Shown in pieces: positions 1 through 64,000 of a DNA stretch of 64,000 nucleotides (the first letter of the stretch is position 1; each line of letters begins with the position of its first letter). The stretch covers positions 1,131,143 through 1,195,142 of the forward strand of contig NZ_JAPVBG010000001.1 in NCBI RefSeq assembly GCF_026967805.1, in the 5' to 3' direction. Source of the DNA: Blastococcus sp. VKM Ac-2987. Lineage in GTDB: Bacteria; Actinomycetota; Actinomycetes; Mycobacteriales; Geodermatophilaceae. The notes under the pieces are model-generated. The model did not search any database and was not told the origin of the DNA. It saw only the letters and a list, made by a program, of their open reading frames with translations. The position numbers and the translations under genes are program-made.

Positions 1-510
1 GCGGTGAGCTTCTGGGCGGGGGTGCCGCGCCCGGAGGTGGACCGCGAGGAGGCGTGGGGCCGGCTGGTGGACGGCGTCCGCGCGCTGGTCGACAGCCACG
101 GCGGTCGCGGCTACGCCCTCGCCGTCGAGCCCGAGCCGGGGATGCTGGTCGAGGACTGCGACGGCTGGGCCCGGCTGGCCGCGGCGGCCCCGGGGATCAC
201 GCTGGCCCTCGACACGGGGCACTGCGTCGTCGCCGGCGGGTACGCCCCCGAGGAGGCGGTGACCGCGTTCGCGCACCAGCTGGGCACGGTCGCGGTCGAG
301 GGCATGCGCCGCGGCGTCCACGACCACCTGCCGCTTGACGAGGGGGACGTCGACCTGCCCGCCGTGCTGCGCGCGCTGCGGACCGCCGGCTTCGACCGGT
401 TGGTCACCCTGGAGCTCTCCCGCGACGGGCACCGCGCGCACCAGATGGTGCCGCGGGCGATGGCGACCCTGCGGGCCGCGGAGACGGCCGGCGGCGAGGA
501 GGCGACGTGA
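1..510 (+). CDS. Sugar phosphate isomerase/epimerase, TIM-barrel (C-terminal part)
   Basis: The reading frame is open at the left edge, so the true start lies outside the window; the GTG at 4 is only an in-frame codon. The visible 169 residues look like the last strands of a xylose-isomerase-like (AP endonuclease 2) TIM barrel: EPEPGML, then LALDTGH with Asp and His suited to metal binding, then VTLELSRDGHR at the end. Such enzymes isomerise or epimerise sugars or cyclitols with a divalent metal. The stop overlaps the glycosyltransferase start (GTGA), so the genes are translationally coupled. The substrate cannot be told from this fragment. Confidence 0.75.
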   Translation, partial: AVSFWAGVPRPEVDREEAWGRLVDGVRALVDSHGGRGYALAVEPEPGMLVEDCDGWARLAAAAPGITLALDTGHCVVAGGYAPEEAVTAFAHQLGTVAVEGMRRGVHDHLPLDEGDVDLPAVLRALRTAGFDRLVTLELSRDGHRAHQMVPRAMATLRAAETAGGEEAT

Positions 511-1715
511 GGACCTGCTTCGTGAGCCGGCGCTACTGGCCGGCGGTGAGCGGTATGAGCGTGTACGCGGAGAACCTGCTGCGCGAGCTCGTGGCCCTCG
601 GCCAGGAGGTGACGCTGGTCAGCCAGTACCGCGACGACGAGGCCGGGACCCGGGTGTACGGCGGCGGCCCGCCCCCGCCGGAGCGGGTGCCCGCCGGGGT
701 CGAGGTGGTGGCTCTGCCCAGCCGCGGGGAGACGGTCGTCCCGGCGGACTGGGAGGGCGACATCGCCGAGATCGTGCGCACCGTCGTCGGCCTGCACGCC
801 GAGCGACCCTTCGACGTGCTGCACGCCCAGTACGGCTACCCCCCGGGCCTGGCGGTGCTGGCCGCCGCCCACGAGACCGCCCTGCCCGCCGTGGTGAGCA
901 TCCAGGGCGGTGACGGGCACTGGGTGGGCACCTGCTGCAGCACGCACGCACAGGCGATGCGGACCGTGGTGGACGCCTCCAGCGCGGTGCTGATCGGCAG
1001 CGCCAGCTTCCGCGACGAGGTGGTGGGCAACCTCGGCAGCGACCCGGCGCGCTTCACGATCGTCCCCGGGGCGACCGACACCCGGCGGTTCACGCCGGCC
1101 GAGCGGCCCCCGGGCGCGCTGGGCGAGCCGCCGGTGCTGCTGTTCCACGGCCGGGTCGACCGGCGCAAAGGCGTGCTCGACCTGCTCGAGGCGCTACCCG
1201 AGGGGGTGCGGCTGGTGGTCTCCGGCATCGGTCCCGACCTCGACGAGGCCCGGGCCCGCGCCGACGGGCGGACGACGTTCCTCGGCTACGTCCCGCCCGA
1301 CGAGGCGCCGGAGGTCTACCGGTCGGCCGACGTCTTCGTCAGCCCGACCTACAGCGAGGGGTTCAGCAACACCCTGCTGGAGGCGATGGCCAGCGGCCTG
1401 CCGGTGGTGAGCACCGACAGCGTCGGCGTCGTCGACTGCATCCGGCACGGGGAGAACGGACTGCTGCACACCCCCGGCGACATCGCCGGCCTGCGCACGC
1501 AGCTGGACCGGCTGCTGGCCGACGGCGACCTGCGGGCCCGGCTGGCCGCCACCGCGCTGGAGGAGGTGCGGCGGCGGTACTCGTGGCCCGTGCTGGCCCG
1601 CGCGGTCGACGCGGTGCACCGGCAGGTGGCCGGGACGACGCCGGACGCCGGCTGGACGATGCCGGACGGCGTCGACCTCTCCTGCCGGTTCCGGTCGGCG
1701 GCGCACCTGCTGTGA
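507..1715 (+). CDS. Glycosyltransferase family 4
   Basis: A 402-residue GT-B glycosyltransferase. The N-terminal acceptor domain opens with a Rossmann strand and a Gly-containing turn (SRRYWPAVSGMSVYAENLLR). The C-terminal GT4 domain carries LLFHGRVDRRKGVLDLLEAL and the EX7E element SEGFSNTLLEAMASGLPVV around residues 287-305, which binds the nucleotide-sugar donor. The start is the GTG overlapping the upstream stop, and its own stop overlaps the next start by four bases. It probably transfers a sugar to an acceptor handled by the flanking isomerase and deacetylase. The acceptor is unknown. Confidence 0.88.
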   Translation: MRTCFVSRRYWPAVSGMSVYAENLLRELVALGQEVTLVSQYRDDEAGTRVYGGGPPPPERVPAGVEVVALPSRGETVVPADWEGDIAEIVRTVVGLHAERPFDVLHAQYGYPPGLAVLAAAHETALPAVVSIQGGDGHWVGTCCSTHAQAMRTVVDASSAVLIGSASFRDEVVGNLGSDPARFTIVPGATDTRRFTPAERPPGALGEPPVLLFHGRVDRRKGVLDLLEALPEGVRLVVSGIGPDLDEARARADGRTTFLGYVPPDEAPEVYRSADVFVSPTYSEGFSNTLLEAMASGLPVVSTDSVGVVDCIRHGENGLLHTPGDIAGLRTQLDRLLADGDLRARLAATALEEVRRRYSWPVLARAVDAVHRQVAGTTPDAGWTMPDGVDLSCRFRSAAHLL

Positions 1716-2443
1716 GGGTGCTGGCGGTCAGCCCGCACCTGGACGATGCGGCGTTCTCCGTCGGCGGCACGCTCGCCGCCCTCGCCGACGCGGGCCACGC
1801 GGTCACGGTGGTCACCTGCCTGACCGCGAGCGTGCCGCACCCGACCGGCTTCGCGCTGGCCTGCCAGCTGGACAAGGGGCTGCCCGCCGACGCCGACTAC
1901 ATGGCGCTGCGCCGGGCCGAGGACGCCGCGGCGATGGCCACGCTGGGGGCCACCCCCGTGCACTGGGACCTGCCCGAGGCCCCGCACCGCGGCTACACCG
2001 GCCCCGCGGACCTGTTCGCCGGCGTGCACCGGGGTGACGACCTCTGGCGCGAGCTGGCCGGCCGGCTCGCCGTCCTCGCCGCCGACGTCGACCCCGACCT
2101 GTGGCTGGCGCCGCAGGCCCTCGGCGGGCACGTCGACCACCTGCAGGTGCTGCGCGCGGTCGCCGCGCTGGACCCCCCGGTGCTGTGGTGGCGGGACAGC
2201 CCCTACGTGCTGCGCGACCCGGCCGCCGCCCCGGGCCCGGACCTGCCGGCGGACCTGGACCCGCTCCGGCTGCCCCAGGACGCGGGCCGGCGCGCGGCCG
2301 CCTGCGCCTGCTACGGCACCCAGCTGGGGTTCCAGTTCGGCGGGGTGGAGGGCATGCGCTCCGCGCTGGCCGGGTTGCCCGAGGTGCTGCTGGCCGGGGC
2401 GCGGGCCCGCGCGGTGCTCACCGCCGAGCGTCAGGCGGGCTGA
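1712..2443 (+). CDS. PIG-L family deacetylase
   Basis: A 243-residue LmbE-like protein. It begins at the GTG that overlaps the glycosyltransferase stop and immediately shows the metal motif SPHLDDAAFSVGGTL (PHxDD form). A second metal/catalytic segment, GGHVDHLQVL, lies around residue 140. Family members are zinc-dependent N-deacetylases acting on GlcNAc conjugates such as GlcNAc-inositol in mycothiol-type pathways. The coupling to a GT4 enzyme fits a glycosylate-then-deacetylate sequence. Its 3' end overlaps the end of the convergent galE gene by 13 bases. The substrate is an inference. Confidence 0.85.
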   Translation: MRVLAVSPHLDDAAFSVGGTLAALADAGHAVTVVTCLTASVPHPTGFALACQLDKGLPADADYMALRRAEDAAAMATLGATPVHWDLPEAPHRGYTGPADLFAGVHRGDDLWRELAGRLAVLAADVDPDLWLAPQALGGHVDHLQVLRAVAALDPPVLWWRDSPYVLRDPAAAPGPDLPADLDPLRLPQDAGRRAAACACYGTQLGFQFGGVEGMRSALAGLPEVLLAGARARAVLTAERQAG

Positions 2444-3429
2444 TCCGCCGGCAGCGCCGCCCGGCGCCGGGCGTCCCAGCGCCAGGCACCCCAGGCGCTG
2501 GCCACCATCGAGCGCAGGTCGCAGCGGGCCCGGAAGCCGAGGTCGGCGGCGATCCGGTCGACCGCCGCCACCACGCGGGCCGGGTCACCGGGGCGCCGCC
2601 CGGCCACCTCGGGACTGGTGTCGCGGCCGGTCACCTCTCCCACGACGCGCAGCACCTGCCGCACGCTGCTGCCCTCGCCGCAGCCGACGTTGTAGACGCC
2701 GCCGGGGTGGCCGCCGGCCAGCGCCCGGGCGGCGGCCAGGTGGGCCTCGGCGACGTCGGAGACGTGCACGAAGTCGCGCACCGGGCTGCCGTCGGGGGTC
2801 GCGTGGTCGGCGCCGAAGAGGACCGGGCGGCGGCCCTCGTCGAGGGCCTGGAACACCAGCGGCACGAGGTTGGTCGTCCCGCGGTCGCCGAGGTGGGCCG
2901 AGCCGGCCCCCGCCACGTTGAAGTAGCGCAGGCACATCGCGGCCAGGCCCCACGACCGGCTGTCCCGCAGCGCCCACTCGCCGACCAGCTTGGTGCGCCC
3001 GTAGGGGGAGATCGGCCGGCAGTCGTCGTCCTCGGCCACCCGATCGGTGCCGGGCAGCCCGTAGACCGCGGCCGAGGAGGAGAACACCACGCGGTAGACG
3101 CCGGCCTCCCGGCAGGCCCCGAGCAGCGCGAGGACCCCGTCGACGTTCTCGCCGTAGTAGCGCAGCGGGTCGGCCACCGACTCGGCGACCTGCTTGCGGC
3201 CCGCCAGGTGGACCACCCCGCCGACCGGGTGCTCGGCGAGCACCCGGTGCAGCAGCGCCCGGTCGCGCACCGATCCCACGACGAGGGGGACGCCGGGCAG
3301 CCCGGCGAGTCGGCCGACGTCCCCCGCCGACAGGTCGTCGAGGACGACGGCGCCCTCCCCGGCGGCCACCAGCGCGTGCACGACGTGCGCCCCGACGTAC
3401 CCGGCTCCTCCGGTCACCAGCCAGCGCAC
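2431..3429 (-). CDS. galE: UDP-glucose 4-epimerase
   Basis: A 332-residue extended short-chain dehydrogenase. The NAD-binding motif GGAGYVGAHV is at the N-terminus, SSSAAVYG carries the catalytic Ser region, and SPYGRTK is the YxxxK active site. FVHVSDVAEAH and YNVGCGEGSSVRQVL are typical of GalE. It interconverts UDP-glucose and UDP-galactose. I chose the GTG at 3429 because GGAGGAG sits a few bases upstream and the Rossmann strand starts at residue 2; the frame remains open further upstream but without family similarity. It faces the sugar cluster tail to tail and may supply its UDP-sugar. Confidence 0.9.
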   Translation of the reverse strand: MRWLVTGGAGYVGAHVVHALVAAGEGAVVLDDLSAGDVGRLAGLPGVPLVVGSVRDRALLHRVLAEHPVGGVVHLAGRKQVAESVADPLRYYGENVDGVLALLGACREAGVYRVVFSSSAAVYGLPGTDRVAEDDDCRPISPYGRTKLVGEWALRDSRSWGLAAMCLRYFNVAGAGSAHLGDRGTTNLVPLVFQALDEGRRPVLFGADHATPDGSPVRDFVHVSDVAEAHLAAARALAGGHPGGVYNVGCGEGSSVRQVLRVVGEVTGRDTSPEVAGRRPGDPARVVAAVDRIAADLGFRARCDLRSMVASAWGAWRWDARRRAALPADQPA

Positions 3430-3554
3430 CGGCGCCTCCTCCACGGTCGGCCACGACCCTGTGGCGCGCCATCGTGTTGCCTGTGGAGGAGTCAAGCACC
3501 GGGAGCGCCGGTCGGCCTGTCGGGACGACGGGGGACCCGAGGGGGCTGCCGGGT

Positions 3555-4295
3555 TCAGCTCCGGCCGGACCGCGCGAGCAGCTGCTGGGCGGGCAGCCGG
3601 CGGTCGACCACCGCCTCCGCGACGGCGGTCAGCCGCAGGTTGTGGTCGCGGGCGTACCGCCGCAGCACGGCGAAGGCCTCGTCCATCTGCAGCGCGCCCT
3701 GCTGGGCGAGGACGCCCTTGGCCTGCTCCAGGACGATCCGGCTCTGCAGCGCGGTCTGCAGCTGCTCGTTCACGCTGCGCTGGTCGGACTTCTCCTTGTC
3801 CTGCACGAGCGCGACGCTGGCGACGTCGGCGAGCGCCTGACCCAGCGACAGGTCCTCGGGATCCAGGGAGCCCGACGACGTGCCGAACAGGCCCAGAGCC
3901 CCGAGGACCTGGTCGTGCAGGCGCATCGGTACCGCATGGACGCTGGCGAACCCCGCTCGCAGCGCCGCCGGCGCGAACTGGGGCCAGCGGTCGGCCTCGG
4001 TGCGCAGATCGGGCGCACTGACCGGAGCGCCGTCGAGGTAGCAGTCCCGGCACGGGCCGTCGGCGCGCTGCACCTGGAACAGCTCCAGCTGACGGGTGCG
4101 CTCGGACGACGCCGCCACGACGTGCAGCACCCCCCGCTCGTCGGCGAGCAGCAGACCGGCCGAGGCGATGTCCAGCAGGTGGGCACAGTCGGCCGTCAGC
4201 TCGCTGAGCAGGTCCACGACGTCGTACCCGCTGACGAGGCTGCTGGCCAGCCGGACGAACGACCCGGTGACGTCGCGTTCGCGGGAGGCGCTCAT
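3555..4295 (-). CDS. GAF and ANTAR domain protein (second of a pair)
   Basis: A 246-residue protein with a GAF sensor domain at about 25-165 (LLADERGVLHVVAAS, VHAVPMRLHDQVLGALGLF) and an ANTAR domain at about 175-235 (LQTALQSRIVLEQAKGVLAQ, then ALQMDEAFAVLRRYAR). ANTAR domains bind tandem hairpins in nascent RNA and prevent termination. The ATG overlaps the upstream gene's stop (ATGA), so it is coupled to a second GAF-ANTAR protein. The GAF ligand is unknown. No receiver domain is present, so input is probably by small-molecule or redox sensing, or by partner proteins, rather than phosphorylation. Confidence 0.88.
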   Translation of the reverse strand: MSASRERDVTGSFVRLASSLVSGYDVVDLLSELTADCAHLLDIASAGLLLADERGVLHVVAASSERTRQLELFQVQRADGPCRDCYLDGAPVSAPDLRTEADRWPQFAPAALRAGFASVHAVPMRLHDQVLGALGLFGTSSGSLDPEDLSLGQALADVASVALVQDKEKSDQRSVNEQLQTALQSRIVLEQAKGVLAQQGALQMDEAFAVLRRYARDHNLRLTAVAEAVVDRRLPAQQLLARSGRS

Positions 4296-5074
4296 CCCGG
4301 TTCCTCCCTGTGTCGGCCCGGTCCGAGCCAGTCGCCGGGGTCCAGCGACAACCGCCCCTCGACGATCGCCCAGGCCGCGTCGGTCGCGGTCATGTCGTGC
4401 GCGAAGGCGTACGCGCGCAGGAGCAGCAGCGCCTCCGTCGGCCCCACGTCCAGCGCTCCGATCAGCATGCCGGTCGCCTGGTAGACCTCGACCCGCGACA
4501 GCGACGCCAGCTGCTCCCAGCCGTCGCCGCCCTGCAGGGCGGTGTCCCAGTCCAGGCCGGAGCTCATCAGGTCCATGAGCGGCAGCGCGGCCAGCTCCGC
4601 GGCGAGCAGCCCGCCGGTGAGCGCCGGCTCACCCAGGCCACCGGCGGAACGCCGGAACAGGTCGAGCGCACCGATCGGCTTCGACGCGATGGTCACCGGC
4701 AGCGCGAACACGGCGTTGATCCCCGAGCGCACCAGGGCGCCGGCGAAGGCGGGCCAGCGCGTCTCCGCGGGATCGCGGAGATCCGCGACCAGGATCGGCT
4801 GCCCGTGCCGGACGGCGTCCAGGCAGGGACCCTCGCCGAAGGTGAACTGCAGCTCGTCCAGCCGGCGACTCAGGTCGCCGCTGGAACCGAACGTCCCCTG
4901 CGTGCTCCCGTCGTGGGTCAACGACACCGAGGCGCCGTCCACCCGGAAGAGCTGGACGCAGGCCCGGCAGAGCAGATCGGCCGCCGCGAGCGCGGTGTCG
5001 GCACCGGCCATGGCCGTGGCCAGCTTCGCGTGGAGCCCGTCGTCGTCGCTGATCGCGGCCCCCTCGTCGATCAT
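4292..5074 (-). CDS. GAF and ANTAR domain protein (first of a pair)
   Basis: A 260-residue protein built like its downstream neighbour. The GAF domain at about 20-175 contains FGEGPCLDAVRHGQPILVAD and VFALPVTIASKPIGALDLF. The C-terminal ANTAR-like helices at about 185-250 contain LSRVEVYQATGMLIGALDVG and ALLLLRAYAFAHDM. The ATG lies inside the stop of the STAS gene (ATGA). The two GAF-ANTAR proteins are diverged, so they are not a recent duplication. ANTAR proteins act as dimers, and this pair could form heterodimers; that is inference. Confidence 0.85.
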   Translation of the reverse strand: MIDEGAAISDDDGLHAKLATAMAGADTALAAADLLCRACVQLFRVDGASVSLTHDGSTQGTFGSSGDLSRRLDELQFTFGEGPCLDAVRHGQPILVADLRDPAETRWPAFAGALVRSGINAVFALPVTIASKPIGALDLFRRSAGGLGEPALTGGLLAAELAALPLMDLMSSGLDWDTALQGGDGWEQLASLSRVEVYQATGMLIGALDVGPTEALLLLRAYAFAHDMTATDAAWAIVEGRLSLDPGDWLGPGRHREEPG

Positions 5075-5520
5075 GCCGTGTCAGCACTCTCCCACGGATG
5101 CGCCGAGGCGGTGACGGCTTCCACGGCGAGAGCTCCGCGGGCATACCCCGACCACGCCGCACCCGATCGCCCGGTGGCCGACAGGAGCGAGGCGTGCAAC
5201 CAGGTCAGCTGGCGCGACATCCCCCGGAGCGTGACGTCCGTGCCGGACCGCCGCGCGACCTCGACGGCCTCGAGCAGCGCGGCCAGGCCGCGCAGGTTGC
5301 AGAACACCAGGTCCGTGAGATCGAGGACCGCGGATCGCGGACCGTATGCGAGGGCGGCAGCCAGCTCCTCGCGCAGCTGGTCGGCAGTCGTCCAGTCGGC
5401 CTCGCCGCCGATGACGACGACGAGACCGGGGCCTGCGGAACAGGGGGAGACGGACAGTGCCGACGAGAACCGGCGCTCGGGCAGTTGCTGGACGAGCATG
5501 ATGAGCCCCACCGACGACAT
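5071..5520 (-). CDS. STAS domain protein, anti-sigma-factor-antagonist type
   Basis: A STAS fold of about 149 residues: GLVVVIGGEADWTTADQLR and then SAVLDLTDLVFCNLRGLAALL match the strand-helix order of SpoIIAA-like antagonists. The usual phospho-acceptor motif (Asp-Ser-Ser-Gly) at that loop is replaced by Cys-Asn-Leu-Arg-Gly, so there is no obvious serine for a kinase. I chose the ATG at 5520; an ATG at 5499 with GTGGGG upstream and a GTG at 5559 are alternatives. It is the first gene of a coupled STAS, GAF-ANTAR, GAF-ANTAR operon and probably passes a protein-protein signal. Confidence 0.75.
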   Translation of the reverse strand: MSSVGLIMLVQQLPERRFSSALSVSPCSAGPGLVVVIGGEADWTTADQLREELAAALAYGPRSAVLDLTDLVFCNLRGLAALLEAVEVARRSGTDVTLRGMSRQLTWLHASLLSATGRSGAAWSGYARGALAVEAVTASAHPWESADTA

Positions 5521-5694
5521 CAGATGAGCCGACGTCACCAGGGACCGGAGCGACAGCACCGACGATGCGGCGATGCCATGACGCTACGGCGTCGGACCCC
5601 AGCTGTCACCGGTTGCGCCACACCGACCTCCGGCATCGCGCCGTCCGGCCGCCGTCCACCGCCCGTCCACCGCCTGCTCGCCCGGTCCTCCCGC

Positions 5695-7584
5695 TCACGA
5701 CGCCTGCCACCTCGGGCCCGACGCCGGCGGCCGGACGCCTGCGGACCGGTGCGCGGCACGGTCGCCGGCGCAGCGCAGCAGCTCGGGGACGCCGGACGCC
5801 GGGAGCGGTCGGCCGTAGAGGAAGCCCTGCGCGTGCTCGCACCCGACGCTGGTGACGACGTCGTGCTGCTCCAGGGTCTCGACGCCCTCCGCCGTGACGT
5901 CCATGCCCAGGGCGTGCGCCAGGTCGCTGACCGCCGCCACGATGGCCGCGCCCGACGCGTCGTGCCCGATGTCGGCGACGAAGTCCTGGTCGATCTTGAT
6001 CGCGTCCACGGGGAAGCGCCGCAGGTAGCCCAGCGAGCAGTACCCCGTCCCGAAGTCGTCCAGGGTCAGCCGGACCCCCAGGGCCTTCAGGTCGGCCAGC
6101 ACGGCCGTGGCGCGGCTGCCGTCCTCGATGAAGACGCCTTCCGTCAGCTCCAGCACGAGGGCGGCGGGATCCATCTGCGTCCGTTCCAGGACACCGGCGA
6201 CGGTGTCGGCGAAGCCGGGCCCCATGAGCTGGCGGACCGACACGTTCACCGACACGTCCACCGGCTGCCCCGGGTGCTCGGCGAGCCAGCGGCCCCGGTC
6301 GGCGCAGCCGCGCTCCAGCACCCAGGCGCCGATCCCCTCGATCAGGCCGTTCTGCTCGGCGATGCCGACCGTGGTCAGCGCCGGCACCGTGCCGTGCTGG
6401 GGGTGGGTCCAGCGCAGCAGCGCCTCCACCCCGACGACGGAGCGGTCCCGGGTGCGGACGATCGGCTGGTACGCCAGGTCCAGGTGCCCGGCGGACAGCG
6501 CGGTGCGCAGATCGCGGTCCAGGCGGCCGCGGTCACCGGCCGTGGTCGCGCTGCGCTGGTTGAGCGCCTGGTGAGTCGCACCCCCCAGTCGCTTGGCCTG
6601 GTACATCGCCAGGTCGGCGTGGGTGATCAGCTCGTCGGTCACGGCCTCGCCCGGCCCCGAGTAGGCGACGCCGACGCTCGCCGTGCAGCTGATCTCGGTG
6701 CCGGCCACGACGAAGGGGGCGGTGAACGCGTCGCCCACCCGGGCGGCCAGGCGCAGCACGTCGCCCACGTCCACCATGTCCTCGCAGAGGATGACGAACT
6801 CGTCGCCGGACACCCGGGCCAGGGTGTCCCCCGGGCGCACGACGTCGGACAGCCGGCGGGCCACCCCGACCAGCAGCTCGTCCCCGATCCGGTGGCCGTA
6901 GGTGTCGTTGACCTCCTTGAACCGGTCGAGGTCGGCGAAGAGCACCGCGGCCTGGGTGTGCGAGCGGTGGGCGCGCTGGGCGGCGTGCTCGATCCGCTGC
7001 TGCAGCAGCGTGCGGTTGGGCAGCCCGGTGAGCGGGTCGTGCAGCGCGCCGGCGCGGAAGCGGTCGGAGATCTCGAGGGCCTCCTGGCGCGCCTGCGCGT
7101 TGAGCAGGTACGCCGCCGCGACGTCGGCAAGGGTCTGGGCCGCCGCCATGTCCCGCGGGTCCAGCTCTCCGGCCCGGTCGCGGTACAGGTCCAGGGCGCC
7201 GAGCCGGCCGGCGCCGTGCCGCAGCGGGAACGCGAAGACCGCGCGCACGCCCGCGGCCAGCGCGGTGGGAACGAAGTCCAGGAACCGACCGTCGTCCCGC
7301 AGGTCGGGCACCGTCACCGCGTCGCCGGTCTGGTAGGCGGTCAGGCACGGGCCGTGCCCGAGCTCGGTCTGCAGTCGCTCGAAGGCCAGCGCGTCGGCGT
7401 CCGACGCCGCGACGTAGCGCGGTGCCGTGCCGGGCGAGATCAGCGTGACGCCGGCCGCCGTGACGTCCAGGACGTCGACGATCCGCTCGACCAGGTGGTC
7501 CAGGATGCCCTGGATCGGGAAGTCCGTCGTCAGCGTGCGGGCGAAGTCGCTCAGCACCGATGACAGCGTGACCTCGTCGACCAC
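5695..7584 (-). CDS. GAF-GGDEF-EAL c-di-GMP turnover protein
   Basis: A 629-residue soluble signalling enzyme. The GAF domain is at about 20-165 (ELGHGPCLTAYQTGD). A GGDEF domain follows at about 185-345, with active-site motif SGDEF near 260 and an upstream RPGD that fits the RxxD inhibitory site. The EAL domain spans about 365-615, with VGVEALLRW, LELTEG, DDFGTGYCSLGYL and AIKID, so the phosphodiesterase residues look intact. It should make and/or cleave c-di-GMP. The GTG at 7584 has GGGGGCG upstream; earlier in-frame codons give no domain sequence. It lies upstream of the STAS-ANTAR operon in the same direction. Confidence 0.88.
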   Translation of the reverse strand: MVDEVTLSSVLSDFARTLTTDFPIQGILDHLVERIVDVLDVTAAGVTLISPGTAPRYVAASDADALAFERLQTELGHGPCLTAYQTGDAVTVPDLRDDGRFLDFVPTALAAGVRAVFAFPLRHGAGRLGALDLYRDRAGELDPRDMAAAQTLADVAAAYLLNAQARQEALEISDRFRAGALHDPLTGLPNRTLLQQRIEHAAQRAHRSHTQAAVLFADLDRFKEVNDTYGHRIGDELLVGVARRLSDVVRPGDTLARVSGDEFVILCEDMVDVGDVLRLAARVGDAFTAPFVVAGTEISCTASVGVAYSGPGEAVTDELITHADLAMYQAKRLGGATHQALNQRSATTAGDRGRLDRDLRTALSAGHLDLAYQPIVRTRDRSVVGVEALLRWTHPQHGTVPALTTVGIAEQNGLIEGIGAWVLERGCADRGRWLAEHPGQPVDVSVNVSVRQLMGPGFADTVAGVLERTQMDPAALVLELTEGVFIEDGSRATAVLADLKALGVRLTLDDFGTGYCSLGYLRRFPVDAIKIDQDFVADIGHDASGAAIVAAVSDLAHALGMDVTAEGVETLEQHDVVTSVGCEHAQGFLYGRPLPASGVPELLRCAGDRAAHRSAGVRPPASGPRWQAS

Positions 7585-7704
7585 GTCGCCCCCAGCCCAC
7601 GGTGAACTCACCCGCGGGATCTGGACGGGACACGCCACGAGGCGTGGTGGGCGGAACCATACGGGGCCGACCGGCACGGCTCCATTCCTGCGGTGGCCCG
7701 CGGG

Positions 7705-7937
7705 TCAGGCAGCGGCCGGCGTCCGGACGTGCGCCCGCAGGTGCTCGGCGGTCAGCGTGTCGGCCGCCAGCAGGTCGCCCGGCGTCCCCTGGAAGACGAT
7801 CAGCCCGCCGTCGTGACCGGCACCGGGGCCCAGGTCGAGGACCCAGTCCGCCCGCGCGACGACGTCCAGGTCGTGCTCCACGACGACGACCGTCCGCCCG
7901 CCGTCCACCAGCCGGTGCAGCAGGCCGATCAGGAGCT
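7705..7937 (-). pseudogene. UvrA-like ABC ATPase, C-terminal remnant
   Basis: About 75 residues ending at a TGA (7705-7707) match the extreme C-terminus of UvrA and the UvrA-like drug-resistance ATPases: LLHRLVDGGRTVVVVEHDLD (D-loop and H-loop), then DWVLDLGPGAGHDGG and FQGTPGDLLAA. Everything before LLIGLL is missing: no Walker A, zinc modules or signature motif. The similarity stops abruptly near 7935, where a TetR tail begins on the other strand. A full protein would be over 750 residues, so this is a broken gene. Confidence 0.75.
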
Positions 7938-8040
7938 GAGCGGCTACGCGCCCGAGCGGACGTTCGAGTTCGCCCTCGCCCGGCTGCTGGACGGGGTCGC
8001 CGCGCTGGTCGGGGCTGATCGCACGGCGGCGTCCGAAATC
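7936..8040 (+). pseudogene. TetR-family regulator, C-terminal remnant
   Basis: The plus-strand frame reads SGYAPERTFEFALARLLDGV AALVGA (written in two parts), which resembles the last helix of TetR/AcrR regulators. No DNA-binding N-terminus exists upstream; the similarity begins exactly where the UvrA-like remnant ends on the opposite strand. The frame then runs without a stop into the Ada/AlkA gene. The layout suggests a divergent uvrA-like/tetR pair that lost both N-terminal parts in one deletion. The family assignment rests on a short segment. Confidence 0.5.
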
Positions 8041-8067
8041 CGCCAGAGCCCGTCGCCGGGCACTGGC

Positions 8068-9579
8068 ATGCTCGGTGCCGTGAGCGAACCCCTGGACCAC
8101 GAGCGCTGCTATCGCGCCGTCGCCGGCCGGGACGCGCGCTTCGACGGCTGGTTCTTCACCGCGGTGCGCACCACGGGCATCTACTGCCGGCCGTCCTGCC
8201 CCGCGCGCACCCCGCTGGCCCGCAACGTCGCCTTCTTCTCGACCGCGGCCGCGGCCCAGGGCGCCGGCTACCGCGCCTGCCGCCGGTGCCGGCCCGACGC
8301 CGCGCCGGGCTCACCGCAGTGGGACGTGCGCGCCGACGTCGTCGCCCGCGCCATGCGGCTGATCGCCGACGGGGAGGTCGAGCGATCCGGCGTCCCGGGC
8401 CTCGCCGCGCGCCTCGGCTACTCCGAGCGCCAGCTGCACCGGCTCGTCGTCGGCGAGCTGGGCGTGGGCCCCCTCGCACTGGCCCGCGCGCAACGCGCGC
8501 AGACCGCCAGGGTGCTGATCGAGACCACCGATCTGCCCATGGCCGACGTCGCCTTCGCGGCCGGGTTCGCCAGCATCCGCCAGTTCAACGACACCGTGCG
8601 CGAGGTGTTCGCCGCGACCCCCGGAGAGCTGCGCCGGGGCCGACGCGGCACGCACGGCGGGCCGCCCGGCTGGCTCTCCCTCCGGCTCACCGCCCGCGCC
8701 CCGTACGCGGCCGAGGAGGTGCTGCTCTTCCTCGGCGCGCACGCCGTCCCGGGCCTCGAGGAATGGGACGGGACGACGTTCTCGCGGGTCCTCGACCTGC
8801 CGCACGGCCCCGCGGTGGTCCGGCTCTCCCCCGCGCCCGACGGCGGCGCGGCGGTCAGCGCCCGGCTGCGCCTGACCGAGCTGCGCGACCTCGGCGCCGC
8901 GGTCAGCCGCTGCCGCCGGCTGCTCGACCTCGATGCCGACCCAGCCGCCGTCGACGACGTCCTCGCCGCCGACCCGGCGCTCGCCCCGCTCGTCGCCGCG
9001 GCCCCCGGGCGGCGGGTGCCCGCCTCCCCCGACGCCGACGAGCTGGCCGTGCGCGCCGTGCTCGGCCAGCAGGTGTCGGTCGCCGGCGCGCGCACCCTCA
9101 CCGCCCGCCTGGTCACGGCCGCCGGCACACCGCTGGCCGAGCCGGTCGGCAACCTCACCCACGCCTTCCCGCGGCCGGAGGCGCTCGCCGGTGCCGACCT
9201 CGGTGCCGTCGGGCTGACCGGTGCGCGCCGGCGCACCGTCGCCGCGCTGGCCACCGCCCTGGCCGACGGCGCCATCGCCCTCGGACCCGGCGCGGAGCGG
9301 GACGAGGCCGAGCGCGCACTGCTCGCCGTGCCCGGCATCGGGCCGTGGACGGCGGCGCTGGTCGGCCTGCGCGGGCTCGCCGACCCCGACGTCTGGCTCC
9401 CCGGCGACCTCGCGCTCCGGAAGTCGCTCGCCGCGCTGGGCAGCAGCGACGCCGACGCCGCGACCCGGTGGCGGCCGTGGCGCTCCTACGCCGTCCTGCA
9501 CCTGTGGGCGCTGGCCGTGCCGTCCCTCTTCACCCGCCCGATCCCAACCACCACCCCCGCCCTCCCGAGGAGCGCCTGA
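8068..9579 (+). CDS. Ada/AlkA fusion: methyl-phosphotriester sensor with 3-methyladenine glycosylase
   Basis: A 503-residue three-part protein. Residues about 8-80 are an Ada zinc domain with the four cysteines (YCRPSC near 39-44 and CRRC near 71-74), one of which accepts methyl groups from phosphotriesters. Residues 90-190 are an AraC-type helix-turn-helix (AARLGYSERQLHRLVVGELG). Residues 200-490 are AlkA, with its HhH-GPD motif VPGIGPWTAALVGLRG and the catalytic Asp in LPGDLALR. It should excise alkylated bases and activate alkylation-response genes. The start could be ATG 8068 or GTG 8080. Its stop shares a base with the ogt start (TGATG). Confidence 0.87.
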   Translation: MLGAVSEPLDHERCYRAVAGRDARFDGWFFTAVRTTGIYCRPSCPARTPLARNVAFFSTAAAAQGAGYRACRRCRPDAAPGSPQWDVRADVVARAMRLIADGEVERSGVPGLAARLGYSERQLHRLVVGELGVGPLALARAQRAQTARVLIETTDLPMADVAFAAGFASIRQFNDTVREVFAATPGELRRGRRGTHGGPPGWLSLRLTARAPYAAEEVLLFLGAHAVPGLEEWDGTTFSRVLDLPHGPAVVRLSPAPDGGAAVSARLRLTELRDLGAAVSRCRRLLDLDADPAAVDDVLAADPALAPLVAAAPGRRVPASPDADELAVRAVLGQQVSVAGARTLTARLVTAAGTPLAEPVGNLTHAFPRPEALAGADLGAVGLTGARRRTVAALATALADGAIALGPGAERDEAERALLAVPGIGPWTAALVGLRGLADPDVWLPGDLALRKSLAALGSSDADAATRWRPWRSYAVLHLWALAVPSLFTRPIPTTTPALPRSA

Positions 9580-10109
9580 TGACCGGTTCCGTCCGGCACG
9601 CCACCGTCGCCACCCCGCCCGGCCCGTTCACCGCGGTCGTCACGACCGACGGCGACGGCCGGGAGCTCGTCCTCGCCAGCGGCTGGACCGCCGACGTCGC
9701 CGACCTGCTCGCCGTCGTGCACCCCGCCCTGCGGCCGGCCGCGTCCGAGGCGGTCGCCCGGGTGCCCGTCCTCGACACCGTGGAGGCCTTCGTCGCCGGC
9801 GACGTCAGCGCCATCGACGACGTCGCCGTCCAGCAGCGGTCCGGGCCCTTCCTCCAGGAGGCGTGGGTGGTCCTGCGGACCGTGCCCGCGGGCCGGCCCG
9901 ACACCTACGCCGGCTTCGCCGCCCGGTGCGGCCGTCCCGCCGCGGTGCGCGCCGCCGCCAACGCCTGCGCCCGCAACGCCGCCGCCCTCTTCGTGCCCTG
10001 CCACCGGGTGCTCGGCTCCGACGGCGGGCTGGGCGGCTTCCGCTGGGGGACGCCGGTGAAGCGCTGGCTGCTCGACCACGAGGCCGCGCACGCGACCGTC
10101 CCCGCCTGA
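9579..10109 (+). CDS. ogt: Methylated-DNA-[protein]-cysteine S-methyltransferase
   Basis: A 176-residue O6-alkylguanine-DNA methyltransferase. The C-terminal domain carries the suicide-acceptor motif FVPCHRVLGSDGGLGGF, with Cys in PCHRV, and the preceding arginine-finger helix region AAVRAAANACARNA. It removes alkyl groups from O6 of guanine by irreversible transfer to Cys. Coupled translation with the upstream Ada/AlkA protein makes this an alkylation-repair operon in which the upstream protein is probably sensor, regulator and glycosylase, and this one supplies the O6 activity that the fusion lacks. Confidence 0.9.
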   Translation: MTGSVRHATVATPPGPFTAVVTTDGDGRELVLASGWTADVADLLAVVHPALRPAASEAVARVPVLDTVEAFVAGDVSAIDDVAVQQRSGPFLQEAWVVLRTVPAGRPDTYAGFAARCGRPAAVRAAANACARNAAALFVPCHRVLGSDGGLGGFRWGTPVKRWLLDHEAAHATVPA

Positions 10110-10115
10110 CTCCCC

Positions 10116-10177
10116 GGGCATAGGAGGCTATGCCTACGGTTCACGGCCCTGATCCGTAGGCAAAGCCTCCTATGCCC
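10116..10177. repeat. Long inverted repeat after ogt
   Basis: Two 24-base arms (10116-10139 and 10154-10177) are inverted copies with one mismatch, separated by 14 bases. The left arm holds a smaller palindrome, GCATAG-GAGG-CTATGC. It lies 6 bases after the ogt stop and could fold into a very stable hairpin, so it may act as a terminator; there is no T-tract. The length and near-identity of the arms also fit a REP-like mobile palindrome. Confidence 0.75.
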
Positions 10178-10230
10178 CCCACCCGCGAGGCTGACCCGAA
10201 CTGTCGGACCCGTCCGGCAGGGTCCCCGCC

Positions 10231-11310
10231 ATGGATGCCGCTTCCCTGCTCCTCGGGCTCCTCCTCGGTGCACTGCTGGCCACGGCCGTCACCCTCGGCG
10301 TCGTCACGCTGCTGGCCCGCCGCCGCCCGGCGGACGCCGGCCTGGAACCGGTGCACGAGTCGCTGGACCACCTGCACCGGCTGCTCGCCGGGATGGAGCG
10401 CGCCCGCGCCACCGCCCACGGCGAGCTGCGGGAGCAGATGGGCACCGTCGGCCACGCCTCCGCCCAGCTCAAGCACGAGACCGCCGCGCTGGTCACCGCC
10501 CTGCGCACGCCGCACGTCCGCGGTCGCTGGGGCGAGGTGCAGCTGCGCCGGGTGGTGGAGGTGGCCGGGCTGCTCGAGCACTGCGACTTCGTCGAGCAGC
10601 CGGCCGGCACCAACGACGAGGGCGCGGGCGTGCGCCCCGACCTGGTCGTCACCCTCGCCGACGGCCGCCAGGTGATCGTCGACGCCAAGGTGCCGTTCAC
10701 CGGCTACATCGAGGCCGTGCAGGCCGAGGACCGGGGGGTGCGGGCCGAGCGCGTCGCGATGCACGCCCGCCAGCTGCGCGCCCACGTCGATGCGCTGGCC
10801 GCCCGGCGCTACCCGACCGCCTTCCGCCCGGCCGCGCCGTTCACCGTCCTGTTCGTGCCGTCCGACGGCTTCCTCACCACCGCCCTGGAGGCCGAGCCGG
10901 GGCTGCTCGAGCACGGGTTCGCCCGGGACGTCGTCCTGGCGACGCCGAGCACGCTGCTGGCCCTGCTGCGCACGGTGGCCTACTCCTGGCGGCAGGAGCG
11001 GCTGGCGCGCGACGCCGACCAGGTGCTGGAGGTGGGCCGCCGCCTGCACGCCCGCCTGAGCACCCTCTCCGGCCACCTCACCCGCCTTGGTTCGGCCCTG
11101 TCGACGACGTTGAGCCGCTACAACGAGACGGTCGGCTCCTACGAACGCTCGGTGCTGACCGCGGCGCGGCGCTTCGACGACCTGGGGATCGCGGAGTCCC
11201 CCGTGCCGGAGCCGGTGGCCGTCGAGGCCACGATCCGCACCCTCCGGCCCACCGACGACATCGGCCTCCTGGACACCGCCGAGCGGGAGCGCGACGGCAC
11301 GTCCGGCTGA
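10231..11310 (+). CDS. rmuC: DNA recombination protein RmuC
   Basis: A 359-residue protein with an N-terminal membrane segment at about 3-27 (LLLGLLLGALLATAVTLGVV), a short coiled region, and the RmuC nuclease-like core: RGRWGEVQLRRVVEVAGLL, RPDLVVTLADGRQVIVDAKV (PD-(D/E)xK-like Asp and DAK), FVPSDGFLTTAL and TPSTLLALLRTVAYSWRQE. RmuC proteins limit recombination at inverted repeats and are thought to be restriction-endonuclease-fold nucleases. It stands alone, with inverted repeats upstream. The short N-terminal coiled coil is usual for actinobacterial forms. Confidence 0.9.
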   Translation: MDAASLLLGLLLGALLATAVTLGVVTLLARRRPADAGLEPVHESLDHLHRLLAGMERARATAHGELREQMGTVGHASAQLKHETAALVTALRTPHVRGRWGEVQLRRVVEVAGLLEHCDFVEQPAGTNDEGAGVRPDLVVTLADGRQVIVDAKVPFTGYIEAVQAEDRGVRAERVAMHARQLRAHVDALAARRYPTAFRPAAPFTVLFVPSDGFLTTALEAEPGLLEHGFARDVVLATPSTLLALLRTVAYSWRQERLARDADQVLEVGRRLHARLSTLSGHLTRLGSALSTTLSRYNETVGSYERSVLTAARRFDDLGIAESPVPEPVAVEATIRTLRPTDDIGLLDTAERERDGTSG

Positions 11311-11519
11311 CACCGCGGCGACCGCGGAACGACCGGCGACGACGTCGGTGGACGAACCCGTCCGCACCGCGTGTCCCAAGCACCACGCTGCGTTACTGGA
11401 TCACCACGGGTGCCCGACGACGCGGCGCCGTCCTCCCACGAACTCCCAGCTGGGGTCGCTACCGTTGCCCGGAAGGTCGGCCAGGCGGGTCGCCCTGCGG
11501 AACGGGACGGAGGTGCGCC

Positions 11520-12239
11520 ATGGCCACGGCGAGCACGGCGGGCGCATGGCAGGGCGGCGGGCGCCCCGAGCGGCCGCAGCCCGCACGCGCACCGCGTCCT
11601 CCCGTCGGCGGCGACCGCCCGGGCCGGCCTTCGCGGCCGCCCGTGCCCGCACCCGGCCGGGCCGGCGAGCGGCTGCGCGCCGCCGAGCGGGAGCACGGCT
11701 ACGACCGCTACGCCCAGCCGCCCGCACCCGGTGCCCGGCGGCACGACTCCGCGCCCGGCCGTCCCGCCGCGCGGCACGACTCCGCACCCGGTGCCCGGCG
11801 GCACGACTCCGCGCCCGGCCGTCCCGCCGCGCGGGCCGCCCAGGAGCGTGCCCGCGGTGGCACCGCTGCTCCGGCCGCCACCCGCGAGAGCAAGCTCCGC
11901 GGTTCGCTGGCCGTCCTGGGCATGTTCCTGCTGACCCTCGCGGGCTGCGCCGTCGACTCCTTCGTCGGCATGGGCCTGGGCATGATCACGCTGGTCGCCC
12001 TGTCGGCCAGCACGGCGGCCGCCGCCCTGCTCGTCCGACGGCGGGACCTGCTGTCGGTCATCGTGGCGCCGCCGCTGGTCTTCGTCCTGGTCGCCGTGGT
12101 CAACATCAGCCTGGCCCCGTCGGCGACGCTCAACCTGCCGACCATGGCCACGCTGCTGGTCCGCGGCTTCCCCACCATGGCCGTCGCGACCGCCATCGCC
12201 GTGGTGCTGACGCTGGTCCGGCTGGTCACCCGCCGCTGA
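11520..12239 (+). CDS. DUF6542-type membrane protein with repetitive proline-rich N-terminus
   Basis: 239 residues. The first 120 are low-complexity Pro/Arg/Ala sequence that includes a duplicated 20-residue unit (RHDSAPGRPAARHDSAPGA). The C-terminal half has four likely membrane segments: about 128-150 (LAVLGMFLLTLAGCAVDSFV), 153-173, 180-200 and 212-235. Its position beside ispH matches actinobacterial DUF6542 proteins, whose function is unknown. The ATG at 11520 follows GGGACGGAGG. The family name rests on recall of context and topology rather than a search. Confidence 0.7.
   Translation: MATASTAGAWQGGGRPERPQPARAPRPPVGGDRPGRPSRPPVPAPGRAGERLRAAEREHGYDRYAQPPAPGARRHDSAPGRPAARHDSAPGARRHDSAPGRPAARAAQERARGGTAAPAATRESKLRGSLAVLGMFLLTLAGCAVDSFVGMGLGMITLVALSASTAAAALLVRRRDLLSVIVAPPLVFVLVAVVNISLAPSATLNLPTMATLLVRGFPTMAVATAIAVVLTLVRLVTRR
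11724..11834 (+). repeat. 60-base tandem repeat inside the DUF6542 gene
   Basis: A unit starting GCACCCGGTGCCCGGCGGCA at 11724 recurs at 11784, exactly 60 bases later and identical over about 50 bases. As 60 is divisible by 3, the duplication keeps frame and adds 20 residues to the proline-rich linker. Copy number may vary between strains. Confidence 0.85.
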
Positions 12240-12248
12240 TCCTCCCGT

Positions 12249-12302
12249 CCCACGACGGAGCCCCGGTCCCGCTGAGCGGGACCGGGGCTCGGTCGTCGTG
12301 GG
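12249..12302. terminator. Bidirectional terminator between the DUF6542 gene and ispH
   Basis: A near-perfect hairpin: GAGCCCCGGTCCCGCT (12258-12273) pairs with AGCGGGACCGGGGCTC (12275-12290), and outer arms CCCACGAC (12249) and GTCGTGGG (12295) extend it. It sits between two convergent genes and ends one base before the ispH stop codon, so it can serve both transcripts. Confidence 0.8.
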
Positions 12303-13271
12303 TCAGTCGGCGGCGGGGCCGCTCAGCCGGGGCTTGCGCAGCTCGTGCGGCAGGGCGAACACCAGCCGCTCCTCGGCGGCCTTGACGGTCTCCACGTCGG
12401 GGAAGCCCTGCGCGGCGAGGTAGTCGAGCACCTCGCTGACCAGGATCTCCGGGACCGAGGCGCCACTGGTCACGCCCACGGTCGCCACGCCCTCGAGCCA
12501 GGCCGGGTCGATCTCGGCGGCGTAGTCGACGAGGTGGCTGGCGCGCGCACCGGCTTCCAGGGCGACCTCCACCAGCCGGACGGAGTTCGACGAGTTGGTG
12601 GAACCGACCACGAGCACCAGGTCGCACTCGCCGGCCATCTTCTTCACGGCCTGCTGCCGGTTCTGCGTGGCGTAGCAGATGTCGTCACTCGGCGGCGACT
12701 GCAGCCCCGGGAACCGGTTCTTCAGCTGGTCCACCGTCGCCAGGGTCTCGTCGACGGACAGCGTGGTCTGGGACAGCCAGACCACCTTCTCCGGGTCGCG
12801 CACCTGGACGTTCGCGACGTCCTCGGGGCCGTCGACGAGCTGGATGTGCGTCGGGGCCTCACCGGAGGTGCCTTCGACCTCCTCGTGCCCGCGGTGCCCG
12901 ATCAGCAGGATGTCGTAGTCGTCGCGGGCGAAGCGCTTGGCCTCCTGGTGCACCTTGGTGACCAGCGGGCAGGTGGCGTCGATCGTGTGCAGCTGCCGGT
13001 CGGCCGCCTCCTGGTGCACCGCCGGGGAGACCCCGTGGGCGCTGAAGACGACGACCGAGCCCTCGGGCACCTCGTCGGTCTCGTCCACGAAGATCGCGCC
13101 ACGCCGCTCGAGCGTCGCGACGACGTGCTTGTTGTGGACGATCTGCTTCCGGACGTAGACGGGAGCGCCGTGGATCTCCAGGGCGCGCTCGACGGCGACC
13201 ACCGCCCGGTCCACGCCGGCGCAGTACCCCCGGGGATCGGCCAGCAGGACACGTCCGCGCTGATCAGCCAT
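12303..13271 (-). CDS. ispH: 4-hydroxy-3-methylbut-2-enyl diphosphate reductase
   Basis: A 322-residue IspH (LytB) with the three cluster cysteines in [24 protein letters not shown] and [11 protein letters not shown], and the catalytic-site segment [16 protein letters not shown]. It is the last enzyme of the methylerythritol phosphate pathway, a [4Fe-4S] enzyme making IPP and DMAPP. The ATG at 13271 begins [19 protein letters not shown], as in actinobacterial homologues. It is divergent from the lipid-droplet-type gene, with about 145 bases between them that should hold both promoters. Confidence 0.96.
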
Positions 13272-13415
13272 GCACCCATGGTAGGTGGGCCGGGACGACC
13301 GGGACGGCGGCCGCGGGTGGTCCGGGACACGGATGTGACCAGGCACATGCCCCCGGCGGGTGCATCGATGCTGGTCGGGTGTGTCGCACCGGTGGTTCTG
13401 GGGCACGCTGTGCGC

Positions 13416-14618
13416 ATGTCCCGTGAGATCCCCGAGGTCGTCCGTGCCGCCGCCGGTCTGGCGGCCACCGTGCTGGACGAGACCCGGAAGCTGCCCGAGA
13501 CCCTGCCCGGTCTGCCGGTGCGCATCATCGGCATGGCGATGCAGCACGCGATGAAGGTGCAGCAGACCTACGCCGGCTTCGTCGCCCGTGGCGACGAGCT
13601 GCTCGTCGGGCTGCGCGGCGATGCCGAGCCGGGGCTGGCCACCTTCGACGACGACGAGGAGCCCGCCACCGGCTTCCGCGACTCGGCCTTCGACCGCGTC
13701 GCCGCCGCCGACGCCGACGCGATCACCGACGCGGAGGTGGCCGACCTCCCCGACGACCCGGCCGCCGACGCCGTCGTCGCCGCGATCGACGACCTCGGCC
13801 AGGGCCTGGTGGAGGACCTCGCCGACGGCGCGGACGAGGCCCAGCAGAGCCTCGCCGACCTGCCCGCCGACGAGGCGCCGAGCACCGACGAGGTGCTCGA
13901 CGAGCTCGCCATCGACGAGATGGTCCCGGCGACGCCGGACACCGACCCGCTGACGCCGGGCACCGGCGACGCGGCGGCGGTCGAGGGCCCCGGCGACGCT
14001 GCGGCGACCGAGGACGCCGACGCCCTCGAGCGCGCCCTGCTGGAGAGCGACCCGGCGCCGGCCCCCGACACCGACGTCACGGCCGACGTCGCCACCTCCG
14101 TGGACGTCCTCACGCCCGAGGGCGGCATCGAGACCGTCGACGCCACGGTCACCGACGAGGGTGTCGCCGCCGTCGAGGCCCCGGCGGAGGAGCCCGGTAC
14201 CGACGAGACCGTCGCGACCACCGACGGCACCGCCACCGACACCGTGGACTCGGACGCCGGCTCGGACGTGGCCGTGGACGAGAGCGGCTCCCCCGTGGCC
14301 GAGGCGACCGGGTCGGCCACGGCGGACACCGCGGGGACCGACGCAGGCACGGCCCAGGGCGCGACGGACACCGCCACGGCCGAGACCTCCACCGCCCAGG
14401 CACCCGCCGAGGCCCCCGTCGACGGCTACGACAGCTTCTCGATCGCCCAGCTGCGCGGCCGGCTGCGCGGTTACCAGTTGAACTCGGTCTCCGACCTCCT
14501 GGCCTACGAGCAGGCCACCCGCGCCCGCGAGCCCTACCTGCGGATGCTGCGCAACCGGCTGGAGAAGCTCGAGGAGCAGGCGGTCGAGTCCAGCCCGCTC
14601 TCCCCGCGCGGCGCCTGA
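13416..14618 (+). CDS. Lipid-droplet-associated-type protein with long acidic linker
   Basis: 400 residues. The N-terminal 70 ([38 protein letters not shown]) form amphipathic helices like the actinobacterial lipid-droplet-associated proteins found between ispH and xseA. The middle, about 80-335, is a highly acidic Ala/Asp/Glu/Thr linker without predicted structure. The last 60 residues ([40 protein letters not shown]) form a conserved helical tail. The protein is probably a lipid- or membrane-surface factor. The name follows context and the N-terminus; direct function is unknown. Confidence 0.75.
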
Positions 14619-14682
14619 GCGGACCCCACCCCCGGCCAGGGGGCGTCCGGGAGGTGTCGGAGCCGTCTGACACGCTCGGGGC

Positions 14683-15924
14683 ATGACCGCCCCGTCGAGC
14701 CCGGAGGCCCCCTGGCCGGTGCGCACGGTGGCCCGCAAGGTCGCCGACTGGATCGGCCGCCTCGGCGAGGTGTGGGTCGAGGGCCAGGTCGCGCAGCTGT
14801 CCCGGCGCAGCGGCGCGGCGACGATCTTCCTCACCCTGCGCGACCCGGCCGCCGATCTCTCCGTCCCGGTCACCTGCCACCGCGACGTCGCCGAGCGCCC
14901 CGGGCTGGAGCTCACCGAGGGCGCCCGCGTCATCGTGCGGGCCCGGCCGGACTACTACGTCGCCCGCGGCTCCTTCTCGCTGCGGGCCACCGAGATCCGG
15001 GCGGTCGGCCTCGGCGAGCTGCTCGCCCGCATCGAGCGGATCCGCCGGCTGCTCGCCGCCGAGGGGTTGTTCGACGCCTCCCGCAAGCGGCCGCTGCCCT
15101 TCGCCCCCCGCGTCGTGGGGCTGGTCACCGGCCGGGACAGCGCCGCCGAGCGCGACGTGCTCGTGACCGCCCGCCGCCGCTGGCCGGCGGTGCGCTTCAC
15201 CGTGCACAACTGCGCCGTCCAGGGGCCGCAGGCGGCGGCCAACGTCATCGAGGGCCTCCGCGCGCTGGACGCCGACCCCGCGGTCGAGGTCATCGTCGTC
15301 GCGCGCGGCGGTGGCTCCGTCGAGGACCTGCTGCCCTTCTCCGACGAGGGCCTGGTGCGGGCGATCGCCGGGTGCCGCACCCCGGTGGTCACCGCCGTCG
15401 GCCACGAGACCGACACCACGCTGGTCGACCACGCCGCCGACGTGCGGGCCGCCACCCCCACCGACGCCGCGCACCGCATCGTGCCCGAGATCGGCGAGCA
15501 GCGGCGGCTGGTCGACGGCCTGCGCGCCCGGGCCAGGCACCTCGTCACCGCCCGGCTGGAGCAGCAGCAGCGCTGGCTGGAGTCGGTGCGCACGCGCCCG
15601 GTGCTGGCCTCCCCCGACCGGCTGCTGCACGGCCGGGAGGACGACGTGCTCGCCCTGCGCACCCGAGCGCGGCGCACCCTCACCCACCGCGTCGAGGCCG
15701 CCGAGCGCGACCTCGAGCACGCCCGGGCGCGGGTGGCCGCGCTCAGCCCTGCCGCCACCCTCGAGCGCGGCTACGCGGTGGTGCAGCAGGACGACGGCTC
15801 GCTGGTGCGCGATCCCGCCGCGGTGGCCGACGGCGAGCTGCTGCGGGTACGGGTCGCCGGCGGCCGGCTCGCCGTCCGCGTCGACCGCGCCGCCGAACCC
15901 ACCCCCCAGGAGGACCCCGCATGA
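14683..15924 (+). CDS. xseA: Exodeoxyribonuclease VII large subunit
   Basis: A 413-residue protein with an N-terminal OB-fold ([20 protein letters not shown]) and the catalytic domain: [59 protein letters not shown] and [14 protein letters not shown] helical region follows for binding XseB. ExoVII degrades single-stranded DNA in both directions to acid-soluble oligomers. Its stop overlaps the xseB start (ATGA), so the subunits are co-translated. Confidence 0.95.
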
Positions 15925-16142
15925 GCGCCACCGACGAGCGCGGCCCCGAGCCGGCGACCACCTACGAGCAGGCCCGGGAGGAGCTCGCCGACGTCGTCCG
16001 CCGGCTCGAGGCCGGTGGCCTCACGCTGGAGGAGTCGCTGGCCCTGTGGGAGCGCGGCGAGGAGCTGGCCCGCCTGTGCCAGCACTGGCTGGACCGCGCC
16101 CGCGAGCGCCTGGCCGCAGCGGCGCCCCCCGACGACGCCTGA
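15921..16142 (+). CDS. xseB: Exodeoxyribonuclease VII small subunit
   Basis: A 73-residue helical protein with the XseB signature: YEQAREELADVVRRLEAGGL, then LEESLALWERGEELARLCQ. The ATG is inside the xseA stop, preceded by CAGGAGGACC. Several small subunits coat each large subunit in the enzyme. The length is normal for the family. Confidence 0.95.
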   Translation: MSATDERGPEPATTYEQAREELADVVRRLEAGGLTLEESLALWERGEELARLCQHWLDRARERLAAAAPPDDA

Positions 16143-16175
16143 GCCGCGAGCGGTCCGGCGGGTCAGGCCGGCGGA

Positions 16176-16445
16176 TCAGGCGGGCGGGCGGAGCCGGGTG
16201 TCCGGGGCCACCACGAGCCCGGCGTCGACGAGGGCGGCCAGCACTCGCTCGACGCGCTGCTGCAGCACCGCGGACGGGCGGGCGCCGGCGGACTCCTCCT
16301 CGAGGCAGCGCGCCAGCACGTCCCGCACGTCGGTCGACCCGGGCACCCGGGCCACCGGGATGCGGGTGACCATGCCGCACGCGCACGACCCCCCGTCGGC
16401 CGGAGCCCGGTGATCACTGCTCGTGCAGTCCTCGCGTGCCAGCAT
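16176..16445 (-). CDS. Small protein of unknown function (89 aa)
   Basis: An 89-residue reading frame starting at ATG 16445, with GAGGAG six bases upstream. The N-terminus has CTSSDHRAPADGGSCACGMV, with three cysteines and a histidine that might bind metal. The C-terminal half is helical (STDVRDVLARCLEEESAGAR, LQQRVERVLAALVDAGLVVA). It is convergent with xseB. I do not recognise a family; the good ribosome site and protein-like C-terminus are the reasons for calling it. Confidence 0.55.
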   Translation of the reverse strand: MLAREDCTSSDHRAPADGGSCACGMVTRIPVARVPGSTDVRDVLARCLEEESAGARPSAVLQQRVERVLAALVDAGLVVAPDTRLRPPA

Positions 16446-16581
16446 CCGGGGCTCCTCAGGCAGTCGGTTCAGTGGGTCGATGCCGACACCTTCCCGGCGG
16501 AGCCAGGCCGCCGCTGACGGACGCACCGGGCAGTCACCGAGTCGTGACCTCGCGATCGAGCCGCGGCCCCGGCCGGCGGGG

Positions 16582-17202
16582 TCAGGGCCGAACCGCGGCC
16601 GCCACGGCGGCCAGCTCGTCGTCGTCGGCCGACCCGGTGACCACCAGCGTGACCCCGTCGGCGACCCGCGACAGCGCGGTCTCCCCGCGCTCGGTGGTCG
16701 AGCGGGTCCACTGCTCGCCGCCCAGCTCGGTGACGCCGTCCTCCGTCGCGCCGTCGAGGACCGCGTCGACCGCCTCGGCGTCGGGGGCGCCGGAGACGAC
16801 GTAGCCGGCGTAGCCACCGGACGGCGTCAGGTAGCCGATCTGCAGGGTGACCGCGTCGCCCTCGGCCGCGTTGCCCGCGTCGGTGCGCGCGCTGGTCGGT
16901 CGGTAGTCCTCGCCCAGCCCGCCGGGGACCGGCACGGGGTGGTCCGCCCGCGACTGGGCCAGCTGGATCGTGGTGGAGGGGTCGACCTCGCGCACCGGGT
17001 CCCCGGGGTCGTTCTTGAACGCGATCCAGCCCACGATCAGCAGGCTGATCACCACCAGCGGCAGCAGCGAGCGCAGCATGTTGGCCGCGCTCATCCGGTC
17101 GGCGCGCTGGACCGCGGACGACGGCGGCGGAACCTCCGCCCTGGAGGCGCCCGCGTCGTCGGGGACCTGGGGACGCTGGCTCGTCGGGCCGATTCCGGTC
17201 AT
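16582..17202 (-). CDS. DUF4245 membrane-anchored protein
   Basis: A 206-residue protein with a cytoplasmic N-terminus of about 42 residues, one membrane segment (LRSLLPLVVISLLIVGWIAF, about 43-63) and an extracytoplasmic domain of about 140 residues containing LQIGYLTPSGGYAGYVVSGA and GVTELGGEQWTRSTTERGET. This matches DUF4245, conserved in Actinobacteria and usually divergent from glpX, as here. Function is unknown. A role at the envelope is suggested only by topology. Confidence 0.85.
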   Translation of the reverse strand: MTGIGPTSQRPQVPDDAGASRAEVPPPSSAVQRADRMSAANMLRSLLPLVVISLLIVGWIAFKNDPGDPVREVDPSTTIQLAQSRADHPVPVPGGLGEDYRPTSARTDAGNAAEGDAVTLQIGYLTPSGGYAGYVVSGAPDAEAVDAVLDGATEDGVTELGGEQWTRSTTERGETALSRVADGVTLVVTGSADDDELAAVAAAVRP

Positions 17203-17315
17203 GCCCCTAGGATCGCAGGCGAGCTCTCCCCCACCTCGCCGCCCACGGCCCCGTCCCGGACCCCGCCCTGAGCCGGCGCGGGACCGGGCGGAGGGGGTCC
17301 TTCCCAGGAGGTCCT

Positions 17316-18368
17316 GTGTCGCTGCCCCTTCCCGATGGCCCCCTCCCCTCGACGACGTCCGGGCACGGGTTCTCCCCCGACCGCCCGGCGCCCGACCGGA
17401 ACCTGGCGCTGGAGCTCGTGCGCGTGACCGAGGCGGCCGCGATGGCCGCCGGGCGCTGGGTGGGCCGCGGCGACAAGAACGGCGGCGACGGGGCGGCGGT
17501 CGACGCCATGCGCGCGCTCATCGGCACGGTGAGCATGCGGGGCGTCGTGGTCATCGGCGAGGGCGAGAAGGACGAGGCGCCCATGCTCTACAACGGCGAG
17601 CAGGTCGGCGACGGCCAGGGGCCCGAGTGCGACGTCGCCGTCGACCCGATCGACGGCACCACGCTGATGGCGAAGGGCATGCCGAACGCCATCGCGGTCA
17701 TGGCCGTGGCCGAGCGCGGCGCCATGTACGACCCGTCGGCGGTCTTCTACATGGAGAAGCTGGCCACCGGCCCGGCCGCGGCCGACGTCGTGGACATCAC
17801 CGCGCCGGTGGCGGAGAACATCCGCCGCATTGCCAAGGCGAAGAAGAGCTCCGTCGGCGACGTCACCGTCTGCATCCTCGACCGGCCCCGCCACGAGCAG
17901 CTGGTCCAGGAGGTCCGGGAGGCCGGCGCCCGCATCAAGTTCATCACCGACGGCGACGTCGCGGGTGCGATCGCCGCCGCGCGCGAGGGCACCGGCGTCG
18001 ACCTGCTCCTGGGCATCGGCGGCACCCCGGAGGGGATCATCACCGCCTGCGCGCTCAAGTGCATGGGCGGCGCGCTGCAGGGCCGGCTGTGGCCGAAGGA
18101 CGACGCCGAGCGGCAGAAGGCGCTCGACGCCGGCCACGACCTGGACCGGGTGCTGCACATCGACGACCTGGTGCGGGGCGACGTCTTCTTCGTGGCCACC
18201 GGCATCACCGACGGCGAGCTGCTGCGCGGCGTCCGCTACAGCGCCGGGGGCTGCACCACGCAGTCGCTGGTCATGCGCTCCCGCTCGGGCACGATCCGCT
18301 CGATCGACAGCCTGCACTCGCTGGAGAAGCTGCGGGCGTACTCCGCGGTCCCCTTCGACCGCGACTGA
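17316..18368 (+). CDS. glpX: Class II fructose-1,6-bisphosphatase
   Basis: A 350-residue GlpX-type phosphatase with the metal and substrate motifs [38 protein letters not shown] and [20 protein letters not shown]. It hydrolyses fructose 1,6-bisphosphate to fructose 6-phosphate in gluconeogenesis; in actinobacteria it is usually the only FBPase. The GTG start follows CCCAGGAGGTCCT. It is divergent from the DUF4245 gene. Confidence 0.95.
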
Positions 18369-18380
18369 GGCCCGCCGGCG

Positions 18381-19010
18381 TCATGGCCGGCGGCGCTGGG
18401 CCAGCCGCTCCATCAGGGCGCCCCAGCGGGTCGGGGAATCGCCCGGGGCGAGGCTGCGCAGCCGGAGGTCGCCGAAGACGGCCCGGGCGTGGACGACGAC
18501 CAGCGGCGTGCCCGCGAGCCGCGGTACCGGTGCCAGCTGGACCTTGCGGTCACCGAAGACGGTCCGGCCGTGCAGCTCGCCGTCAACCCCCTCGGCGAGG
18601 ATGACGTCGATGTCGCCGAAGACGGTGCTGAGCGTCAGGTCGATCCGGTCGGCGTCGGTCCGCAGCCCCCGCAGGTCGATGCGGATGTCGCCGAACACCG
18701 TGCCCGCCCGTCGCGGCGGTGTCGTCGCGACCGTCAGCGTGATGTCGCCGAAGGCGCTCGACACCACCTCGCTCGGGCGCTGCCCCACGATCTGCACCGG
18801 CGGCGACCCGTCGGACGGCAGGTCGGCCACCAGCCGGTCGAGGTCGGCGCGCGTCACCGCCGCGTAGGCGGCCTCGGCGCGCTCGCCGAACTCGGAGAGG
18901 TCCAGGCGCCCCTCCCCGACGGCGGCCTGCAGCTGCGCCACCACCGCTTCCCGCTCCGCGTCGGAGACGCGCACGGCGGGCGGGCGGGGCGTGTCGTCGG
19001 GATCGCTCAC
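18381..19010 (-). CDS. DUF1707 protein with five VFGD repeats
   Basis: 209 residues starting at GTG 19010. Residues about 10-65 are a DUF1707 domain (VRVSDAEREAVVAQLQAAVG, EFGERAEAAYAAVTRADLD). The C-terminal 110 residues hold five spaced copies of an (A/V)FGD strand motif (AFGDITL, VFGDIRI, VFGDIDV, VFGDRKV, VFGDLRL), as in the toast-rack folds of LiaF-like envelope-stress proteins. No membrane segment is visible. Proteins of this design often associate with cell-wall stress systems, but function here is unassigned. Confidence 0.82.
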   Translation of the reverse strand: MSDPDDTPRPPAVRVSDAEREAVVAQLQAAVGEGRLDLSEFGERAEAAYAAVTRADLDRLVADLPSDGSPPVQIVGQRPSEVVSSAFGDITLTVATTPPRRAGTVFGDIRIDLRGLRTDADRIDLTLSTVFGDIDVILAEGVDGELHGRTVFGDRKVQLAPVPRLAGTPLVVVHARAVFGDLRLRSLAPGDSPTRWGALMERLAQRRRP

Positions 19011-19021
19011 GCACCCGGACG

Positions 19022-19168
19022 CTAGCCGAGATCGGGCGCCCGGTCCCACTCCATCGCGGTGCAGACCATCTCCGCGTGGGCCTTCACCCGGCCGATGCCG
19101 ACGAACGCCGCGCCCACCAGGAACCTGGCCGCCAGCGCCCCGACGGCCAGCCCGCCCGAGGGCCGCAC
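19022..19168 (-). CDS. Possible 48-aa membrane protein
   Basis: A short frame from GTG 19168 to TAG at 19022, just 11 bases before the DUF1707 gene, which suggests co-transcription. It has one hydrophobic stretch ([20 protein letters not shown]) and a polar tail ([16 protein letters not shown]) that looks protein-like. No strong ribosome site precedes the GTG. The call is tentative. Confidence 0.4.
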
Positions 19169-19277
19169 CCGCGACGGCCCGGCGGCCCCTGGCGAGGGCG
19201 GAACCGACCTCTCCCCCCACGGGTGTCTAGGGTCCCGTGCGGAGCACTGTCACCATCCACACCACCGGGAGCACAGC

Positions 19278-20693
19278 GTGGCCCAGCAGAACGGCGCAGC
19301 GCAGGACGGCGGGGACTTCCGCATCGAGCACGACTCCATGGGAGAGGTCCGCGTCCCCTCCTGGGCCAAGTGGCGGGCGCAGACCCAGCGTGCCGTCGAG
19401 AACTTCCCCATCTCCGGCACCCCCATCGAGCGGGAGCTGATCGGCGCCCTGGCGGCGATCAAGGGCGCGGCGGCCACCGTCAACGCCGACCTCGGCGTGC
19501 TCGACCGCTCGATCGCCGACGCCATCTCCGAGGCGGCCGGGACCGTCGCCCGTGGCGACTGGGACGAGCACTTCCCCATCGACGTCTTCCAGACCGGCTC
19601 GGGCACGTCGAGCAACATGAACACCAACGAGGTCATCGCCTCGCTGGCCACCGAGTCGCTCGGCGCGCCGGTGCACCCGAACGACCACGTGAACGCCTCG
19701 CAGTCGTCCAACGACGTCTTCCCGTCGGCGATCCACATCGCCGCCACCCGCGCCATCGTCGTCACCCTGATCCCGGCGCTGCGGCACCTGGAGGCATCGC
19801 TGCAGCGGAAGGCCGAGGAGTTCGCGGAGGTCGTGAAGAGCGGCCGCACCCACCTGATGGACGCCACCCCGGTGACGCTGGGCCAGGAGTTCGGCGGCTA
19901 CGCCGCGGCGGTGCGCTACGGGGTCGAGCGGCTGGAGGCCTCGCTGCCCCGCATCGGCGAGCTGCCCCTCGGCGGCACGGCCGTGGGCACCGGCATCAAC
20001 ACCCCGCCCGGGTTCGCCGCGGCGATCATCGAGAAGCTGGCCGGCCAGATGGAGCTGCCGCTGTCGGAGGCCCGGGACCACTTCGAGGCGCAGAGCTCCC
20101 GCGACGCGCTGGTGGAGGGGTCGGGGCAGCTCAAGACGATCGCCGTCGGCCTGGTGAAGATCGCCAACGACCTGCGCTGGATGGGCTCGGGCCCGCGCAC
20201 CGGCCTCGGCGAGATCGCCCTGCCGGACCTGCAGCCGGGCAGCTCGATCATGCCGGGCAAGGTGAACCCGGTGATCCCCGAGGCGGTGATCCAGGTCGGC
20301 GCCCAGGTGATCGGCAACGACGCCGCCGTCACCTACGCCGGCACCACCGGCGTCTTCGAGCTGAACGTGACGCTGCCGCTGATGGCGCGCAACGTGCTGG
20401 AGTCGATCCGGCTGCTGGCCAACGTCAGCCGGCTGCTGGCCGACCGCTGCGTCGACGGCATCACGGCCAACGTGGAGCAGTGCCGCACCTACGCCGAGTC
20501 GTCCCCCTCGATCGTCACGCCGCTGAACAAGTACATCGGCTACGAGGAGGCAGCCAAGGTCGCCAAGCAGTCGCTGGCCGAGCAGAAGACGATCCGCCAG
20601 GTCGTCGTCGAGCGCGGCTACGTGGAGCAGGGGAAGCTCACCGAGCAGCAGCTCGACGAGGCGCTCGACGTCCTCTCGATGACCCACCCCTGA
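19278..20693 (+). CDS. fumC: Fumarate hydratase, class II
   Basis: A 471-residue fumarase with all signatures of the aspartase/fumarase superfamily: [14 protein letters not shown], the catalytic-loop [16 protein letters not shown], and [20 protein letters not shown]. It interconverts fumarate and malate without a metal cluster. The GTG at 19278 begins [20 protein letters not shown] with the expected N-terminus. Upstream in-frame sequence is proline-rich and unlike fumarase. It is followed by a strong hairpin and then citrate synthase, so two TCA-cycle genes lie together but seem to be separate transcripts. Confidence 0.96.
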
Positions 20694-20700
20694 CGCCGGC

Positions 20701-20740
20701 CGCCGGCGGTCGGGGCCGCACGAGCCCCCGACCGCCGGCG
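20701..20740 (+). terminator. Terminator after fumC
   Basis: CGCCGGCGGTCGGGG (20701-20715) pairs perfectly with CCCCGACCGCCGGCG (20726-20740) around a 10-base loop, eight bases after the fumC stop. No T-tract follows, as is common in GC-rich actinobacteria. Confidence 0.8.
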
Positions 20741-20839
20741 GATGGTCACCCGGGACGCGCGCCGATGAGCACCACGCACTGCCGAAGGGCTCGCGTGACA
20801 TGTGCCAAGCCGGTCGGAAGTGAGTAGCGTCCTGGCTCT

Positions 20840-22156
<1,317 letters not shown>

Positions 22157-22171
22157 CCGCACCTCGCTCCC

Positions 22172-22203
22172 GGGCCGGGTGACCCTCCGGGGTCACCCGG
22201 CCC
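22172..22203 (+). terminator. Terminator after gltA
   Basis: GGGCCGGGTGACCC (22172-22185) and GGGTCACCCGGCCC (22190-22203) form a perfect 14-base stem with a four-base loop (TCCG), 15 bases after the gltA stop. Confidence 0.85.
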
Positions 22204-22263
22204 GTCGCGTACCCCGGGGCGATCCCTACGGTGGGTGCGACCCCGCTCTCGGAAGGACCGCGC

Positions 22264-22455
22264 ATGGCCGAGCTCCCCGACGAGGACCTCCTCGTCCTGC
22301 CGCCCATGCCGTTGGCCACCGGCCGGCTCCTGGAGCCCGACGGCGAGGGCCCGCCCGTCCGCATCACCAGGCTGGAGTTCGTCGTCTGGACCGAGGACGG
22401 CGGCGAGCTGCGCATCCCGCTCGAGCACCGGCACGGCGCCTGGTGGGCGCCCTGA
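22264..22455 (+). CDS. Small acidic protein of unknown function (63 aa)
   Basis: A 63-residue protein beginning at ATG 22264 with GGAAGGA eight bases upstream. It is rich in Glu/Asp and Pro, with alternating hydrophobic residues (LEFVVWTEDGGELRIPLEHR), suggesting a small beta-sheet protein. It stands alone between the gltA terminator and the cell-wall gene. I do not recognise a family. The ribosome site and spacing make it a credible gene. Confidence 0.65.
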   Translation: MAELPDEDLLVLPPMPLATGRLLEPDGEGPPVRITRLEFVVWTEDGGELRIPLEHRHGAWWAP

Positions 22456-22531
22456 GGCGTGCGCCCCGCGCCCTCCTTCCCTCCCCCGAGGTTCACCCCA
22501 CCCCGAACGGGTGACTTGCCGGAACGGCCTT

Positions 22532-22560
22532 TTCAAGCATCTCCCACGGCGTGTCGATGG
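22532..22560 (+). promoter_or_regulatory. Sigma-28-like promoter before the NlpC-VanY gene
   Basis: TTCAAG, then exactly 15 bases, then GTCGATGG. This matches the flagellar motif of this window (TCAAG-N15-GCCGATGA) at 9 of the 12 shared positions or better, about 70 bases before the GTG of the cell-wall hydrolase gene. The -10 box has T for C at its second base. It is the only copy found outside the flagellar locus. Confidence 0.5.
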
Positions 22561-22632
22561 ATGTGCGAGAGCTCCTGACCTCACCGGTCCCAGGAGCCCC
22601 ATCCGTTCCGACGAGACCGCCCGGGGGACGCA

Positions 22633-24762
22633 GTGGCCGCATCGCGTACGCCCGCGCGTGCGAACTCGCCCCGGCCGGCGTCCGCGGCCCGCAGCACCGG
22701 CGGCCGCAGCGCCGCTCCCCGGACGTCCACGACCCGCACCGCCGCGCCCCGGACGTCCACGGCCCGCGGCACCGGCACCCGCACCGCCGCCGCCCGCTCG
22801 GGGGCTGCCGGCGGGAAGCGCGCGTCGGCCCGACCGCACCTGACCCCGGCGGAGGCCGCGGCGCTGCGCGAGGCGCTGGCGCTGCGCCAGGCGGCGGCCG
22901 CCCGGCCCGGGGTCACCCCCGAGCAGCTCGCCGCGGCCCGCGCGGCCGTCGCCGCACGCGCGGGTGCCCCGCGGACGAGCACGTCCCGGACCCCGGCAGG
23001 CCGGGGCCGCCCCGCCGGCGGGCGCACCGCGGTCCGCCGGCCGCCGGCCCGCGGCCGCTCGCGGACCGCGCGGCGCACCCCCCGCACCGGGACGACGTGG
23101 TCGACCCGCCTCGGCGTGATCGCGACCAGTGCCCTGCTGATCCCCGCTGCGCTCGCCCTCCTGCTGCCCGGTACCCCGGCGCCCGACGTGGCCGGCTCGG
23201 CGCTGGACCCGACCACGCTGGCGCTCACGGCGCGCAGTTCGCTGCTGGAGCAGTCCGACCGCTACCAGCGGCTGGCCGGTGCGGCCGACCAGCGGCGCAC
23301 CCGGCTCGCCGACGCGCTGGCCGCCGAGCAGGCCGCCCGGGACGAGCTCGCCGTCACGCAGCTGTCGGTCGGCGCCGCCGCCGCCGAGCTGTACCGGGCC
23401 GACGCCACCAGCCGCTACCCGGTGCTGGGTCTCGACCTGCACGACGCCGGCGCGACCTCCGGCGTGCTCTACCGGCAGGCCCTGGCCGAGCGCGCCGGGG
23501 CGGAGCTGTCGGGCGACGCGGTCCGGGCGGCCCGCAGCGCCGCCCGGCTCGCGGCCGCGACCGCTCGCGTGGCCGACGCGCGTGCCGCCGTGTCGGCCGC
23601 CGAGCAGCGGGCCGCCGACGTCCTGGTCGCCGTGCGGGCGGAGGTCGGCGACCTCCCCCCCGAGGTCTCCGGCCGGCTGGCCGGCCTGGGCACCATCCCC
23701 GCCGCCGGCGCGCAGCAGGAGCGCAACGACGCGGCGACGCGGCGCTGGCAGGAGTACCTCGGCCGGCTCGCCGCCGCCGGCATCGTGCCGCCGCCCGCGG
23801 CCGCGCTGGCCGACCTCGCGGCGCTGCCGGCCGGCCTGTCGCCCGCGCTCGACCCCGACGGCCGCCCGGTCCCCGGCGTGGTCTGGGCGATCATCGGCAA
23901 CGAACCGGTGACCGTGCTGCCCGCCGAGACGGTGGCCGCGGTCAGCAACGCCCTCTCCCAGCTCGGCAGACCGTTCGTCGCGGGCACCGCCGGTCCGGAG
24001 ACGTACGACTGCGGTGGGTTCACCGCTGCCTCCTGGCTGCTCGGCGGGTACGCGCTGCCGGGCACCCCTGAGGCCCAGTGGGCGTCCGGCGCCGCCGTGC
24101 CGTTCCGCGACGTCCAGGTGGGCGACCTGGTGTTCTCCCCCGGCGGCCGGGACGTCGGCATCTACGTCGGCGACGGCGACGTCGTCGGCGCCTCCGCGGC
24201 GTCGTACCAGGTGGGCGTGCGACCGCTGCCGGCCGGCGCCTCGGCGGTGCGGGTGCCGGTGCCGGCCCCCGCCGGGCCGAACGCACCTCTGCCCCCAGGC
24301 GGCGGGGCGGGTACGTGCGGCGCCCCGTTGCCGACGCCGGGGCCGGCGAGCCCGCAGTGGGGTGGCTGGTCCAACGGCCGCATCCCCGCCGAGGCGCTGT
24401 GCCGGCTGGGCATCGCCGGGCACGCGCTGCGCTGCGACGCGGCTGCCTCCTACGCCCGGCTCGACGCGGCCTTCGCCGCGGAGTTCGGCACGCCGCTGCG
24501 GATCACCGACTCCTACCGGTCCTTCGGCGCGCAGGTGGCGGCCTACTACGCCAAGCCGGGGCTGGCGGCCGTCCCGGGCACGTCGAACCACGGCTGGGCC
24601 CTCGCGGTCGACCTCGGCGGCGGGGTCAACGTCGCCGGCACGCCGCAGTGGACCTGGATGACGGCCAACGCCGCGCGCTTCGGCTTCGTGCAGCCCGAGT
24701 GGGCCCGCCCCGGGGGCGAGAAGCCGGAGCCGTGGCACTGGGAGTACGGCTACATCTCCTGA
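22633..24762 (+). CDS. Membrane-anchored NlpC/P60-like and VanY-type cell-wall protein
   Basis: 709 residues. An Arg/Ala/Thr-rich cytoplasmic tail (1-155) leads to one membrane segment (about 159-180, LGVIATSALLIPAALALLLP), a coiled coil (205-345), an NlpC/P60-like domain (about 425-545) and a C-terminal M15B D,D-carboxypeptidase (about 585-705). The VanY motifs are complete: TSNHGWALAVDLGGG (SxHxxGxAxD) and EPWHWEY (ExxH). The NlpC domain has its Cys in YDCGGF (Cys460), but the usual His before VGIYVGDG is Asp507. The protein should trim peptidoglycan stems. The start is GTG with GGGGGAC upstream. Confidence 0.85.
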   Translation: MAASRTPARANSPRPASAARSTGGRSAAPRTSTTRTAAPRTSTARGTGTRTAAARSGAAGGKRASARPHLTPAEAAALREALALRQAAAARPGVTPEQLAAARAAVAARAGAPRTSTSRTPAGRGRPAGGRTAVRRPPARGRSRTARRTPRTGTTWSTRLGVIATSALLIPAALALLLPGTPAPDVAGSALDPTTLALTARSSLLEQSDRYQRLAGAADQRRTRLADALAAEQAARDELAVTQLSVGAAAAELYRADATSRYPVLGLDLHDAGATSGVLYRQALAERAGAELSGDAVRAARSAARLAAATARVADARAAVSAAEQRAADVLVAVRAEVGDLPPEVSGRLAGLGTIPAAGAQQERNDAATRRWQEYLGRLAAAGIVPPPAAALADLAALPAGLSPALDPDGRPVPGVVWAIIGNEPVTVLPAETVAAVSNALSQLGRPFVAGTAGPETYDCGGFTAASWLLGGYALPGTPEAQWASGAAVPFRDVQVGDLVFSPGGRDVGIYVGDGDVVGASAASYQVGVRPLPAGASAVRVPVPAPAGPNAPLPPGGGAGTCGAPLPTPGPASPQWGGWSNGRIPAEALCRLGIAGHALRCDAAASYARLDAAFAAEFGTPLRITDSYRSFGAQVAAYYAKPGLAAVPGTSNHGWALAVDLGGGVNVAGTPQWTWMTANAARFGFVQPEWARPGGEKPEPWHWEYGYIS

Positions 24763-24781
24763 CCGCGGTGCCGGGAGGCGC

Positions 24782-25549
24782 TCAGATCCAGGGCAGGTCG
24801 ACGACGCGGCGCCAGGGCAGCGTCACGCTCGCGTCGCTGGCCTGGCCGGCCAGCCGGCGCGCGACCCCGGGCCCCGCGCAGGCGACCGGCCGGTGCGGCG
24901 TCACCACGACGTGCATGTCGGGCAGGGTCAGACCCGCGCCGGTGATCCGGTGCAGCAGGAGTTCGGGGGCGACGAGCGCGGCCGAGGCGAGCACCGGCAC
25001 GGTGCGGTGCGACCAGAGCGCCAGGGGCCCCTCCACCCGCAGCTCCAGGTGCACGTCGTGGGCCCGGCCGGTGGCGGCGGAGCGGACCCGGTGCAGCTCC
25101 GCCGCCCGTGCCGCCGACGACGGCGCCCACGGCACGGCGAGCTCCCCGCGCACCACGACGACGGTCCAGCCGATCGACGTCTGCCCGGCGTCGGCCCAGT
25201 CGAGCACCGCGATCCCGGCGGCGGCCGCCGCGACGTCGGTGACCGGGCGGCGGGCCACCCAGGTCCGCAGCGCGGCGGCGATGCCCGCGGCCGTACCCGG
25301 CACCCCGGCCCGGGTCATGTCGTCGGCCAGATCGGTGAGCGGCACCCGCTGGACCCGCTCGTCCTCCGCGAGGTGGAGCACGGTGCCGGCGCCCGGACGC
25401 CGCACCAGGTCCAGCTGCAGGCGCGGGGACGACAGGCGGGGCAGCAGCTCGGCCGCGACGTCGTGCAGGTCGGCCACCTCGATCGGGGCCGCCCGGAAGC
25501 GGTGCAGCAACCGGGCGGAGGGCGCGGTGCCGAAGAGGCCGGCGGTCAC
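24782..25549 (-). CDS. Protein of unknown function (255 aa)
   Basis: A 255-residue protein whose GTG start overlaps the stop of the upstream 115-aa gene (GTGA). It has no membrane segment, signal peptide or motif that I recognise. Alternating strands and helices (TSIGWTVVVVRGELAVPWAP, HDVHLELRVEGPLALWSHRT, PDMHVVVTPHRPVACAGPG) indicate a folded globular protein. Three cysteines or fewer and few lysines follow the genome bias. It ends 19 bases from the convergent cell-wall gene. Confidence 0.7.
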   Translation of the reverse strand: MTAGLFGTAPSARLLHRFRAAPIEVADLHDVAAELLPRLSSPRLQLDLVRRPGAGTVLHLAEDERVQRVPLTDLADDMTRAGVPGTAAGIAAALRTWVARRPVTDVAAAAAGIAVLDWADAGQTSIGWTVVVVRGELAVPWAPSSAARAAELHRVRSAATGRAHDVHLELRVEGPLALWSHRTVPVLASAALVAPELLLHRITGAGLTLPDMHVVVTPHRPVACAGPGVARRLAGQASDASVTLPWRRVVDLPWI

Positions 25550-25893
25550 GCGCGCCCCCCGGTGGCGAGCAGGCCGCGCAGCCGGTCCGGCAGGCCGGGC
25601 AGGGCCAGGACGCCGGCGAGCTCGGCCGGGCTCAGCCGGACGGGCAGGACGTCCGCACCCCAGCCGGTGGCGAGCCGGACCCGGGCCGTCGACGCAGGCC
25701 AGACCGCCTCGCGGGCGGTCGCCACGTGCAGCTCGGTGAGGACGTCCTGCAGGTGGATGGCGGTGACCGGGTGCACCGTGCGGTCCCCCAGCGCGGTCCG
25801 CACGGTCTCGGCGAGCAGGTCCCGGGCGGCGGCGTCGAGCCAGTGCGGGACGAGGACCGGCACAGCCGGGTCCCCGAACGGCAGCGCGCTCAC
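25546..25893 (-). CDS. Protein of unknown function (115 aa)
   Basis: A 115-residue soluble protein read from GTG 25893; the frame stays open further upstream, but that sequence is arginine/proline-rich and non-protein-like. It contains VPVLVPHWLDAAARDLLAET, VTAIHLQDVLTELHVATAR and VRLSPAELAGVLALPGLPDR, mostly helical. It is coupled to the downstream 255-aa gene by a four-base overlap, so the two probably work together. No family is recognised. Confidence 0.6.
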   Translation of the reverse strand: MSALPFGDPAVPVLVPHWLDAAARDLLAETVRTALGDRTVHPVTAIHLQDVLTELHVATAREAVWPASTARVRLATGWGADVLPVRLSPAELAGVLALPGLPDRLRGLLATGGRA

Positions 25894-26195
25894 CGTGCGT
25901 CGTCCCGGTCGCGCGGTCCGGCCGCCGACGACGCCGGAGCGGCGCGGCGGCAGGTGCTCGGACTGGGCGTCACAGAGTGGATATCGGCAGGTGCAGGAGC
26001 CAACGGACCCCTCACCGGGGGCTTTTCCGGATTCGGTCCGCGCGCGGGCACGCAGGCACGCCCCGTCCCGCGCGCACCCCTGGCACCGGCCGGGCGCCAC
26101 GGCACCCCCGGACGCACGAGATCCCGCGAGCCCGCACCGTCCGGAAGGGTCGGTGCGGGCTCGCGGGATCGGGAGGACCGCGGCACGGGCCGCGG
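25894..26195. other. 302-base gap between the unknown pair and the sigma-like gene
   Basis: No gene was found. The right half holds the terminator described at 26120-26170. The left half must contain the leftward promoter of the 115-aa gene; a minus-strand GCCGATAT (ATATCGGC at 25981-25988) resembles a sigma-28 -10 box but has no matching -35 at 15 bases. A palindromic CCCCTCACCGGGGGC lies near 26008. Confidence 0.6.
26120..26170 (-). terminator. Terminator after the sigma-like gene
   Basis: A perfect 20-base stem (26120-26139 with 26151-26170) around an 11-base loop, starting 25 bases beyond the stop of the leftward sigma-like gene. It is one of the strongest hairpins in the window and should end the leftward transcript. 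Confidence 0.85.
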
Positions 26196-27299
26196 TCAGT
26201 CGGCGAGCTCGGCCAGCCGGTCCTTGAGGGCCTTCTCCACCCGGTCGGCGTAGACGTTCATGTTCCGCACCGAGGTGTTGAGGTCGGCGGACAGCTGGGT
26301 CTTGGTCTGCCCGCCCCAGGTGGTGAGGTACCACGTCGCCCAGCCGAGGACGTTGGGCTGGCCGGCGCGCTGGTCGCTGCGCGCGTTCGGGTCGGGGGCG
26401 CAGGCGGCGGTGAGGGCGTGCGACAGCAGCGTCTGCTCGGCCTCCCCCATGATCTCGTCGGGCGCCTCGGAGGAGTCGGGCAGCAGGATCTCCGTCGTCT
26501 CGGGGGTGCCGTCCAGCGACTGCAGGTTACGCAGGCCGTTGAGGGTCGCGACGGTCTGGGAGTTGCGGCGCAGCGTGGCGACGCTCTGACCCATGTAGGC
26601 GGCCAGTTCCTTCTCGCTCGGCCGGCGCTGGTGCTCGGCCATGAAGGCGGCGATGGCCTTCTGCTGCTTGTGCTCGGTGTCGGCGGCCGTGCGCCCGTGC
26701 GCGTTGCGCCCCAGGTCGTGCACCCACTTGGACAGCTGGGTGGCCAGGAAGGCCCCGAACGGGACCGACTTGGTCTCGTCGTACTGGGCCACCGCCTTGA
26801 GCACCCACTCGAACACCTGCTGCCCGAGGTCGTCCGGGTCGGGCAGGTGCAGCCGGATCGTGCTCATGTTCCGCTGCAGCCGCTTGAGGCTCACCGGCCC
26901 GTAGTGCCGGCACAGGTCGGCGAGGAAGTCCCCCGGCAGGTCCCGGGGGGCGCGGCGGCGGACGCCGGTCTCGGCGCGCAGCCCGACGGTGGTCACGCCG
27001 CGCCCGGCGCACCAGGCCTTGACCCAGTCGGCGAGGACCGCGGCCGTCCCGCAGGCGCCGTCGACCCGGTAGAGGCCGTCACCCTGGTCGTAGCTGGCCG
27101 TGACGCCGTCGGGGAGCTCCCGGCGGAACTCGTCGAGCGGCAGTTCGTGGTCGACCCGGAAGTGCACCCGATCGCGCGGGGTGATGGGCGCCAGCGCCCA
27201 CCCCTCGGCCTCGGGGATCCCGCCGAACACCAGGGGCTGCCGGTTGCGGGCGCGGTCGTCTGCGGTCGGAGGGGTCGAGGACGGGGTGCGGTCGGGCAT
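26196..27299 (-). CDS. Atypical sigma-70-like protein
   Basis: 367 residues from ATG 27299 (GGAG upstream). Residues 1-120 match nothing I know. Residues about 135-200 resemble sigma region 2: FEWVLKAVAQYDETKSVPFG, then FLATQLSKWVHDLGRNAHG. Residues 210-250 resemble region 3 (FMAEHQRRPSEKELAAYMGQ), and 325-362 resemble a region 4 helix-turn-helix (TKTQLSADLNTSVRNMNVYA). It lies downstream of the 168-aa gene, which has a sigma-28-type promoter, so it may belong to the flagellar regulon. It could be an alternative sigma factor or a sigma-derived regulator. Confidence 0.6.
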   Translation of the reverse strand: MPDRTPSSTPPTADDRARNRQPLVFGGIPEAEGWALAPITPRDRVHFRVDHELPLDEFRRELPDGVTASYDQGDGLYRVDGACGTAAVLADWVKAWCAGRGVTTVGLRAETGVRRRAPRDLPGDFLADLCRHYGPVSLKRLQRNMSTIRLHLPDPDDLGQQVFEWVLKAVAQYDETKSVPFGAFLATQLSKWVHDLGRNAHGRTAADTEHKQQKAIAAFMAEHQRRPSEKELAAYMGQSVATLRRNSQTVATLNGLRNLQSLDGTPETTEILLPDSSEAPDEIMGEAEQTLLSHALTAACAPDPNARSDQRAGQPNVLGWATWYLTTWGGQTKTQLSADLNTSVRNMNVYADRVEKALKDRLAELAD

Positions 27300-27370
27300 C
27301 GGAACTCCAGGCACTACGGGGAAGAAGAGGTGCCGGATACGCCGGCTCCGGCGTACCGCGCGGAAGGCCG

Positions 27371-27877
27371 TCAGGCCGGGATGCGCTCCCCCGGACCGGG
27401 GAGGCGCGGCGAGGGGATGGGCGAGTGGGCCACCGACGAGCCGGGCAGCGCGTCGAGGGCGTCGACGGGGAGCGCGTCGGCGCGCGCGACGCCCGCGGTG
27501 ACGTGCTCGAGGAGCGTCGTGGCGGCGGCGCGCTCGGCGCCGCTGGGCTCCGCGGTGTAGACCGGCATGTGGTCGTACAGCGAGGTGAACAGCGCCGAGA
27601 CGAAGGCGTAGGCCGCCTGCGCCTGCGGCGAGAACCGGGCCACCGCGGTGCGCGGGCCGAGGTCGACCCCGACCGTCACCCGGACGACCCGGTCGTCCTT
27701 GCTCAGCCCGGTGACGGCGAAGACCACGTCCTCGTGCTCGGCCGCCAGCGCCGCGAGCGCTGCGAGGCACTTGCGGGTGGAGCCGCGGCGCGGCCGCAGC
27801 TGCACGTGGACCACCACGGACTCCTGCTCACCAGTCTGGTCGCCGGCCGCTGCTGCGGTGATTGCGTTGCGTGCCAT
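27371..27877 (-). CDS. Protein of unknown function in the flagellar regulon (168 aa)
   Basis: 168 residues from ATG 27877 with CAGGGGG upstream. The first 95 residues look like an alpha/beta fold (ESVVVHVQLRPRRGSTRKCL, DVVFAVTGLSKDDRVVRVTV); the end is Pro-rich. No signal peptide or membrane segment is seen. It is transcribed away from csrA, with a sigma-28-type promoter 55 bases upstream, and precedes the sigma-like gene by 71 bases. A role in flagellar gene control is plausible; it does not look like a standard FlgM. Confidence 0.65.
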   Translation of the reverse strand: MARNAITAAAAGDQTGEQESVVVHVQLRPRRGSTRKCLAALAALAAEHEDVVFAVTGLSKDDRVVRVTVGVDLGPRTAVARFSPQAQAAYAFVSALFTSLYDHMPVYTAEPSGAERAAATTLLEHVTAGVARADALPVDALDALPGSSVAHSPIPSPRLPGPGERIPA

Positions 27878-27931
27878 CTTGATCGCCCCCTGTCACTTGC
27901 TTGGGGAGAAATCTGCCGCATGCACGCGCTG

Positions 27932-27958
27932 AACTCGGCACACAACTCGCTGTGTTTG
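27932..27958 (-). promoter_or_regulatory. Sigma-28-like promoter for the 168-aa gene
   Basis: On the minus strand TCAAAC (CAAA as the -35 core, 27955-27958), exactly 15 bases, then GCCGAGTT (27932-27939). The box order, sequence and spacing match the other flagellar promoters of the window. It lies about 55 bases upstream of the ATG at 27877. Confidence 0.6.
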
Positions 27959-28078
27959 ACGCAGTTGTCGGGCCGACTCTTCGGCAATAGTTGCCCGTGT
28001 CGCGCCCGATCACGACCGTCGGGCCGTCAGATTGGCACGGACTGCCGAGGGACGCCCCCCGGCAGCCGTGCACATCTG

Positions 28079-28381
28079 TCAGTCGCCGGGACGCCCCGCC
28101 TCGACCGGGCCCGGGCTCTCGGCCCCGACGCCGTCGGGAGTCGCGTCCGGCAGGGCCGTGGGCGCGAACGCCGCGAGCGCGCCGAGCGTGTCCGCGGTGA
28201 CCTGCGCGGCGAGGAGGTTGGCCTCGGCGATCTGCCGGTAGACCTCCTCGCGGTGGATGGCGACCGCGCGGGGGGCCTTGAAGCCCAGCCGCACGGTGCC
28301 GCCGCGTACCTCGACGACGTGCACCTCGATGTCGTCCCCGATGCGGATCGTCTCGCCGACGCTGCGGGTGAGTGTGAGCAC
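28079..28381 (-). CDS. csrA: Carbon storage/translation regulator CsrA
   Basis: The first 60 residues are a full CsrA: MLTLTRSVGETIRIGDDIEV, RLGFKAPRAVAIHREEVYR. A 40-residue Ala/Pro/Gly-rich tail makes it 100 residues, longer than the usual 60-75. The GTG start follows GGAGGGG. CsrA binds GGA-containing hairpins near ribosome sites, and in Firmicutes it represses flagellin translation until FliW sequesters it. Here it lies directly downstream of fliW in the leftward flgN-flgK-flgL-fliW-csrA operon. Confidence 0.93.
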   Translation of the reverse strand: MLTLTRSVGETIRIGDDIEVHVVEVRGGTVRLGFKAPRAVAIHREEVYRQIAEANLLAAQVTADTLGALAAFAPTALPDATPDGVGAESPGPVEAGRPGD

Positions 28382-28473
28382 GTGTACCCCTCCATGGGTG
28401 TGTGGTGGCCGTCCGTGGCGGTGCCCGCGGGCGCGGGCACGGGAAGCGCGTCCCTGACGCGGTTCCGCTGAGG

Positions 28474-28923
28474 TTATCGGCGCAGGCGCCGCCGGAGGGG
28501 AAGGGCGCCGTCGTTCTGCACGACCTGGCGCGCCCGGTGCGTCGCGGGGGCGACGACGACCGGTGCCCGCAGGTTCGCCGTCGCCTCGGCCGCGTCGCCA
28601 CCGGGCACGCTCACCAGGCAGTAGACCCGGGCGTCGGCCACGTCGGCCAGCCCCAGCTCCACCTGCACCGCGGCCGGGACCACCGGCGCGTACCCGGGGA
28701 AGAACTCCCGCGCCGGCACCGCGAGGAACCGGGGGCCGTCGGGGGCGACCGCCTGGAGCCAGAAGAGCAGCCCGGCGCCGTCCCCGGCGACCAGCACGTA
28801 GTCGGAGTGACGGGGGAACCCCGGCAGCGGCTCGGCGAACGACAGCACCTGGACCGGGGGCGGAGCCGGTGCCGTCGTCATCATCGGGGCCGTCGCGGGG
28901 CTGCCGGCGAGGGTGGTGGTCAT
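28474..28923 (-). CDS. fliW: Flagellar assembly factor FliW
   Basis: A 149-residue FliW: after about 25 Ala/Pro-rich residues comes VQVLSFAEPLPGFPRHSDYV, then FWLQAVAPDGPRFLAVPAR, VELGLADVADARVYCLVSVP and TANLRAPVVVAPATHRARQV, all diagnostic of the family. FliW is an allosteric antagonist of CsrA and also binds flagellin, coupling secretion to flagellin synthesis. The ATG shares a base with the flgL stop (TGATG). Confidence 0.92.
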   Translation of the reverse strand: MTTTLAGSPATAPMMTTAPAPPPVQVLSFAEPLPGFPRHSDYVLVAGDGAGLLFWLQAVAPDGPRFLAVPAREFFPGYAPVVPAAVQVELGLADVADARVYCLVSVPGGDAAEATANLRAPVVVAPATHRARQVVQNDGALPLRRRLRR

Positions 28924-29807
28924 CAGCGCAGGTAGTCGAGCAGCGTCGGGGTGATGGCCTTGGCGGTGGCGGCGAGGGCCGACTCGTACGCCGTCTGCTG
29001 CATCTGCAGCTTCATGATCGTGTTCGGCAGGTCGATGTTCTCGACCTCCGCCAGCCGGGTCTGCAGGCTGATGTCCTGGTCGACGTTGATCTGGCCCTCG
29101 CGGTCGATCCGCGCCGAGCGGGCGCCGATGTCGGCGACCGCCGACTGCATCCCCTGCGCCAGCGCGTCGAGGTCGGCGAGGTCGGTCTCCAGGGCGGCGG
29201 GGTCGGCGGTCAGGTTGCCGGCGATGCGCCCGACGACGGCGAACAGGTCAGCGCCCGCCGGGCCGAAGGCCTCGGGCCCGTTGACGTCGATGCGGACGCT
29301 CTCGGTGGCGGAGACCCGGCGGGACACCTCGGCGCCGGCGAGTCCCAGGTAGGCGCCGGTCGTGGAGTCGTAGGCCTGCTGACCGGCGGTGATCCCGCCG
29401 AACAGCGGCCGGCCCGCGACCGTGGTGTTGGCCAGCCCGAGCAGGCTCTCCCGCAGTGACGCGGTCTCCGTGGCCAGTGCCTGCCGGGCCGTGTCGGACA
29501 TGGCGCCGGTGTTGGAGCCCTGGACGGTCAGGTCCCGGACCTTGCGGGTGACGTCCAGCATCTGCTGCAGCGTCGAGTCGGTCTGGTTCAGCCAGCTCTG
29601 CCCGTCGGAGATGTTCCGCGCGTACTGGGCGACCGCCTCCTGGTCCGCCCGCGTCTGCATGGCGCGGTTGGTGCCGGTCGGCGAGTCCGAGGGAGCGCTG
29701 AGCATCCGGCCCGAGGTGAGCTGCTGCTGGAGCTTGCCCAGGGCGTCGAGGTTGGAGTTGAGGCCCTGCAGGCTGGTGAGCGCGACGGCGCGCTGGGTGA
29801 TCCGCAC
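28923..29807 (-). CDS. flgL: Flagellar hook-filament junction protein FlgL
   Basis: A 294-residue flagellin-like protein. The N-terminal D0/D1 helices begin MRITQRAVALTSLQGLNSNL, and the C-terminal helix ends TAYESALAATAKAITPTLLD. The middle has DVNGPEAFG, typical of FlgL. It is the second junction protein between hook and filament. GTG start; four bases separate it from the flgK stop. Confidence 0.93.
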   Translation of the reverse strand: MRITQRAVALTSLQGLNSNLDALGKLQQQLTSGRMLSAPSDSPTGTNRAMQTRADQEAVAQYARNISDGQSWLNQTDSTLQQMLDVTRKVRDLTVQGSNTGAMSDTARQALATETASLRESLLGLANTTVAGRPLFGGITAGQQAYDSTTGAYLGLAGAEVSRRVSATESVRIDVNGPEAFGPAGADLFAVVGRIAGNLTADPAALETDLADLDALAQGMQSAVADIGARSARIDREGQINVDQDISLQTRLAEVENIDLPNTIMKLQMQQTAYESALAATAKAITPTLLDYLR

Positions 29808-29811
29808 CGGG

Positions 29812-31212
29812 TCAGCGCCCGACCAGGCCGGTGCGGTTGATCAGCACGTCGAGCGACTCGTCGATCGCGGTGATCATCCGCCCCGCGGCCGCGTAGGCGT
29901 GCTGGTAGGAGAGCATGTTGGTGAGCTCCTCGTCGAGGTTGACGCCGGCGACCGAGTCGCGCGCCGCGTCCACCGTGGTCGTGATGCTGCCCTGGATGGC
30001 GAGGTTGCGCTGGGACACCGCCGACTGGACACCCAGCTCGACGATCATCTTCCGGTAGCCGGCGTCGACGCCGGTGACCGAGTTCGCCAGCTGGGCGATC
30101 GCGTCGGCGTTCCCGCGGTCGAGGTTCGGGGTGCCCGGACCCACCGACGACGCCGCGATGCGGCTGGGGTCCTTGACCACCACGGAGATGGTCGACGCCG
30201 TGATCGGGCCGCCGGAGGAGCCGAGGATCGCCGTGCCGGCGTGGCCGTAGAGATCGAAGCCCCCGGAGTGCGCCTCGTTCAGCGCCGTCGCCAGGGTCGT
30301 CGCGATGCCGTCGAGCTGGACGCGGTAGCCCGGGACGATCGTGTTCAGCGTGTTCAGCTGTCCGGCGGCCGTCCCGCCGACACGGACGGCGAAGTCGCCG
30401 ACCGCGGTCACGATCCGCAGCGGGTCCCCGGCGGTGGCGTCGGGGTCGGTGGACCCGGCGAGGGCGAACTTCGTGGCCGAGCCGGCCGAGACCAGGCTCA
30501 TGCCACCGACGACGACGTCGAGCACGCCGTCCTTGCCGTGCCGGACGGTGGCCCCGACCCGGTCGGCCAGCTTCATGACGAGGAGGTCACGCTGGTCGGC
30601 GAGGTCGTTGCTCGGCAGGTTGCTCTGGGTGGCCCGCTGGATGGCCACGTTCAGCTCGGCGATGTTCTGCGCGGCAGCGTTGACGTCGTCGACGAGGACC
30701 GCGAGGTTGTCCCGGGTCTGGTCCCACTGCCCGCCGAGCTGCTGCTGGCTGAAGCGCAACCCGCCGACGAGGGTCTCCAGGCGCTTGAGGACCTGGCCGC
30801 GGGCGGCTGGATCGCTGGGCGTGTTGGCGACGTCCTGCCAACCGCTCCACATCTCCGACAGCATCTTCTGGATGCCGGTGTCGCCGGGCTCGCGGAACGC
30901 CTGCTCGACCAGCCCGTAGGCGTCGGTCTCGGCAACCAGCTGCGCCTGGTTGGCGTGCTCGGTGTGCCCCCGGCCTTCCAGGAAGGAGTCGCGGATGCGC
31001 AGCACCTCGGCGGCGCTGACGCCCTGGCCGATGCCCGTGCTGGTCGAGAAGAAGGCCGGCACGGTGCTGCCGCTGATGGCGGACAGGTCCACCCGCTGGC
31101 GCGAGTAGCCGTCGGTGTTCACGTTGGCGATGTTCTGGCCGGTGACGTCGAGGCCGCGGCGCTGGGCCCACAGCGAGGTGGTGGCCGTGTTGAGCCCACT
31201 GAAAGTGCTCAC
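29812..31212 (-). CDS. flgK: Flagellar hook-associated protein FlgK
   Basis: 466 residues starting at a GTG that overlaps the flgN stop. The rod/hook-type N-terminus reads FSGLNTATTSLWAQRRGLDV, then TGQNIANVNTDGYSRQRVDL, and the C-terminus NLDEELTNMLSYQHAYAAAG followed by ITAIDESLDVLINRTG. It is the first hook-filament junction protein. Upstream in-frame sequence, which reads through flgN, is not part of it. Confidence 0.95.
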   Translation of the reverse strand: MSTFSGLNTATTSLWAQRRGLDVTGQNIANVNTDGYSRQRVDLSAISGSTVPAFFSTSTGIGQGVSAAEVLRIRDSFLEGRGHTEHANQAQLVAETDAYGLVEQAFREPGDTGIQKMLSEMWSGWQDVANTPSDPAARGQVLKRLETLVGGLRFSQQQLGGQWDQTRDNLAVLVDDVNAAAQNIAELNVAIQRATQSNLPSNDLADQRDLLVMKLADRVGATVRHGKDGVLDVVVGGMSLVSAGSATKFALAGSTDPDATAGDPLRIVTAVGDFAVRVGGTAAGQLNTLNTIVPGYRVQLDGIATTLATALNEAHSGGFDLYGHAGTAILGSSGGPITASTISVVVKDPSRIAASSVGPGTPNLDRGNADAIAQLANSVTGVDAGYRKMIVELGVQSAVSQRNLAIQGSITTTVDAARDSVAGVNLDEELTNMLSYQHAYAAAGRMITAIDESLDVLINRTGLVGR

Positions 31213-31694
31213 AGGGCGCCGTCCAGGGTCACGGCACGGTGGCTGCCGTCGGAGTGCCGGCCGGACGAGCCGTAGGTGCCGGCCGAGGGGGTGCGCACCT
31301 GCAGCAGGGCGTCGCCGATGGCGGCCAGCCCGCCCTCGATCAGCTCGCGGTTGGCGTCGGAGAGGCTGCGCAGCTCGGTGACCAGGACCAGCAGGGCCTC
31401 GTGGTGCTTGGCGTAGAGGTCGTTCCACGGGGCGGGGGCGACCTCGGCCACCTGGCGGAGCGAGGGGTTCGACTCGATGCCGAGCTTCTGGGCCAGGGCC
31501 TCGGTGGCCGCGGCGCGCTCCACCTCGAGGGTGCGCAGCTGGTCGAGGACCACCTCGATCTCGTGGGCGATGCGCTGCAGCCAGCGGGTCTTGCCCGTGA
31601 GGATGAGGTACTGCTTCTCCTCGGCCTTGAACAGCAGCAGGTCCAGGAGCTCCTGCTCCCGCCACAGCAACGTCGACAGGTGCTGGTAGTCCAC
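31209..31694 (-). CDS. flgN: Flagellar export chaperone FlgN
   Basis: 161 residues from GTG 31694: a helical FlgN chaperone with LLWREQELLDLLLFKAEEKQ, WLQRIAHEIEVVLDQLRTLE and AKHHEALLVLVTELRSLSD. FlgN keeps FlgK and FlgL unfolded and delivers them to the export gate, which suits its place directly before flgK (GTGA overlap). The frame is open upstream, but the sigma-28-like promoter at 31778-31804 and the family length support the later start. Confidence 0.9.
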   Translation of the reverse strand: MDYQHLSTLLWREQELLDLLLFKAEEKQYLILTGKTRWLQRIAHEIEVVLDQLRTLEVERAAATEALAQKLGIESNPSLRQVAEVAPAPWNDLYAKHHEALLVLVTELRSLSDANRELIEGGLAAIGDALLQVRTPSAGTYGSSGRHSDGSHRAVTLDGAL

Positions 31695-31777
31695 GTGTCC
31701 ACCGCCTTCCGTCGTCTCACTCGTGCTCGCTCGCGCGGTCCCGGGCCGCAGCTCCGGGGCGTCCGCCGTCGGACCTG

Positions 31778-31804
31778 GCATCGGCACCCCTTCGGAGGGG
31801 GTTG
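31778..31804 (-). promoter_or_regulatory. Sigma-28-like promoter for flgN-flgK-flgL-fliW-csrA
   Basis: On the minus strand CTCAAC, 15 bases, GCCGATGC (-35 core at 31801-31804, -10 at 31778-31785). It lies 83 bases before the flgN GTG and is arranged back to back with the plus-strand promoter of the sigma gene, the two -35 boxes being 23 bases apart. Confidence 0.7.
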
Positions 31805-31827
31805 AGCCGAAGCTCCGAACTGGCGCT

Positions 31828-31854
31828 CAAGTTCGGCAGGTTTTGTGCCGACGG
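31828..31854 (+). promoter_or_regulatory. Sigma-28-like promoter for the flagellar sigma gene
   Basis: CTCAAG (core 31828-31831), 15 bases, GCCGACGG (31847-31854). It precedes the FliA/WhiG-type sigma gene, indicating positive autoregulation. It helps decide the start, because codons before about 31860 would not be transcribed from it. Confidence 0.7.
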
Positions 31855-31893
31855 GTGGTGCCGACCCCGGCGCCGCCCGCCGAGAAGTACGAC

Positions 31894-32886
31894 GTGACCC
31901 CAGTCCGTGCCCTCGCGACCGAGCGACCCCTGCGTGAGCGGTCGGCGCATGACCGGCCGTTGCACGAACGCCCCCAGAACGGCCGGGTCCCGAACCCGGT
32001 CAAGGGGCGGTCCGCGCGGGAGGTCGACGCGCTGGTGACCGAGCACCTCCCGCTGGCCGCTTTCGCCGTCAACGCCGTCGCCTCCCGGATCTCGCTGCCG
32101 AGCCACGTGAGCCGGGACGACCTGCTCTCCTGCGCGCACGTGGCCCTGGTCGAGGTGGCGCGCCGGTTCGACCCGGCCGCGGGCGCCTCGTTCGCCACCT
32201 ACGCCCTCGCGCGGCTGCAGGGCGCGGTGCTCGACGAGCTGCGGTCCGGCGACTGGGCCAGCCGATCGGTGCGCGCCGCGGCCCGGCGGACCGACGCCGC
32301 CGCCGACGCCCTGACGATCAGCCTCGGCCGGCCCCCTACGCGGGAGGAGCTGGCGCAGAGCCTCGGCCTCGCGCGCAGCGAGCTCGACCACCTCCAGGTG
32401 GACGTCCACCGGGCCGTCATGGTCAGCATCGACGCCGAGGTCGGCCCCGACGGAGCCTCCCTCGACCTGCCCGACACCGGGGAGTCCCCCGAGCGCGCAG
32501 TCCTGCGCGGCGAACGCGCCCGGCACCTGCACGAGGCGATCCGGGCCCTCCCCGACCGGCTCGACGAGGTCATCGAGCGCAACTACTTCGGTGATGAATC
32601 ACTGACCGACATCGCGGAAGACCTGGGCGTGACGCTGTCGCGGGTCTCGCAGATGCGCGCCCGGGCGCTGACCCTGCTGCACGCCGCCATGGGCGAGACG
32701 TGGGAGGGCACGCCCGTCGCCGCCACCGGCGGGGTGCGGGCGCGCAACCAGCAGCGGAGCTACCTGGACCGGCTCACCGGCCGGGCCGGTCGTGCCCTGC
32801 CGTCGTCGATACCGGCGCCGCCACCGCCCCGGGCCCGCGCCGGCGCGTGGATCACCCCCGAGCGTGCCGCGGCCCGACCCGCCTGA
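31894..32886 (+). CDS. FliA/WhiG-type sigma factor
   Basis: A sigma-28-class factor of about 330 residues. Region 2 is RDDLLSCAHVALVEVARRFD, then FATYALARLQGAVLDELR. Region 3 is RPPTREELAQSLGLARSELD, and region 4 is LTDIAEDLGVTLSRVSQMRA. It should direct transcription of late flagellar genes from the TCAAG-N15-GCCGATGA sites. The GTG at 31894 with GAGAAG upstream lies downstream of its own predicted promoter; the frame is open back to 31723. A C-terminal Pro/Arg extension of about 60 residues follows region 4. FliA and WhiG cannot be told apart by sequence alone; context favours FliA. Confidence 0.88.
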   Translation: MTPVRALATERPLRERSAHDRPLHERPQNGRVPNPVKGRSAREVDALVTEHLPLAAFAVNAVASRISLPSHVSRDDLLSCAHVALVEVARRFDPAAGASFATYALARLQGAVLDELRSGDWASRSVRAAARRTDAAADALTISLGRPPTREELAQSLGLARSELDHLQVDVHRAVMVSIDAEVGPDGASLDLPDTGESPERAVLRGERARHLHEAIRALPDRLDEVIERNYFGDESLTDIAEDLGVTLSRVSQMRARALTLLHAAMGETWEGTPVAATGGVRARNQQRSYLDRLTGRAGRALPSSIPAPPPPRARAGAWITPERAAARPA

Positions 32887-32920
32887 GGGATACGCGGCCG
32901 AGAAAAAATTTCGTTCGCCT

Positions 32921-32947
32921 CAAGTCCCAGCGGCCCCAGGCCGAAAC
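32921..32947 (+). promoter_or_regulatory. Sigma-28-like promoter for fliC
   Basis: CTCAAG (core 32921-32924), exactly 15 bases, GCCGAAAC (32940-32947). It gives a leader of about 75 bases before the flagellin ATG. Directly upstream is an unusual A-rich run, GAGAAAAAATTTCG, at 32900-32913, the most AT-rich stretch in the region and a possible UP-like element. Confidence 0.7.
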
Positions 32948-32976
32948 CCGTTGTGCGACACCAGCACGGCCCGCAG

Positions 32977-33026
32977 CACGGATGCAGCGGGAACACCCAG
33001 TACGACCCCGTCCAAGGAGGATCACC
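32977..33026 (+). promoter_or_regulatory. fliC leader with possible CsrA-binding GGA motifs
   Basis: The leader RNA contains CACGGATG (32977-32984), close to the CsrA consensus ACANGGANGU, and the Shine-Dalgarno AAGGAGGATC (33014-33023) with a second GGA. Two GGA sites, one on the ribosome site, is the standard arrangement for CsrA repression, and csrA and fliW are both encoded nearby. This is inference from motif spacing. Confidence 0.4.
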
Positions 33027-34199
33027 ATGGGTCTGCGCGTCAACAACAACATCGCGGCACTCAACGCGTACCGCAACCTGTCCGTCACGGACAACCAGAT
33101 GTCGAAGTCGCTGGAGAAGCTCTCCTCCGGTTTCCGCATCAACCGCGCCGCCGACGACGCGGCCGGGCTCGCCATCTCGGAGGGCCTGCGCTCGCAGATC
33201 GGTGGCCTGAAGGTCGCCGTCCGCAACACCCAGGACGGCGTGTCGGTCGTGCAGACCGCTGAAGGTGCGCTCACCGAGACGCACAGCATCCTGCAGCGCA
33301 TGCGCGACCTGTCGGTCCAGGCCAGCAACGCCGGTGGTCTGAACGACGACGCCAAGGGCAACATCCAGTCCGAGATCAGCCAGCTGAAGAGCGAGCTGAC
33401 CCGGATCGCCGACACCACGACGTTCAACGGCACCAAGCTGCTGGACGGCAGCTACGCGGGGAACTTCCAGGTCGGCGCCAACGCCGGCGAGAAGATCACC
33501 GTCAAGGTCGGCACCGACATGAGCGCTGCTGGTCTCAAGATCGATGGCCTGGACGTCACCCTGGCTGCCGCAGCCGACGCTCTCACCGGCGCGGTCGGCA
33601 CCGCGGCCAGCCACAACGGCACGACCGGCACCGCCGGTGTTGCCACCGTGGGCGCCGCGAACAACTACACCCTGGCCGAGAGCTTCGACAAGCTCAACGG
33701 CACGATCACGGTCGGCGACAAGAGCCTTGATCTGTCCACGGTGAAGTTCGCGGATGGCTCGACCGCTGCCCAGCGGACGACGGCCATCCAGACCGCGCTG
33801 ACCGACGCCGGTGTCGGGGCAACGGTCGCCAACACCGCTACTGGTCTCACGTTCACGACCGCGGCCCCCACCTCGGTTGCCGATGTCCCGAACAAGACCA
33901 TCAGCTTCGCGTCGGCTTCGGGTGCGGACCTGGCCATCACGCAGCTGGATGAGGCCATCAAGACGGTGTCGACGACCCGCGCGGACCTCGGTGCGCTGCA
34001 GAACCGGTTCGACCACACCATCAACAACCTCAACGTCACGGTCGAGAACCTGACCGCGTCGGAGAGCCGCATCCGGGACGCCGACATGGCGCAGGAGATG
34101 GTCCAGTTCACTCGGAACCAGATCCTGTCCCAGGCCGGTACCTCGATGCTCGCGCAGGCCAACCAGGCCTCGCAGGGCGTTCTCTCGCTGCTCCGCTGA
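33027..34199 (+). CDS. fliC: Flagellin
   Basis: A 390-residue flagellin with conserved D0/D1 ends: MGLRVNNNIAALNAYRNLSV, SSGFRINRAADDAAGLAISE at the start, and MVQFTRNQILSQAGTSMLAQ, NQASQGVLSLLR at the end. The central 160-310 segment is Ala/Thr-rich and should be surface exposed. Strong ribosome site AAGGAGG. Codon use is visibly less GC-biased than the neighbours, as expected for a highly expressed gene. It is the only filament gene in the window. Confidence 0.97.
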   Translation: MGLRVNNNIAALNAYRNLSVTDNQMSKSLEKLSSGFRINRAADDAAGLAISEGLRSQIGGLKVAVRNTQDGVSVVQTAEGALTETHSILQRMRDLSVQASNAGGLNDDAKGNIQSEISQLKSELTRIADTTTFNGTKLLDGSYAGNFQVGANAGEKITVKVGTDMSAAGLKIDGLDVTLAAAADALTGAVGTAASHNGTTGTAGVATVGAANNYTLAESFDKLNGTITVGDKSLDLSTVKFADGSTAAQRTTAIQTALTDAGVGATVANTATGLTFTTAAPTSVADVPNKTISFASASGADLAITQLDEAIKTVSTTRADLGALQNRFDHTINNLNVTVENLTASESRIRDADMAQEMVQFTRNQILSQAGTSMLAQANQASQGVLSLLR

Positions 34200-34240
34200 T
34201 CTCAGCTGAGTAGCTGAGGGAGTACCTCAGCACCACCCGG

Positions 34241-34274
34241 GTGAGGGGGGAGGCCCTGCGGCCTCCCCCCTCAC
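34241..34274 (+). terminator. Hairpin between fliC and fliD
   Basis: GTGAGGGGGGAGGCC (34241-34255) pairs perfectly with GGCCTCCCCCCTCAC (34260-34274) around CTGC. A small palindrome CTCAGCTGAG follows the fliC stop at 34201. It probably stops most fliC transcripts, with readthrough into fliD, or protects the abundant fliC message. Confidence 0.8.
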
Positions 34275-34310
34275 TCACACCCAGCCCATCCCCGGACCAG
34301 GAGGAACCGC

Positions 34311-35684
34311 ATGGCAGGCATGAGCGTCGACGGCCTCGTCTCCGGGCTGGACACCACGAACCTGATCAACCAGCTTGTGGCGGCCGAGGGAGCGTCTCAG
34401 GCGGCCCTCAAGACGCGGCTGACCGCGACGGGCAACACAGCGTCGGCCTACCGCACGGTCAACACCACGTTCCTGGCGATCACCGCCGCGGCCGAGGCCG
34501 CGCTCAAGCCGAATGCCTGGACGCCGACCAAGGCTTCCAGCTCGTCGTCGAGCGTCGCCGCCACCGCGACCACCGGCGCTCCGACGGGCTCCCTGACGTT
34601 CACGGTCGTGGGCGTCGCCAGCAGCCACGGCGTCCTGAACCGCGGCACCACCGCGTGGGCCGCCCCCTCGGCGGGCTACGGCGCTTCCAGCATCGAGGTC
34701 CGCGACGACGCCGGCGCCGTCAAGGGGTCGATCGCCATCGGCGGGAGCCAGACGCTGGCCGACGCCGCCGCTGCCATCAACGCCGACAAGACGTTCGGTC
34801 TCAGCGCCGCGGTCGTGCAGGTGCGCGACGGCGCGACCCCCGAGTACGTCCTCCAGGTGACCAGCAAGGCGACCGGCGCAGACAGCCGCTTCTCACTGGG
34901 TGGGGCAGGCACCTTCGAGACGACGGCACTGGGCGCGAACGCGGAACTCAAGATCGGCGGGCAGGGCGGGGCCACCAGCTACTCCGTCTACTCCTCGACC
35001 AACGTCTTCGACAAGGTCATGCCGGGCACGACGCTCACGGTCACGAAGGCGGAGGCCTCCCCGGTGACGGTCTCGGTCGCCAGCGACCCCGACGCGGTCG
35101 CCGGCAAGGTGCAGACGATGGTCGACGCGGTGAACGCCGCCATCAAGACGGTCAAGGACTACACCAACAACACCAAGGGCAGCACCGCAGCCCTGCGTGG
35201 GGACTTCTCCGTCACCCAGCTGGCCGGTCGTCTCCTCGATGCGGTCTCCAGCGCCGTCGGCGCCAGCGGCTCGCCCGCCCAGGTGGGCTTCTCGCTGACC
35301 AGGGAGGGGACGGTGACCTTCAAGAAGGAGACCTTCCTTGCCGCGCTGGAAGACAAGCCCGAGCTGGCCAGCAAGCTTGTCCTCGGCACGCCGGAGACCA
35401 CCAGGGCCGACGGCGCTGTGGTCAAGGCTGCGCCCGGCATCGCCGCTCGGGTGCTCGAGGTCTCGAAGTCCGCGTCCGACGTCACGACGGGCACGCTCGT
35501 CGCGCTGGCCAAGGGCCAGGACGCCCAGGCCGAGGACATCGAGGGACGCATCGAGGCCTGGGACCTGCGGCTGGAGAAGCGCCGCGAGATGCTCACCCGC
35601 CAGTTCACCGCCATGGAGACCGCGCTGAACTCCCTCAAGAACCAGTCGACGTGGCTGGCCGGCCAGCTCAGCGCGATGGGCTGA
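34311..35684 (+). CDS. fliD: Flagellar filament cap protein FliD (HAP2)
   Basis: 457 residues. The N-terminal FliD domain is MSVDGLVSGLDTTNLINQLV, then AEGASQAALKTRLTATGNTA. The C-terminal coiled region includes QAEDIEGRIEAWDLRLEKRR and ENLSQ-like QFTAMETALNSLKNQSTWLA. It caps the growing filament and assists flagellin folding. The ATG follows CCAGGAGGAACC. No separate sigma-28-type site was found before it, so it may depend on fliC readthrough. Confidence 0.93.
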   Translation: MAGMSVDGLVSGLDTTNLINQLVAAEGASQAALKTRLTATGNTASAYRTVNTTFLAITAAAEAALKPNAWTPTKASSSSSSVAATATTGAPTGSLTFTVVGVASSHGVLNRGTTAWAAPSAGYGASSIEVRDDAGAVKGSIAIGGSQTLADAAAAINADKTFGLSAAVVQVRDGATPEYVLQVTSKATGADSRFSLGGAGTFETTALGANAELKIGGQGGATSYSVYSSTNVFDKVMPGTTLTVTKAEASPVTVSVASDPDAVAGKVQTMVDAVNAAIKTVKDYTNNTKGSTAALRGDFSVTQLAGRLLDAVSSAVGASGSPAQVGFSLTREGTVTFKKETFLAALEDKPELASKLVLGTPETTRADGAVVKAAPGIAARVLEVSKSASDVTTGTLVALAKGQDAQAEDIEGRIEAWDLRLEKRREMLTRQFTAMETALNSLKNQSTWLAGQLSAMG

Positions 35685-35729
35685 TCCCGCTCCCTCCCGC
35701 ACCGCCCCCTCGTCCCAGGAGTAACCCCG

Positions 35730-36122
35730 ATGAGTGCCGCCTCCCTCCGCGCCCGCTACCTCGGCGACACGGTCGCGACCGCGTCGCCGCAGCAGGTGCT
35801 GGTCATGCTCTACGACCGGCTGGCCCTCGACCTCGAGCGGGCCCAGCTCGCCGTGGCCGCCGGTGACCGCCAGGAGGCCAGCGAGCAGCTGCAGCACGCG
35901 CAGGCGATCGTCTACGAGCTCCTCTCCAGCCTGCGGGTCGACGTCTGGGACGGCGGCCCCCGGCTGGCCTCCCTTTACAACTGGCTGATCAGCGAGCTGG
36001 TGCAGGCGAACATCAAGCTCGACGGCAACCGCATCGCGTCCTGCCGCCAGGTGGTCGAGCCGCTCCGCGACGCCTGGCGCCAGGCCGCGGCGTCCCTGGC
36101 CGGCTCGGCCTCGGCGTCATGA
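35730..36122 (+). CDS. fliS: Flagellar export chaperone FliS
   Basis: 130 residues with the FliS helices: LRARYLGDTVATASPQQVLV, MLYDRLALDLERAQLAVAAG and LYNWLISELVQANIKLDGN. It binds flagellin C-termini in the cytoplasm to prevent premature assembly. ATG with CCAGGAGTAACCCC upstream. Its stop overlaps the next gene (ATGA). Confidence 0.95.
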   Translation: MSAASLRARYLGDTVATASPQQVLVMLYDRLALDLERAQLAVAAGDRQEASEQLQHAQAIVYELLSSLRVDVWDGGPRLASLYNWLISELVQANIKLDGNRIASCRQVVEPLRDAWRQAAASLAGSASAS

Positions 36123-36475
36123 CGCCGTCCCGGGACACGCCCGGGGACGGCGCGCCGCAGCCCGTCGACTGGACCACGGTGCTCACCCACCTCGAGGGCG
36201 AGGTGGTCGCCGCGGAGCACACCATGGCCTCCGGCCGCGCCGACGAGATCGCCTCCTGGGGCCGCCGCATCGACGACTGGGTGCCGCCCTCCAGCCTCGG
36301 CCCCCTGCCCGACGACCTGCGCGAGCGCGCCGCCGCGCTGCTGCAGCACCAGCTCGCCGTCGCCGAGGAACTGGTCGAGCGGATCATGCAGTCCCAGCGC
36401 CAGCGCGATCTCGCCGCCCGCATGTCCTACGCCCCCAGCCGGCCCGTCGCCTCCTTCGTCGACCGGGCCCTCTGA
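36119..36475 (+). CDS. FliT-position protein of unknown function (118 aa)
   Basis: A 118-residue helical protein coupled to fliS by ATGA. It contains WTTVLTHLEGEVVAAEHTMA, LPDDLRERAAALLQHQLAVA and EELVERIMQSQRQRDLAARM. Its size, helical character and place after fliD-fliS match the FliT-like chaperone genes of other flagellar loci, which bind FliD. Sequence similarity to FliT is not obvious, so the role is inferred from position. Confidence 0.6.
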   Translation: MTPSRDTPGDGAPQPVDWTTVLTHLEGEVVAAEHTMASGRADEIASWGRRIDDWVPPSSLGPLPDDLRERAAALLQHQLAVAEELVERIMQSQRQRDLAARMSYAPSRPVASFVDRAL

Positions 36476-36614
36476 CGCCCAACCCGCCCGCCTCCCGGCC
36501 GGTCACCGCGCTCCCGCGGTGGCCGGCCGTCGTGCTTCCCGCCCGGCTCGTCCGTCACAACCGTCCCCCGCACCCCTCCTGACCGCCGCTCCCCTCCTGT
36601 CGGGGAACGGCGGT

Positions 36615-36641
36615 CAAGCCCCGCGCCGGCGGTGCCGATGA
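36615..36641 (+). promoter_or_regulatory. Sigma-28-like promoter for the flgB operon
   Basis: GTCAAG (core 36615-36618), exactly 15 bases, GCCGATGA (36634-36641), followed by GGCTT. Transcription would start near 36648, about 114 bases before the flgB ATG, and probably covers flgBC, fliEFGHIJ, fliK and flgDE. Confidence 0.7.
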
Positions 36642-36761
36642 GGCTTGTGCACGGAGAGCACCACCATCGCCACGGATCGGCGGCCCTGCACTCGTTCGCG
36701 AGTGTCTTCCGCGTACCCGGAGGTCGATCGTGTCCTGCTCCACCCGCCGGGGATCCGCTCG

Positions 36762-37109
36762 ATGATCCCCGACGCCACCTCGACGGTCCTGAAGGCGGCC
36801 CTCGCCGGGCTCGCACAGCGGCAGCGCGTCACCGCCGACAACATCGCGAACGTCAACACCCCCGGCTTCCTCGCCGGGCGGACCGACTTCGAGACGTCGC
36901 TGCGCGGGGCCGTCCGGAGCGGTTCCACGCCGGTGATCTCCAGCGGCACCACCGCCCGCTCGCTCGAGCCGACCAACACCAACGGCAACAACGTCAACCT
37001 GGATGCGGAGACCGTCATCGCCACCGAGACCGGGCTGCGCTACCAGCTGGCCCTCAACGCGCTGGACGGCCGGTACAACTCCCTCCGCACCGCCTTGAGG
37101 ACGTCCTGA
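36762..37109 (+). CDS. flgB: Flagellar basal-body rod protein FlgB
   Basis: 115 residues from ATG 36762. The rod signature is near the N-terminus: LAQRQRVTADNIANVNTPGF, followed by TDFETSLRGAVRSG. The C-terminus is YQLALNALDGRYNSLRTALR. The frame is open upstream to 36645, but that part is arginine-rich and outside the family. FlgB is the proximal rod subunit. Confidence 0.93.
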   Translation: MIPDATSTVLKAALAGLAQRQRVTADNIANVNTPGFLAGRTDFETSLRGAVRSGSTPVISSGTTARSLEPTNTNGNNVNLDAETVIATETGLRYQLALNALDGRYNSLRTALRTS

Positions 37110-37111
37110 CC

Positions 37112-37516
37112 ATGAGCATGTTCCAGGCCCTGAGCATCTCCCAGTCCGGGCTGATGACGCACCGGAAGTGGCTCGACGCCGTCTCCGACAACATCGCGAA
37201 CATCAACACGGTCCGGCGGACCGACGAGGACGCCTTCCAGGAGCGGCTCGTCGTGGCCCAGGCCGTGGACTACGGGACCGGCGAGGGCGGCGTCCGCGTG
37301 GCCCGCGCGGAGTTCGGCGACCCCGAGGGCCGCATGGTCTACCAGCCCGACCACGCGCTCGCCGACGCCGAGGGCTACGTCAAGTACCCCGACATCGACC
37401 TCGGGGACCAGATGACCCACATGATGATGGCGCAGCGCGGCTACCAGGCGAACCTCGCCGTCGTCGAGCGGGCCACCACCGCCTACCAGGCGGCGCTGCA
37501 GCTCGGGAAGCGCTGA
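37112..37516 (+). CDS. flgC: Flagellar basal-body rod protein FlgC
   Basis: A 134-residue rod protein: MFQALSISQSGLMTHRKWLD, AVSDNIANINTVRRTDEDAF, then VKYPDIDLGDQMTHMMMAQR, GYQANLAVVERATTAYQAAL. The last segment is the FlgC C-terminal signature. Its stop shares a base with the fliE start (TGATG). Confidence 0.95.
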   Translation: MSMFQALSISQSGLMTHRKWLDAVSDNIANINTVRRTDEDAFQERLVVAQAVDYGTGEGGVRVARAEFGDPEGRMVYQPDHALADAEGYVKYPDIDLGDQMTHMMMAQRGYQANLAVVERATTAYQAALQLGKR

Positions 37517-37830
37517 TGACCATCCCGCTCGGCGGCATCCCGCCGGTCGGCATCGGTGCGGTCACGGGGGTCGCCGGCAGCACCCGCGGCACTCCCGCCG
37601 CCGAAGGCGCCGACGGCTTCGCCGCCGTCCTCGCCTCGACGTTCGACAAGCTCCAGGCCACCCAGTCCGTGACCGCGGGAAAGGCCGTGCAGGCCGCCAC
37701 GGGCGACCTGAAGGACGTCCACGACTACATGATCGCCAGCGCTGAGTCCGGCGTGGCGACCGAGATGGTCGTGACGATCAAGAACCAGGCCGTCGCGGCG
37801 TTCAACGAGATCATGAGGATGCAGATCTGA
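37516..37830 (+). CDS. fliE: Flagellar hook-basal body protein FliE
   Basis: 104 residues with the FliE C-terminal motif: LKDVHDYMIASAESGVATEM, VVTIKNQAVAAFNEIMRMQI. It joins the MS ring to the rod. Coupled at both ends by TGATG junctions (flgC and fliF). Confidence 0.95.
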   Translation: MTIPLGGIPPVGIGAVTGVAGSTRGTPAAEGADGFAAVLASTFDKLQATQSVTAGKAVQAATGDLKDVHDYMIASAESGVATEMVVTIKNQAVAAFNEIMRMQI

Positions 37831-39419
37831 TGAAGTCGGCACTCGCCGGAACGCTGGAGCGTGCCCGCTCCACGTTCGACACGGTCAGCCTCGGGCAGAA
37901 GGTCGTCATCGGCCTGCTGCTCGCCGGGCTCACCCTCGGCGGCGTCTTCTTCGTCACCTGGATCACCACGCCGACCCAGGCCCCGCTGTTCTCCAACCTC
38001 GCCGCCGCCGACGCCTCGGCGATCGTCGACGAGCTGAACGCCCAGGGCGTCGCCTACGAGCTGGCCGACGGCGGCGGCACGATCATGGTCGCCAAGGACG
38101 CGGTCTACGACCTGCGCCTGGCCATGAGCGGCAAGGGCCTGCCCGCCGGCCAGGACACCGGGTACGCGCTGCTCGACGAGCAGGGCATCACCACCAGCGA
38201 GTTCCAGCAGCAGGTCACCTACCAGCGCGCCCTGGAGGGCGAGCTGGCCAACACCCTGAAGGCGCTGGCGGGCGTCAACTCCGCCGTCGTCCACGTGGCG
38301 CTGCCCGAGGACGAGGTGTTCGTGACCGACCAGGCCGAGCCGACCGCGTCGGTCCTGCTCGACCTGACGCCGGGCACCACGCTCTCCGGCGAGCAGATCC
38401 AGGCGGTCACCAACCTGGTCTCCTCCAGCATCCAGGACATGGACCCCGACCAGGTCACCGTGGCCGACTCGACCGGTCAGGTGCTCTCCGCCGCCGGCAC
38501 CGGCGTCACCGCGGCCGCCGGCGACGCCCGCTCGCAGGTCGAGCAGGAGTACGAGAACCGCCTCTCGGCCAGCGCCCAGAAGATCCTCGACTCGGTCGTC
38601 GGGCCGGGGCGCTCCGTCGTCTCCGTGCGCGCCGACGTCGACCTCTCGGAGCGCAGCACCACCTCGAAGACGTACACCTTCGACGAGGAGGTCCCGCCGA
38701 TCTCCGAGCAGACCACCGTCGAGGAGTACACCGGCGGCGGCGCCCCGGTCGGCGGCATCCTCGGCCCGGAGAACATGCCCGACGCCGCGGGGATCGCGGG
38801 CGGCGAGTCCACGTACAACAAGGAGTCCACGACGGCCAACAACGCCGTCGGGGAGACCACCGAGGTCGTGCAGGGCGCCCCCGGTGAGCTCAACCGGCTC
38901 ACCGTCTCCGTCGTCATGGACGACGCCGTCGCCGGCAACCTCAACCAGCAGCAGATGACCCAGCTGATGGTCACCGCCGTCGGCCTCGACGAGGCCCGCG
39001 GCGACGACATCACCGTCGCCTCGCTGCCCTTCGACGCGACCGCGGCCGAGAACGCCGCCGCGGCCATGGAGGCCGCCCGCGAGGCCGAGGCGAACGAGCA
39101 GATGTGGTCGATGATCCGCACCGGCGGCATCGCCGCGGGCATCGCGCTCGTCGTCCTGATCGTCTGGCTGCGCTCGCGCCGCCAGGTGGAGGACGAGGAG
39201 GACTACGAGCCGCTCGAGCTCGACGACGACATGCTGGCCGAGCTGGACCGCCTGCGGGTGGCCAGCACGCGCGAGGAGGTCGCGGTCGACAACGCGGCCA
39301 TGGAGCTCGAGGCGGCCGAACGGGCCAAGGTGCGCGGGGAGATCTCGGCGATGGTCAGCGAGCGCCCGGACGAGGTCGCGGCCATGCTGCGCGGCTGGCT
39401 GAGCGAGAACAAGTCGTGA
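37830..39419 (+). CDS. fliF: Flagellar MS-ring protein FliF
   Basis: A 529-residue FliF. The first membrane segment is at about 24-46 (VVIGLLLAGLTLGGVFFVTW). The periplasmic ring-building domains include YALLDEQGITTSEFQQQVTY and ALEGELANTLKALAGVNSAV. The second membrane segment is at about 430-450 (GGIAAGIALVVLIVWL). The C-terminal tail, EISAMVSERPDEVAAMLRGW, then LSE, binds FliG. It forms the MS ring in the cytoplasmic membrane. Confidence 0.96.
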   Translation: MKSALAGTLERARSTFDTVSLGQKVVIGLLLAGLTLGGVFFVTWITTPTQAPLFSNLAAADASAIVDELNAQGVAYELADGGGTIMVAKDAVYDLRLAMSGKGLPAGQDTGYALLDEQGITTSEFQQQVTYQRALEGELANTLKALAGVNSAVVHVALPEDEVFVTDQAEPTASVLLDLTPGTTLSGEQIQAVTNLVSSSIQDMDPDQVTVADSTGQVLSAAGTGVTAAAGDARSQVEQEYENRLSASAQKILDSVVGPGRSVVSVRADVDLSERSTTSKTYTFDEEVPPISEQTTVEEYTGGGAPVGGILGPENMPDAAGIAGGESTYNKESTTANNAVGETTEVVQGAPGELNRLTVSVVMDDAVAGNLNQQQMTQLMVTAVGLDEARGDDITVASLPFDATAAENAAAAMEAAREAEANEQMWSMIRTGGIAAGIALVVLIVWLRSRRQVEDEEDYEPLELDDDMLAELDRLRVASTREEVAVDNAAMELEAAERAKVRGEISAMVSERPDEVAAMLRGWLSENKS

Positions 39420-39492
39420 GCGAGCTCGCGAGCTCAGGAATGAGCAGAGCACCCATGGGCATGCGGACGCCGAGCGCCAGCGAGGTGATCGC
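39420..39492. repeat. GAGCGAGC-type insertion between fliF and fliG
   Basis: A 73-base gap in an otherwise overlapping operon. It starts GAGCGAGCTCGCGAGCTC, which contains the palindrome GAGCTCGCGAGCTC, and ends CGCCAGCGAGGTGATCGC. It resembles the repeats at 40565 and 53169 in its GAGCGAG and GCCAGCGA words. No gene or terminator is visible. Confidence 0.45.
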
Positions 39493-40551
39493 ATGACCCT
39501 CGCCAGCATCCCCACGGCACCCGGCTCGGCCGTCGCCGTCCCGCCGCGCCAAGAGCTGCCCGGCCTGCGCAAGGCCGCCGTCTTCCTCGCCCAGATGAGC
39601 AAGGAGGAGGCCGGCGTCCTGCTGGCCCAGCTGCGCCCCCGCGAGGTCGAGGCGCTGACCCGCGAGCTGATGAAGCTCGGCTCGGTCGAGCTCGACGACG
39701 TCGACGGCGTCATGCGCGAGTTCCACGGCCTGATGACCGCCCAGCACTTCGTCGGTCGCGGCGGTGTCGAGTTCGCCCGCGAGATCCTCGCCGCAGGGCT
39801 CGGCCAGGACAAGGCCGAGGGCATCCTGTCCCGGCTGAACGTCGTCTACACCGAGGTGCCCTTCGCCTCGCTGCGCAACGCCGACGTCCGCCAGCTCGTC
39901 ACCTTCCTCAAGGACGAGCACCCGCAGGTCATCGCACTGGTGCTCGCCCACCTCACGGCCGCCCAGTCCGCGGAGGTGCTCTCGGGCTTCGCCCCGGAGC
40001 AGCAGGCCGAGGTCGCGCACCGCATCGCCACCATGGACCGCACCTCACCCGAGATGGTGCGGCTGGTGGAGGAGGAGCTCGGCCGCCGGATGGGCTCGAT
40101 CCTGGCGCACCAGGACATGACCACCGTCGGTGGCGTCGAGACCCTCGTCGAGATCATCAACCGCTCCCCGCGGCCGACGGAGCGCTCGATCCTGGAGTGG
40201 CTGGACACCAGCGACCCGGAGCTGGCCGAGCAGGTCCGCGCGCAGATGTTCGTCTTCGAGGACATCGTCACCATCGACGACCGCTCCCTGCAGCTGGTGC
40301 TGCGCGAGGTCGAGGCCAACGACCTGGCCACCGCGCTCAAGGGTGTGCGGCCCGACGTCCAGGACAAGATCAAGCGCAACCTCTCCGAGCGTGCCGCCGA
40401 GAACCTGTCCGAGGAGATCGAGCTGCTCGGCCCGGTGCGCACGCGCACCGTCGAGGAGGCGCAGGCCAAGGTCGTCGCGGTCATCCGCACCCTCGAGGAG
40501 CAGGGCGTGCTGACCATCAACCGCGGTGGGGACGATGACTTCGTTGCGTGA
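39493..40551 (+). CDS. fliG: Flagellar motor switch protein FliG
   Basis: A 352-residue FliG: LRKAAVFLAQMSKEEAGVLL (N-terminal domain binding FliF), the middle-domain EHPQVIALVLAHLTAAQSAE, and the C-terminal torque helix IDDRSLQLVLREVEANDLAT, ALKGVRPDVQDKIKRNLSER. It couples stator motion to rotor rotation and forms the C-ring with FliM and FliN. ATG start. Confidence 0.96.
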   Translation: MTLASIPTAPGSAVAVPPRQELPGLRKAAVFLAQMSKEEAGVLLAQLRPREVEALTRELMKLGSVELDDVDGVMREFHGLMTAQHFVGRGGVEFAREILAAGLGQDKAEGILSRLNVVYTEVPFASLRNADVRQLVTFLKDEHPQVIALVLAHLTAAQSAEVLSGFAPEQQAEVAHRIATMDRTSPEMVRLVEEELGRRMGSILAHQDMTTVGGVETLVEIINRSPRPTERSILEWLDTSDPELAEQVRAQMFVFEDIVTIDDRSLQLVLREVEANDLATALKGVRPDVQDKIKRNLSERAAENLSEEIELLGPVRTRTVEEAQAKVVAVIRTLEEQGVLTINRGGDDDFVA

Positions 40552-41524
40552 CGACAGCCTCGGGAGCATCGCAGCGAGGCCGGCGCCGACAGGGAGCGAG
40601 CATCGCAGCGAGGAACGAGCGAGGAGCGGAGCGACCGCGGAGGCGCCGTGGGTCGTCGAGCGAGGAGCGGACCGGGGCGCGGAGTCACGCCCATGGGCAC
40701 TGCGTGAGGGCGCGATCCTGCGCGGCGGCTCCGCCGCGCTGGCCCGCCCCTACCGGGAGGTCATGGCCGAGCGCGGCGCCGCCGTCGCGGCAGCCGTGCC
40801 GGTCGCCCGCCCGGCGACGGCGGTGCCGGCCTCCGTGCCGGCGCCGGCCCCCTCCCCGGCCATCCCGTTCCAGCCCTCGCCGGTGGAGCGCCGGACGTCG
40901 GTGCGCCGTGCCGAGGACCAGCCGGTCGCCGGCAGCAAGCCCTCCTTCCGGCTCGGCGACGTCTACGCCGAGGAGCTCTCCCGGCTGCGGGCACAGGCCC
41001 GCACCGAGGGCTTCGCCGCCGGCCATGCCGAGGGTCTGCTGGCCGCCGACGCGGTGGTCGCCGAGGCCGAGCGCGCCGCCGAGCAGCGGCTCGCCGAGGT
41101 CCAGGCGCGCTGGGAGCGGCGCCTGGTCTCGGCCACCGCCGCGCTCGGTGCGGCGGCCCGGCAGCTGGAGGGGACCGCCGTGCCGGTGGCCGACGACATC
41201 CGCGACTCGATCGTCGGCACGGTGCTGACCCTCGTCGAGGACCTCCTCGGCCGCGAGCTCGCGCTGTCCGCCGACCCGGTCATGGACGCCGTCCGCCGGG
41301 CCCTGACCTTCTGCCCGGCCGACGCCCCGACGGTCGTGCGGCTGCATCCCGACGACCTCGCCGAGGTGCCCGCCGAGGCGCTCGCGGAGCTGCCCGCCAG
41401 CGTGCGCGTCGTCGCCGACCCCGCCGTCGAGCGGGCCGGTGCGGTCGCCGAGTCCGGCCCCCGCCGGATCGACGCGCAGCTGAGCTCGGCGCTGCAGCGG
41501 GTGCAGGCGGTGCTCGGGTCGTGA
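40535..41524 (+). CDS. fliH: Flagellar assembly protein FliH, with repeat-derived N-terminus
   Basis: About 329 residues if read from ATG 40535, overlapping the fliG end by 17 bases, with GGTGGGG upstream. The conserved part is C-terminal: LRAQARTEGFAAGHAEGLLA, DSIVGTVLTLVEDLLGRELA, then VVRLHPDDLAEVPAEALAEL. FliH regulates the FliI ATPase and ties it to the C-ring. Residues about 6-55 are encoded by a GAGCGAGC-type repeat and look non-native (SEHRSEERARSGATAEAP). A later ATG at 40763 is possible, but its ribosome spacing is poor. Confidence 0.85.
   Translation: MTSLRDDSLGSIAARPAPTGSEHRSEERARSGATAEAPWVVERGADRGAESRPWALREGAILRGGSAALARPYREVMAERGAAVAAAVPVARPATAVPASVPAPAPSPAIPFQPSPVERRTSVRRAEDQPVAGSKPSFRLGDVYAEELSRLRAQARTEGFAAGHAEGLLAADAVVAEAERAAEQRLAEVQARWERRLVSATAALGAAARQLEGTAVPVADDIRDSIVGTVLTLVEDLLGRELALSADPVMDAVRRALTFCPADAPTVVRLHPDDLAEVPAEALAELPASVRVVADPAVERAGAVAESGPRRIDAQLSSALQRVQAVLGS
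40565..40680. repeat. GAGCGAGC-type repeat overlapping the fliH N-terminus
   Basis: GAGCATCGCAGCGAGG occurs at 40565-40580 and again as part of GAGCGAGCATCGCAGCGAGG at 40597-40616. It is followed by GAACGAGCGAGGAGCGGAGC and, at about 40661, GAGCGAGGAGCGGACC. The words GCGAGCATCGCAG and GAGGAGCGGA recur at 53188-53243 between fliP and fliQ. This is internal and dispersed repetition rather than ordinary coding sequence. Confidence 0.7.
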
Positions 41525-42831
41525 GCGTCTCCCCCGTGCTGCTGGAGCGTGCCCGCGCAGCCGCCCGCCCGCAGGTGACCGGCACGGTCACCGGCGCCAT
41601 GGGCCTGACCCTCAGCGTCGACGGCGTCAGCGCGGCCGTCGGCGACCTGGTCGAGGTGGACCCGGCCGACCGGCCGCTGCTCGCCGAGGTCGTCGCCGTG
41701 GGCCGCGACCGCCTCACCTGCATGCCGCTGGGCGGCCTCTCCGGCGTCCACGCCGGCGCCCCGGTCCGCGCCACCGGCCGCCCCCTCCAGGTGCCGGTGG
41801 GCGAGGCGCTGCTCGGCCGCGTCCTCGACGGCCTCGGCCGCCCCGTGGACGGTGGCCCGCCGCTGGGCAGCCGGGTCGACTGGGTGGACCTGGAGACGCA
41901 GACCCCGCACGCGCTCTCCCGCGCCCGGGTCGAGGAGCCCCTCACCTTCGGCGTCCGCGCGCTGGACACCCTCGTCCCCTGCGGCAAGGGCCAGCGCCTC
42001 GGCATCTTCGCGGGCTCCGGCGTCGGCAAGTCCAGCCTGCTCGCCCAGATCACCCGCGGCACCGACGCCGACGTGCGGGTCATCGGGCTGATCGGCGAGC
42101 GCGGCCGCGAGGTGCGCGAGTTCATCGAGGAGAACCTCGGCCCGGAGGGCCTCGCCCGCACGGTCGTCGTCGTCGCGACCTCCGACGAGCCCCCGCTGGT
42201 GCGGCTCAAGGCCGCCTTCGTCGCCACCCGCATCGCCGAGGCCTTCCGCGACGAGGGCCGCGACGTCCTGCTGCTGATGGACTCCATCACCCGGACGGCG
42301 ATGGCCCAGCGCGAGGTCGGCCTCTCCGCCGGGGAACCGCCCGCGACCCGCGGCTACCCGCCGAGCGTCTTCGCGATGATGCCGCAACTGCTGGAGAAGG
42401 CCGGGACCGGCACCACCGGCTCCATCACCGGTCTGTACACCGTGCTCGTCGAGGGCGACGACCACAACGAGCCCATCGCCGACACCGCCCGCTCGATCCT
42501 CGACGGGCACATCGTCCTCACCCGCAAGCTGGCCACGACCGGGCACTTCCCCGCCATCGACGTGCTGGAGTCGATCTCCCGCGTCGCCGGCGCGGTGGTG
42601 CCACCGGCGCAGATGGCCGACGCCCGGGAGATCCGCCGGCTCATGGGCGCGCTGCGCGACGTCCGCGAGCTGATCGAGATCGGCGCGTACCAGGCCGGCA
42701 GCGACCCGCTCGTCGACCGGGCCCGCCAGCTCGCGCCCGGCATCGACGCGTTCCTGCAGCAGCCGCTGGGCGAGTCCACCCCGCCCGCCGAGGCGTGGGC
42801 GTGGCTGCAGCGGATCGTGAGGGGCGGATGA
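41521..42831 (+). CDS. fliI: Flagellum-specific ATPase FliI
   Basis: A 436-residue F1-beta-like ATPase with Walker A GIFAGSGVGKSSLLAQI, the GERGREVREF motif, Walker B DVLLLMDSITRTAMAQREVG and the glutamine/arginine-finger region GEPPATRGYPPSVFAMMPQL. It powers and helps substrate release at the type III flagellar export gate. GTG start overlapping the fliH stop; its stop overlaps fliJ. Confidence 0.97.
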   Translation: MSVSPVLLERARAAARPQVTGTVTGAMGLTLSVDGVSAAVGDLVEVDPADRPLLAEVVAVGRDRLTCMPLGGLSGVHAGAPVRATGRPLQVPVGEALLGRVLDGLGRPVDGGPPLGSRVDWVDLETQTPHALSRARVEEPLTFGVRALDTLVPCGKGQRLGIFAGSGVGKSSLLAQITRGTDADVRVIGLIGERGREVREFIEENLGPEGLARTVVVVATSDEPPLVRLKAAFVATRIAEAFRDEGRDVLLLMDSITRTAMAQREVGLSAGEPPATRGYPPSVFAMMPQLLEKAGTGTTGSITGLYTVLVEGDDHNEPIADTARSILDGHIVLTRKLATTGHFPAIDVLESISRVAGAVVPPAQMADAREIRRLMGALRDVRELIEIGAYQAGSDPLVDRARQLAPGIDAFLQQPLGESTPPAEAWAWLQRIVRGG

Positions 42832-43283
42832 AGCCGACCCGCTTCCGGCTGCAGCCGGTGCTCGAGCTGCGCCGCACCGAGGAGCGCGCCGCGGCCGCCG
42901 CGGCCGCTGCCGCCGCCACCTCGGCCGCCGACGCCGCCCGGCGGGCGACCGAGTACGAGACGGCCCTGTCCGGCGCGGTGCTGCCGCCGTCGCTCCCGGC
43001 CGGGTCCTTCGTGGCGGCCATGGTGCTGCTGCGCACGGCCGCCACCGACGCCGCCGATGCCCGGGCCCTGGCCACGGCGCAGGCCGAGCAGGCCGAGGCC
43101 GTCCGCGCGGAGTGGACCGCCGCCGCGCAGCGCACCAAGGCCCTGGAGCGCCTCGCCGAGCGCCACCGGGCCGCCCAGCAGCACGCCGCCGACGTCGCCG
43201 AGGAGCGCGCCGCCGACGATCTGGTCACCGGCCGGGCCGGCCGGGGCACCGGCGCACCGAGGGGGACGGCATGGACGGACTGA
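42828..43283 (+). CDS. fliJ: Flagellar export protein FliJ
   Basis: 151 residues, almost entirely a coiled coil: FRLQPVLELRRTEERAAAAA at the N-terminus and ERLAERHRAAQQHAADVAEE near the C-terminus, which is the FliJ pattern. FliJ is the stalk of the FliI hexamer and promotes export. ATG in the fliI stop. It overlaps the following cell-wall enzyme by 13 bases. Confidence 0.88.
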   Translation: MKPTRFRLQPVLELRRTEERAAAAAAAAAATSAADAARRATEYETALSGAVLPPSLPAGSFVAAMVLLRTAATDAADARALATAQAEQAEAVRAEWTAAAQRTKALERLAERHRAAQQHAADVAEERAADDLVTGRAGRGTGAPRGTAWTD

Positions 43284-44227
43284 CCGCCGTGCAGGCCCGG
43301 ATCTCCGAGATCCAGGCCCGGTTCCAGCCGACCGCGACCGCGACCGCGACCTCGTCCGCGGCCTGGGCGTCGGCCGCCGGCGCCGCGGGCCTGACCGGCA
43401 CCTCGGCGGCCGGCACCTCGGCGACCGGCGGGGGCACCGCGTCGGGCAGCGCCGTCGTCACCGAGGCGCAGAAGTACCTCGGCGTCCCCTACCTGTGGGG
43501 CGGGACCGACCCGGGCAAGGGCCTGGACTGCTCCGGGTTCACCAAGCTGGTCATGGGCAACCTGGGCGTCGAGCTGCCGCGCACCTCCTCCCAGCAGGCC
43601 ACCACCGGCAAGGCCGTCGCCTCGCTCGACTCCGCCCGCCCGGGCGACCTGGTCTTCTTCGACTACTCCTCGGACCGGCCCGGGGTCGACCACGTCGGCA
43701 TCTACGTGGGCGACGGCAAGATGATCGACTCGCCGAAGCCCGGGGGCACCGTCGGCATCCGTGACGTCGGTACCCCGACCGCCATCCGCCGGGTCCTGCC
43801 GGAGACGGCCGCGGCGCCGACGGCACGTCCCACCGGCTCCGCGCTCACAGGGGTCCCGTACGCCGACCTGTTCACCCGCGCGGCCGGCAGGCACGGGGTC
43901 GACGCCCCGCTGCTCGCGGCGGTCGCCAAGCAGGAGAGCGGCTTCGACGCCTCGGCCGTCTCCCCCGCCGGCGCCCAGGGCCTCATGCAGTTCATGCCGG
44001 CGACCGCCCGGGGCCTGGGCGTCGACCCGCTCGACCCCGGCTCGGCGATCGACGGCGCCGCGAAGTACCTCAGCAGCCTGACCCAGCAGTTCGGCTCCAC
44101 CGAGCTGGCGCTGGCCGCCTACAACTCCGGCCCCGGGACGGTCAGCCGCTACGGGGGCATCCCGCCCTACCCGGAGACCCAGAACTACGTCCGCTCCGTG
44201 ATGAGCAAGGCAGAGGCCTACCGATGA
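43271..44227 (+). CDS. Flagellar peptidoglycan hydrolase: NlpC/P60 plus lytic transglycosylase
   Basis: A 318-residue two-enzyme protein. An Ala/Thr linker (18-60) leads to a complete NlpC/P60 domain (60-165) with Cys87 in LDCSGF and His141 in DHVGIYVGDG, then an SLT transglycosylase domain (195-318) with Glu222 in AVAKQESGFD, AQGLMQFMPATARGLGVD and ALAAYNSGPGTVSRYGG. It has no signal peptide, so it is probably exported by the flagellar apparatus. It sits where FlgJ-type enzymes are expected and should open the wall for the rod. Confidence 0.9.
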   Translation: MDGLTAVQARISEIQARFQPTATATATSSAAWASAAGAAGLTGTSAAGTSATGGGTASGSAVVTEAQKYLGVPYLWGGTDPGKGLDCSGFTKLVMGNLGVELPRTSSQQATTGKAVASLDSARPGDLVFFDYSSDRPGVDHVGIYVGDGKMIDSPKPGGTVGIRDVGTPTAIRRVLPETAAAPTARPTGSALTGVPYADLFTRAAGRHGVDAPLLAAVAKQESGFDASAVSPAGAQGLMQFMPATARGLGVDPLDPGSAIDGAAKYLSSLTQQFGSTELALAAYNSGPGTVSRYGGIPPYPETQNYVRSVMSKAEAYR

Positions 44228-45600
44228 CAGCTCCTGTGACCTCCGCCGTCCCGGCCGCGCGCGCGGCGTCGACGTCGTCCTCCGACGGCGGGTCCACCGA
44301 CAGCGCGGCGCCCTTCGCGTCCGCCCTCGACGGTGCGCTGGCCGGCGGCCGGGGCGCGGTCCGGGACGCCGGGACCGGCAGCGGGCAGCAGTCCTCCGGC
44401 GGGTCGGCGACCGGCGGCGAGACCGAGGCGCCGGCCGACGGTGCGGTGCCGGTCGTCGACGCCGCCGTGGCGGGCGTGGCCGCGGCGCTGTGGGCGCTGG
44501 CCCTCGGCGCGGCCGCGGGCCCGGCCCCGGGTGGCCCGGTTCCCGCCGGGCCGGCGACCGCGGTACCGCCCGGCGCCCTCGTGGCGGGGTTCGTGCCGCC
44601 GGGGCCGCCGGTCCTGCCGGCGATCCCTGCCGGGCCGGCCGCGGACGTCCCGGCCGTCCCCGCGCCGGCCGTGCCCGCACCGATGGCGGGGCCGGCCGCA
44701 GGCGGTCGGCCCGCGGCAGCCGGCCCGGCGGTCCCGGCCGTCCCCGCACCGGCCACCGTGGCGACGGCGGCCGGGCCGCTGCCCGTCGTCACCGTCGCGG
44801 CCACGGCAGCCGGCCCGGCCGGCGGCGCCGAGGCCCCTGCCGGCCCGCCGCCCGCCGGTCCGGGCCCGGCCACCTCCACCGGGGCCGGTCCCTCCGACGG
44901 CACCCCTGCCCCGGTCCTCGCGGCGGGTCCTCCCGCGGCGGGGTCCGACCGGCCCGGTGACGGCGAGCCGCGGCCGGGCTCCCCCGCCCTCGCCGTGCCG
45001 GGGACGGAGACCACCGCGGAGACGGCTCCCGAGTCCGCGGCACCGGTCACGTCCCCGGCCGGCGGCGCCCCGGCGGTCTCCCCGGCCGGCGCGGCCGTGC
45101 CGGCTCCGGCCGACGTCGACGCGGCCACCGGGACCGGCGCCTCGCTGCCGGTCTCCGGTCAGGTCGCCCGGCAGGTGGCGGTGCTCAGCGGGGCCGGCGA
45201 CGGCACCCACACGATGACGCTGGTGCTCACCCCCGAGAACCTCGGGCCGGTCGAGGTCCGGGTGACCGTCAGCGAGAAAGGCCTCGACCTGACCCTGCGC
45301 GGCGCCTCCGAGCTGGGCCGCGCGGCGCTCCTCGACGCGCTCCCCGAGCTCCGCCGCGACCTGGAGTCCGCCGGCCTGACCCCCTCGAAGGTCGAGCTCG
45401 ACGCCGACGCCGACACCTCCTGGCTCGCCCGGCACGCCGCCGAGCAGCAGGCGCAGCAGGGATCCGGCGACCGCGGACCGGCACGGGACCGGGCCGGCGA
45501 GCGGTTCCCGTCCGGGGATCGGACTGCCGATAGCGGAGAAGGGCGCGCGAACCAGCCCCGCACCCGTTCCACGTCGTCCGGCGTGGACGTGCTCGCCTGA
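44224..45600 (+). CDS. fliK: Flagellar hook-length control protein FliK
   Basis: 458 residues. About 340 residues of Ala/Pro/Gly-rich sequence form a disordered ruler, followed by the conserved FliK C-terminal domain: LVLTPENLGPVEVRVTVSEK, GLDLTLRGASELGRAALLDA, LPELRRDLESAGLTPSKVEL. FliK measures the hook and switches export specificity through FlhB. ATG in the stop of the upstream hydrolase gene. The ruler is more proline-rich than the enteric form. Confidence 0.9.
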   Translation: MTAPVTSAVPAARAASTSSSDGGSTDSAAPFASALDGALAGGRGAVRDAGTGSGQQSSGGSATGGETEAPADGAVPVVDAAVAGVAAALWALALGAAAGPAPGGPVPAGPATAVPPGALVAGFVPPGPPVLPAIPAGPAADVPAVPAPAVPAPMAGPAAGGRPAAAGPAVPAVPAPATVATAAGPLPVVTVAATAAGPAGGAEAPAGPPPAGPGPATSTGAGPSDGTPAPVLAAGPPAAGSDRPGDGEPRPGSPALAVPGTETTAETAPESAAPVTSPAGGAPAVSPAGAAVPAPADVDAATGTGASLPVSGQVARQVAVLSGAGDGTHTMTLVLTPENLGPVEVRVTVSEKGLDLTLRGASELGRAALLDALPELRRDLESAGLTPSKVELDADADTSWLARHAAEQQAQQGSGDRGPARDRAGERFPSGDRTADSGEGRANQPRTRSTSSGVDVLA

Positions 45601-45619
45601 GAGAAGGAGCCACCCACCG

Positions 45620-46042
45620 ATGCCGGACGCAGTGACCGGAGCCACCAGCGCTGCCGCGACCTACTCGGCCACGAACACCGTGGACCGCGGCGACCAGATG
45701 GGCAAGGACACCTTCCTCAAGCTCCTCGTCGCCCAGATGAAGTACCAGGACCCCGGCAACCCCGCTGACACCAACCAGCTGATGGCGCAGACGGCGACCT
45801 TCAGCCAGGTGGAGAAGCTCGAGGAGATCGCCAAGCAGAACGCCTCGATGCTGGCCCTGCAGCGCTCCAGCAGCGCGGGCGCGATGGTCGGCCAGACGGT
45901 CACCTACACGGACTCGACCGGCGCCGCGAAGAGCGGTGTCGTCAGCTCCGTCCGCCTGGCCACCGACAAGGCCGAGGCCGAGGCCACCATCGGCGGCGTC
46001 GCCGTGCCCGTCGGCCGGATCACCGCCGTCGGCGCCGGCTGA
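45620..46042 (+). CDS. flgD: Flagellar hook cap protein FlgD
   Basis: 140 residues: the FlgD N-terminal signature is MGKDTFLKLLVAQMKYQDPG, NPADTNQLMAQTATFSQVEK, and the C-terminus MVGQTVTYTDSTGAAKSGVV. It scaffolds hook assembly. Shorter than enteric FlgD (about 230), as in other Gram-positive forms. Ribosome site GAGAAGGAGCC. Confidence 0.93.
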   Translation: MPDAVTGATSAAATYSATNTVDRGDQMGKDTFLKLLVAQMKYQDPGNPADTNQLMAQTATFSQVEKLEEIAKQNASMLALQRSSSAGAMVGQTVTYTDSTGAAKSGVVSSVRLATDKAEAEATIGGVAVPVGRITAVGAG

Positions 46043-46109
46043 CCCCCACCCCGGCCCCGCGCCGACCCGCGCGCCACCATCCCGAGCCCCAACCCGGAGG
46101 AGACCCCCG

Positions 46110-47342
46110 ATGCTCCGCTCCATGTTCTCCGCCATCTCCGGTCTGCGTGCCCACCAGACCAAGATGGACGTCACCGGCAACAACATCGCCAACGTCAACA
46201 CCGTCGGCTTCAAGAGCAGCGCCACCGTCTTCCAGGACACGCTCTCCCAGGTCGTGCGCGCCGGCGGTCAGCCGGCCGCCGACCGGGGTGGCACGAACCC
46301 GGCGCAGATCGGTCTCGGCGTCAAGCTGGCCGGCATCACCACCAACTGGACCAACGGTGCGGCGCAGTCCACCGGCCGGTCCACCGACTTCATGATCGAG
46401 GGCGACGGGTTCTTCGTCGTCAACGGTGCGGGCGGCCAGCAGCTGTTCACCCGCGCCGGCTCGTTCGACTTCGACGCCAGCGGCAAGCTGGTCACCCCGG
46501 ACGGCTCGATCCTGCAGGGCTGGGTGGCCGACGCGAACGGCGTCGTGAACGCCAACGGTCCGGTCCGGGACCTGACCGTGCCCTACGGGCAGATCGTGAA
46601 CCCGAAGCCGACGACGGCCGGCAGCATCCTGGGCAATCTGCCCTCCGACGTCGCCGACGGGACCACCTTCCAGGTCGGCGCCGACATGTACGACAGCCAG
46701 GGCGTGCTGCAGAAGGTCGCCTACAACCTGGCGAAGACCGGCCCCAACACCTGGGACGTCAGCGTCGTGCACGCCGACGGGACCCCGCTCATGGGGACCA
46801 CCGGGATCGTGTTCGACGCCGCCGGCAACCTGACCACCCCGGCCGGTCCGAACTTCGCGCTGGCCCCGTTCACGCCGGCCGGCTACCCCAGCTGGACCAA
46901 CCCGGTGACGATGAGCCTGGCCGGGCTGACGCAGTTCGGCGGGGCCAACACGCTGGCCGCGCCGAAGCCGGACGGCTACGCCCTCGGTTCCCTGCAGTCG
47001 TTCACGCTCAGCAACGACGGCACGATCACCGGGGTCTACTCCAACGGCCTGCGCCAGCCCCTGGGCCAGCTGGCCATGGCCTCGTTCAACAACCCCAGCG
47101 GCCTGGAGAAGGCCGGTAACTCCGCCTTCCGCGTCGGCGACAACTCCGGCGTCGCGATGATCGGCCTGGCCGGCCAGGGCGGCCGCGGCGAGCTGAGCTC
47201 CGGCGCGCTGGAGATGTCGAACGTGGACCTCAGCGAGGAGTTCACCGGCCTGATCGTCGCCCAGCGCGGCTTCCAGGCGAACAGCCGGGTGATCACCGCC
47301 TCGGACGAGATCCTCCAGGACCTGGTGAACCTCAAGCGCTGA
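46110..47342 (+). CDS. flgE: Flagellar hook protein FlgE
   Basis: 410 residues: LRSMFSAISGLRAHQTKMDV, TGNNIANVNTVGFKSSATVF and, at the C-terminus, ELSSGALEMSNVDLSEEFTG, LIVAQRGFQANSRVITASDE. The middle D1/D2 region contains FMIEGDGFFVVNG. It is the only FlgE/F/G-class gene in the window, so hook and possibly distal-rod functions may be shared or encoded elsewhere. ATG with GGAGGAG upstream; a terminator follows. Confidence 0.93.
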   Translation: MLRSMFSAISGLRAHQTKMDVTGNNIANVNTVGFKSSATVFQDTLSQVVRAGGQPAADRGGTNPAQIGLGVKLAGITTNWTNGAAQSTGRSTDFMIEGDGFFVVNGAGGQQLFTRAGSFDFDASGKLVTPDGSILQGWVADANGVVNANGPVRDLTVPYGQIVNPKPTTAGSILGNLPSDVADGTTFQVGADMYDSQGVLQKVAYNLAKTGPNTWDVSVVHADGTPLMGTTGIVFDAAGNLTTPAGPNFALAPFTPAGYPSWTNPVTMSLAGLTQFGGANTLAAPKPDGYALGSLQSFTLSNDGTITGVYSNGLRQPLGQLAMASFNNPSGLEKAGNSAFRVGDNSGVAMIGLAGQGGRGELSSGALEMSNVDLSEEFTGLIVAQRGFQANSRVITASDEILQDLVNLKR

Positions 47343-47362
47343 CGCACGTCGCTCCACCGGCC

Positions 47363-47398
47363 GACGGCCCGGCCGCCCGGAAGGGTGACCGGGCCGTC
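47363..47398 (+). terminator. Terminator after flgE
   Basis: GACGGCCCGG (47363-47372) pairs with CCGGGCCGTC (47389-47398) around a 16-base loop. It lies between the flgE stop and the promoter of the flbD-mot operon, so it marks a transcript boundary. Confidence 0.65.
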
Positions 47399-47430
47399 CG
47401 TCACACGCCCCCGGCCAGGGCGTTTCGGCT

Positions 47431-47457
47431 CAAGGAAGCCCGTTCCGGGACCGATGA
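47431..47457 (+). promoter_or_regulatory. Sigma-28-like promoter for flbD-motA-motB-fliL
   Basis: CTCAAG (core 47431-47434), exactly 15 bases, ACCGATGA (47450-47457), 49 bases before the flbD GTG. It differs from the others only by A for G at the first -10 position. Confidence 0.65.
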
Positions 47458-47506
47458 GAACTGTGCTGCCCGTTCCACGGGCCCCACCGAGCAAGAGGAC
47501 CGACCC

Positions 47507-47794
47507 GTGATCCGAGTGACGCGCCTGAACGGCGACCAGTTCGCGCTCAACCCCGACCTCATCGAGAAGGTCGAGGCCCACCCCGACACGGTTGCCTTCC
47601 TGGTGGACGGCACGAAGTACGTGGTGCGGGAGAGCGTGGACGAGGTGCTCCAGGAGATCTGCGAGTACCGCGCCGGCATCCTCGCCATCTCGTACGCGAT
47701 GGACCGCGGCACCTACCGCCCGCACGTCCCCGAGCAGCAGCAGGACATCGGCGACTCGTCGGTCGTGCCCTTCCCGATCCGAGAGGAGCGCTGA
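47507..47794 (+). CDS. FlbD family flagellar protein
   Basis: A 95-residue protein. Its first 65 residues match the SwrD/FlbD family of Gram-positive bacteria: MIRVTRLNGDQFALNPDLIE, VEAHPDTVAFLVDGTKYVVR, ESVDEVLQEICEYR. In Bacillus subtilis the homologue SwrD raises flagellar motor power. It is immediately upstream of motA here, which fits that role. It is not the Caulobacter transcription factor also called FlbD. Confidence 0.88.
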   Translation: MIRVTRLNGDQFALNPDLIEKVEAHPDTVAFLVDGTKYVVRESVDEVLQEICEYRAGILAISYAMDRGTYRPHVPEQQQDIGDSSVVPFPIREER

Positions 47795-47797
47795 CCC

Positions 47798-48568
47798 GTG
47801 GATCCGGCCACCCTGATCGGTTTCGTCATCTCGATGGCGGCGCTCCTGGTCTTCATGATCATGGAGGGCGCCGACCCGAGCTCGCTGATCTTCATCCCGG
47901 CGATCATCCTGGTCATCGTCGCCACGTTCGGCGCGGCGATGTCGGGCCAGACGATGGACGACCTCAAGAAGATGCCCGGCTGGATGAAGATGGCCCTGAT
48001 GCCGGCCAAGGTGCCGCCGCCCACCGACCAGATCCAGACCCTGGTCTCGCTGGCGGAGAAGGCCCGCAAGGAGGGACTGCTGGCCCTCGAGGGGCAGGTC
48101 AAGGCGATCGAGGACCCGTTCCTGCGGCGCGGCCTGCAGATGGGCATCGACGGCACCGACCCGGAGGAGCTCCGCGCGGTCCTGGAGAGCGAGATCGCGG
48201 CCAAGAAGTCCGAGGACAAGGTCGCCGCCAAGTTCATGACCACGATGGGCGGCTACGCGCCGACCATCGGCATCGTCGGCTGCATCGTCGGCCTGATGAA
48301 CGTGATGGGCAGCCTGAGCAACCCCGAGGCTCTGGGGCCGATGATCGCCGCGGCGTTCGTCGCCACGCTGTGGGGCGTCATGGCCGCGAACTTCTGGTTC
48401 CTCCCCATGGGCGCCAAGATCATGCGCGTCAGCGAGCTGCAGGCCGCGCAGATGGAGCTCCTGGTCGAGGGCATCACCGAGATCCAGGCCGGCACCAGCC
48501 CGCGCGCCGTCCGGCTCAAACTGACCTCGCTCGTGCCGCCGGGTTCCGTCGCGAAGGAGGCGGCGTGA
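47798..48568 (+). CDS. motA: Flagellar stator protein MotA
   Basis: 256 residues with four membrane segments (about 3-22, 29-48, 150-170 and 183-203). Cytoplasmic loop motifs include DPFLRRGLQMGIDGTDPEEL, and the channel motif is MGGYAPTIGIVGCIVGLMNV. With MotB it forms the torque-generating ion channel. GTG start three bases after flbD. Confidence 0.95.
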   Translation: MDPATLIGFVISMAALLVFMIMEGADPSSLIFIPAIILVIVATFGAAMSGQTMDDLKKMPGWMKMALMPAKVPPPTDQIQTLVSLAEKARKEGLLALEGQVKAIEDPFLRRGLQMGIDGTDPEELRAVLESEIAAKKSEDKVAAKFMTTMGGYAPTIGIVGCIVGLMNVMGSLSNPEALGPMIAAAFVATLWGVMAANFWFLPMGAKIMRVSELQAAQMELLVEGITEIQAGTSPRAVRLKLTSLVPPGSVAKEAA

Positions 48569-48593
48569 GCCCCGGGACCGCCCGGGCCGGCTC

Positions 48594-49496
48594 GTGAGCT
48601 CCGGCCACGGCCGGCGCCGGGGGAAGAAGCACGAGGAGGAGGAGCACGAGAACCACGAGCGGTGGCTGGTGTCCTACGCGGACATGATGACGCTGCTTCT
48701 GGTGCTCTTCGTGGTGCTCTACGCCATGAGCCAGGTGGACACGGCCAAGTTCGCCGCCCTGGCCAAGGGCCTGAACGAGAGCCTGGGCGGCCCGATCACG
48801 GTGACGCCGGCTGCGTCCCCCGAGGAGTCCGTCCTCGACGGGCTGCCGGGCGCCATCGACATCGCCTCCGCCATCCCGCCGGACCCGACGGTCCAGCAGG
48901 CGCAGGTCGACCAGGCCGCGGCCCGGGCGGCGGCCGAGCGCGCCGAGCGGATCGCCGCCGAGGCCGCGGCCGCGTACGACGAGCTGGCCGCGGCCCGCGA
49001 CCGGATCGAGGCGGCGCTCGCCGAGGCGGGCTACGCCGGCGCCGCGCGGTACGAGATCGACGAGCGCGGCCTGGTCGTGCACATCGTGGCCGACCAGGTG
49101 CTCTTCGACGCGGAGGAGGCCGTGCTGCGGCCCGAGGGCCGCGCGATCCTGGCCGCCGTCGCCCCCGCCGTGACCGGGCTGCCGAACCAGCTCGGCGTCG
49201 AGGGCCACACCAACCACCTCCCGGTCACCCGGGGCGGCCCGTGGCCGTCGAACTGGGAGCTGTCGACCTACCGCGCCACCACCGTGCTGCGGTACCTCGG
49301 CGACCAGGGCGTCCCGCAGCCGCGGATGTCCGCCACCGGCTACTCCTCGACCCGGCCGCTGGTGCCCGAGTCCGACCCGAACGCCGTCACCGTCAACCGG
49401 CGCGTCGACGTCGTCGTCCTGTCCACCGCCTCGGCGGAGGCCAACGCCCTCCTGCCGGGCATCGACGCCGCCGCCAACCAGGGAGTTCCCGAATGA
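48594..49496 (+). CDS. motB: Flagellar stator protein MotB
   Basis: 300 residues. A basic/acidic cytoplasmic tail precedes one membrane segment with the ion-carrying Asp (WLVSYADMMTLLLVLFVVLY). An Ala/Glu coiled linker (100-145) and an OmpA-like peptidoglycan-binding domain follow (VEGHTNHLPVTRGGPWPSNW, ELSTYRATTVLRYLGDQGV). It anchors the stator to the wall. GTG start; its stop overlaps fliL. Confidence 0.95.
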   Translation: MSSGHGRRRGKKHEEEEHENHERWLVSYADMMTLLLVLFVVLYAMSQVDTAKFAALAKGLNESLGGPITVTPAASPEESVLDGLPGAIDIASAIPPDPTVQQAQVDQAAARAAAERAERIAAEAAAAYDELAAARDRIEAALAEAGYAGAARYEIDERGLVVHIVADQVLFDAEEAVLRPEGRAILAAVAPAVTGLPNQLGVEGHTNHLPVTRGGPWPSNWELSTYRATTVLRYLGDQGVPQPRMSATGYSSTRPLVPESDPNAVTVNRRVDVVVLSTASAEANALLPGIDAAANQGVPE

Positions 49497-49978
49497 GCAA
49501 GGACAAGACCGCCCCCGCCCCCGCCGACGGCGAGGAGGGCGAGGGGAGGGGCGGGAAGAAGAAGCTCCTCCTCGTCCTGGCCGCCGTGCTGCTCGCCGGC
49601 GCCGGCGCCGGCTACTTCTTCCTCTTCGCCGGCTCGGCCGAGGCCGAGGCCGTGGAGCCGGTGTCCAGCGGCACCTACCTCCCGCTCGAGCCGGTGGCGG
49701 TGAACCTCGCCGGCGGCGGCTACCTGAAGATCGGCGTCGCCCTGGAGCTGACCGAGGAGGGGGCCGCCGCCGGCGACGGGCACGGCGGAGGGGGCGTCGA
49801 CGGCACCAAGGCCCTGGACCTGGTCATCTCCACGTTCTCCCAGGCCGCGCCGGCCGACGTCACCGGTGCCCGGGAGGCGCTCAAGGAGTCGCTGCAGGCG
49901 AAGATCGTCGAGGCCTACACCGACCACGACGTCAAGGCGGTCATGGGCATCTACTACACCGAGTACGTCACCCAGTGA
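49493..49978 (+). CDS. fliL: Flagellar basal-body-associated protein FliL
   Basis: 161 residues: a charged N-terminus, one membrane segment (about 24-45, KKLLLVLAAVLLAGAGAGYF) and an extracellular domain with TYLPLEPVAVNLAGGGYLKI and KESLQAKIVEAYTDHDVKAV, as in FliL. It surrounds and supports the stator. ATG in the motB stop. Two hairpins follow. Confidence 0.93.
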   Translation: MSKDKTAPAPADGEEGEGRGGKKKLLLVLAAVLLAGAGAGYFFLFAGSAEAEAVEPVSSGTYLPLEPVAVNLAGGGYLKIGVALELTEEGAAAGDGHGGGGVDGTKALDLVISTFSQAAPADVTGAREALKESLQAKIVEAYTDHDVKAVMGIYYTEYVTQ

Positions 49979-49984
49979 CGTACT

Positions 49985-50055
49985 CGCCGCGGCGCTCCGG
50001 CGCCGCGGCGGCCCGACCACGCAGGGGTGTCCTCCGGTTCCGGAGGGCACCCCTG
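49985..50055 (+). terminator. Double terminator after fliL
   Basis: The first hairpin is CGCCGCGGCGC (49985-49995) with GCGCCGCGGCG (50000-50010). The second is a 16-base stem (50022-50037 with 50040-50055, one mismatch). Together they separate the mot transcript from the fliM operon, whose own promoter follows at 50122. Confidence 0.8.
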
Positions 50056-50121
50056 ACGCGCGTCAGGGGCCCCACCCGTCACACCACCCCCTGTCGGCAC
50101 GGTGGCCGCTCGGTGCCCGGT

Positions 50122-50148
50122 CAGGGTGGTCCCGCGCCCCGCCGATGA
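50122..50148 (+). promoter_or_regulatory. Sigma-28-like promoter for the fliM operon
   Basis: GTCAGG (core 50122-50125), exactly 15 bases, GCCGATGA (50141-50148). The -10 and following GGCTT are identical to those at flgB. An ATG at 50145 lies inside the -10 box, so it should not be in the transcript, and the GTG at 50157 is favoured as the fliM start. Confidence 0.6.
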
Positions 50149-50156
50149 GGCTTCTC

Positions 50157-51152
50157 GTGACCACCCCCGAGACCGGACCGGCCCCGGCCGCCGCGCCGGC
50201 CCCGGCACCCGCACCAGCACCCGCCGCCGGCCCGGGCGGCCGCAGCCGCCGCGGGGAGCCGCGCACCTACGACTTCCGCCGCCCGACGAAGCTCTCCCGC
50301 GAGCACGTGCGGGTCATGCAGATCGCCCAGGAGAACTTCGCCCGCCAGGCGACGACCATCCTGACGACGTTCCTGCGCGCGGGCGCCCGCCTGGAGCTGG
50401 GCAGCATCGAGCAGTTCTCGTACGACGACTACATCGGGACGCTGCCCAACCCCACCTTCATCTCGACGTTCACCATGGAGCCCCTGGCCGGCAAGGGGCT
50501 GCTGGCGTTCCCGCTCGACATGGCGATGTCGATGGTCGACCACATGCTCGGCGGATCGGGCAGCGCCGCCCAGCCCAACCGGCCGATGACGGCGATGGAG
50601 ACCACCATCACCAACCACCTGCTGGAGCGGCTGCTCGACGAGTTCGCCACCTCGCTGAACCCGGTCACCGACATCCAGCCGGTGCTGGTCGGGCGCGAGT
50701 ACAACCCCCAGCTGGCCCAGGCCGCCGCCGGCTCGGACACCGTCATGGTGGCCACCTTCGCCATGGCCGTCGGCAGCCGCGAGGGCGAGGCGACGGTCGT
50801 GCTGCCGTTCTCCTCCTTCGCCCAGTCGCTCAACAACGCGGCGTCCCCGCAGCTGTCGGAGTCCGCGCTGCGCAAGCGGCAGCGGGCCCGTGAGGCCCTG
50901 GCCGCCCGGCTCAACCTCGTGCCGGTCGACGTGAGCGTGCGCTTCGCCCCGCTCACCGTCTCCTCCTCCGACCTGCTCTCCCTCGCCGTCGACGACGTGC
51001 TGCTGCTCCGCCACCCGCGGGACAGCCCGCTCGAGGTCACGACCAACGACACGACGTTCGCCTACGCGATCGCCAGCAACCACCGGCGCCGGCTCGCCGC
51101 CTCGATCGTCCCCACCCCGCACGCTCCGCACGCCGCGAAGGACTCCGCATGA
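50157..51152 (+). CDS. fliM: Flagellar motor switch protein FliM
   Basis: 331 residues. After an Ala/Pro-rich 25-residue lead comes the FliM core: LSREHVRVMQIAQENFARQA, LPNPTFISTFTMEPLAGKGL, DMAMSMVDHMLGGSGSAAQP, and the C-terminal SpoA domain with DVSVRFAPLTVSSSDLLSLA. The usual N-terminal CheY-P-binding peptide (LSQxEIDxLL) is absent. GTG 50157 lies 8 bases after the -10 box, so the transcript may be leaderless or nearly so; GAGG lies six bases before it. ATG 50145 is the alternative. Confidence 0.93.
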   Translation: MTTPETGPAPAAAPAPAPAPAPAAGPGGRSRRGEPRTYDFRRPTKLSREHVRVMQIAQENFARQATTILTTFLRAGARLELGSIEQFSYDDYIGTLPNPTFISTFTMEPLAGKGLLAFPLDMAMSMVDHMLGGSGSAAQPNRPMTAMETTITNHLLERLLDEFATSLNPVTDIQPVLVGREYNPQLAQAAAGSDTVMVATFAMAVGSREGEATVVLPFSSFAQSLNNAASPQLSESALRKRQRAREALAARLNLVPVDVSVRFAPLTVSSSDLLSLAVDDVLLLRHPRDSPLEVTTNDTTFAYAIASNHRRRLAASIVPTPHAPHAAKDSA

Positions 51153-51889
51153 CCGCGCCCCGCACCAACTCGCAGGACTCCCAGACCGTCACGGCGGTCG
51201 TCGCCGCGGCCGCGCGCGCGGCCGCCGCCCTGGTCCCCTCGACCTCGGCCCTGACGGCCGGCGCCCCGGTCAGCGACCCCGACACCGTCCCTCTCCCCCC
51301 GGCCGCCGCCGTCGCGGTGACCGCCGGCCTCTCCGGCGAGGTGTCCGGCGACGTCGTCCTGGTGATCTCCGGTGACGTCGTCGACGCCCTGCAGAACTCC
51401 CCAGTCGGCCAGATGGACGTCGCCTCCGCGCTGCGCCCGGCCCTCGAGGCGGCCGCCGCGGCCCTGGGCCGGGTGCGCGTGGCCGCCGAGCGCACCGAGG
51501 AGCCGGTGGCCGCGCTCGACGGGCTGCGCGACAAGGGCATGTTCGTCGCCGTCCCGCTCCTGGGCGACGGCGAGCACCAGGCGACGCTCGCCCTCCAGGT
51601 CACCCTCCCGGCCACCCGCGACCAGCGCGGCAGCCTGGAGCTCCTCCGGCACGTGGCCATGGAGGTCACCGTGGAGATCGGGCGCACCCGGATGACCGTG
51701 CAGGAGCTGCTCTCGCTGCACCCCGGCGAGGTCGTCGAGCTCGACCGCGCGGCCAGCGCCCCGGCCGACCTGCTGGTCAACGGCACGCTCATCGCCCGCG
51801 GCGAGGTCGTCGTCGTCGACGAGGACTTCGGGCTGCGGATCAGCGAGATCGTGACCGACGCGGCAGAGCTGGGAGCCGCGGCCTCATGA
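51149..51889 (+). CDS. fliN: Flagellar motor switch protein FliN/FliY-type
   Basis: 246 residues. The C-terminal 80 are the SpoA/FliN domain: RHVAMEVTVEIGRTRMTVQE, LLSLHPGEVVELDRAASAPA, LVNGTLIARGEVVVVDEDFG. The N-terminal part (60-160) contains GLSGEVSGDVVLVISGDVVD and may be a CheC/CheX-like domain, as in FliY. No LSQxEIDxLL-type CheY-binding peptide is seen. ATG overlapping the fliM stop. Confidence 0.9.
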   Translation: MTAPRTNSQDSQTVTAVVAAAARAAAALVPSTSALTAGAPVSDPDTVPLPPAAAVAVTAGLSGEVSGDVVLVISGDVVDALQNSPVGQMDVASALRPALEAAAAALGRVRVAAERTEEPVAALDGLRDKGMFVAVPLLGDGEHQATLALQVTLPATRDQRGSLELLRHVAMEVTVEIGRTRMTVQELLSLHPGEVVELDRAASAPADLLVNGTLIARGEVVVVDEDFGLRISEIVTDAAELGAAAS

Positions 51890-52323
51890 CGTGGATGATC
51901 ATCCGGCTGTTCCTGTCGCTGGCCCTGATCGGCGGCGTGCTCTGGTGGGCCGCCGCCCTGGCCAAGAAGAAGGGCCTGGGCCAGGGCAACGGCCTGATCG
52001 AGGTCGTCGCCCGGCAGCGCATGGGCCGCACCAGCACCGTCAACGTCGTCCGGATCGCCGACGTCGTCCTGGTCATCGGCGCCACCGAGGAGCAGGTCAC
52101 CCTGCTGGCCGAGGTCGACGCCGAGGCCGTGGACGCCGCGCTCGGCGACCGGCGCGCACCGGTCCGGCTGCGCCCCGCCGGCGAGCCGGGCGAGGACGCG
52201 CCGGCCATCCCGGCGCAGGTCGCCCGCTCCGCCGACGGCGTGCTCGCCGGGTCGGTCCTGGACCGCAACAGCTGGGGCACGCTGGTCGACGGGCTGCGCG
52301 ATCGCACGGTCCGCCGGTCATGA
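51886..52323 (+). CDS. fliO: Flagellar biosynthesis protein FliO
   Basis: 145 residues with an N-terminal membrane segment (about 3-24, WMIIRLFLSLALIGGVLWWA), then LIEVVARQRMGRTSTVNVVR and DVVLVIGATEEQVTLLAEVD, the FliO soluble domain. FliO assists FliP assembly in the export gate. ATG in the fliN stop and stop overlapping fliP. Confidence 0.9.
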   Translation: MTWMIIRLFLSLALIGGVLWWAAALAKKKGLGQGNGLIEVVARQRMGRTSTVNVVRIADVVLVIGATEEQVTLLAEVDAEAVDAALGDRRAPVRLRPAGEPGEDAPAIPAQVARSADGVLAGSVLDRNSWGTLVDGLRDRTVRRS

Positions 52324-53168
52324 CCGCCCTCGTGCGCCCGCTGCCGCGGCCGGGCAGCAGCCCGGGGACCCGGCGGCGCACCGCCGTCGTCCTGCTGGCG
52401 CTGCTGCTCGCCACCGTGGCGGCGGTGCTGCTCGCCGGCCCGGCGACGGCCGCACCGACGGCACCGACGGCACCGACCGCGCCCGTCGCACCCACGGTGG
52501 ACGGCAACGTGGACATCTCCATCGGCGACGGCTCACCCAGCAGCTCCATCACCCTGATCCTCGCGATCACGGTCCTCTCGGTCGCACCGTCGGTGCTGCT
52601 GCTGGCCACCTCGTTCACCAAGATCATCGTGGTCCTGGGGCTGACCCGGAACGCGCTCGGCATGGCGACGTCGCCCCCGAACCAGGTGCTCACCGGAATC
52701 GCCCTGTTCCTCACGCTGTTCGTGATGGGCCCGGTGCTCACCGACATCAACGAGCTCGCCGTCCAGCCCTACATGGACGGGGCGATGTCGGTGTCGCAGG
52801 CCTACGACGCCGGTGTCGTGCCGCTGCGCGAGTTCCTCCTGGCCAACACCCGCGAGGACGAGCTGACGCTGATGATCGGGCTCTCCGGCGAAGAGGCCCC
52901 CGCCGACGCGGCGGCGGTCAGCATGACGACGCTGATCCCGGCGTTCGTCCTCTCGGAGCTGAAGAGCGCGTTCATCATCGGGCTGGTCATCTTCATCCCG
53001 TTCCTGGTGCTCGACATGCTCGTCAGCGCCGCGCTCATGGCGCTCGGCATGATGATGGTCCCGCCGACCATCGTGTCGCTGCCCTTCAAGCTGCTGCTCT
53101 TCGTCGTCGTCGACGGCTGGGCGCTCATCACCACCGCGCTGGTGGGTTCCTACGGAGGGGCGGGGTAG
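52320..53168 (+). CDS. fliP: Flagellar export gate protein FliP
   Basis: 282 residues. A signal peptide (about 20-45, RTAVVLLALLLATVAAVLLA) precedes an Ala/Pro/Thr linker and the FliP core: LILAITVLSVAPSVLLLATS, FTKIIVVLGLTRNALGMATS, PPNQVLTGIALFLTLFVMGP, IPAFVLSELKSAFIIGLVIF. FliP pentamers with FliQ and FliR form the export channel. ATG overlapping fliO. Confidence 0.96.
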   Translation: MTALVRPLPRPGSSPGTRRRTAVVLLALLLATVAAVLLAGPATAAPTAPTAPTAPVAPTVDGNVDISIGDGSPSSSITLILAITVLSVAPSVLLLATSFTKIIVVLGLTRNALGMATSPPNQVLTGIALFLTLFVMGPVLTDINELAVQPYMDGAMSVSQAYDAGVVPLREFLLANTREDELTLMIGLSGEEAPADAAAVSMTTLIPAFVLSELKSAFIIGLVIFIPFLVLDMLVSAALMALGMMMVPPTIVSLPFKLLLFVVVDGWALITTALVGSYGGAG

Positions 53169-53253
53169 CGATGAGCAACGCGAGAACGACGAGCGAGCGA
53201 GCATCGCAGGGAGCGCCAGCGACCGAGGAGCGGAACGAGTTCGGAGTCGAGCC
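53169..53253. repeat. GAGCGAGC-type insertion between fliP and fliQ
   Basis: An 85-base gap with GAGCGAGCGAGCATCGCAGG (53191-53210) and GAGGAGCGGAACGAG. It shares GCGAGCATCGCAG and GAGGAGCGGA with the block at 40565-40680. The ATG-bearing GAGCCATGAGC leads directly into fliQ. It has no coding sense and interrupts a tightly packed operon. Confidence 0.65.
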
Positions 53254-53529
53254 ATGAGCGACGCCGACGTCACGGAGATCGCCGCGCAGACCATGATGGT
53301 CGCCGCGAAGGTCGCCGCCCCGATCCTGCTGACCGCGCTGCTGGTCGGCTTCCTGATCTCGCTGTTCCAGGCGGCGACGCAGATCCAGGAGGCCACGCTC
53401 TCCTTCGTCCCGAAGATGATCGCCGTGTCGATCGCCCTGCTGGTGACCGGGAACTGGGTGCTCTCCGAGCTGGTCAGCTTCACCCACACCCTGTTCGACC
53501 AGCTGCCGGCGCTGCTCGACCGGACGTAG
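53254..53529 (+). CDS. fliQ: Flagellar export gate protein FliQ
   Basis: 91 residues with two membrane segments (about 16-38 and 52-72) and the FliQ signature LLTALLVGFLISLFQAATQI, QEATLSFVPKMIAVSIALLV. Part of the FliPQR gate. The fliR GTG follows four bases after its stop. Confidence 0.96.
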   Translation: MSDADVTEIAAQTMMVAAKVAAPILLTALLVGFLISLFQAATQIQEATLSFVPKMIAVSIALLVTGNWVLSELVSFTHTLFDQLPALLDRT

Positions 53530-53533
53530 CGCC

Positions 53534-54298
53534 GTGGACCTCTCGGTCCCGGCGGTCACGCTCGCCGCCCTGCTCCTCGGCACGGCGCGCGCCGCCGGCT
53601 TCGTCCTCTTCGCCCCGCCGTTCAACTCCCGGGTCATCCCGGGTGCGGTCAAGGGTGCGCTGGCGCTGTCGCTGTCGGTGCTGCTCTCGACCCAGATCGC
53701 CCCGACCCTCCCCGCACCGACGGCCGGCTTCCTGCTGGTCACCGCCCTCACCGAGGTGGTCATCGGCGCGGCGCTGGGCTTCGTCGTCCAGGTGCTGTTC
53801 ACGGCCGTGCAGATGGCCGGCGACATCCTCGACGTGGCCGGCGGCTTCTCGCTGCAGCCGGGCTACGACCCGATGGCGATGACCCAGAACAGCTCGCTGG
53901 GCAAGCTGCACTACCTGCTGGCCACCACCCTGCTGTTCACCAGCGGCGGGCACCTGCTCATGGTCAAGGGGTTCGCCACCTCCTACGAGGGGCTGCCGGT
54001 CGGCGGGGACGTGCCCACCGACCAGATCGCGGCGGTCCTCATCACCGCGTTCTCGATGATGTTCCTGGCCGCGCTGCAGATCGCCGGGCCGATGGTCGCC
54101 GTGCTGCTGCTCGCCGACGTCGCGCTGGCCCTGCTCAGCCGGGCCGCACCCGCGCTCAACGTCTTCGCCCTCGGCTTCCCGGTGAAGATCATGCTGACCC
54201 TGGCGATGCTCGGGCTCACCTTCCCGCTGCTCCCCCCGGCTCTGGACGGCCTGCTCGAGCACGGCACCCGCGCCATGATCTCCCTGCGCGGCGGCTGA
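53534..54298 (+). CDS. fliR: Flagellar export gate protein FliR
   Basis: 254 residues with about six membrane segments; ARAAGFVLFAPPFNSRVIPG and DVAGGFSLQPGYDPMAMTQN are typical FliR motifs, and SRAAPALNVFALGFPVKIML is the conserved C-terminal part. GTG start; stop shares a base with flhB (TGATG). Confidence 0.95.
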   Translation: MDLSVPAVTLAALLLGTARAAGFVLFAPPFNSRVIPGAVKGALALSLSVLLSTQIAPTLPAPTAGFLLVTALTEVVIGAALGFVVQVLFTAVQMAGDILDVAGGFSLQPGYDPMAMTQNSSLGKLHYLLATTLLFTSGGHLLMVKGFATSYEGLPVGGDVPTDQIAAVLITAFSMMFLAALQIAGPMVAVLLLADVALALLSRAAPALNVFALGFPVKIMLTLAMLGLTFPLLPPALDGLLEHGTRAMISLRGG

Positions 54299-55446
54299 TG
54301 GCCAAGGACGGACCGGGCGGGGAGAAGACCGAGGCGCCCACTCCCCAGCGCCTGAAGAAGGCGCGCAAGGACGGGCAGATCCCGCGCACCCAGGAGCTGG
54401 GCACCTGGCTGGGCGTGGCGGCGGCGAGCTTCCTGCTGCCGATGCTCGTGGGCAATGCGTTCGACGCCGTCCAGCAGCTGTTCGTGCACGTGGGCACGGT
54501 GGTGAAGAACCCCCAGGCCTCCTCGGTCACCGCCCTGCTGGGCAAGGCCCTCATCGCCTTCCTGACGACGCTGCTCCCCACCGCGGTCGCGCTGATGCTC
54601 GTGGGCGTGGCGGCGTCGGCGGCCCAGGGCGGGGTGCACGTGACGGGCAAGCCGATGCAGCCCAAGCTCAAGAAGCTCAACCCGTTCCCGGGGATGAAGC
54701 GGATGTTCGGGACCCAGGGCCTCTGGGAGGCGACGAAGGCGCTGATCAAGACCGCCGCCCTCGGCACGGTCGTCATCATCACCAGCGAACGGGCGCAGGC
54801 GCTGGTGTCCTCCGCGGGTTCGCTGCCCCTGTCGGCGGTCGCGGCCACCTTCACCGACTCCGCCGTGCTGATGTTCCGCGTCGTCGCGGTCACCGGCCTG
54901 GTCATCGCCGTCGCCGACTACCTCGTCGTGCGCAAGAAGATGATGAAAGAGCTCAAGATGAGCAAGTACGAGATCCAGCAGGAGTACAAGCAGGCCGAGG
55001 GCGACCCGCACATGAAGGCGCACCGCCGCGGGGTGCAGATGGCGATGTCGCGGAACCGGATGATGAGCGAGGTCGCCGAGGCCGACGTCCTGCTGGTGAA
55101 CCCCACCCACGTCGCCGTGGCCCTCAAGTACGACGCCGCCAAGGGCGCGCCGCGCGTGGTCGCCAAGGGCGCCGGGGCGGTGGCGGCGAAGCTGCGCGAG
55201 AAGGCCGCGGAGGCCCGCGTCCCGATGGTCCAGGACATCCCCCTGGCCCGGGCGCTGCACGCATCCTGCGAGCTCGGCCAGGAGGTCCCGCCGCAGCTGT
55301 TCACCGCGGTCGCCCGCGTGCTCGCCTTCGTCATGCACCTTGGTGCCCGCGGGGTGCGCGGCGGGTTCCACCGCCCGGGCTTCGAGGCCCCCGACACCAC
55401 CGACCTGCCGAAGGCCGGCCGGCGCCGCCCCACCGTCGCCGCCTGA
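54298..55446 (+). CDS. flhB: Flagellar export switch protein FlhB
   Basis: 382 residues. The N-terminus has GGEKTEAPTPQRLKKARKDG, followed by four membrane segments (35-55, 80-105, 145-165, 185-210). The cytoplasmic domain includes KYEIQQEYKQAEGDPHMKAH and the self-cleavage motif NPTH in VLLVNPTHVAVALKYD. FlhB cleavage with FliK switches export from hook to filament proteins. Confidence 0.96.
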   Translation: MAKDGPGGEKTEAPTPQRLKKARKDGQIPRTQELGTWLGVAAASFLLPMLVGNAFDAVQQLFVHVGTVVKNPQASSVTALLGKALIAFLTTLLPTAVALMLVGVAASAAQGGVHVTGKPMQPKLKKLNPFPGMKRMFGTQGLWEATKALIKTAALGTVVIITSERAQALVSSAGSLPLSAVAATFTDSAVLMFRVVAVTGLVIAVADYLVVRKKMMKELKMSKYEIQQEYKQAEGDPHMKAHRRGVQMAMSRNRMMSEVAEADVLLVNPTHVAVALKYDAAKGAPRVVAKGAGAVAAKLREKAAEARVPMVQDIPLARALHASCELGQEVPPQLFTAVARVLAFVMHLGARGVRGGFHRPGFEAPDTTDLPKAGRRRPTVAA

Positions 55447-55475
55447 CCCGTGTTGATCAGGTCACCTGGTCGATC

Positions 55476-55530
55476 CGGGTCCTGGCTCACCGTCGACCGT
55501 GAGCCAGGACCCGCCACGGTGAGCCAGGAC
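55476..55530. repeat. Inverted and direct repeats between flhB and flhA
   Basis: CGGGTCCTGGCTCAC (55476-55490) and GTGAGCCAGGACCCG (55499-55513) are perfect 15-base inverted arms around CGTCGACC. A further direct copy, GTGAGCCAGGACC, is at 55519, and a shortened GTGAGCCAGC is at about 55583. The hairpin could stop flhB transcripts. The same word repeated four times suggests a dispersed element. Confidence 0.75.
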
Positions 55531-55567
55531 CGGCAGTTCCGGGGAGGTACCGGCCCGTCGCCGGCCT

Positions 55568-55575
55568 GCCGATGA
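55568..55575 (+). promoter_or_regulatory. Isolated GCCGATGA box before flhA
   Basis: GCCGATGA followed by GGG is identical to the -10 boxes at flgB and fliM and lies about 45 bases before the flhA start. No TCAAG-like -35 is found 15 bases upstream (ACCG there), so this may be a weak or chance site. Confidence 0.25.
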
Positions 55576-55620
55576 GGGAGGGGTGAGCCAGCGTCCGTCG
55601 TGCCCGCCCGGGATGGGCCA

Positions 55621-57666
55621 GTGAAGGGCCTGGGCAAGGCCGCCGTCCCGATCGGCGTCGTCGCCATCGTGCTCATGCTGGTGGTGCCGCTGCCGGCGGC
55701 GATGATGGACCTGCTGATCGGGCTCAACCTCGCGGTCTCGCTGCTGATCCTGCTGGTGGCGATGCAGATCAAGAAGCCGCTGGACTTCGCCGTCTTCCCG
55801 TCGCTGCTGCTCATCGCGACGCTCTTCCGGCTGGCGCTCAACGTCTCGTCCACCCGGCTCGTGCTCACCGACGGCTACGCCGGCAAGGTGATCGAGGCCT
55901 TCGGCCACATCGTCATCGGCGGCTCTCTCATCGTCGGCCTGGTGATCTTCCTGATCCTGACGATCGTGCAGTTCGTCGTGATCACCAACGGTGCCGGCCG
56001 GGTGGCCGAGGTGGGCGCTCGCTTCACCCTCGACGCCATGCCCGGCAAGCAGATGGCCATCGACGCCGACCTGAACGCCGGCCTGATCAACGAGGCGCAG
56101 GCGCGCAAGCGCCGGCACGAGGTCACCGCCGAGGCGGACTTCTACGGCTCGATGGACGGCGCGTCGAAGTTCGTCAAGGGCGACGCCATCGCCGGCATCA
56201 TCGTCACGCTGGTGAACCTGATCGGCGGCTTCGCCATCGGGATGATGCAGCGCGGCCTGGCCCCGGCCGAGGCCGTCACCACGTACTCGCTGCTGACCGT
56301 CGGCGACGGCCTGGTCTCGATGATCCCGGCGCTGCTCATGTCGACCGCGACCGGCATCATCGTCACGCGCTCGGCCACCGAGGGCGACATGGGCACGGAC
56401 CTGATCGCCCAGCTGGGCCGCTTCAAGCAGCCGGTGCGCATCGCCGGAGGCGCGGCCCTGGCCCTGTGCCTGATCCCGGGCCTGCCGAAGCTGCCGTTCC
56501 TGCTCGTCGGCGGGCTCTTCCTGTTCCTCTCCACCCGGATGGCCGACGAGCCGGAGGTCGACGAGGAGGCCGAGGCCGCCGCGGCCGCCGCCGAGATGGA
56601 GCCCGCGCCGGACTCCCCCGAGGCCATCGCCGAGAAGATGCGGGTCGACCCGCTGGAGCTGGAGGTCGCCTTCGACCTGGTCGACCTGGTCGACGCCGCC
56701 CGCGGCGGGGACCTGCTCGACCGGGTCAAGGCGCTGCGCCGCAAGGTCGCGATGGAGACCGGGCTGGTCATCCCGCTGGTGCGCACCCGCGACAACCTCG
56801 ACCTGCCCTCGTCGCAGTACGTCATCTGGCTCAACGGCGTCCCGGTGGCCAAGGGCAGCTCCCCCGCCGGCACCATCCTGGCCATCGGTGACGCCCTGGA
56901 CGGGCTGCCCGGCAAGCCGACCCGCGAGCCGGTGTTCGGCCTGGCCGCCAAGTGGGTGCCCGTCGAGCTGCAGCGCGCCGCCGAGATGGCCGGGGCGACC
57001 GTCGTCGACCGCTCCTCGGTCATCACCACGCACCTGGCGGAGGTCGTGCGGCAGAACGCCGCCGAGCTCCTCGGCCGGGAGGACGTCCGCCTGCTCGTGG
57101 AGATGGTGCGCCGCTCGCACCCCGTCGTCGTCGAGGAGCTGACGCCGACCCTGCTCACCCTGGGAGAGGTGCAACGCGTGTTGCACTCGTTGCTCGCCGA
57201 GGGTGTGTCGATCCGCGACCTGGTGCGCATCTTCGAGGCACTCTCTGTGCGTGCCAAGCACTCGACCGAACTCGACGGTCTGGTCGAGGCGGTCCGGGCT
57301 GCGCTCGGGTCGGCGATCAGCCAGCCCTACGTCACGCCGGACGAGCGGCTGCACGTGTTCACCCTGGAGCCCGGCTTCGAGCAGCGGCTGCTCGAGTCCG
57401 TCCGCCAGACCGAGATGGGCGCCGTCCTGGCCCTCGACGCCGGCACGGTGGACGCCCTCGTCCACGGCTGCGGCGGCATGCTCGAGGAGGCCGAGCGGCA
57501 GGGCCTGTCCCCGGTCCTCGTCTGCTCGCCCCAGGTCCGCGCGGCCCTCTCGCGGCTGATGCGCCAGATCCTGCCCCGGCTGCCGGTCATCTCCTACGCG
57601 GAGGTGTCCCGGACGGCCCAGATCGAGTCGCTGGGAGTGGTGAGCGGTGCCGTTGCGATCCGTTGA
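55621..57666 (+). CDS. flhA: Flagellar export protein FlhA
   Basis: 681 residues. Eight membrane segments lie in the first 320, with conserved loops LFRLALNVSSTRLVLTDGYA, GRVAEVGARFTLDAMPGKQM and ASKFVKGDAIAGIIVTLVNL. The C-terminal cytoplasmic docking domain has VRDNLDL-type TRDNLDLPSSQYVIWLNGV and LGEVQRVLHSLLAEGVSIRD. It is the export gate platform for chaperone-substrate complexes. I chose GTG 55621; GTG 55600 is also in frame. Confidence 0.95.
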   Translation: MKGLGKAAVPIGVVAIVLMLVVPLPAAMMDLLIGLNLAVSLLILLVAMQIKKPLDFAVFPSLLLIATLFRLALNVSSTRLVLTDGYAGKVIEAFGHIVIGGSLIVGLVIFLILTIVQFVVITNGAGRVAEVGARFTLDAMPGKQMAIDADLNAGLINEAQARKRRHEVTAEADFYGSMDGASKFVKGDAIAGIIVTLVNLIGGFAIGMMQRGLAPAEAVTTYSLLTVGDGLVSMIPALLMSTATGIIVTRSATEGDMGTDLIAQLGRFKQPVRIAGGAALALCLIPGLPKLPFLLVGGLFLFLSTRMADEPEVDEEAEAAAAAAEMEPAPDSPEAIAEKMRVDPLELEVAFDLVDLVDAARGGDLLDRVKALRRKVAMETGLVIPLVRTRDNLDLPSSQYVIWLNGVPVAKGSSPAGTILAIGDALDGLPGKPTREPVFGLAAKWVPVELQRAAEMAGATVVDRSSVITTHLAEVVRQNAAELLGREDVRLLVEMVRRSHPVVVEELTPTLLTLGEVQRVLHSLLAEGVSIRDLVRIFEALSVRAKHSTELDGLVEAVRAALGSAISQPYVTPDERLHVFTLEPGFEQRLLESVRQTEMGAVLALDAGTVDALVHGCGGMLEEAERQGLSPVLVCSPQVRAALSRLMRQILPRLPVISYAEVSRTAQIESLGVVSGAVAIR

Positions 57667-60640
57667 GGCCGCCACGCGCGACGACGCGATCGCGGCCGCG
57701 CGCGAGCAGTTCGGGCCGCACGCCCGGGTCGTCGGCGTGCGCCGGGTGCGGTCCGGTGGCGTGCTCGGCTTCTTCGCCACCGAGCGCTACATCGCCGAGG
57801 TGGCCCCCGACCAGTTCCTCCGGCCCGGCGTCCCCTCGCCGTCGACCGGGCCCGTGCCCGCCGCCACCGTCGCCGCCTACGACTCCCCGCTGGCGTCGGC
57901 GGCCCCCGCCCGCGCGCGCTCGGCGGCACCCGCCCGCAACGGGGCGGCCGCATGGGCCGCAGAGGCTGCCCGGTCGGCGCCGTCCGGCACCGCTTCGGCC
58001 CAGCAGCTGTCGGTGCGCCCGGTGACCCCGCGCGCCACCCACATGGTGACGCGGCCGCTGGAGGACGACCTCCGGCTCGACGAGCTGGCCGGCCTGCTCG
58101 GCGACCCGGTGCCGGCCTCGGCCGCGGGGCCGTCCTCCGGGTCCCTGCCGGCCGCCGGCTTCGCGCTCTCCGACGTCCCGTCGGCCCCGTCCACCGGCTA
58201 CGGCCGCGGTGCGGCAGCCACCCGCGCCACGTTCCCGCAGACCACCCGCGAGGCCGCGCCCGCAGCCTCGCGGTCGCAGACCGCCTCGGCGCCGGCGAGG
58301 AAGCCGGCGACGGACGAGGCCCCGGCCCCGTCGCCGTTCACGGCCGCGCTCGCCCGCATGGTCTCCGGGGACCGCGAGGTGCGCCAGGCCGTCGCCGAGG
58401 CGCTGGAGCAGCCGGCCGGGCTCTCCACGGCCCCGGCTCCAGCGACGTCCGCGGACGAGCCGGCCGGCACACCGGCGCTCCGGCCGACCCTGGCCGCGGC
58501 CATCCGTTCAGCAGATCCGTCGATGCGGTCGCAGGCCGTGCACCAGGAGGAGACCCCGGTGAGAGATCAGGCCACCGCGCCGCCCTCCACGGCCACGACC
58601 AGCACCACCGGGACCCTGCCCGCCTGGGCGGAGCCCGACCCCGTCGCGGCGGCACCGTCCACGCGGCAGGAGGAGATCGCCGAAGCGCTGCGTGCGGCGC
58701 TGGCCAAGGGGCACTCCGACGAGGCCCTCGCCGGCATCCTGCGCAAGATGCTCGCCGGCGACCCGCCGCAGGAGGCGATCGCCGAGCCCGTGGTCGCGCC
58801 GGTCCCCCCCGAGCCGGTCCTCGTCGAGCCGGAGGTCGTCGAGCCGGAGGTCGTGGCGCCGTCCGCGACCCTGCCGACCGTGCCCGAGCCGCGCGTGGCC
58901 GAGCCGGTCACCGCCCAGCCCGTGGCGGTCGCCGTCGTCGAGCCGCTCGCCGTCGTGGAGCCGGCTGCCTTGGAGCCGGCTGCCTTCGAGCCGGCTGCGT
59001 CGCTCTTCACCACGTCGCTCTTCACCACGCCGCTCTCCGCCACGCCGGCCGCCGCCCCGGAGCCCGTCCCGGCGCCCGTCGTCGAAGCGGCTCTCGACCT
59101 CGCGGTCCCCTCGTCGTCGTTCTCGCTGTTCGACACCCCGGCTCCCGCGGCCCCGGTCGTGGACCTCGGCTGGGACGCCCCCGCCGTCGCCACGCCGCTG
59201 TGGGGGGAGCCGGCCACCGACGCCGACGCCCCTCCCGCGCGCACCGACGCCCCGATCCGGGCCGACGTCCTCCTCGAGGACCCGGCACCGTCCGCGTCCG
59301 CCGACGTCGTCGCGCCCCCCGCACCCGTCGTCGAGGACTGGCTGCCGCCGGTCACCGCGGAGGCGCCGGCCTCCCTCCCCGTCGTCGAGGACACCGTCGT
59401 CGTCGACGAGCCCGCCGCCGACGAGTCCGCGGCGACCGTCGGAACCCCCGAGCCGGAGGAGCAGCCCACCGCGACCGTGGAGGCGGCCGTCCCCGCCGTC
59501 GAGGAGCCGGACGTGGAGTCCGCGGTCGAGGCAGTGGCCGAGGCGCCGAGCGAGACCGTCGAGGTCGCGGAGGCCGCGGAGGTGGCGCCGCTGCTCGCCC
59601 GCACGGCCAGCGACCCCGCTCCGCTCTCCATGTCGCTGGACGCGACCACCGTCATGCCGCGCGTCTCCCTGCTCCCGCCGCTGCCGGGTTCCCGGGGCCG
59701 TGGTCTGCCGCCCGTGCCGCCGTCGTCGTCCCGGCCCGCCGTCCCGTCGGCTCGGCCGGCGTCCTCCGGCGCTCCCGAGAAGACCGCGGACGAGCCCGCC
59801 GCCGTGGCCGACACCCCCACCCCGGCGCCCCGCGCCCTGGCGACGGTCACCCGCCTGCCGGTGGCACCGCTCATGGCCACCGACGACGTGCCGGAGCTCG
59901 ACGACGAGGACGAGCTCTTCGCGGCGTCCCCGCGCATCGAGGCCCCGGCGCAGCCGACCCCCACCACCCCGGAGGAGGTCGTCACCCGCCTGGCCGGCCT
60001 CGGCGTCCCGCAGGAGCTGCTCGGCGAGGGCTTCGCCCGCCGCGTGGCGGTCGACGGCACCTATGCCGCGCTCACCCGCGTGCTGGCCACCCGGCTGCCC
60101 GAGGTGCCCGCAGTTCCCGGCGGCGCCGGTGAGGTGCTGTTCCTGGTCGGCCCGGGGGTGGAGACCCTGCGCGCCGCCCGGGGGCTGGCCGCCTCGCTCC
60201 GGCTGGACCCGGACCGGGTGCAGTGGGCGACGCGCGGCGACCTGGCGGGCCTGGCCCCCAAGGGCAGCCGCATGACCACGATCGACGCGGCGATCGACCG
60301 CCGTCAGGAGTCGGCCACCGCCGGCACGGTGACCATCGTGGCCGTCGACGCACCGCTGCGCAGCGACGTCTACTGGATGGCGCAGATGCTGGCCATCTGG
60401 TCGCCGGCCGCCGTCTGGGCCGTCGTGGAGGCGACCCGCAAGCCCGAGGACCTGGAGCTGTGGCTCGACGGGCTGGCCCGGGTGGACGCGCTGGTCGTGC
60501 AGGACACCGATCTCAGCGCCGACCCCGCCGCGGTGCTGCAGCGGCTCGCCGTGCCCGTGGCCCTCCTGGACGGCGTGCCTGCGACGCCGCACCGCTGGGC
60601 GTCGCTCCTCTGCGAGCGCCTGGACAGCCCGCAGGCATGA
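57647..60640 (+). CDS. Giant degenerate FlhF-like protein
   Basis: 997 residues, over twice normal FlhF. The N-terminal 55 match FlhF (VEAATRDDAIAAAREQFGPH, ARVVGVRRVRSGGVLGFFA). Residues about 80-760 are Ala/Pro/Glu/Val-rich, apparently disordered. The C-terminal 230 resemble the FlhF N and G domains (VVTRLAGLGVPQELLGEGFA, VEATRKPEDLELWLDGLARV), but the P-loop is degenerate: LFLVGPGVETLRAARGL lacks the Lys-Thr of Walker A. It is unlikely to bind GTP normally. GTG start overlaps flhA by 20 bases. It may still set flagellar number or position. Confidence 0.75.
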   Translation: MPLRSVEAATRDDAIAAAREQFGPHARVVGVRRVRSGGVLGFFATERYIAEVAPDQFLRPGVPSPSTGPVPAATVAAYDSPLASAAPARARSAAPARNGAAAWAAEAARSAPSGTASAQQLSVRPVTPRATHMVTRPLEDDLRLDELAGLLGDPVPASAAGPSSGSLPAAGFALSDVPSAPSTGYGRGAAATRATFPQTTREAAPAASRSQTASAPARKPATDEAPAPSPFTAALARMVSGDREVRQAVAEALEQPAGLSTAPAPATSADEPAGTPALRPTLAAAIRSADPSMRSQAVHQEETPVRDQATAPPSTATTSTTGTLPAWAEPDPVAAAPSTRQEEIAEALRAALAKGHSDEALAGILRKMLAGDPPQEAIAEPVVAPVPPEPVLVEPEVVEPEVVAPSATLPTVPEPRVAEPVTAQPVAVAVVEPLAVVEPAALEPAAFEPAASLFTTSLFTTPLSATPAAAPEPVPAPVVEAALDLAVPSSSFSLFDTPAPAAPVVDLGWDAPAVATPLWGEPATDADAPPARTDAPIRADVLLEDPAPSASADVVAPPAPVVEDWLPPVTAEAPASLPVVEDTVVVDEPAADESAATVGTPEPEEQPTATVEAAVPAVEEPDVESAVEAVAEAPSETVEVAEAAEVAPLLARTASDPAPLSMSLDATTVMPRVSLLPPLPGSRGRGLPPVPPSSSRPAVPSARPASSGAPEKTADEPAAVADTPTPAPRALATVTRLPVAPLMATDDVPELDDEDELFAASPRIEAPAQPTPTTPEEVVTRLAGLGVPQELLGEGFARRVAVDGTYAALTRVLATRLPEVPAVPGGAGEVLFLVGPGVETLRAARGLAASLRLDPDRVQWATRGDLAGLAPKGSRMTTIDAAIDRRQESATAGTVTIVAVDAPLRSDVYWMAQMLAIWSPAAVWAVVEATRKPEDLELWLDGLARVDALVVQDTDLSADPAAVLQRLAVPVALLDGVPATPHRWASLLCERLDSPQA

Positions 60641-60882
60641 ACCCGCTGCGCTGGGACGTGCTCCTCGTCGGGTTCGTGCTGGCCATCCCGGTCCTCGCGC
60701 TGGGCCTGCGCGGGGACTTCACGACCGAGGAGATGGTGGACCGGCTGCCGTGGTGCCTGGCCGCCGGCTGGGCCGCGGTCGCCCTGGTGCGCGCGGTCGC
60801 TGCTCCGCCGAAGCCTGCCCCGAAGCCCCGGCGGCGTCCCGCGCCGCAGCCGGCTCCCGCCGAGGAGCCCGCCGACGCCTGA
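60637..60882 (+). CDS. Small membrane protein after flhF (81 aa)
   Basis: 81 residues from the ATG overlapping the flhF-like stop. Two hydrophobic segments (about 8-24, VLLVGFVLAIPVLALGL, and 37-54, LPWCLAAGWAAVALVRAV) are followed by a Pro/Lys/Arg-rich cytoplasmic tail. No family is recognised. It closes the flagellar operon, so a role at the flagellar base is possible. Confidence 0.7.
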   Translation: MNPLRWDVLLVGFVLAIPVLALGLRGDFTTEEMVDRLPWCLAAGWAAVALVRAVAAPPKPAPKPRRRPAPQPAPAEEPADA

Positions 60883-60899
60883 CCAGGTGGACCGCTCCT

Positions 60900-60957
60900 G
60901 GGGTCGAACTCCCGCCGGCAGACCCCTGCAGGACTCCACGAGCACGAGTTCGACCCC
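60900..60957. repeat. Inverted repeat after the flagellar operon
   Basis: GGGGTCGAACTC (60900-60911) and GAGTTCGACCCC (60946-60957) are perfect 12-base inverted arms with 34 bases between them, which include the palindrome CCTGCAGG. It lies between two convergent genes and may be a bidirectional terminator. Confidence 0.65.
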
Positions 60958-60965
60958 CGGACCCG

Positions 60966-61901
60966 TCATCCCCGGCGGCCCCGGGTCCGCTCCTGGGCTC
61001 TGCGCACCTTGGCCGCGAGCCGGTGCGGGACGGCGAGCTCGGCCCAGATCCAGCGCACCACGCCCCACTGCTCGTCCCGGATGGCGTCCTCCCGGAGCTT
61101 CTCGGCGAAGACCGCGTCGCCGGGCTCCTGCCCCGGCCGCAGCAGTCGGCCGTACTTCACCCGCCCGTCGAACTCGCCGGCGAGCCCGGCGTCCTCCCAC
61201 GCGAAGTCCGTCCTGGCCACCAGCGCTCCGCTCCCTGACCTGATCTCGAACTGCAGCGCCGACGGCGCCAGCTGCCAGCGCTGGAGGATCACCCGGCTCC
61301 GGCTCTCGCCGACGCTCTCGCTGCGGGGGTCCGCCGCGGCGACCGCCCGTGCCGCGCTCCGTGCGCCGGGCGAACCGGCGATGTCGAAGAGCCGCGTGCG
61401 CAGCTCGTCGAGCGCCAGCCGACCCCGGTGCAGCGCGGCGTCCAGCGCGACGACGGCAGCCTCGTGCGGTAGCGAGCGGGCCAGATCGAGCATCGTGCGG
61501 ACCGGCCCGGTCACCAGGACGCCGTCCACGTCGACCAGCTCGTCGTCACGCATGCGGGCGACGTGGCAGCACAGCACCCTGCTCCGGTCGTGCCACGAGC
61601 CGGGCGGCCGGGTGACGTGCACGCGGTCGAGCGGGACGTCCCACAACGGCAGCCCGAGGAGGACCGCTGCCGATTGGTGGCTCACCACGGCCGGACGGCG
61701 CAGCTGCGCCACGGTGGCCTGCACGAGGAGGGCATGGCGGGCCGCCGGCGCGGCGGGGAGGACGGTGTCGACGTAGGCGCCCCGCCGCAACCGGGCCAGC
61801 TCCCCGGCGCGCACGGCGCGCGCCAGTTCGTCGTCGGACCATCCGGCGGCGACGGCGTCACGGCGGAGGCGGAGGGGCGGCACGGCGGGCGGCTCGGTCA
61901 T
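60966..61901 (-). CDS. AbiEi-type/DUF559-like protein
   Basis: 311 residues, of a kind very common in Actinobacteria. An N-terminal winged-helix AbiEi-like domain (AGWSDDELARAVRAGELARL, RRGAYVDT, SHQSAAVLLGLPLWD) precedes a C-terminal region related to DUF559/Vsr-like nuclease folds (RTDFAWEDAGLAGEFDGRVK, YGRLLRPGQ, EKLREDAIRDEQWGVVRW). Such proteins are labelled type IV antitoxin-like, but no partner toxin gene is next to it. Function is unproven. ATG start. Confidence 0.8.
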   Translation of the reverse strand: MTEPPAVPPLRLRRDAVAAGWSDDELARAVRAGELARLRRGAYVDTVLPAAPAARHALLVQATVAQLRRPAVVSHQSAAVLLGLPLWDVPLDRVHVTRPPGSWHDRSRVLCCHVARMRDDELVDVDGVLVTGPVRTMLDLARSLPHEAAVVALDAALHRGRLALDELRTRLFDIAGSPGARSAARAVAAADPRSESVGESRSRVILQRWQLAPSALQFEIRSGSGALVARTDFAWEDAGLAGEFDGRVKYGRLLRPGQEPGDAVFAEKLREDAIRDEQWGVVRWIWAELAVPHRLAAKVRRAQERTRGRRG

Positions 61902-61964
61902 GCGCCGACCGTCCGGCGCCCGCGACGCCGGGGCCAGGGCCGCAGCGGTCCGGTGGATGGAGCC

Positions 61965-62071
61965 CTGACCTGTGGACGACTGCGCTCTGGGGGTGGTTCT
62001 CGCGCTACCGGGGTCCGGCAGGACCCGCGGGGCACGAGGAACACCCCCAGAGCGGCCGCGGATCAGGTCAG
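61965..62071. repeat. Nested inverted repeats between the AbiEi-type gene and phoH
   Basis: The outer arms CTGACCTG (61965-61972) and CAGGTCAG (62064-62071) enclose perfect 13-base arms CGCTCTGGGGGTG (61983-61995) and CACCCCCAGAGCG (62042-62054), with GGGTCC-GGCA-GGACCC in the centre near 62010. The right outer arm overlaps the phoH stop. A very stable structure, probably the phoH terminator. Confidence 0.7.
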
Positions 62072-63363
62072 AGCGGCAGGTCCTCCAGCATCTCGGTGAC
62101 CAGCGCCGCGATCGGCGAGCGCTCGGACCGGGTGAGCGTCATGTGCGCGAACAGGACGTGCCCCTTGAGCTTCTCGATGACCGCCGTGACGCCGTCGTGC
62201 CGGCCGACCCGCAGGTTGTCGCGCTGGGCGACGTCGTGGGTGAGCACCACCCGGGAGTTGCTGCCCAGCCGGGAGAGCACGGTCAGCAGCACGCCGCGCT
62301 CCAGCGACTGCGCCTCGTCGACGATCACGAAGGAGTCGTGCAGCGACCGCCCGCGGATGTGGGTCAGCGGGAGCACCTCGATGAGGTCTCGCGCGGCGAT
62401 CTCGTCGAGCACGTCCTTGGACACCAGGGCACCGAGGGTGTCGTACACCGCCTGCGCCCAGGGCGACATCTTCTCGCCCTCGCTGCCCGGCAGGTACCCG
62501 AGCTCCTGGCCGCCGACGGCGTACAGCGGCCGGAAGATGACGACCTTCTTGTGCGCCCGCCGCTCCATCACCGACTCGAGCCCGGCGCACAGCGCCAGCG
62601 CCGACTTGCCGGTGCCCGCCCGGCCGCCCAGCGAGACGATGCCGATCTCCGGGTCGAGCAGGAGATCCAGCGCCACCCGCTGCTCGGCCGAGCGCCCGTG
62701 CAGGCCGAACGCCTCCCGGTCGCCGCGGACCAACCGCACCTTCTTGTCCGGCAGGACGCGGCCGAGAGCCGATCCGCGCGAGGACAGCAGCACCAGCCCG
62801 GTGTGCGTGGGCAGCTCGGCCGCGGCCGGCAGGAAGGCCTCCCCGGCCTCGTAGAGCTCGTCGATGTCGGCGTCGTCGAGGCTCAGCTCGGCCATCCCGG
62901 TCCAGCCGGCGTCGACCGCGTCGAGCACCCGGTACTCGTCGGCCTCCAGGCCGACCGCCGCCGCCTTGACCCGCAGCGGCACGTCCTTGGTCACCAGGCA
63001 GACGTCCCGGCCCTCGGCCCGCAGGTTGAGCGCCACCATCATGATCCGGCTGTCGTTGCTGTCGTTGCGGAAGCCCGCCGGGAGCACCGACGGGTCGCTG
63101 TGGTTCAGCTCGACGTGCAGCGTGCCGCCCTCCTCCCCCACCGGGACGGGGGCGTCCAGCCGGCCGTGGGTGACCCGCAGGTCGTCCAGGATGCGCAGCG
63201 TCTGGCGGGCGAACCACCCCAGCTCCGGGTGGTTGCGCTTGTCCTCCAGCTCCCCGATGACGACGAGCGGCAGCACCACGTCGGCGTCCCCGAAGCGCAG
63301 CAGCGCGCCGGGGTCGGAGAGCAGGACCGAGGTGTCGAGGACGAACGTGCGGCGAGTGTTCAC
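62068..63363 (-). CDS. PIN domain-PhoH family ATPase
   Basis: 431 residues. The N-terminal PIN nuclease domain ([60 protein letters not shown] with acidic residues) is fused to a PhoH ATPase with Walker [16 protein letters not shown] and Walker [15 protein letters not shown]. PhoH2-type proteins are RNA helicase/ribonucleases in mycobacteria. The GTG at 63363 follows GGGAGCC. No upstream antitoxin gene (phoAT-like) is evident. Confidence 0.92.
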
Positions 63364-63543
63364 GAATCGGCTCCCGTGGGGCGCACCTGCGGTGGCAGAG
63401 CGCGCCCCGGCTCGAAGGTGACCGGGCCCCGGCACAGGGGCCGGGTACCGGCCCCTCTGGACGACGAACGCTGTCGCACCAACCGGGCCTCCCGTGGACG
63501 GCGAGGGCAGCTCGCCGTCCACTGCGGACGCTAGGCCCGGGGA

Positions 63544-63589
63544 GTGACATCCGCGTGACGTACACCCCACGAAGAGGGGTGGATGTCAC
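63544..63589 (-). terminator. Inverted repeat/terminator after the ABC permease
   Basis: GTGACATCC (63544-63552) pairs with GGATGTCAC (63581-63589), with an inner CACCCC/GGGGTG stem. It lies 40 bases beyond the permease stop in its reading direction. The rest of the 63364-63628 gap has GC-rich palindromes (near 63421-63452) and must hold the phoH promoter; no gene is visible there. Confidence 0.6.
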
Positions 63590-63628
63590 CCGGAAGAACC
63601 ACCGGTACCAGCCGTCCCACCCGGTCGG

Positions 63629-64000
63629 TCAGCTCGACTCGCGGCGGAACCGGCGCACGCCGAAGAGCCACCCGAGCACCGCCAGCAACGCGGTCAGCAC
63701 GACGCCCCACCAGGCGGTCGCGGTGCCGTAGCCGCCGACGAAGAACTCGCGCGCCGCCTCGACGATGTGCTTGAACGGGTTCACGTCGCTGACGGCCTGC
63801 AGCCAGCCCGGCGCGAGGGTCATCGGCAGCAGGATCCCCGACAGCAGCACGACGGGGAACACCACCGCGTTCAGCAGCGGCGCGAACGCGTCCTCGCTCT
63901 TGAGCGTCAGCGCGAGGGCGTAGGACACCGCGGCGAGCGCGCCCCCGAGCAGCGCCACGAGGACCAGGGTCAGGGCGACGCCGGCGACCGGGGCGCGCAG
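63629..64000 (-). CDS. ABC-2 type transporter permease (C-terminal part)
   Basis: The frame is open through the right edge, so only the last 123 residues are seen. They show three membrane segments and the ABC-2 motif: LALTLKSEDAFAPLLNAVVF, PVVLLSGILLPMTLAPGWLQ, AVSDVNPFKHIVEAAREFFV, as in daunorubicin-resistance (DrrB)-type exporter permeases. It should pair with an ATPase encoded beyond the window. The substrate is unknown. Confidence 0.85.
   Translation of the reverse strand: MRAPVAGVALTLVLVALLGGALAAVSYALALTLKSEDAFAPLLNAVVFPVVLLSGILLPMTLAPGWLQAVSDVNPFKHIVEAAREFFVGGYGTATAWWGVVLTALLAVLGWLFGVRRFRRESS

Follow-up and report, generated by a model that had tools for sequence, protein, structure and literature searches.

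It is an open question how a sigma factor and all of the promoters that it serves move jointly to a new specificity, since a change in one of the partners only would be expected to disrupt the regulon. The flagellar locus of Blastococcus sp. VKM Ac-2987 raises this question. The host of its six-operon promoter set is a soil actinobacterium of the family Geodermatophilaceae. The window, that is, the whole stretch of DNA analyzed, comprises 64,000 nucleotides (positions 1,131,143-1,195,142 of the forward strand of contig NZ_JAPVBG010000001.1, assembly GCF_026967805.1).

Promoter-like sites in the flagellar locus

The preliminary description had proposed seven sigma-28-like sites with a strict 15-base spacing, each before the first gene of an apparent operon. 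All seven sequences are present, each once in the window, although they had been placed 2-3 bases off. The sites and associated features are listed below in window coordinates, N15 denoting 15 bases between the -35 and -10 hexamers.

31781..31806, minus strand: predicted flgN promoter, probably serving also flgK-flgL-fliW behind it; CTCAAC-N15-GCCGAT
31826..31851, plus strand: predicted promoter of the sigma gene (sigF), back to back with the flgN promoter; CTCAAG-N15-GCCGA(C)
32919..32944, plus strand: predicted fliC promoter; CTCAAG-N15-GCCGA(A)
36613..36638, plus strand: predicted flgB promoter, probably serving the genes behind too; GTCAAG-N15-GCCGATGAG
47429..47454, plus strand: predicted flbD promoter, probably serving motA-motB-fliL too; CTCAAG-N15-ACCGATGAG
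50120..50145, plus strand: predicted fliM promoter, probably serving downstream genes too; GTCAGG-N15-GCCGATGAG
27935..27960, minus strand: site claimed for the 168-aa gene; regex match at N15
31894..32886, plus strand: FliA-like sigma factor, proposed reader of the promoters; Pfam sigma-70 regions 2, 3 and 4 over their cut-offs
50157..50159, plus strand: fliM GTG start codon, 10 bases after GCCGAT
36649..36761, plus strand: conserved flgB leader with GCACGGA, a possible hairpin GCCACGGATCGGC (36669-36681), GGAGG and a mini-ORF
32971..32990, plus strand: fliC leader hairpin CCGCAGCACGGATGCAGCGG with a GGA loop, a putative CsrA-type site
28223..28378, minus strand: CsrA domain (PF02599, 79.4 bits, above cut-off)
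28474..28923, minus strand: fliW (PF02623)

Across both strands of the 64-kb window, the regular expression [CG]TCA[AG][ACG]-N15-[GA]CCGA gave 10 matches, and the three beyond the seven all lie inside long ORFs (8854 plus, 45941 plus and 43395 minus). Each of the other spacings from 9 to 21 gave 0-7 matches, and a TAAA-type -35 had none in the window at spacings 9-21. The strict spacing held in a set of eight hand-picked intergenic stretches (1272 bases, six of the stretches containing the sites), with seven matches at N15 and none at N9-14 or N16-21. Markov-1 shuffles of intergenic DNA gave a mean of 0.021 matches and a maximum of 2, six or more being reached in 0 of 2000. The names flgN, sigma, fliC, flbD and fliM have Pfam support, and flgB was identified by a Pfam rod-protein domain; motA and fliL, downstream of flbD, were named from position, and the 168-aa gene matched no Pfam family.

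Downstream of the fliM element, GTGA follows GCCGAT by 9-10 bases in all 25 genomes having the site, a count read from the upstream strings, as a scripted tally stopped at earlier ATG or TTG codons; by manual arithmetic, 24 of these 25 GTG codons share the reading frame of the extrapolated start. Start codons at this distance fit transcription initiation at about that point, and the fliM mRNA looks leaderless, as predicted from sequence. The flgB mini-ORF has 11 codons (36730-36765), its stop overlapping the flgB start (36762), and the flgB leader hairpin was present in the consensus fold but did not form when the leader of this genome was folded as a single sequence. The fliC leader hairpin was found by both kinds of folding.

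Conservation and spacer length

Orthologous upstream regions were compared in 31 Geodermatophilaceae genomes from nine genera. For the six genes flgN, sigF, fliC, flgB, flbD and fliM, N15 was found in 137 of 176 gene-genome pairs and N14, the predominant spacer in other sampled families, in 10, each of the six sites occurring at N15 in 4-8 of the nine genera. The N15 match lay upstream of 19 other locus genes in 4 of 532 pairs, and in 1 of 176 pairs once the upstream DNA of the six genes had been shuffled. For these six sites, the initial proposal of sigma-28-like promoters, spaced by 15 bases and placed before flagellar genes that head apparent operons, is thereby supported.

Individual sites varied in strictness. 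By regular expression, the N15 site was found before fliM in 24/26 family genomes and before flgB in 18/29; it preceded flbD in 23/28 and the sigma gene in 18/31 (five genera). For fliC it was found in 29/31 when the -10 could be GCCGA or GCCGT, and in 9/31 with GCCGA only. Upstream of flgN, N15 occurred in 25/31, mostly as CTTGA, and N14 in 6/31; the strict regular expression matched there in 2/31. A leave-one-gene-out matrix reached at least 11 bits for flgB in 29/29, fliM in 26/26 and flbD in 24/28, and recovery was weak for sigF (15/31), fliC (12/31) and flgN (2/31), the three genes with variant sites; the 19 other locus genes reached the same threshold in 12 of 532 pairs. Column identity was 0.85-1.00 in the -35, 0.77-0.99 in the -10 and 0.53-0.63 in the spacer, a contrast partly built in by choosing sites on their cores.

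In the 137 family sites, the -10 follows the sigma-28-type GCCGAT(A/G)A, with frequencies of 0.97 for G, 1.00 for C, C and G, 0.85 for A, 0.64 for T, 0.78 for G and 0.50 for A, those of the first five positions being partly preset by the regular expression. The -35 of the six sites reads TCAA, TCAG or TTGA instead of the sigma-28-type TAAA. With a CTCA -35 and a GCCGA -10 before flagellar operons, these sites resemble the actinobacterial CTCA flagellar promoter.

Across 11 other families, N14 was found in 41 of 85 pairs and N15 in one, and CTCAGG or CTCAAG preceded the same flagellar genes of the class, mostly at spacing 14. A named outside set gave N14 in 28 and N15 in 5 of 108 pairs; N14 was found for flgN in 4 of 9 named family loci. 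Little outside comparison came from fliM (1/8 at N14) and sigF (0/20 at N14, and 6/70 at N14 in the named outside set), and the flgN sites of two Nocardioides appear to have N15. The -35 had initially been described as apparently lineage-specific and distinct from TAAA. The second point held; the first did not, as CTCAGG/CTCAAG is shared with other families. The family-specific feature appears to be the 15-base spacer, mostly one base longer than in the other actinobacteria examined, a shift that is not absolute.

The sigma factor proposed to read the sites

Against NCBIfam FliA_WhiG, the top-scoring sigma model among those listed, the locus sigma scored 154.9 bits, under the cut-off of 189.6; it is therefore termed FliA-like, and not a certified member. 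Its best PDB match is E. coli FliA (6pmi, 1.3e-29). The -35-reading helix, TLSRVSQMRARA, is present in 31/31 family genomes. In outside families this helix is usually TESRVSQxRAEA, with E in place of the family's L in 18 of 20 loci. The family-specific changes lie in the reading helix (E to L and E to R) and beside region 2.4. Identity to the sigmas of 20 chosen outside loci is 40-47%; in 18 of these loci flgN or fliC lies close by. The family locus sigmas formed one clade (SH-aLRT 99, stem 1.6) in a tree built by a quick method and with long branches; there, the outside flagellar-locus sigmas were placed across from WhiG, represented by one very long branch, and stems were long and forks open.

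We infer, with a probability of roughly three in four, that the six sites act as FliA/WhiG-class (sigma-28) promoters, read mainly by the sigma encoded at 31894-32886, early and late genes forming one class. This factor would drive its own gene together with the back-to-back flgN operon, and would activate flgB and fliM, which are early genes, as well as the late gene fliC. The element would be the actinobacterial flagellar promoter, with -35 CTCA and -10 GCCGAT, in a Geodermatophilaceae version having a less strict -35 (CTCAAG, GTCAGG, GTCAAG, CTTGA) and mostly a 15-base spacer, versus the 14 bases that predominate in the rest of the class. The FliA-class sequence of the locus sigma and its coding position inside the flagellar locus favor it as reader. 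Counted against this are its score under the cut-off, the presence of a second, better-scoring FliA-class sigma in the genome, and an excess of TAAA-type matches over the reversed control (18 versus 5). TAAA-type promoters were dropped, those 18 genome matches having up to two mismatches, with one match at a single mismatch and none exact.

The changes in the reading helix and beside region 2.4 may plausibly accompany the spacer change, although co-occurrence is no proof of cause. The chances seem to us evenly poised that the family ancestor re-spaced an alternative-sigma regulon, lengthening at least four promoters (flgN, fliC, flgB and flbD), probably six, by one base and relaxing their -35, along with the sigma changes, while the WhiG-like paralogue stayed fixed. 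These four are singled out because they have a clear outside counterpart, and confinement of the spacer change to one clade points to one event. Under this account, Klenkia and some Geodermatophilus-like members would keep the 14-base form at flgN. If true, a sigma and the promoters under its control would here have shifted jointly, in nature, to a different spacer length; as both spacer forms are extant in related actinobacteria, the changed helix residues few and the promoters short, the idea is testable.

Alternatively, actinobacterial FliA promoters may simply tolerate a 15-base spacer, which would then have become common in this family without any change of sigma specificity. Such tolerance would agree with the two plausible Nocardioides flgN sites at N15, the minority of N15 in the named outside set, the N14 pairs within the family and the consensus CTCA(N15-17)GCCGAA reported for Actinoplanes. 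We consider it unlikely, since one length in six promoters, found in 1 of 85 pairs outside, is hard to obtain without a shared cause, and the stem leading to the family's locus sigmas is long and their reading-helix residues are altered.

Another possible reader is the WhiG-like second sigma at C5:1282239, presumably held by RsiG and c-di-GMP, in which case the locus sigma would have another role or share the set. It outscores the locus sigma (276.7 versus 156.1 bits), and 100 of 112 family genomes encode such a second FliA-class sigma with a score above the cut-off. PMC8325347 describes twin-motif RsiG in 16/16 species of Geodermatophilaceae and, for Rubrobacter, DGC/PDE genes preceded by WhiG promoters, and one strong extra candidate site here precedes a GAF-GGDEF (diguanylate cyclase) gene. 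However, it is the locus sigma whose changes accompany the promoter change particular to the family, whereas the WhiG-like sigma keeps TESRIC in 31/31 family loci, and TESRICQ in 30/31 (the best-scoring loci plus that of the window's genome). The WhiG search consensus TAAA/GCCGATAA of PMC8325347 has no exact match in this genome, and the locus sigma is encoded inside the flagellar cluster with a site before its own gene. Control by the WhiG-like sigma thus seems improbable.

Extent of the set and comparison with known systems

It had also been claimed that the motif would allow prediction of a whole regulon. Genome-wide, STCAR-N16-GCCGA gave 123 matches versus 37 in the reversed control, and the consensus with up to two mismatches gave 129 versus 35; as coding and intergenic matches are unsorted, these raw counts measure no regulon. 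Among the first 100 consensus matches listed, those with one mismatch include C1:1352686, C5:301769, C6:998423 and C8:59313, and surroundings were inspected for eight of the matches listed. Besides the GAF-GGDEF site, a strong extra site lies before a gene for a 285-aa membrane protein, with an MCP gene (C1:1568k, one of nine in the genome) about 2 kb beyond. A response regulator gene and a 125-aa gene are further candidates. The fetched chemotaxis stretches (MCP, CheA, CheW, CheB, CheX) held no credible site: the best matrix scores were 12.3 and, antisense within cheB, 15.5, while scores around three MCP genes (L167, L168, L169) were at most 13.4. With a few extra candidates beyond the flagellar locus, the regulon claim is partly supported and, as worded, overstated. 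A flagellar-promoter motif usable for Geodermatophilaceae, with the correct spacer, is provided.

The seventh site, before the 168-aa gene, precedes the orthologue in just 1 of 31 family genomes, that one being the window itself, and is probably no promoter (matrix score below 9, versus 17.8-25.5 for the other six). Its fit to the regular expression at N15 would also be expected of a genuine promoter gained in this species, which is very doubtful given its absence before the orthologue in 30 relatives, a score of 3.9 in the leave-one-gene-out matrix and its overlap with a palindrome kept in several relatives; it probably arose by chance, on top of a different element that is conserved. Conservation alone cannot separate promoter from operator, but binding sites for an activator or repressor would be a far-fetched reading of six elements with FliA-like -35 and -10 blocks at a fixed distance, a poorly conserved spacer, orientation into the gene and, at fliM, a start codon at a fixed 9-10 bases.

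An earlier report on Geodermatophilaceae flagellar promoters or a spacer shift was not found among the literature matches listed, and the available portion of a 2023 paper on actinobacterial flagella (PMC10746217) contains neither the word "promoter" nor a family name beginning Geodermatophil. The canonical FliA/WhiG promoter is given as TAAA ... GCCGATAA in PMC8325347. The sites described here share its -10 GCCGAT and a similar box distance, but have TCAA or TCAG at -35, continue the -10 mostly with TGA or TGG, and are joined by no TAAA-type match in the window. Like E. coli FliA (6pmi) and Streptomyces WhiG (6pfv/6pfj), the locus sigma has regions 2-4, a DELRS-DW--RSVR motif and an SRVSQ reading helix; unlike them, it has L for E at the start of this helix and falls under the FliA_WhiG cut-off. 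Closest in form are the flagellar promoters of Actinoplanes missouriensis, reportedly mapped by RACE as CTCA(N15-17)GCCGAA. They share the CTCA -35, the GCCGA -10, the position before flagellar operons and one class for all flagellar genes; 33 Actinoplanes flagellar genes are transcribed simultaneously and without hierarchy, according to PMC8306008. The Geodermatophilaceae promoters differ in a looser -35 and a spacer nearly fixed at CTCA-N17 (N15 between hexamers), other sampled families having mostly CTCA-N16. This length falls within the range reported for Actinoplanes. The CTCA/GCCGA element would thus be one already known from Actinoplanes, and the lengthened spacer and changed sigma helix appear to be the part particular to the family.

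Probable promoter sites in the window and in the family

The seven sigma-28-like sites listed in the preliminary description, before the genes for a 168-aa protein, flgN, a FliA-like sigma factor (31894-32886, + strand; here the locus sigma), fliC, flgB, flbD and fliM, were all found in the window, each in a single copy. The window (C1 1131143-1195142, from a 4.6-Mb genome) has a GC content of 74%; its genes were named from Pfam matches, with motA, fliL, flgD and fliF-fliI named by position, and operon extents were inferred from gene layout. The flagellar cluster also encodes, ahead of fliK, a protein (43112-44227) that combines NlpC/P60 and transglycosylase SLT domains. In eight intergenic stretches (1272 bases), the strict pattern [CG]TCA[AG][ACG]-N15-[GA]CCGA, where N15 denotes the bases between the -35 and -10 hexamers, matched seven times at spacing 15 and not at all at other spacings from 9 to 21. 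Markov-1 shuffles of these stretches gave a mean of 0.021 matches, with 0 of 2000 reaching six; an equal motif frequency in shuffled intergenic DNA, the outcome that had been named as contradicting the motif, was not seen. The stretches were hand-picked because sites lie there, six of them containing sites, and the test therefore speaks to spacing and density rather than to which regions were taken. Three further spacing-15 matches in the whole window all lie inside long ORFs.

The locus sigma was searched in 112 genomes of the Geodermatophilaceae, with a strong match in 100 (our own count), and the flagellar locus was taken from 30 matching genomes plus the window, covering 9 of 12 genera. 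Three fetched loci run off a contig end, and between 22 and 31 genomes are available per gene. Scanning these relatives with matrices trained without the tested gene, a check of the kind proposed at the outset, recovered all or most sites before flgB, fliM and flbD; recovery was weaker for the sigma gene, fliC and flgN.

Sites upstream of locus genes in the family. Columns: relaxed pattern [CG]T(CA[AG]|TGA)-N-[GA]CCG[AT] at spacing 15; strict pattern (slightly longer upstream stretch); leave-one-gene-out matrix at >=11 bits. The pattern was relaxed after the alignments had been seen, so the relaxed flgN and fliC counts carry hindsight; the 19 control genes were scored with the same relaxed form.
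flgB: 18/29; 18/29; 29/29
fliM: 24/26; 25/26; 26/26
flbD: 23/28; 23/28; 24/28
sigma: 18/31; 19/31; 15/31
fliC: 29/31; 9/31; 12/31
flgN: 25/31; 2/31; 2/31
168-aa gene: 1/31; 1/31; 0/31
19 other locus genes (control): 4/532; not given; 12/532

Each putative promoter has its own dialect, which is stable across genera: GTCAGG at fliM, CTCAAG at flbD, mostly CTTGA at flgN and often GCCGTAA at fliC. The element shared by six sites is real and of an ordinary kind, probably a flagellar promoter. The seventh site, before the 168-aa gene, was not borne out, as the only one of the 31 family genomes to carry it is that of the window, with a matrix score of 3.9. Two palindromes upstream of this gene, judged by eye to be kept in several relatives among the alignments listed, are possibly sites of another regulator:

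27940-27955: palindrome ACACAGCGAGTTGTGT
27983-27995: palindrome GGCAACTATTGCC

Directly downstream of the 168-aa gene, 26196-27365 (- strand) encodes a sigma-related protein that resembles FliA but has diverged from it (FliA_WhiG score 30.2 bits, 3.4e-7, far under the cut-off; no Pfam match), with tblastn matches in 31/31 family genomes.

Spacer length and the locus sigma

Of 394 genomes sampled from the class, 78 gave a locus-sigma match no weaker than 1e-30; the poorest of these matches share 35-38% identity and may represent WhiG-type sigmas. The order-mates listed for this sample had no locus-sigma match or a weak one. A first outside set comprised 20 loci from 19 genomes and 11 families. 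The same genes carried similar sites there, with -10 GCCGA and, at spacing 14, -35 CTCAGG in 28/41. Spacing 14 was found in 41 of 85 outside gene-genome pairs vs 1 at spacing 15 (flgN 14/18, fliC 13/18, flgB 5/11, flbD 8/10, fliM 1/8, sigma 0/20), while the family had 137 of 176 pairs at spacing 15 and 10 at spacing 14; shuffled upstream DNA gave at most 1 at either spacing.

The second set was drawn from named genomes (79 loci, 9 of them from the family, among the best 80 of 572 matches); it gave broadly the same picture and overlaps the first in some genomes (locus L313 is L256). Within these best 80 of 572, outside flgN, fliC and flgB gave 22 sites at spacing 14 and 3 at spacing 15 in 37 pairs (two of these three, in Nocardioides, are plausible promoters of flgN); the outside sigma gene gave 6/70 at spacing 14, five of them from Actinoplanes or Paractinoplanes, and 2 at spacing 15; and the nine family loci gave flgN 4 at 14 and 5 at 15, sigma 4 at 15, fliC 9 at 15, and flgB 1 at 14 and 4 at 15. 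Since sigma-gene sites exist outside the family, the site before this gene is not special to it. Of the lineage-specific consensus initially suggested, these counts leave the extra spacer base as the family's own tendency, the CTCA -35 element being common across the class.

The locus sigma is FliA-like, its best structure match being FliA (6pmi, 1.3e-29) and the next 6pfv, which we take to be Streptomyces WhiG; its NCBIfam score lies under the cut-off. Its reading helix is TLSRVSQMRARA in 31/31 family genomes. Outside the family, 18/20 loci have E and two have H where this helix has L; at the second R of RARA, 18/20 have E and two have Q. Beside region 2.4, RLQGAVLDELRSGDWASRSVR is likewise invariant in 31/31, and in the RLQ found there the outside loci have I or V for L (20/20) and R for Q (17/20). 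Locus sigmas of the family group in a single clade (SH-aLRT 99), whose stem measures 1.6 changes per column by a quick method with long branches. The WhiG-like sigma, the second FliA-class sigma (C5:1282239), keeps TESRICQ and DWIPRSVR in 31/31 family loci (the window's and the 30 best-scoring). The family-specific twist is real: the spacer is mostly 15 instead of 14, and the sigma changes alongside. We infer that the helix change permits the 15-base spacing; the spacer effect could alternatively act via the arrangement of the sigma domains.

Candidate sites elsewhere in the genome

Of the 95 orthologous sites behind the scoring matrix, 5 come from the window itself, which makes window scores slightly circular. 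Five candidates were the strong ones among the sites looked at, all from a genome-wide consensus scan allowing up to 2 mismatches:

C1:1572782 (-): 25.5 bits, ahead of a gene for a 285-aa, probably membrane-bound protein
C1:835878 (-): 21.7 bits, upstream of a gene for a response regulator that carries a DNA-binding domain
C5:437900 (locus L172, position 2901): 20.3 bits, before a GAF-GGDEF gene with its start codon 9 bases past GCCGAT
C6:43080 (-): 18.7 bits, before a short ORF
C1:1617226 (-): 18.2 bits, before a 125-aa ORF

Four of the five have a start codon 9 bases past GCCGAT, a layout close to that of fliM; C6:43080 was chosen for this geometry, and the other three were picked before it was noticed. 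A genome scan for the geometry gave 26 matches vs 5 reversed. A match at C8:77978 (20.9) reads like coding DNA. The expectation that the motif would predict a whole regulon thus holds in part: these candidates exist, but the fetched chemotaxis cluster yielded no credible site. The C5:437900 site possibly links the flagellar sigma class to c-di-GMP.

Predicted transcript starts, leaders and possible regulation

Where a family genome has the fliM site, GTGA follows GCCGAT by 9-10 bases (25/25), and in 24/25 it shares the reading frame of the extrapolated start. This puts the fliM start codon close to where the transcript would be expected to begin; the fliM mRNA would then be leaderless. Two leaders carry conserved GGA motifs:

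32945-33026: fliC leader, motifs within a clear hairpin
36649-36761: flgB leader

At least two copies of ANGGA occur in 28/29 flgB and 25/29 fliC leaders. The fliC hairpin is backed by a consensus fold and by the window genome's own fold; that of flgB is weak and absent from the latter. A mini-ORF after GGAGG (36730-36765), 7-22 codons long in the 28 genomes having one and poorly conserved as a peptide, has a stop that overlaps the flgB start in 25/29 family genomes, so translational coupling with flgB is likely. Both csrA and fliW lie inside the flagellar locus. CsrA/FliW control is known for Bacillus flagellin, which this arrangement resembles; the fliC and flgB leaders are possible CsrA targets, and such control is perhaps extended here to flgB.

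The locus sigma with RNA polymerase probably switches on early and late flagellar operons together through a single promoter class, and probably also drives its own gene. This proposed one-class scheme would be like the flat, non-hierarchical scheme described for the flagellar genes of Actinoplanes missouriensis (PMC8306008).
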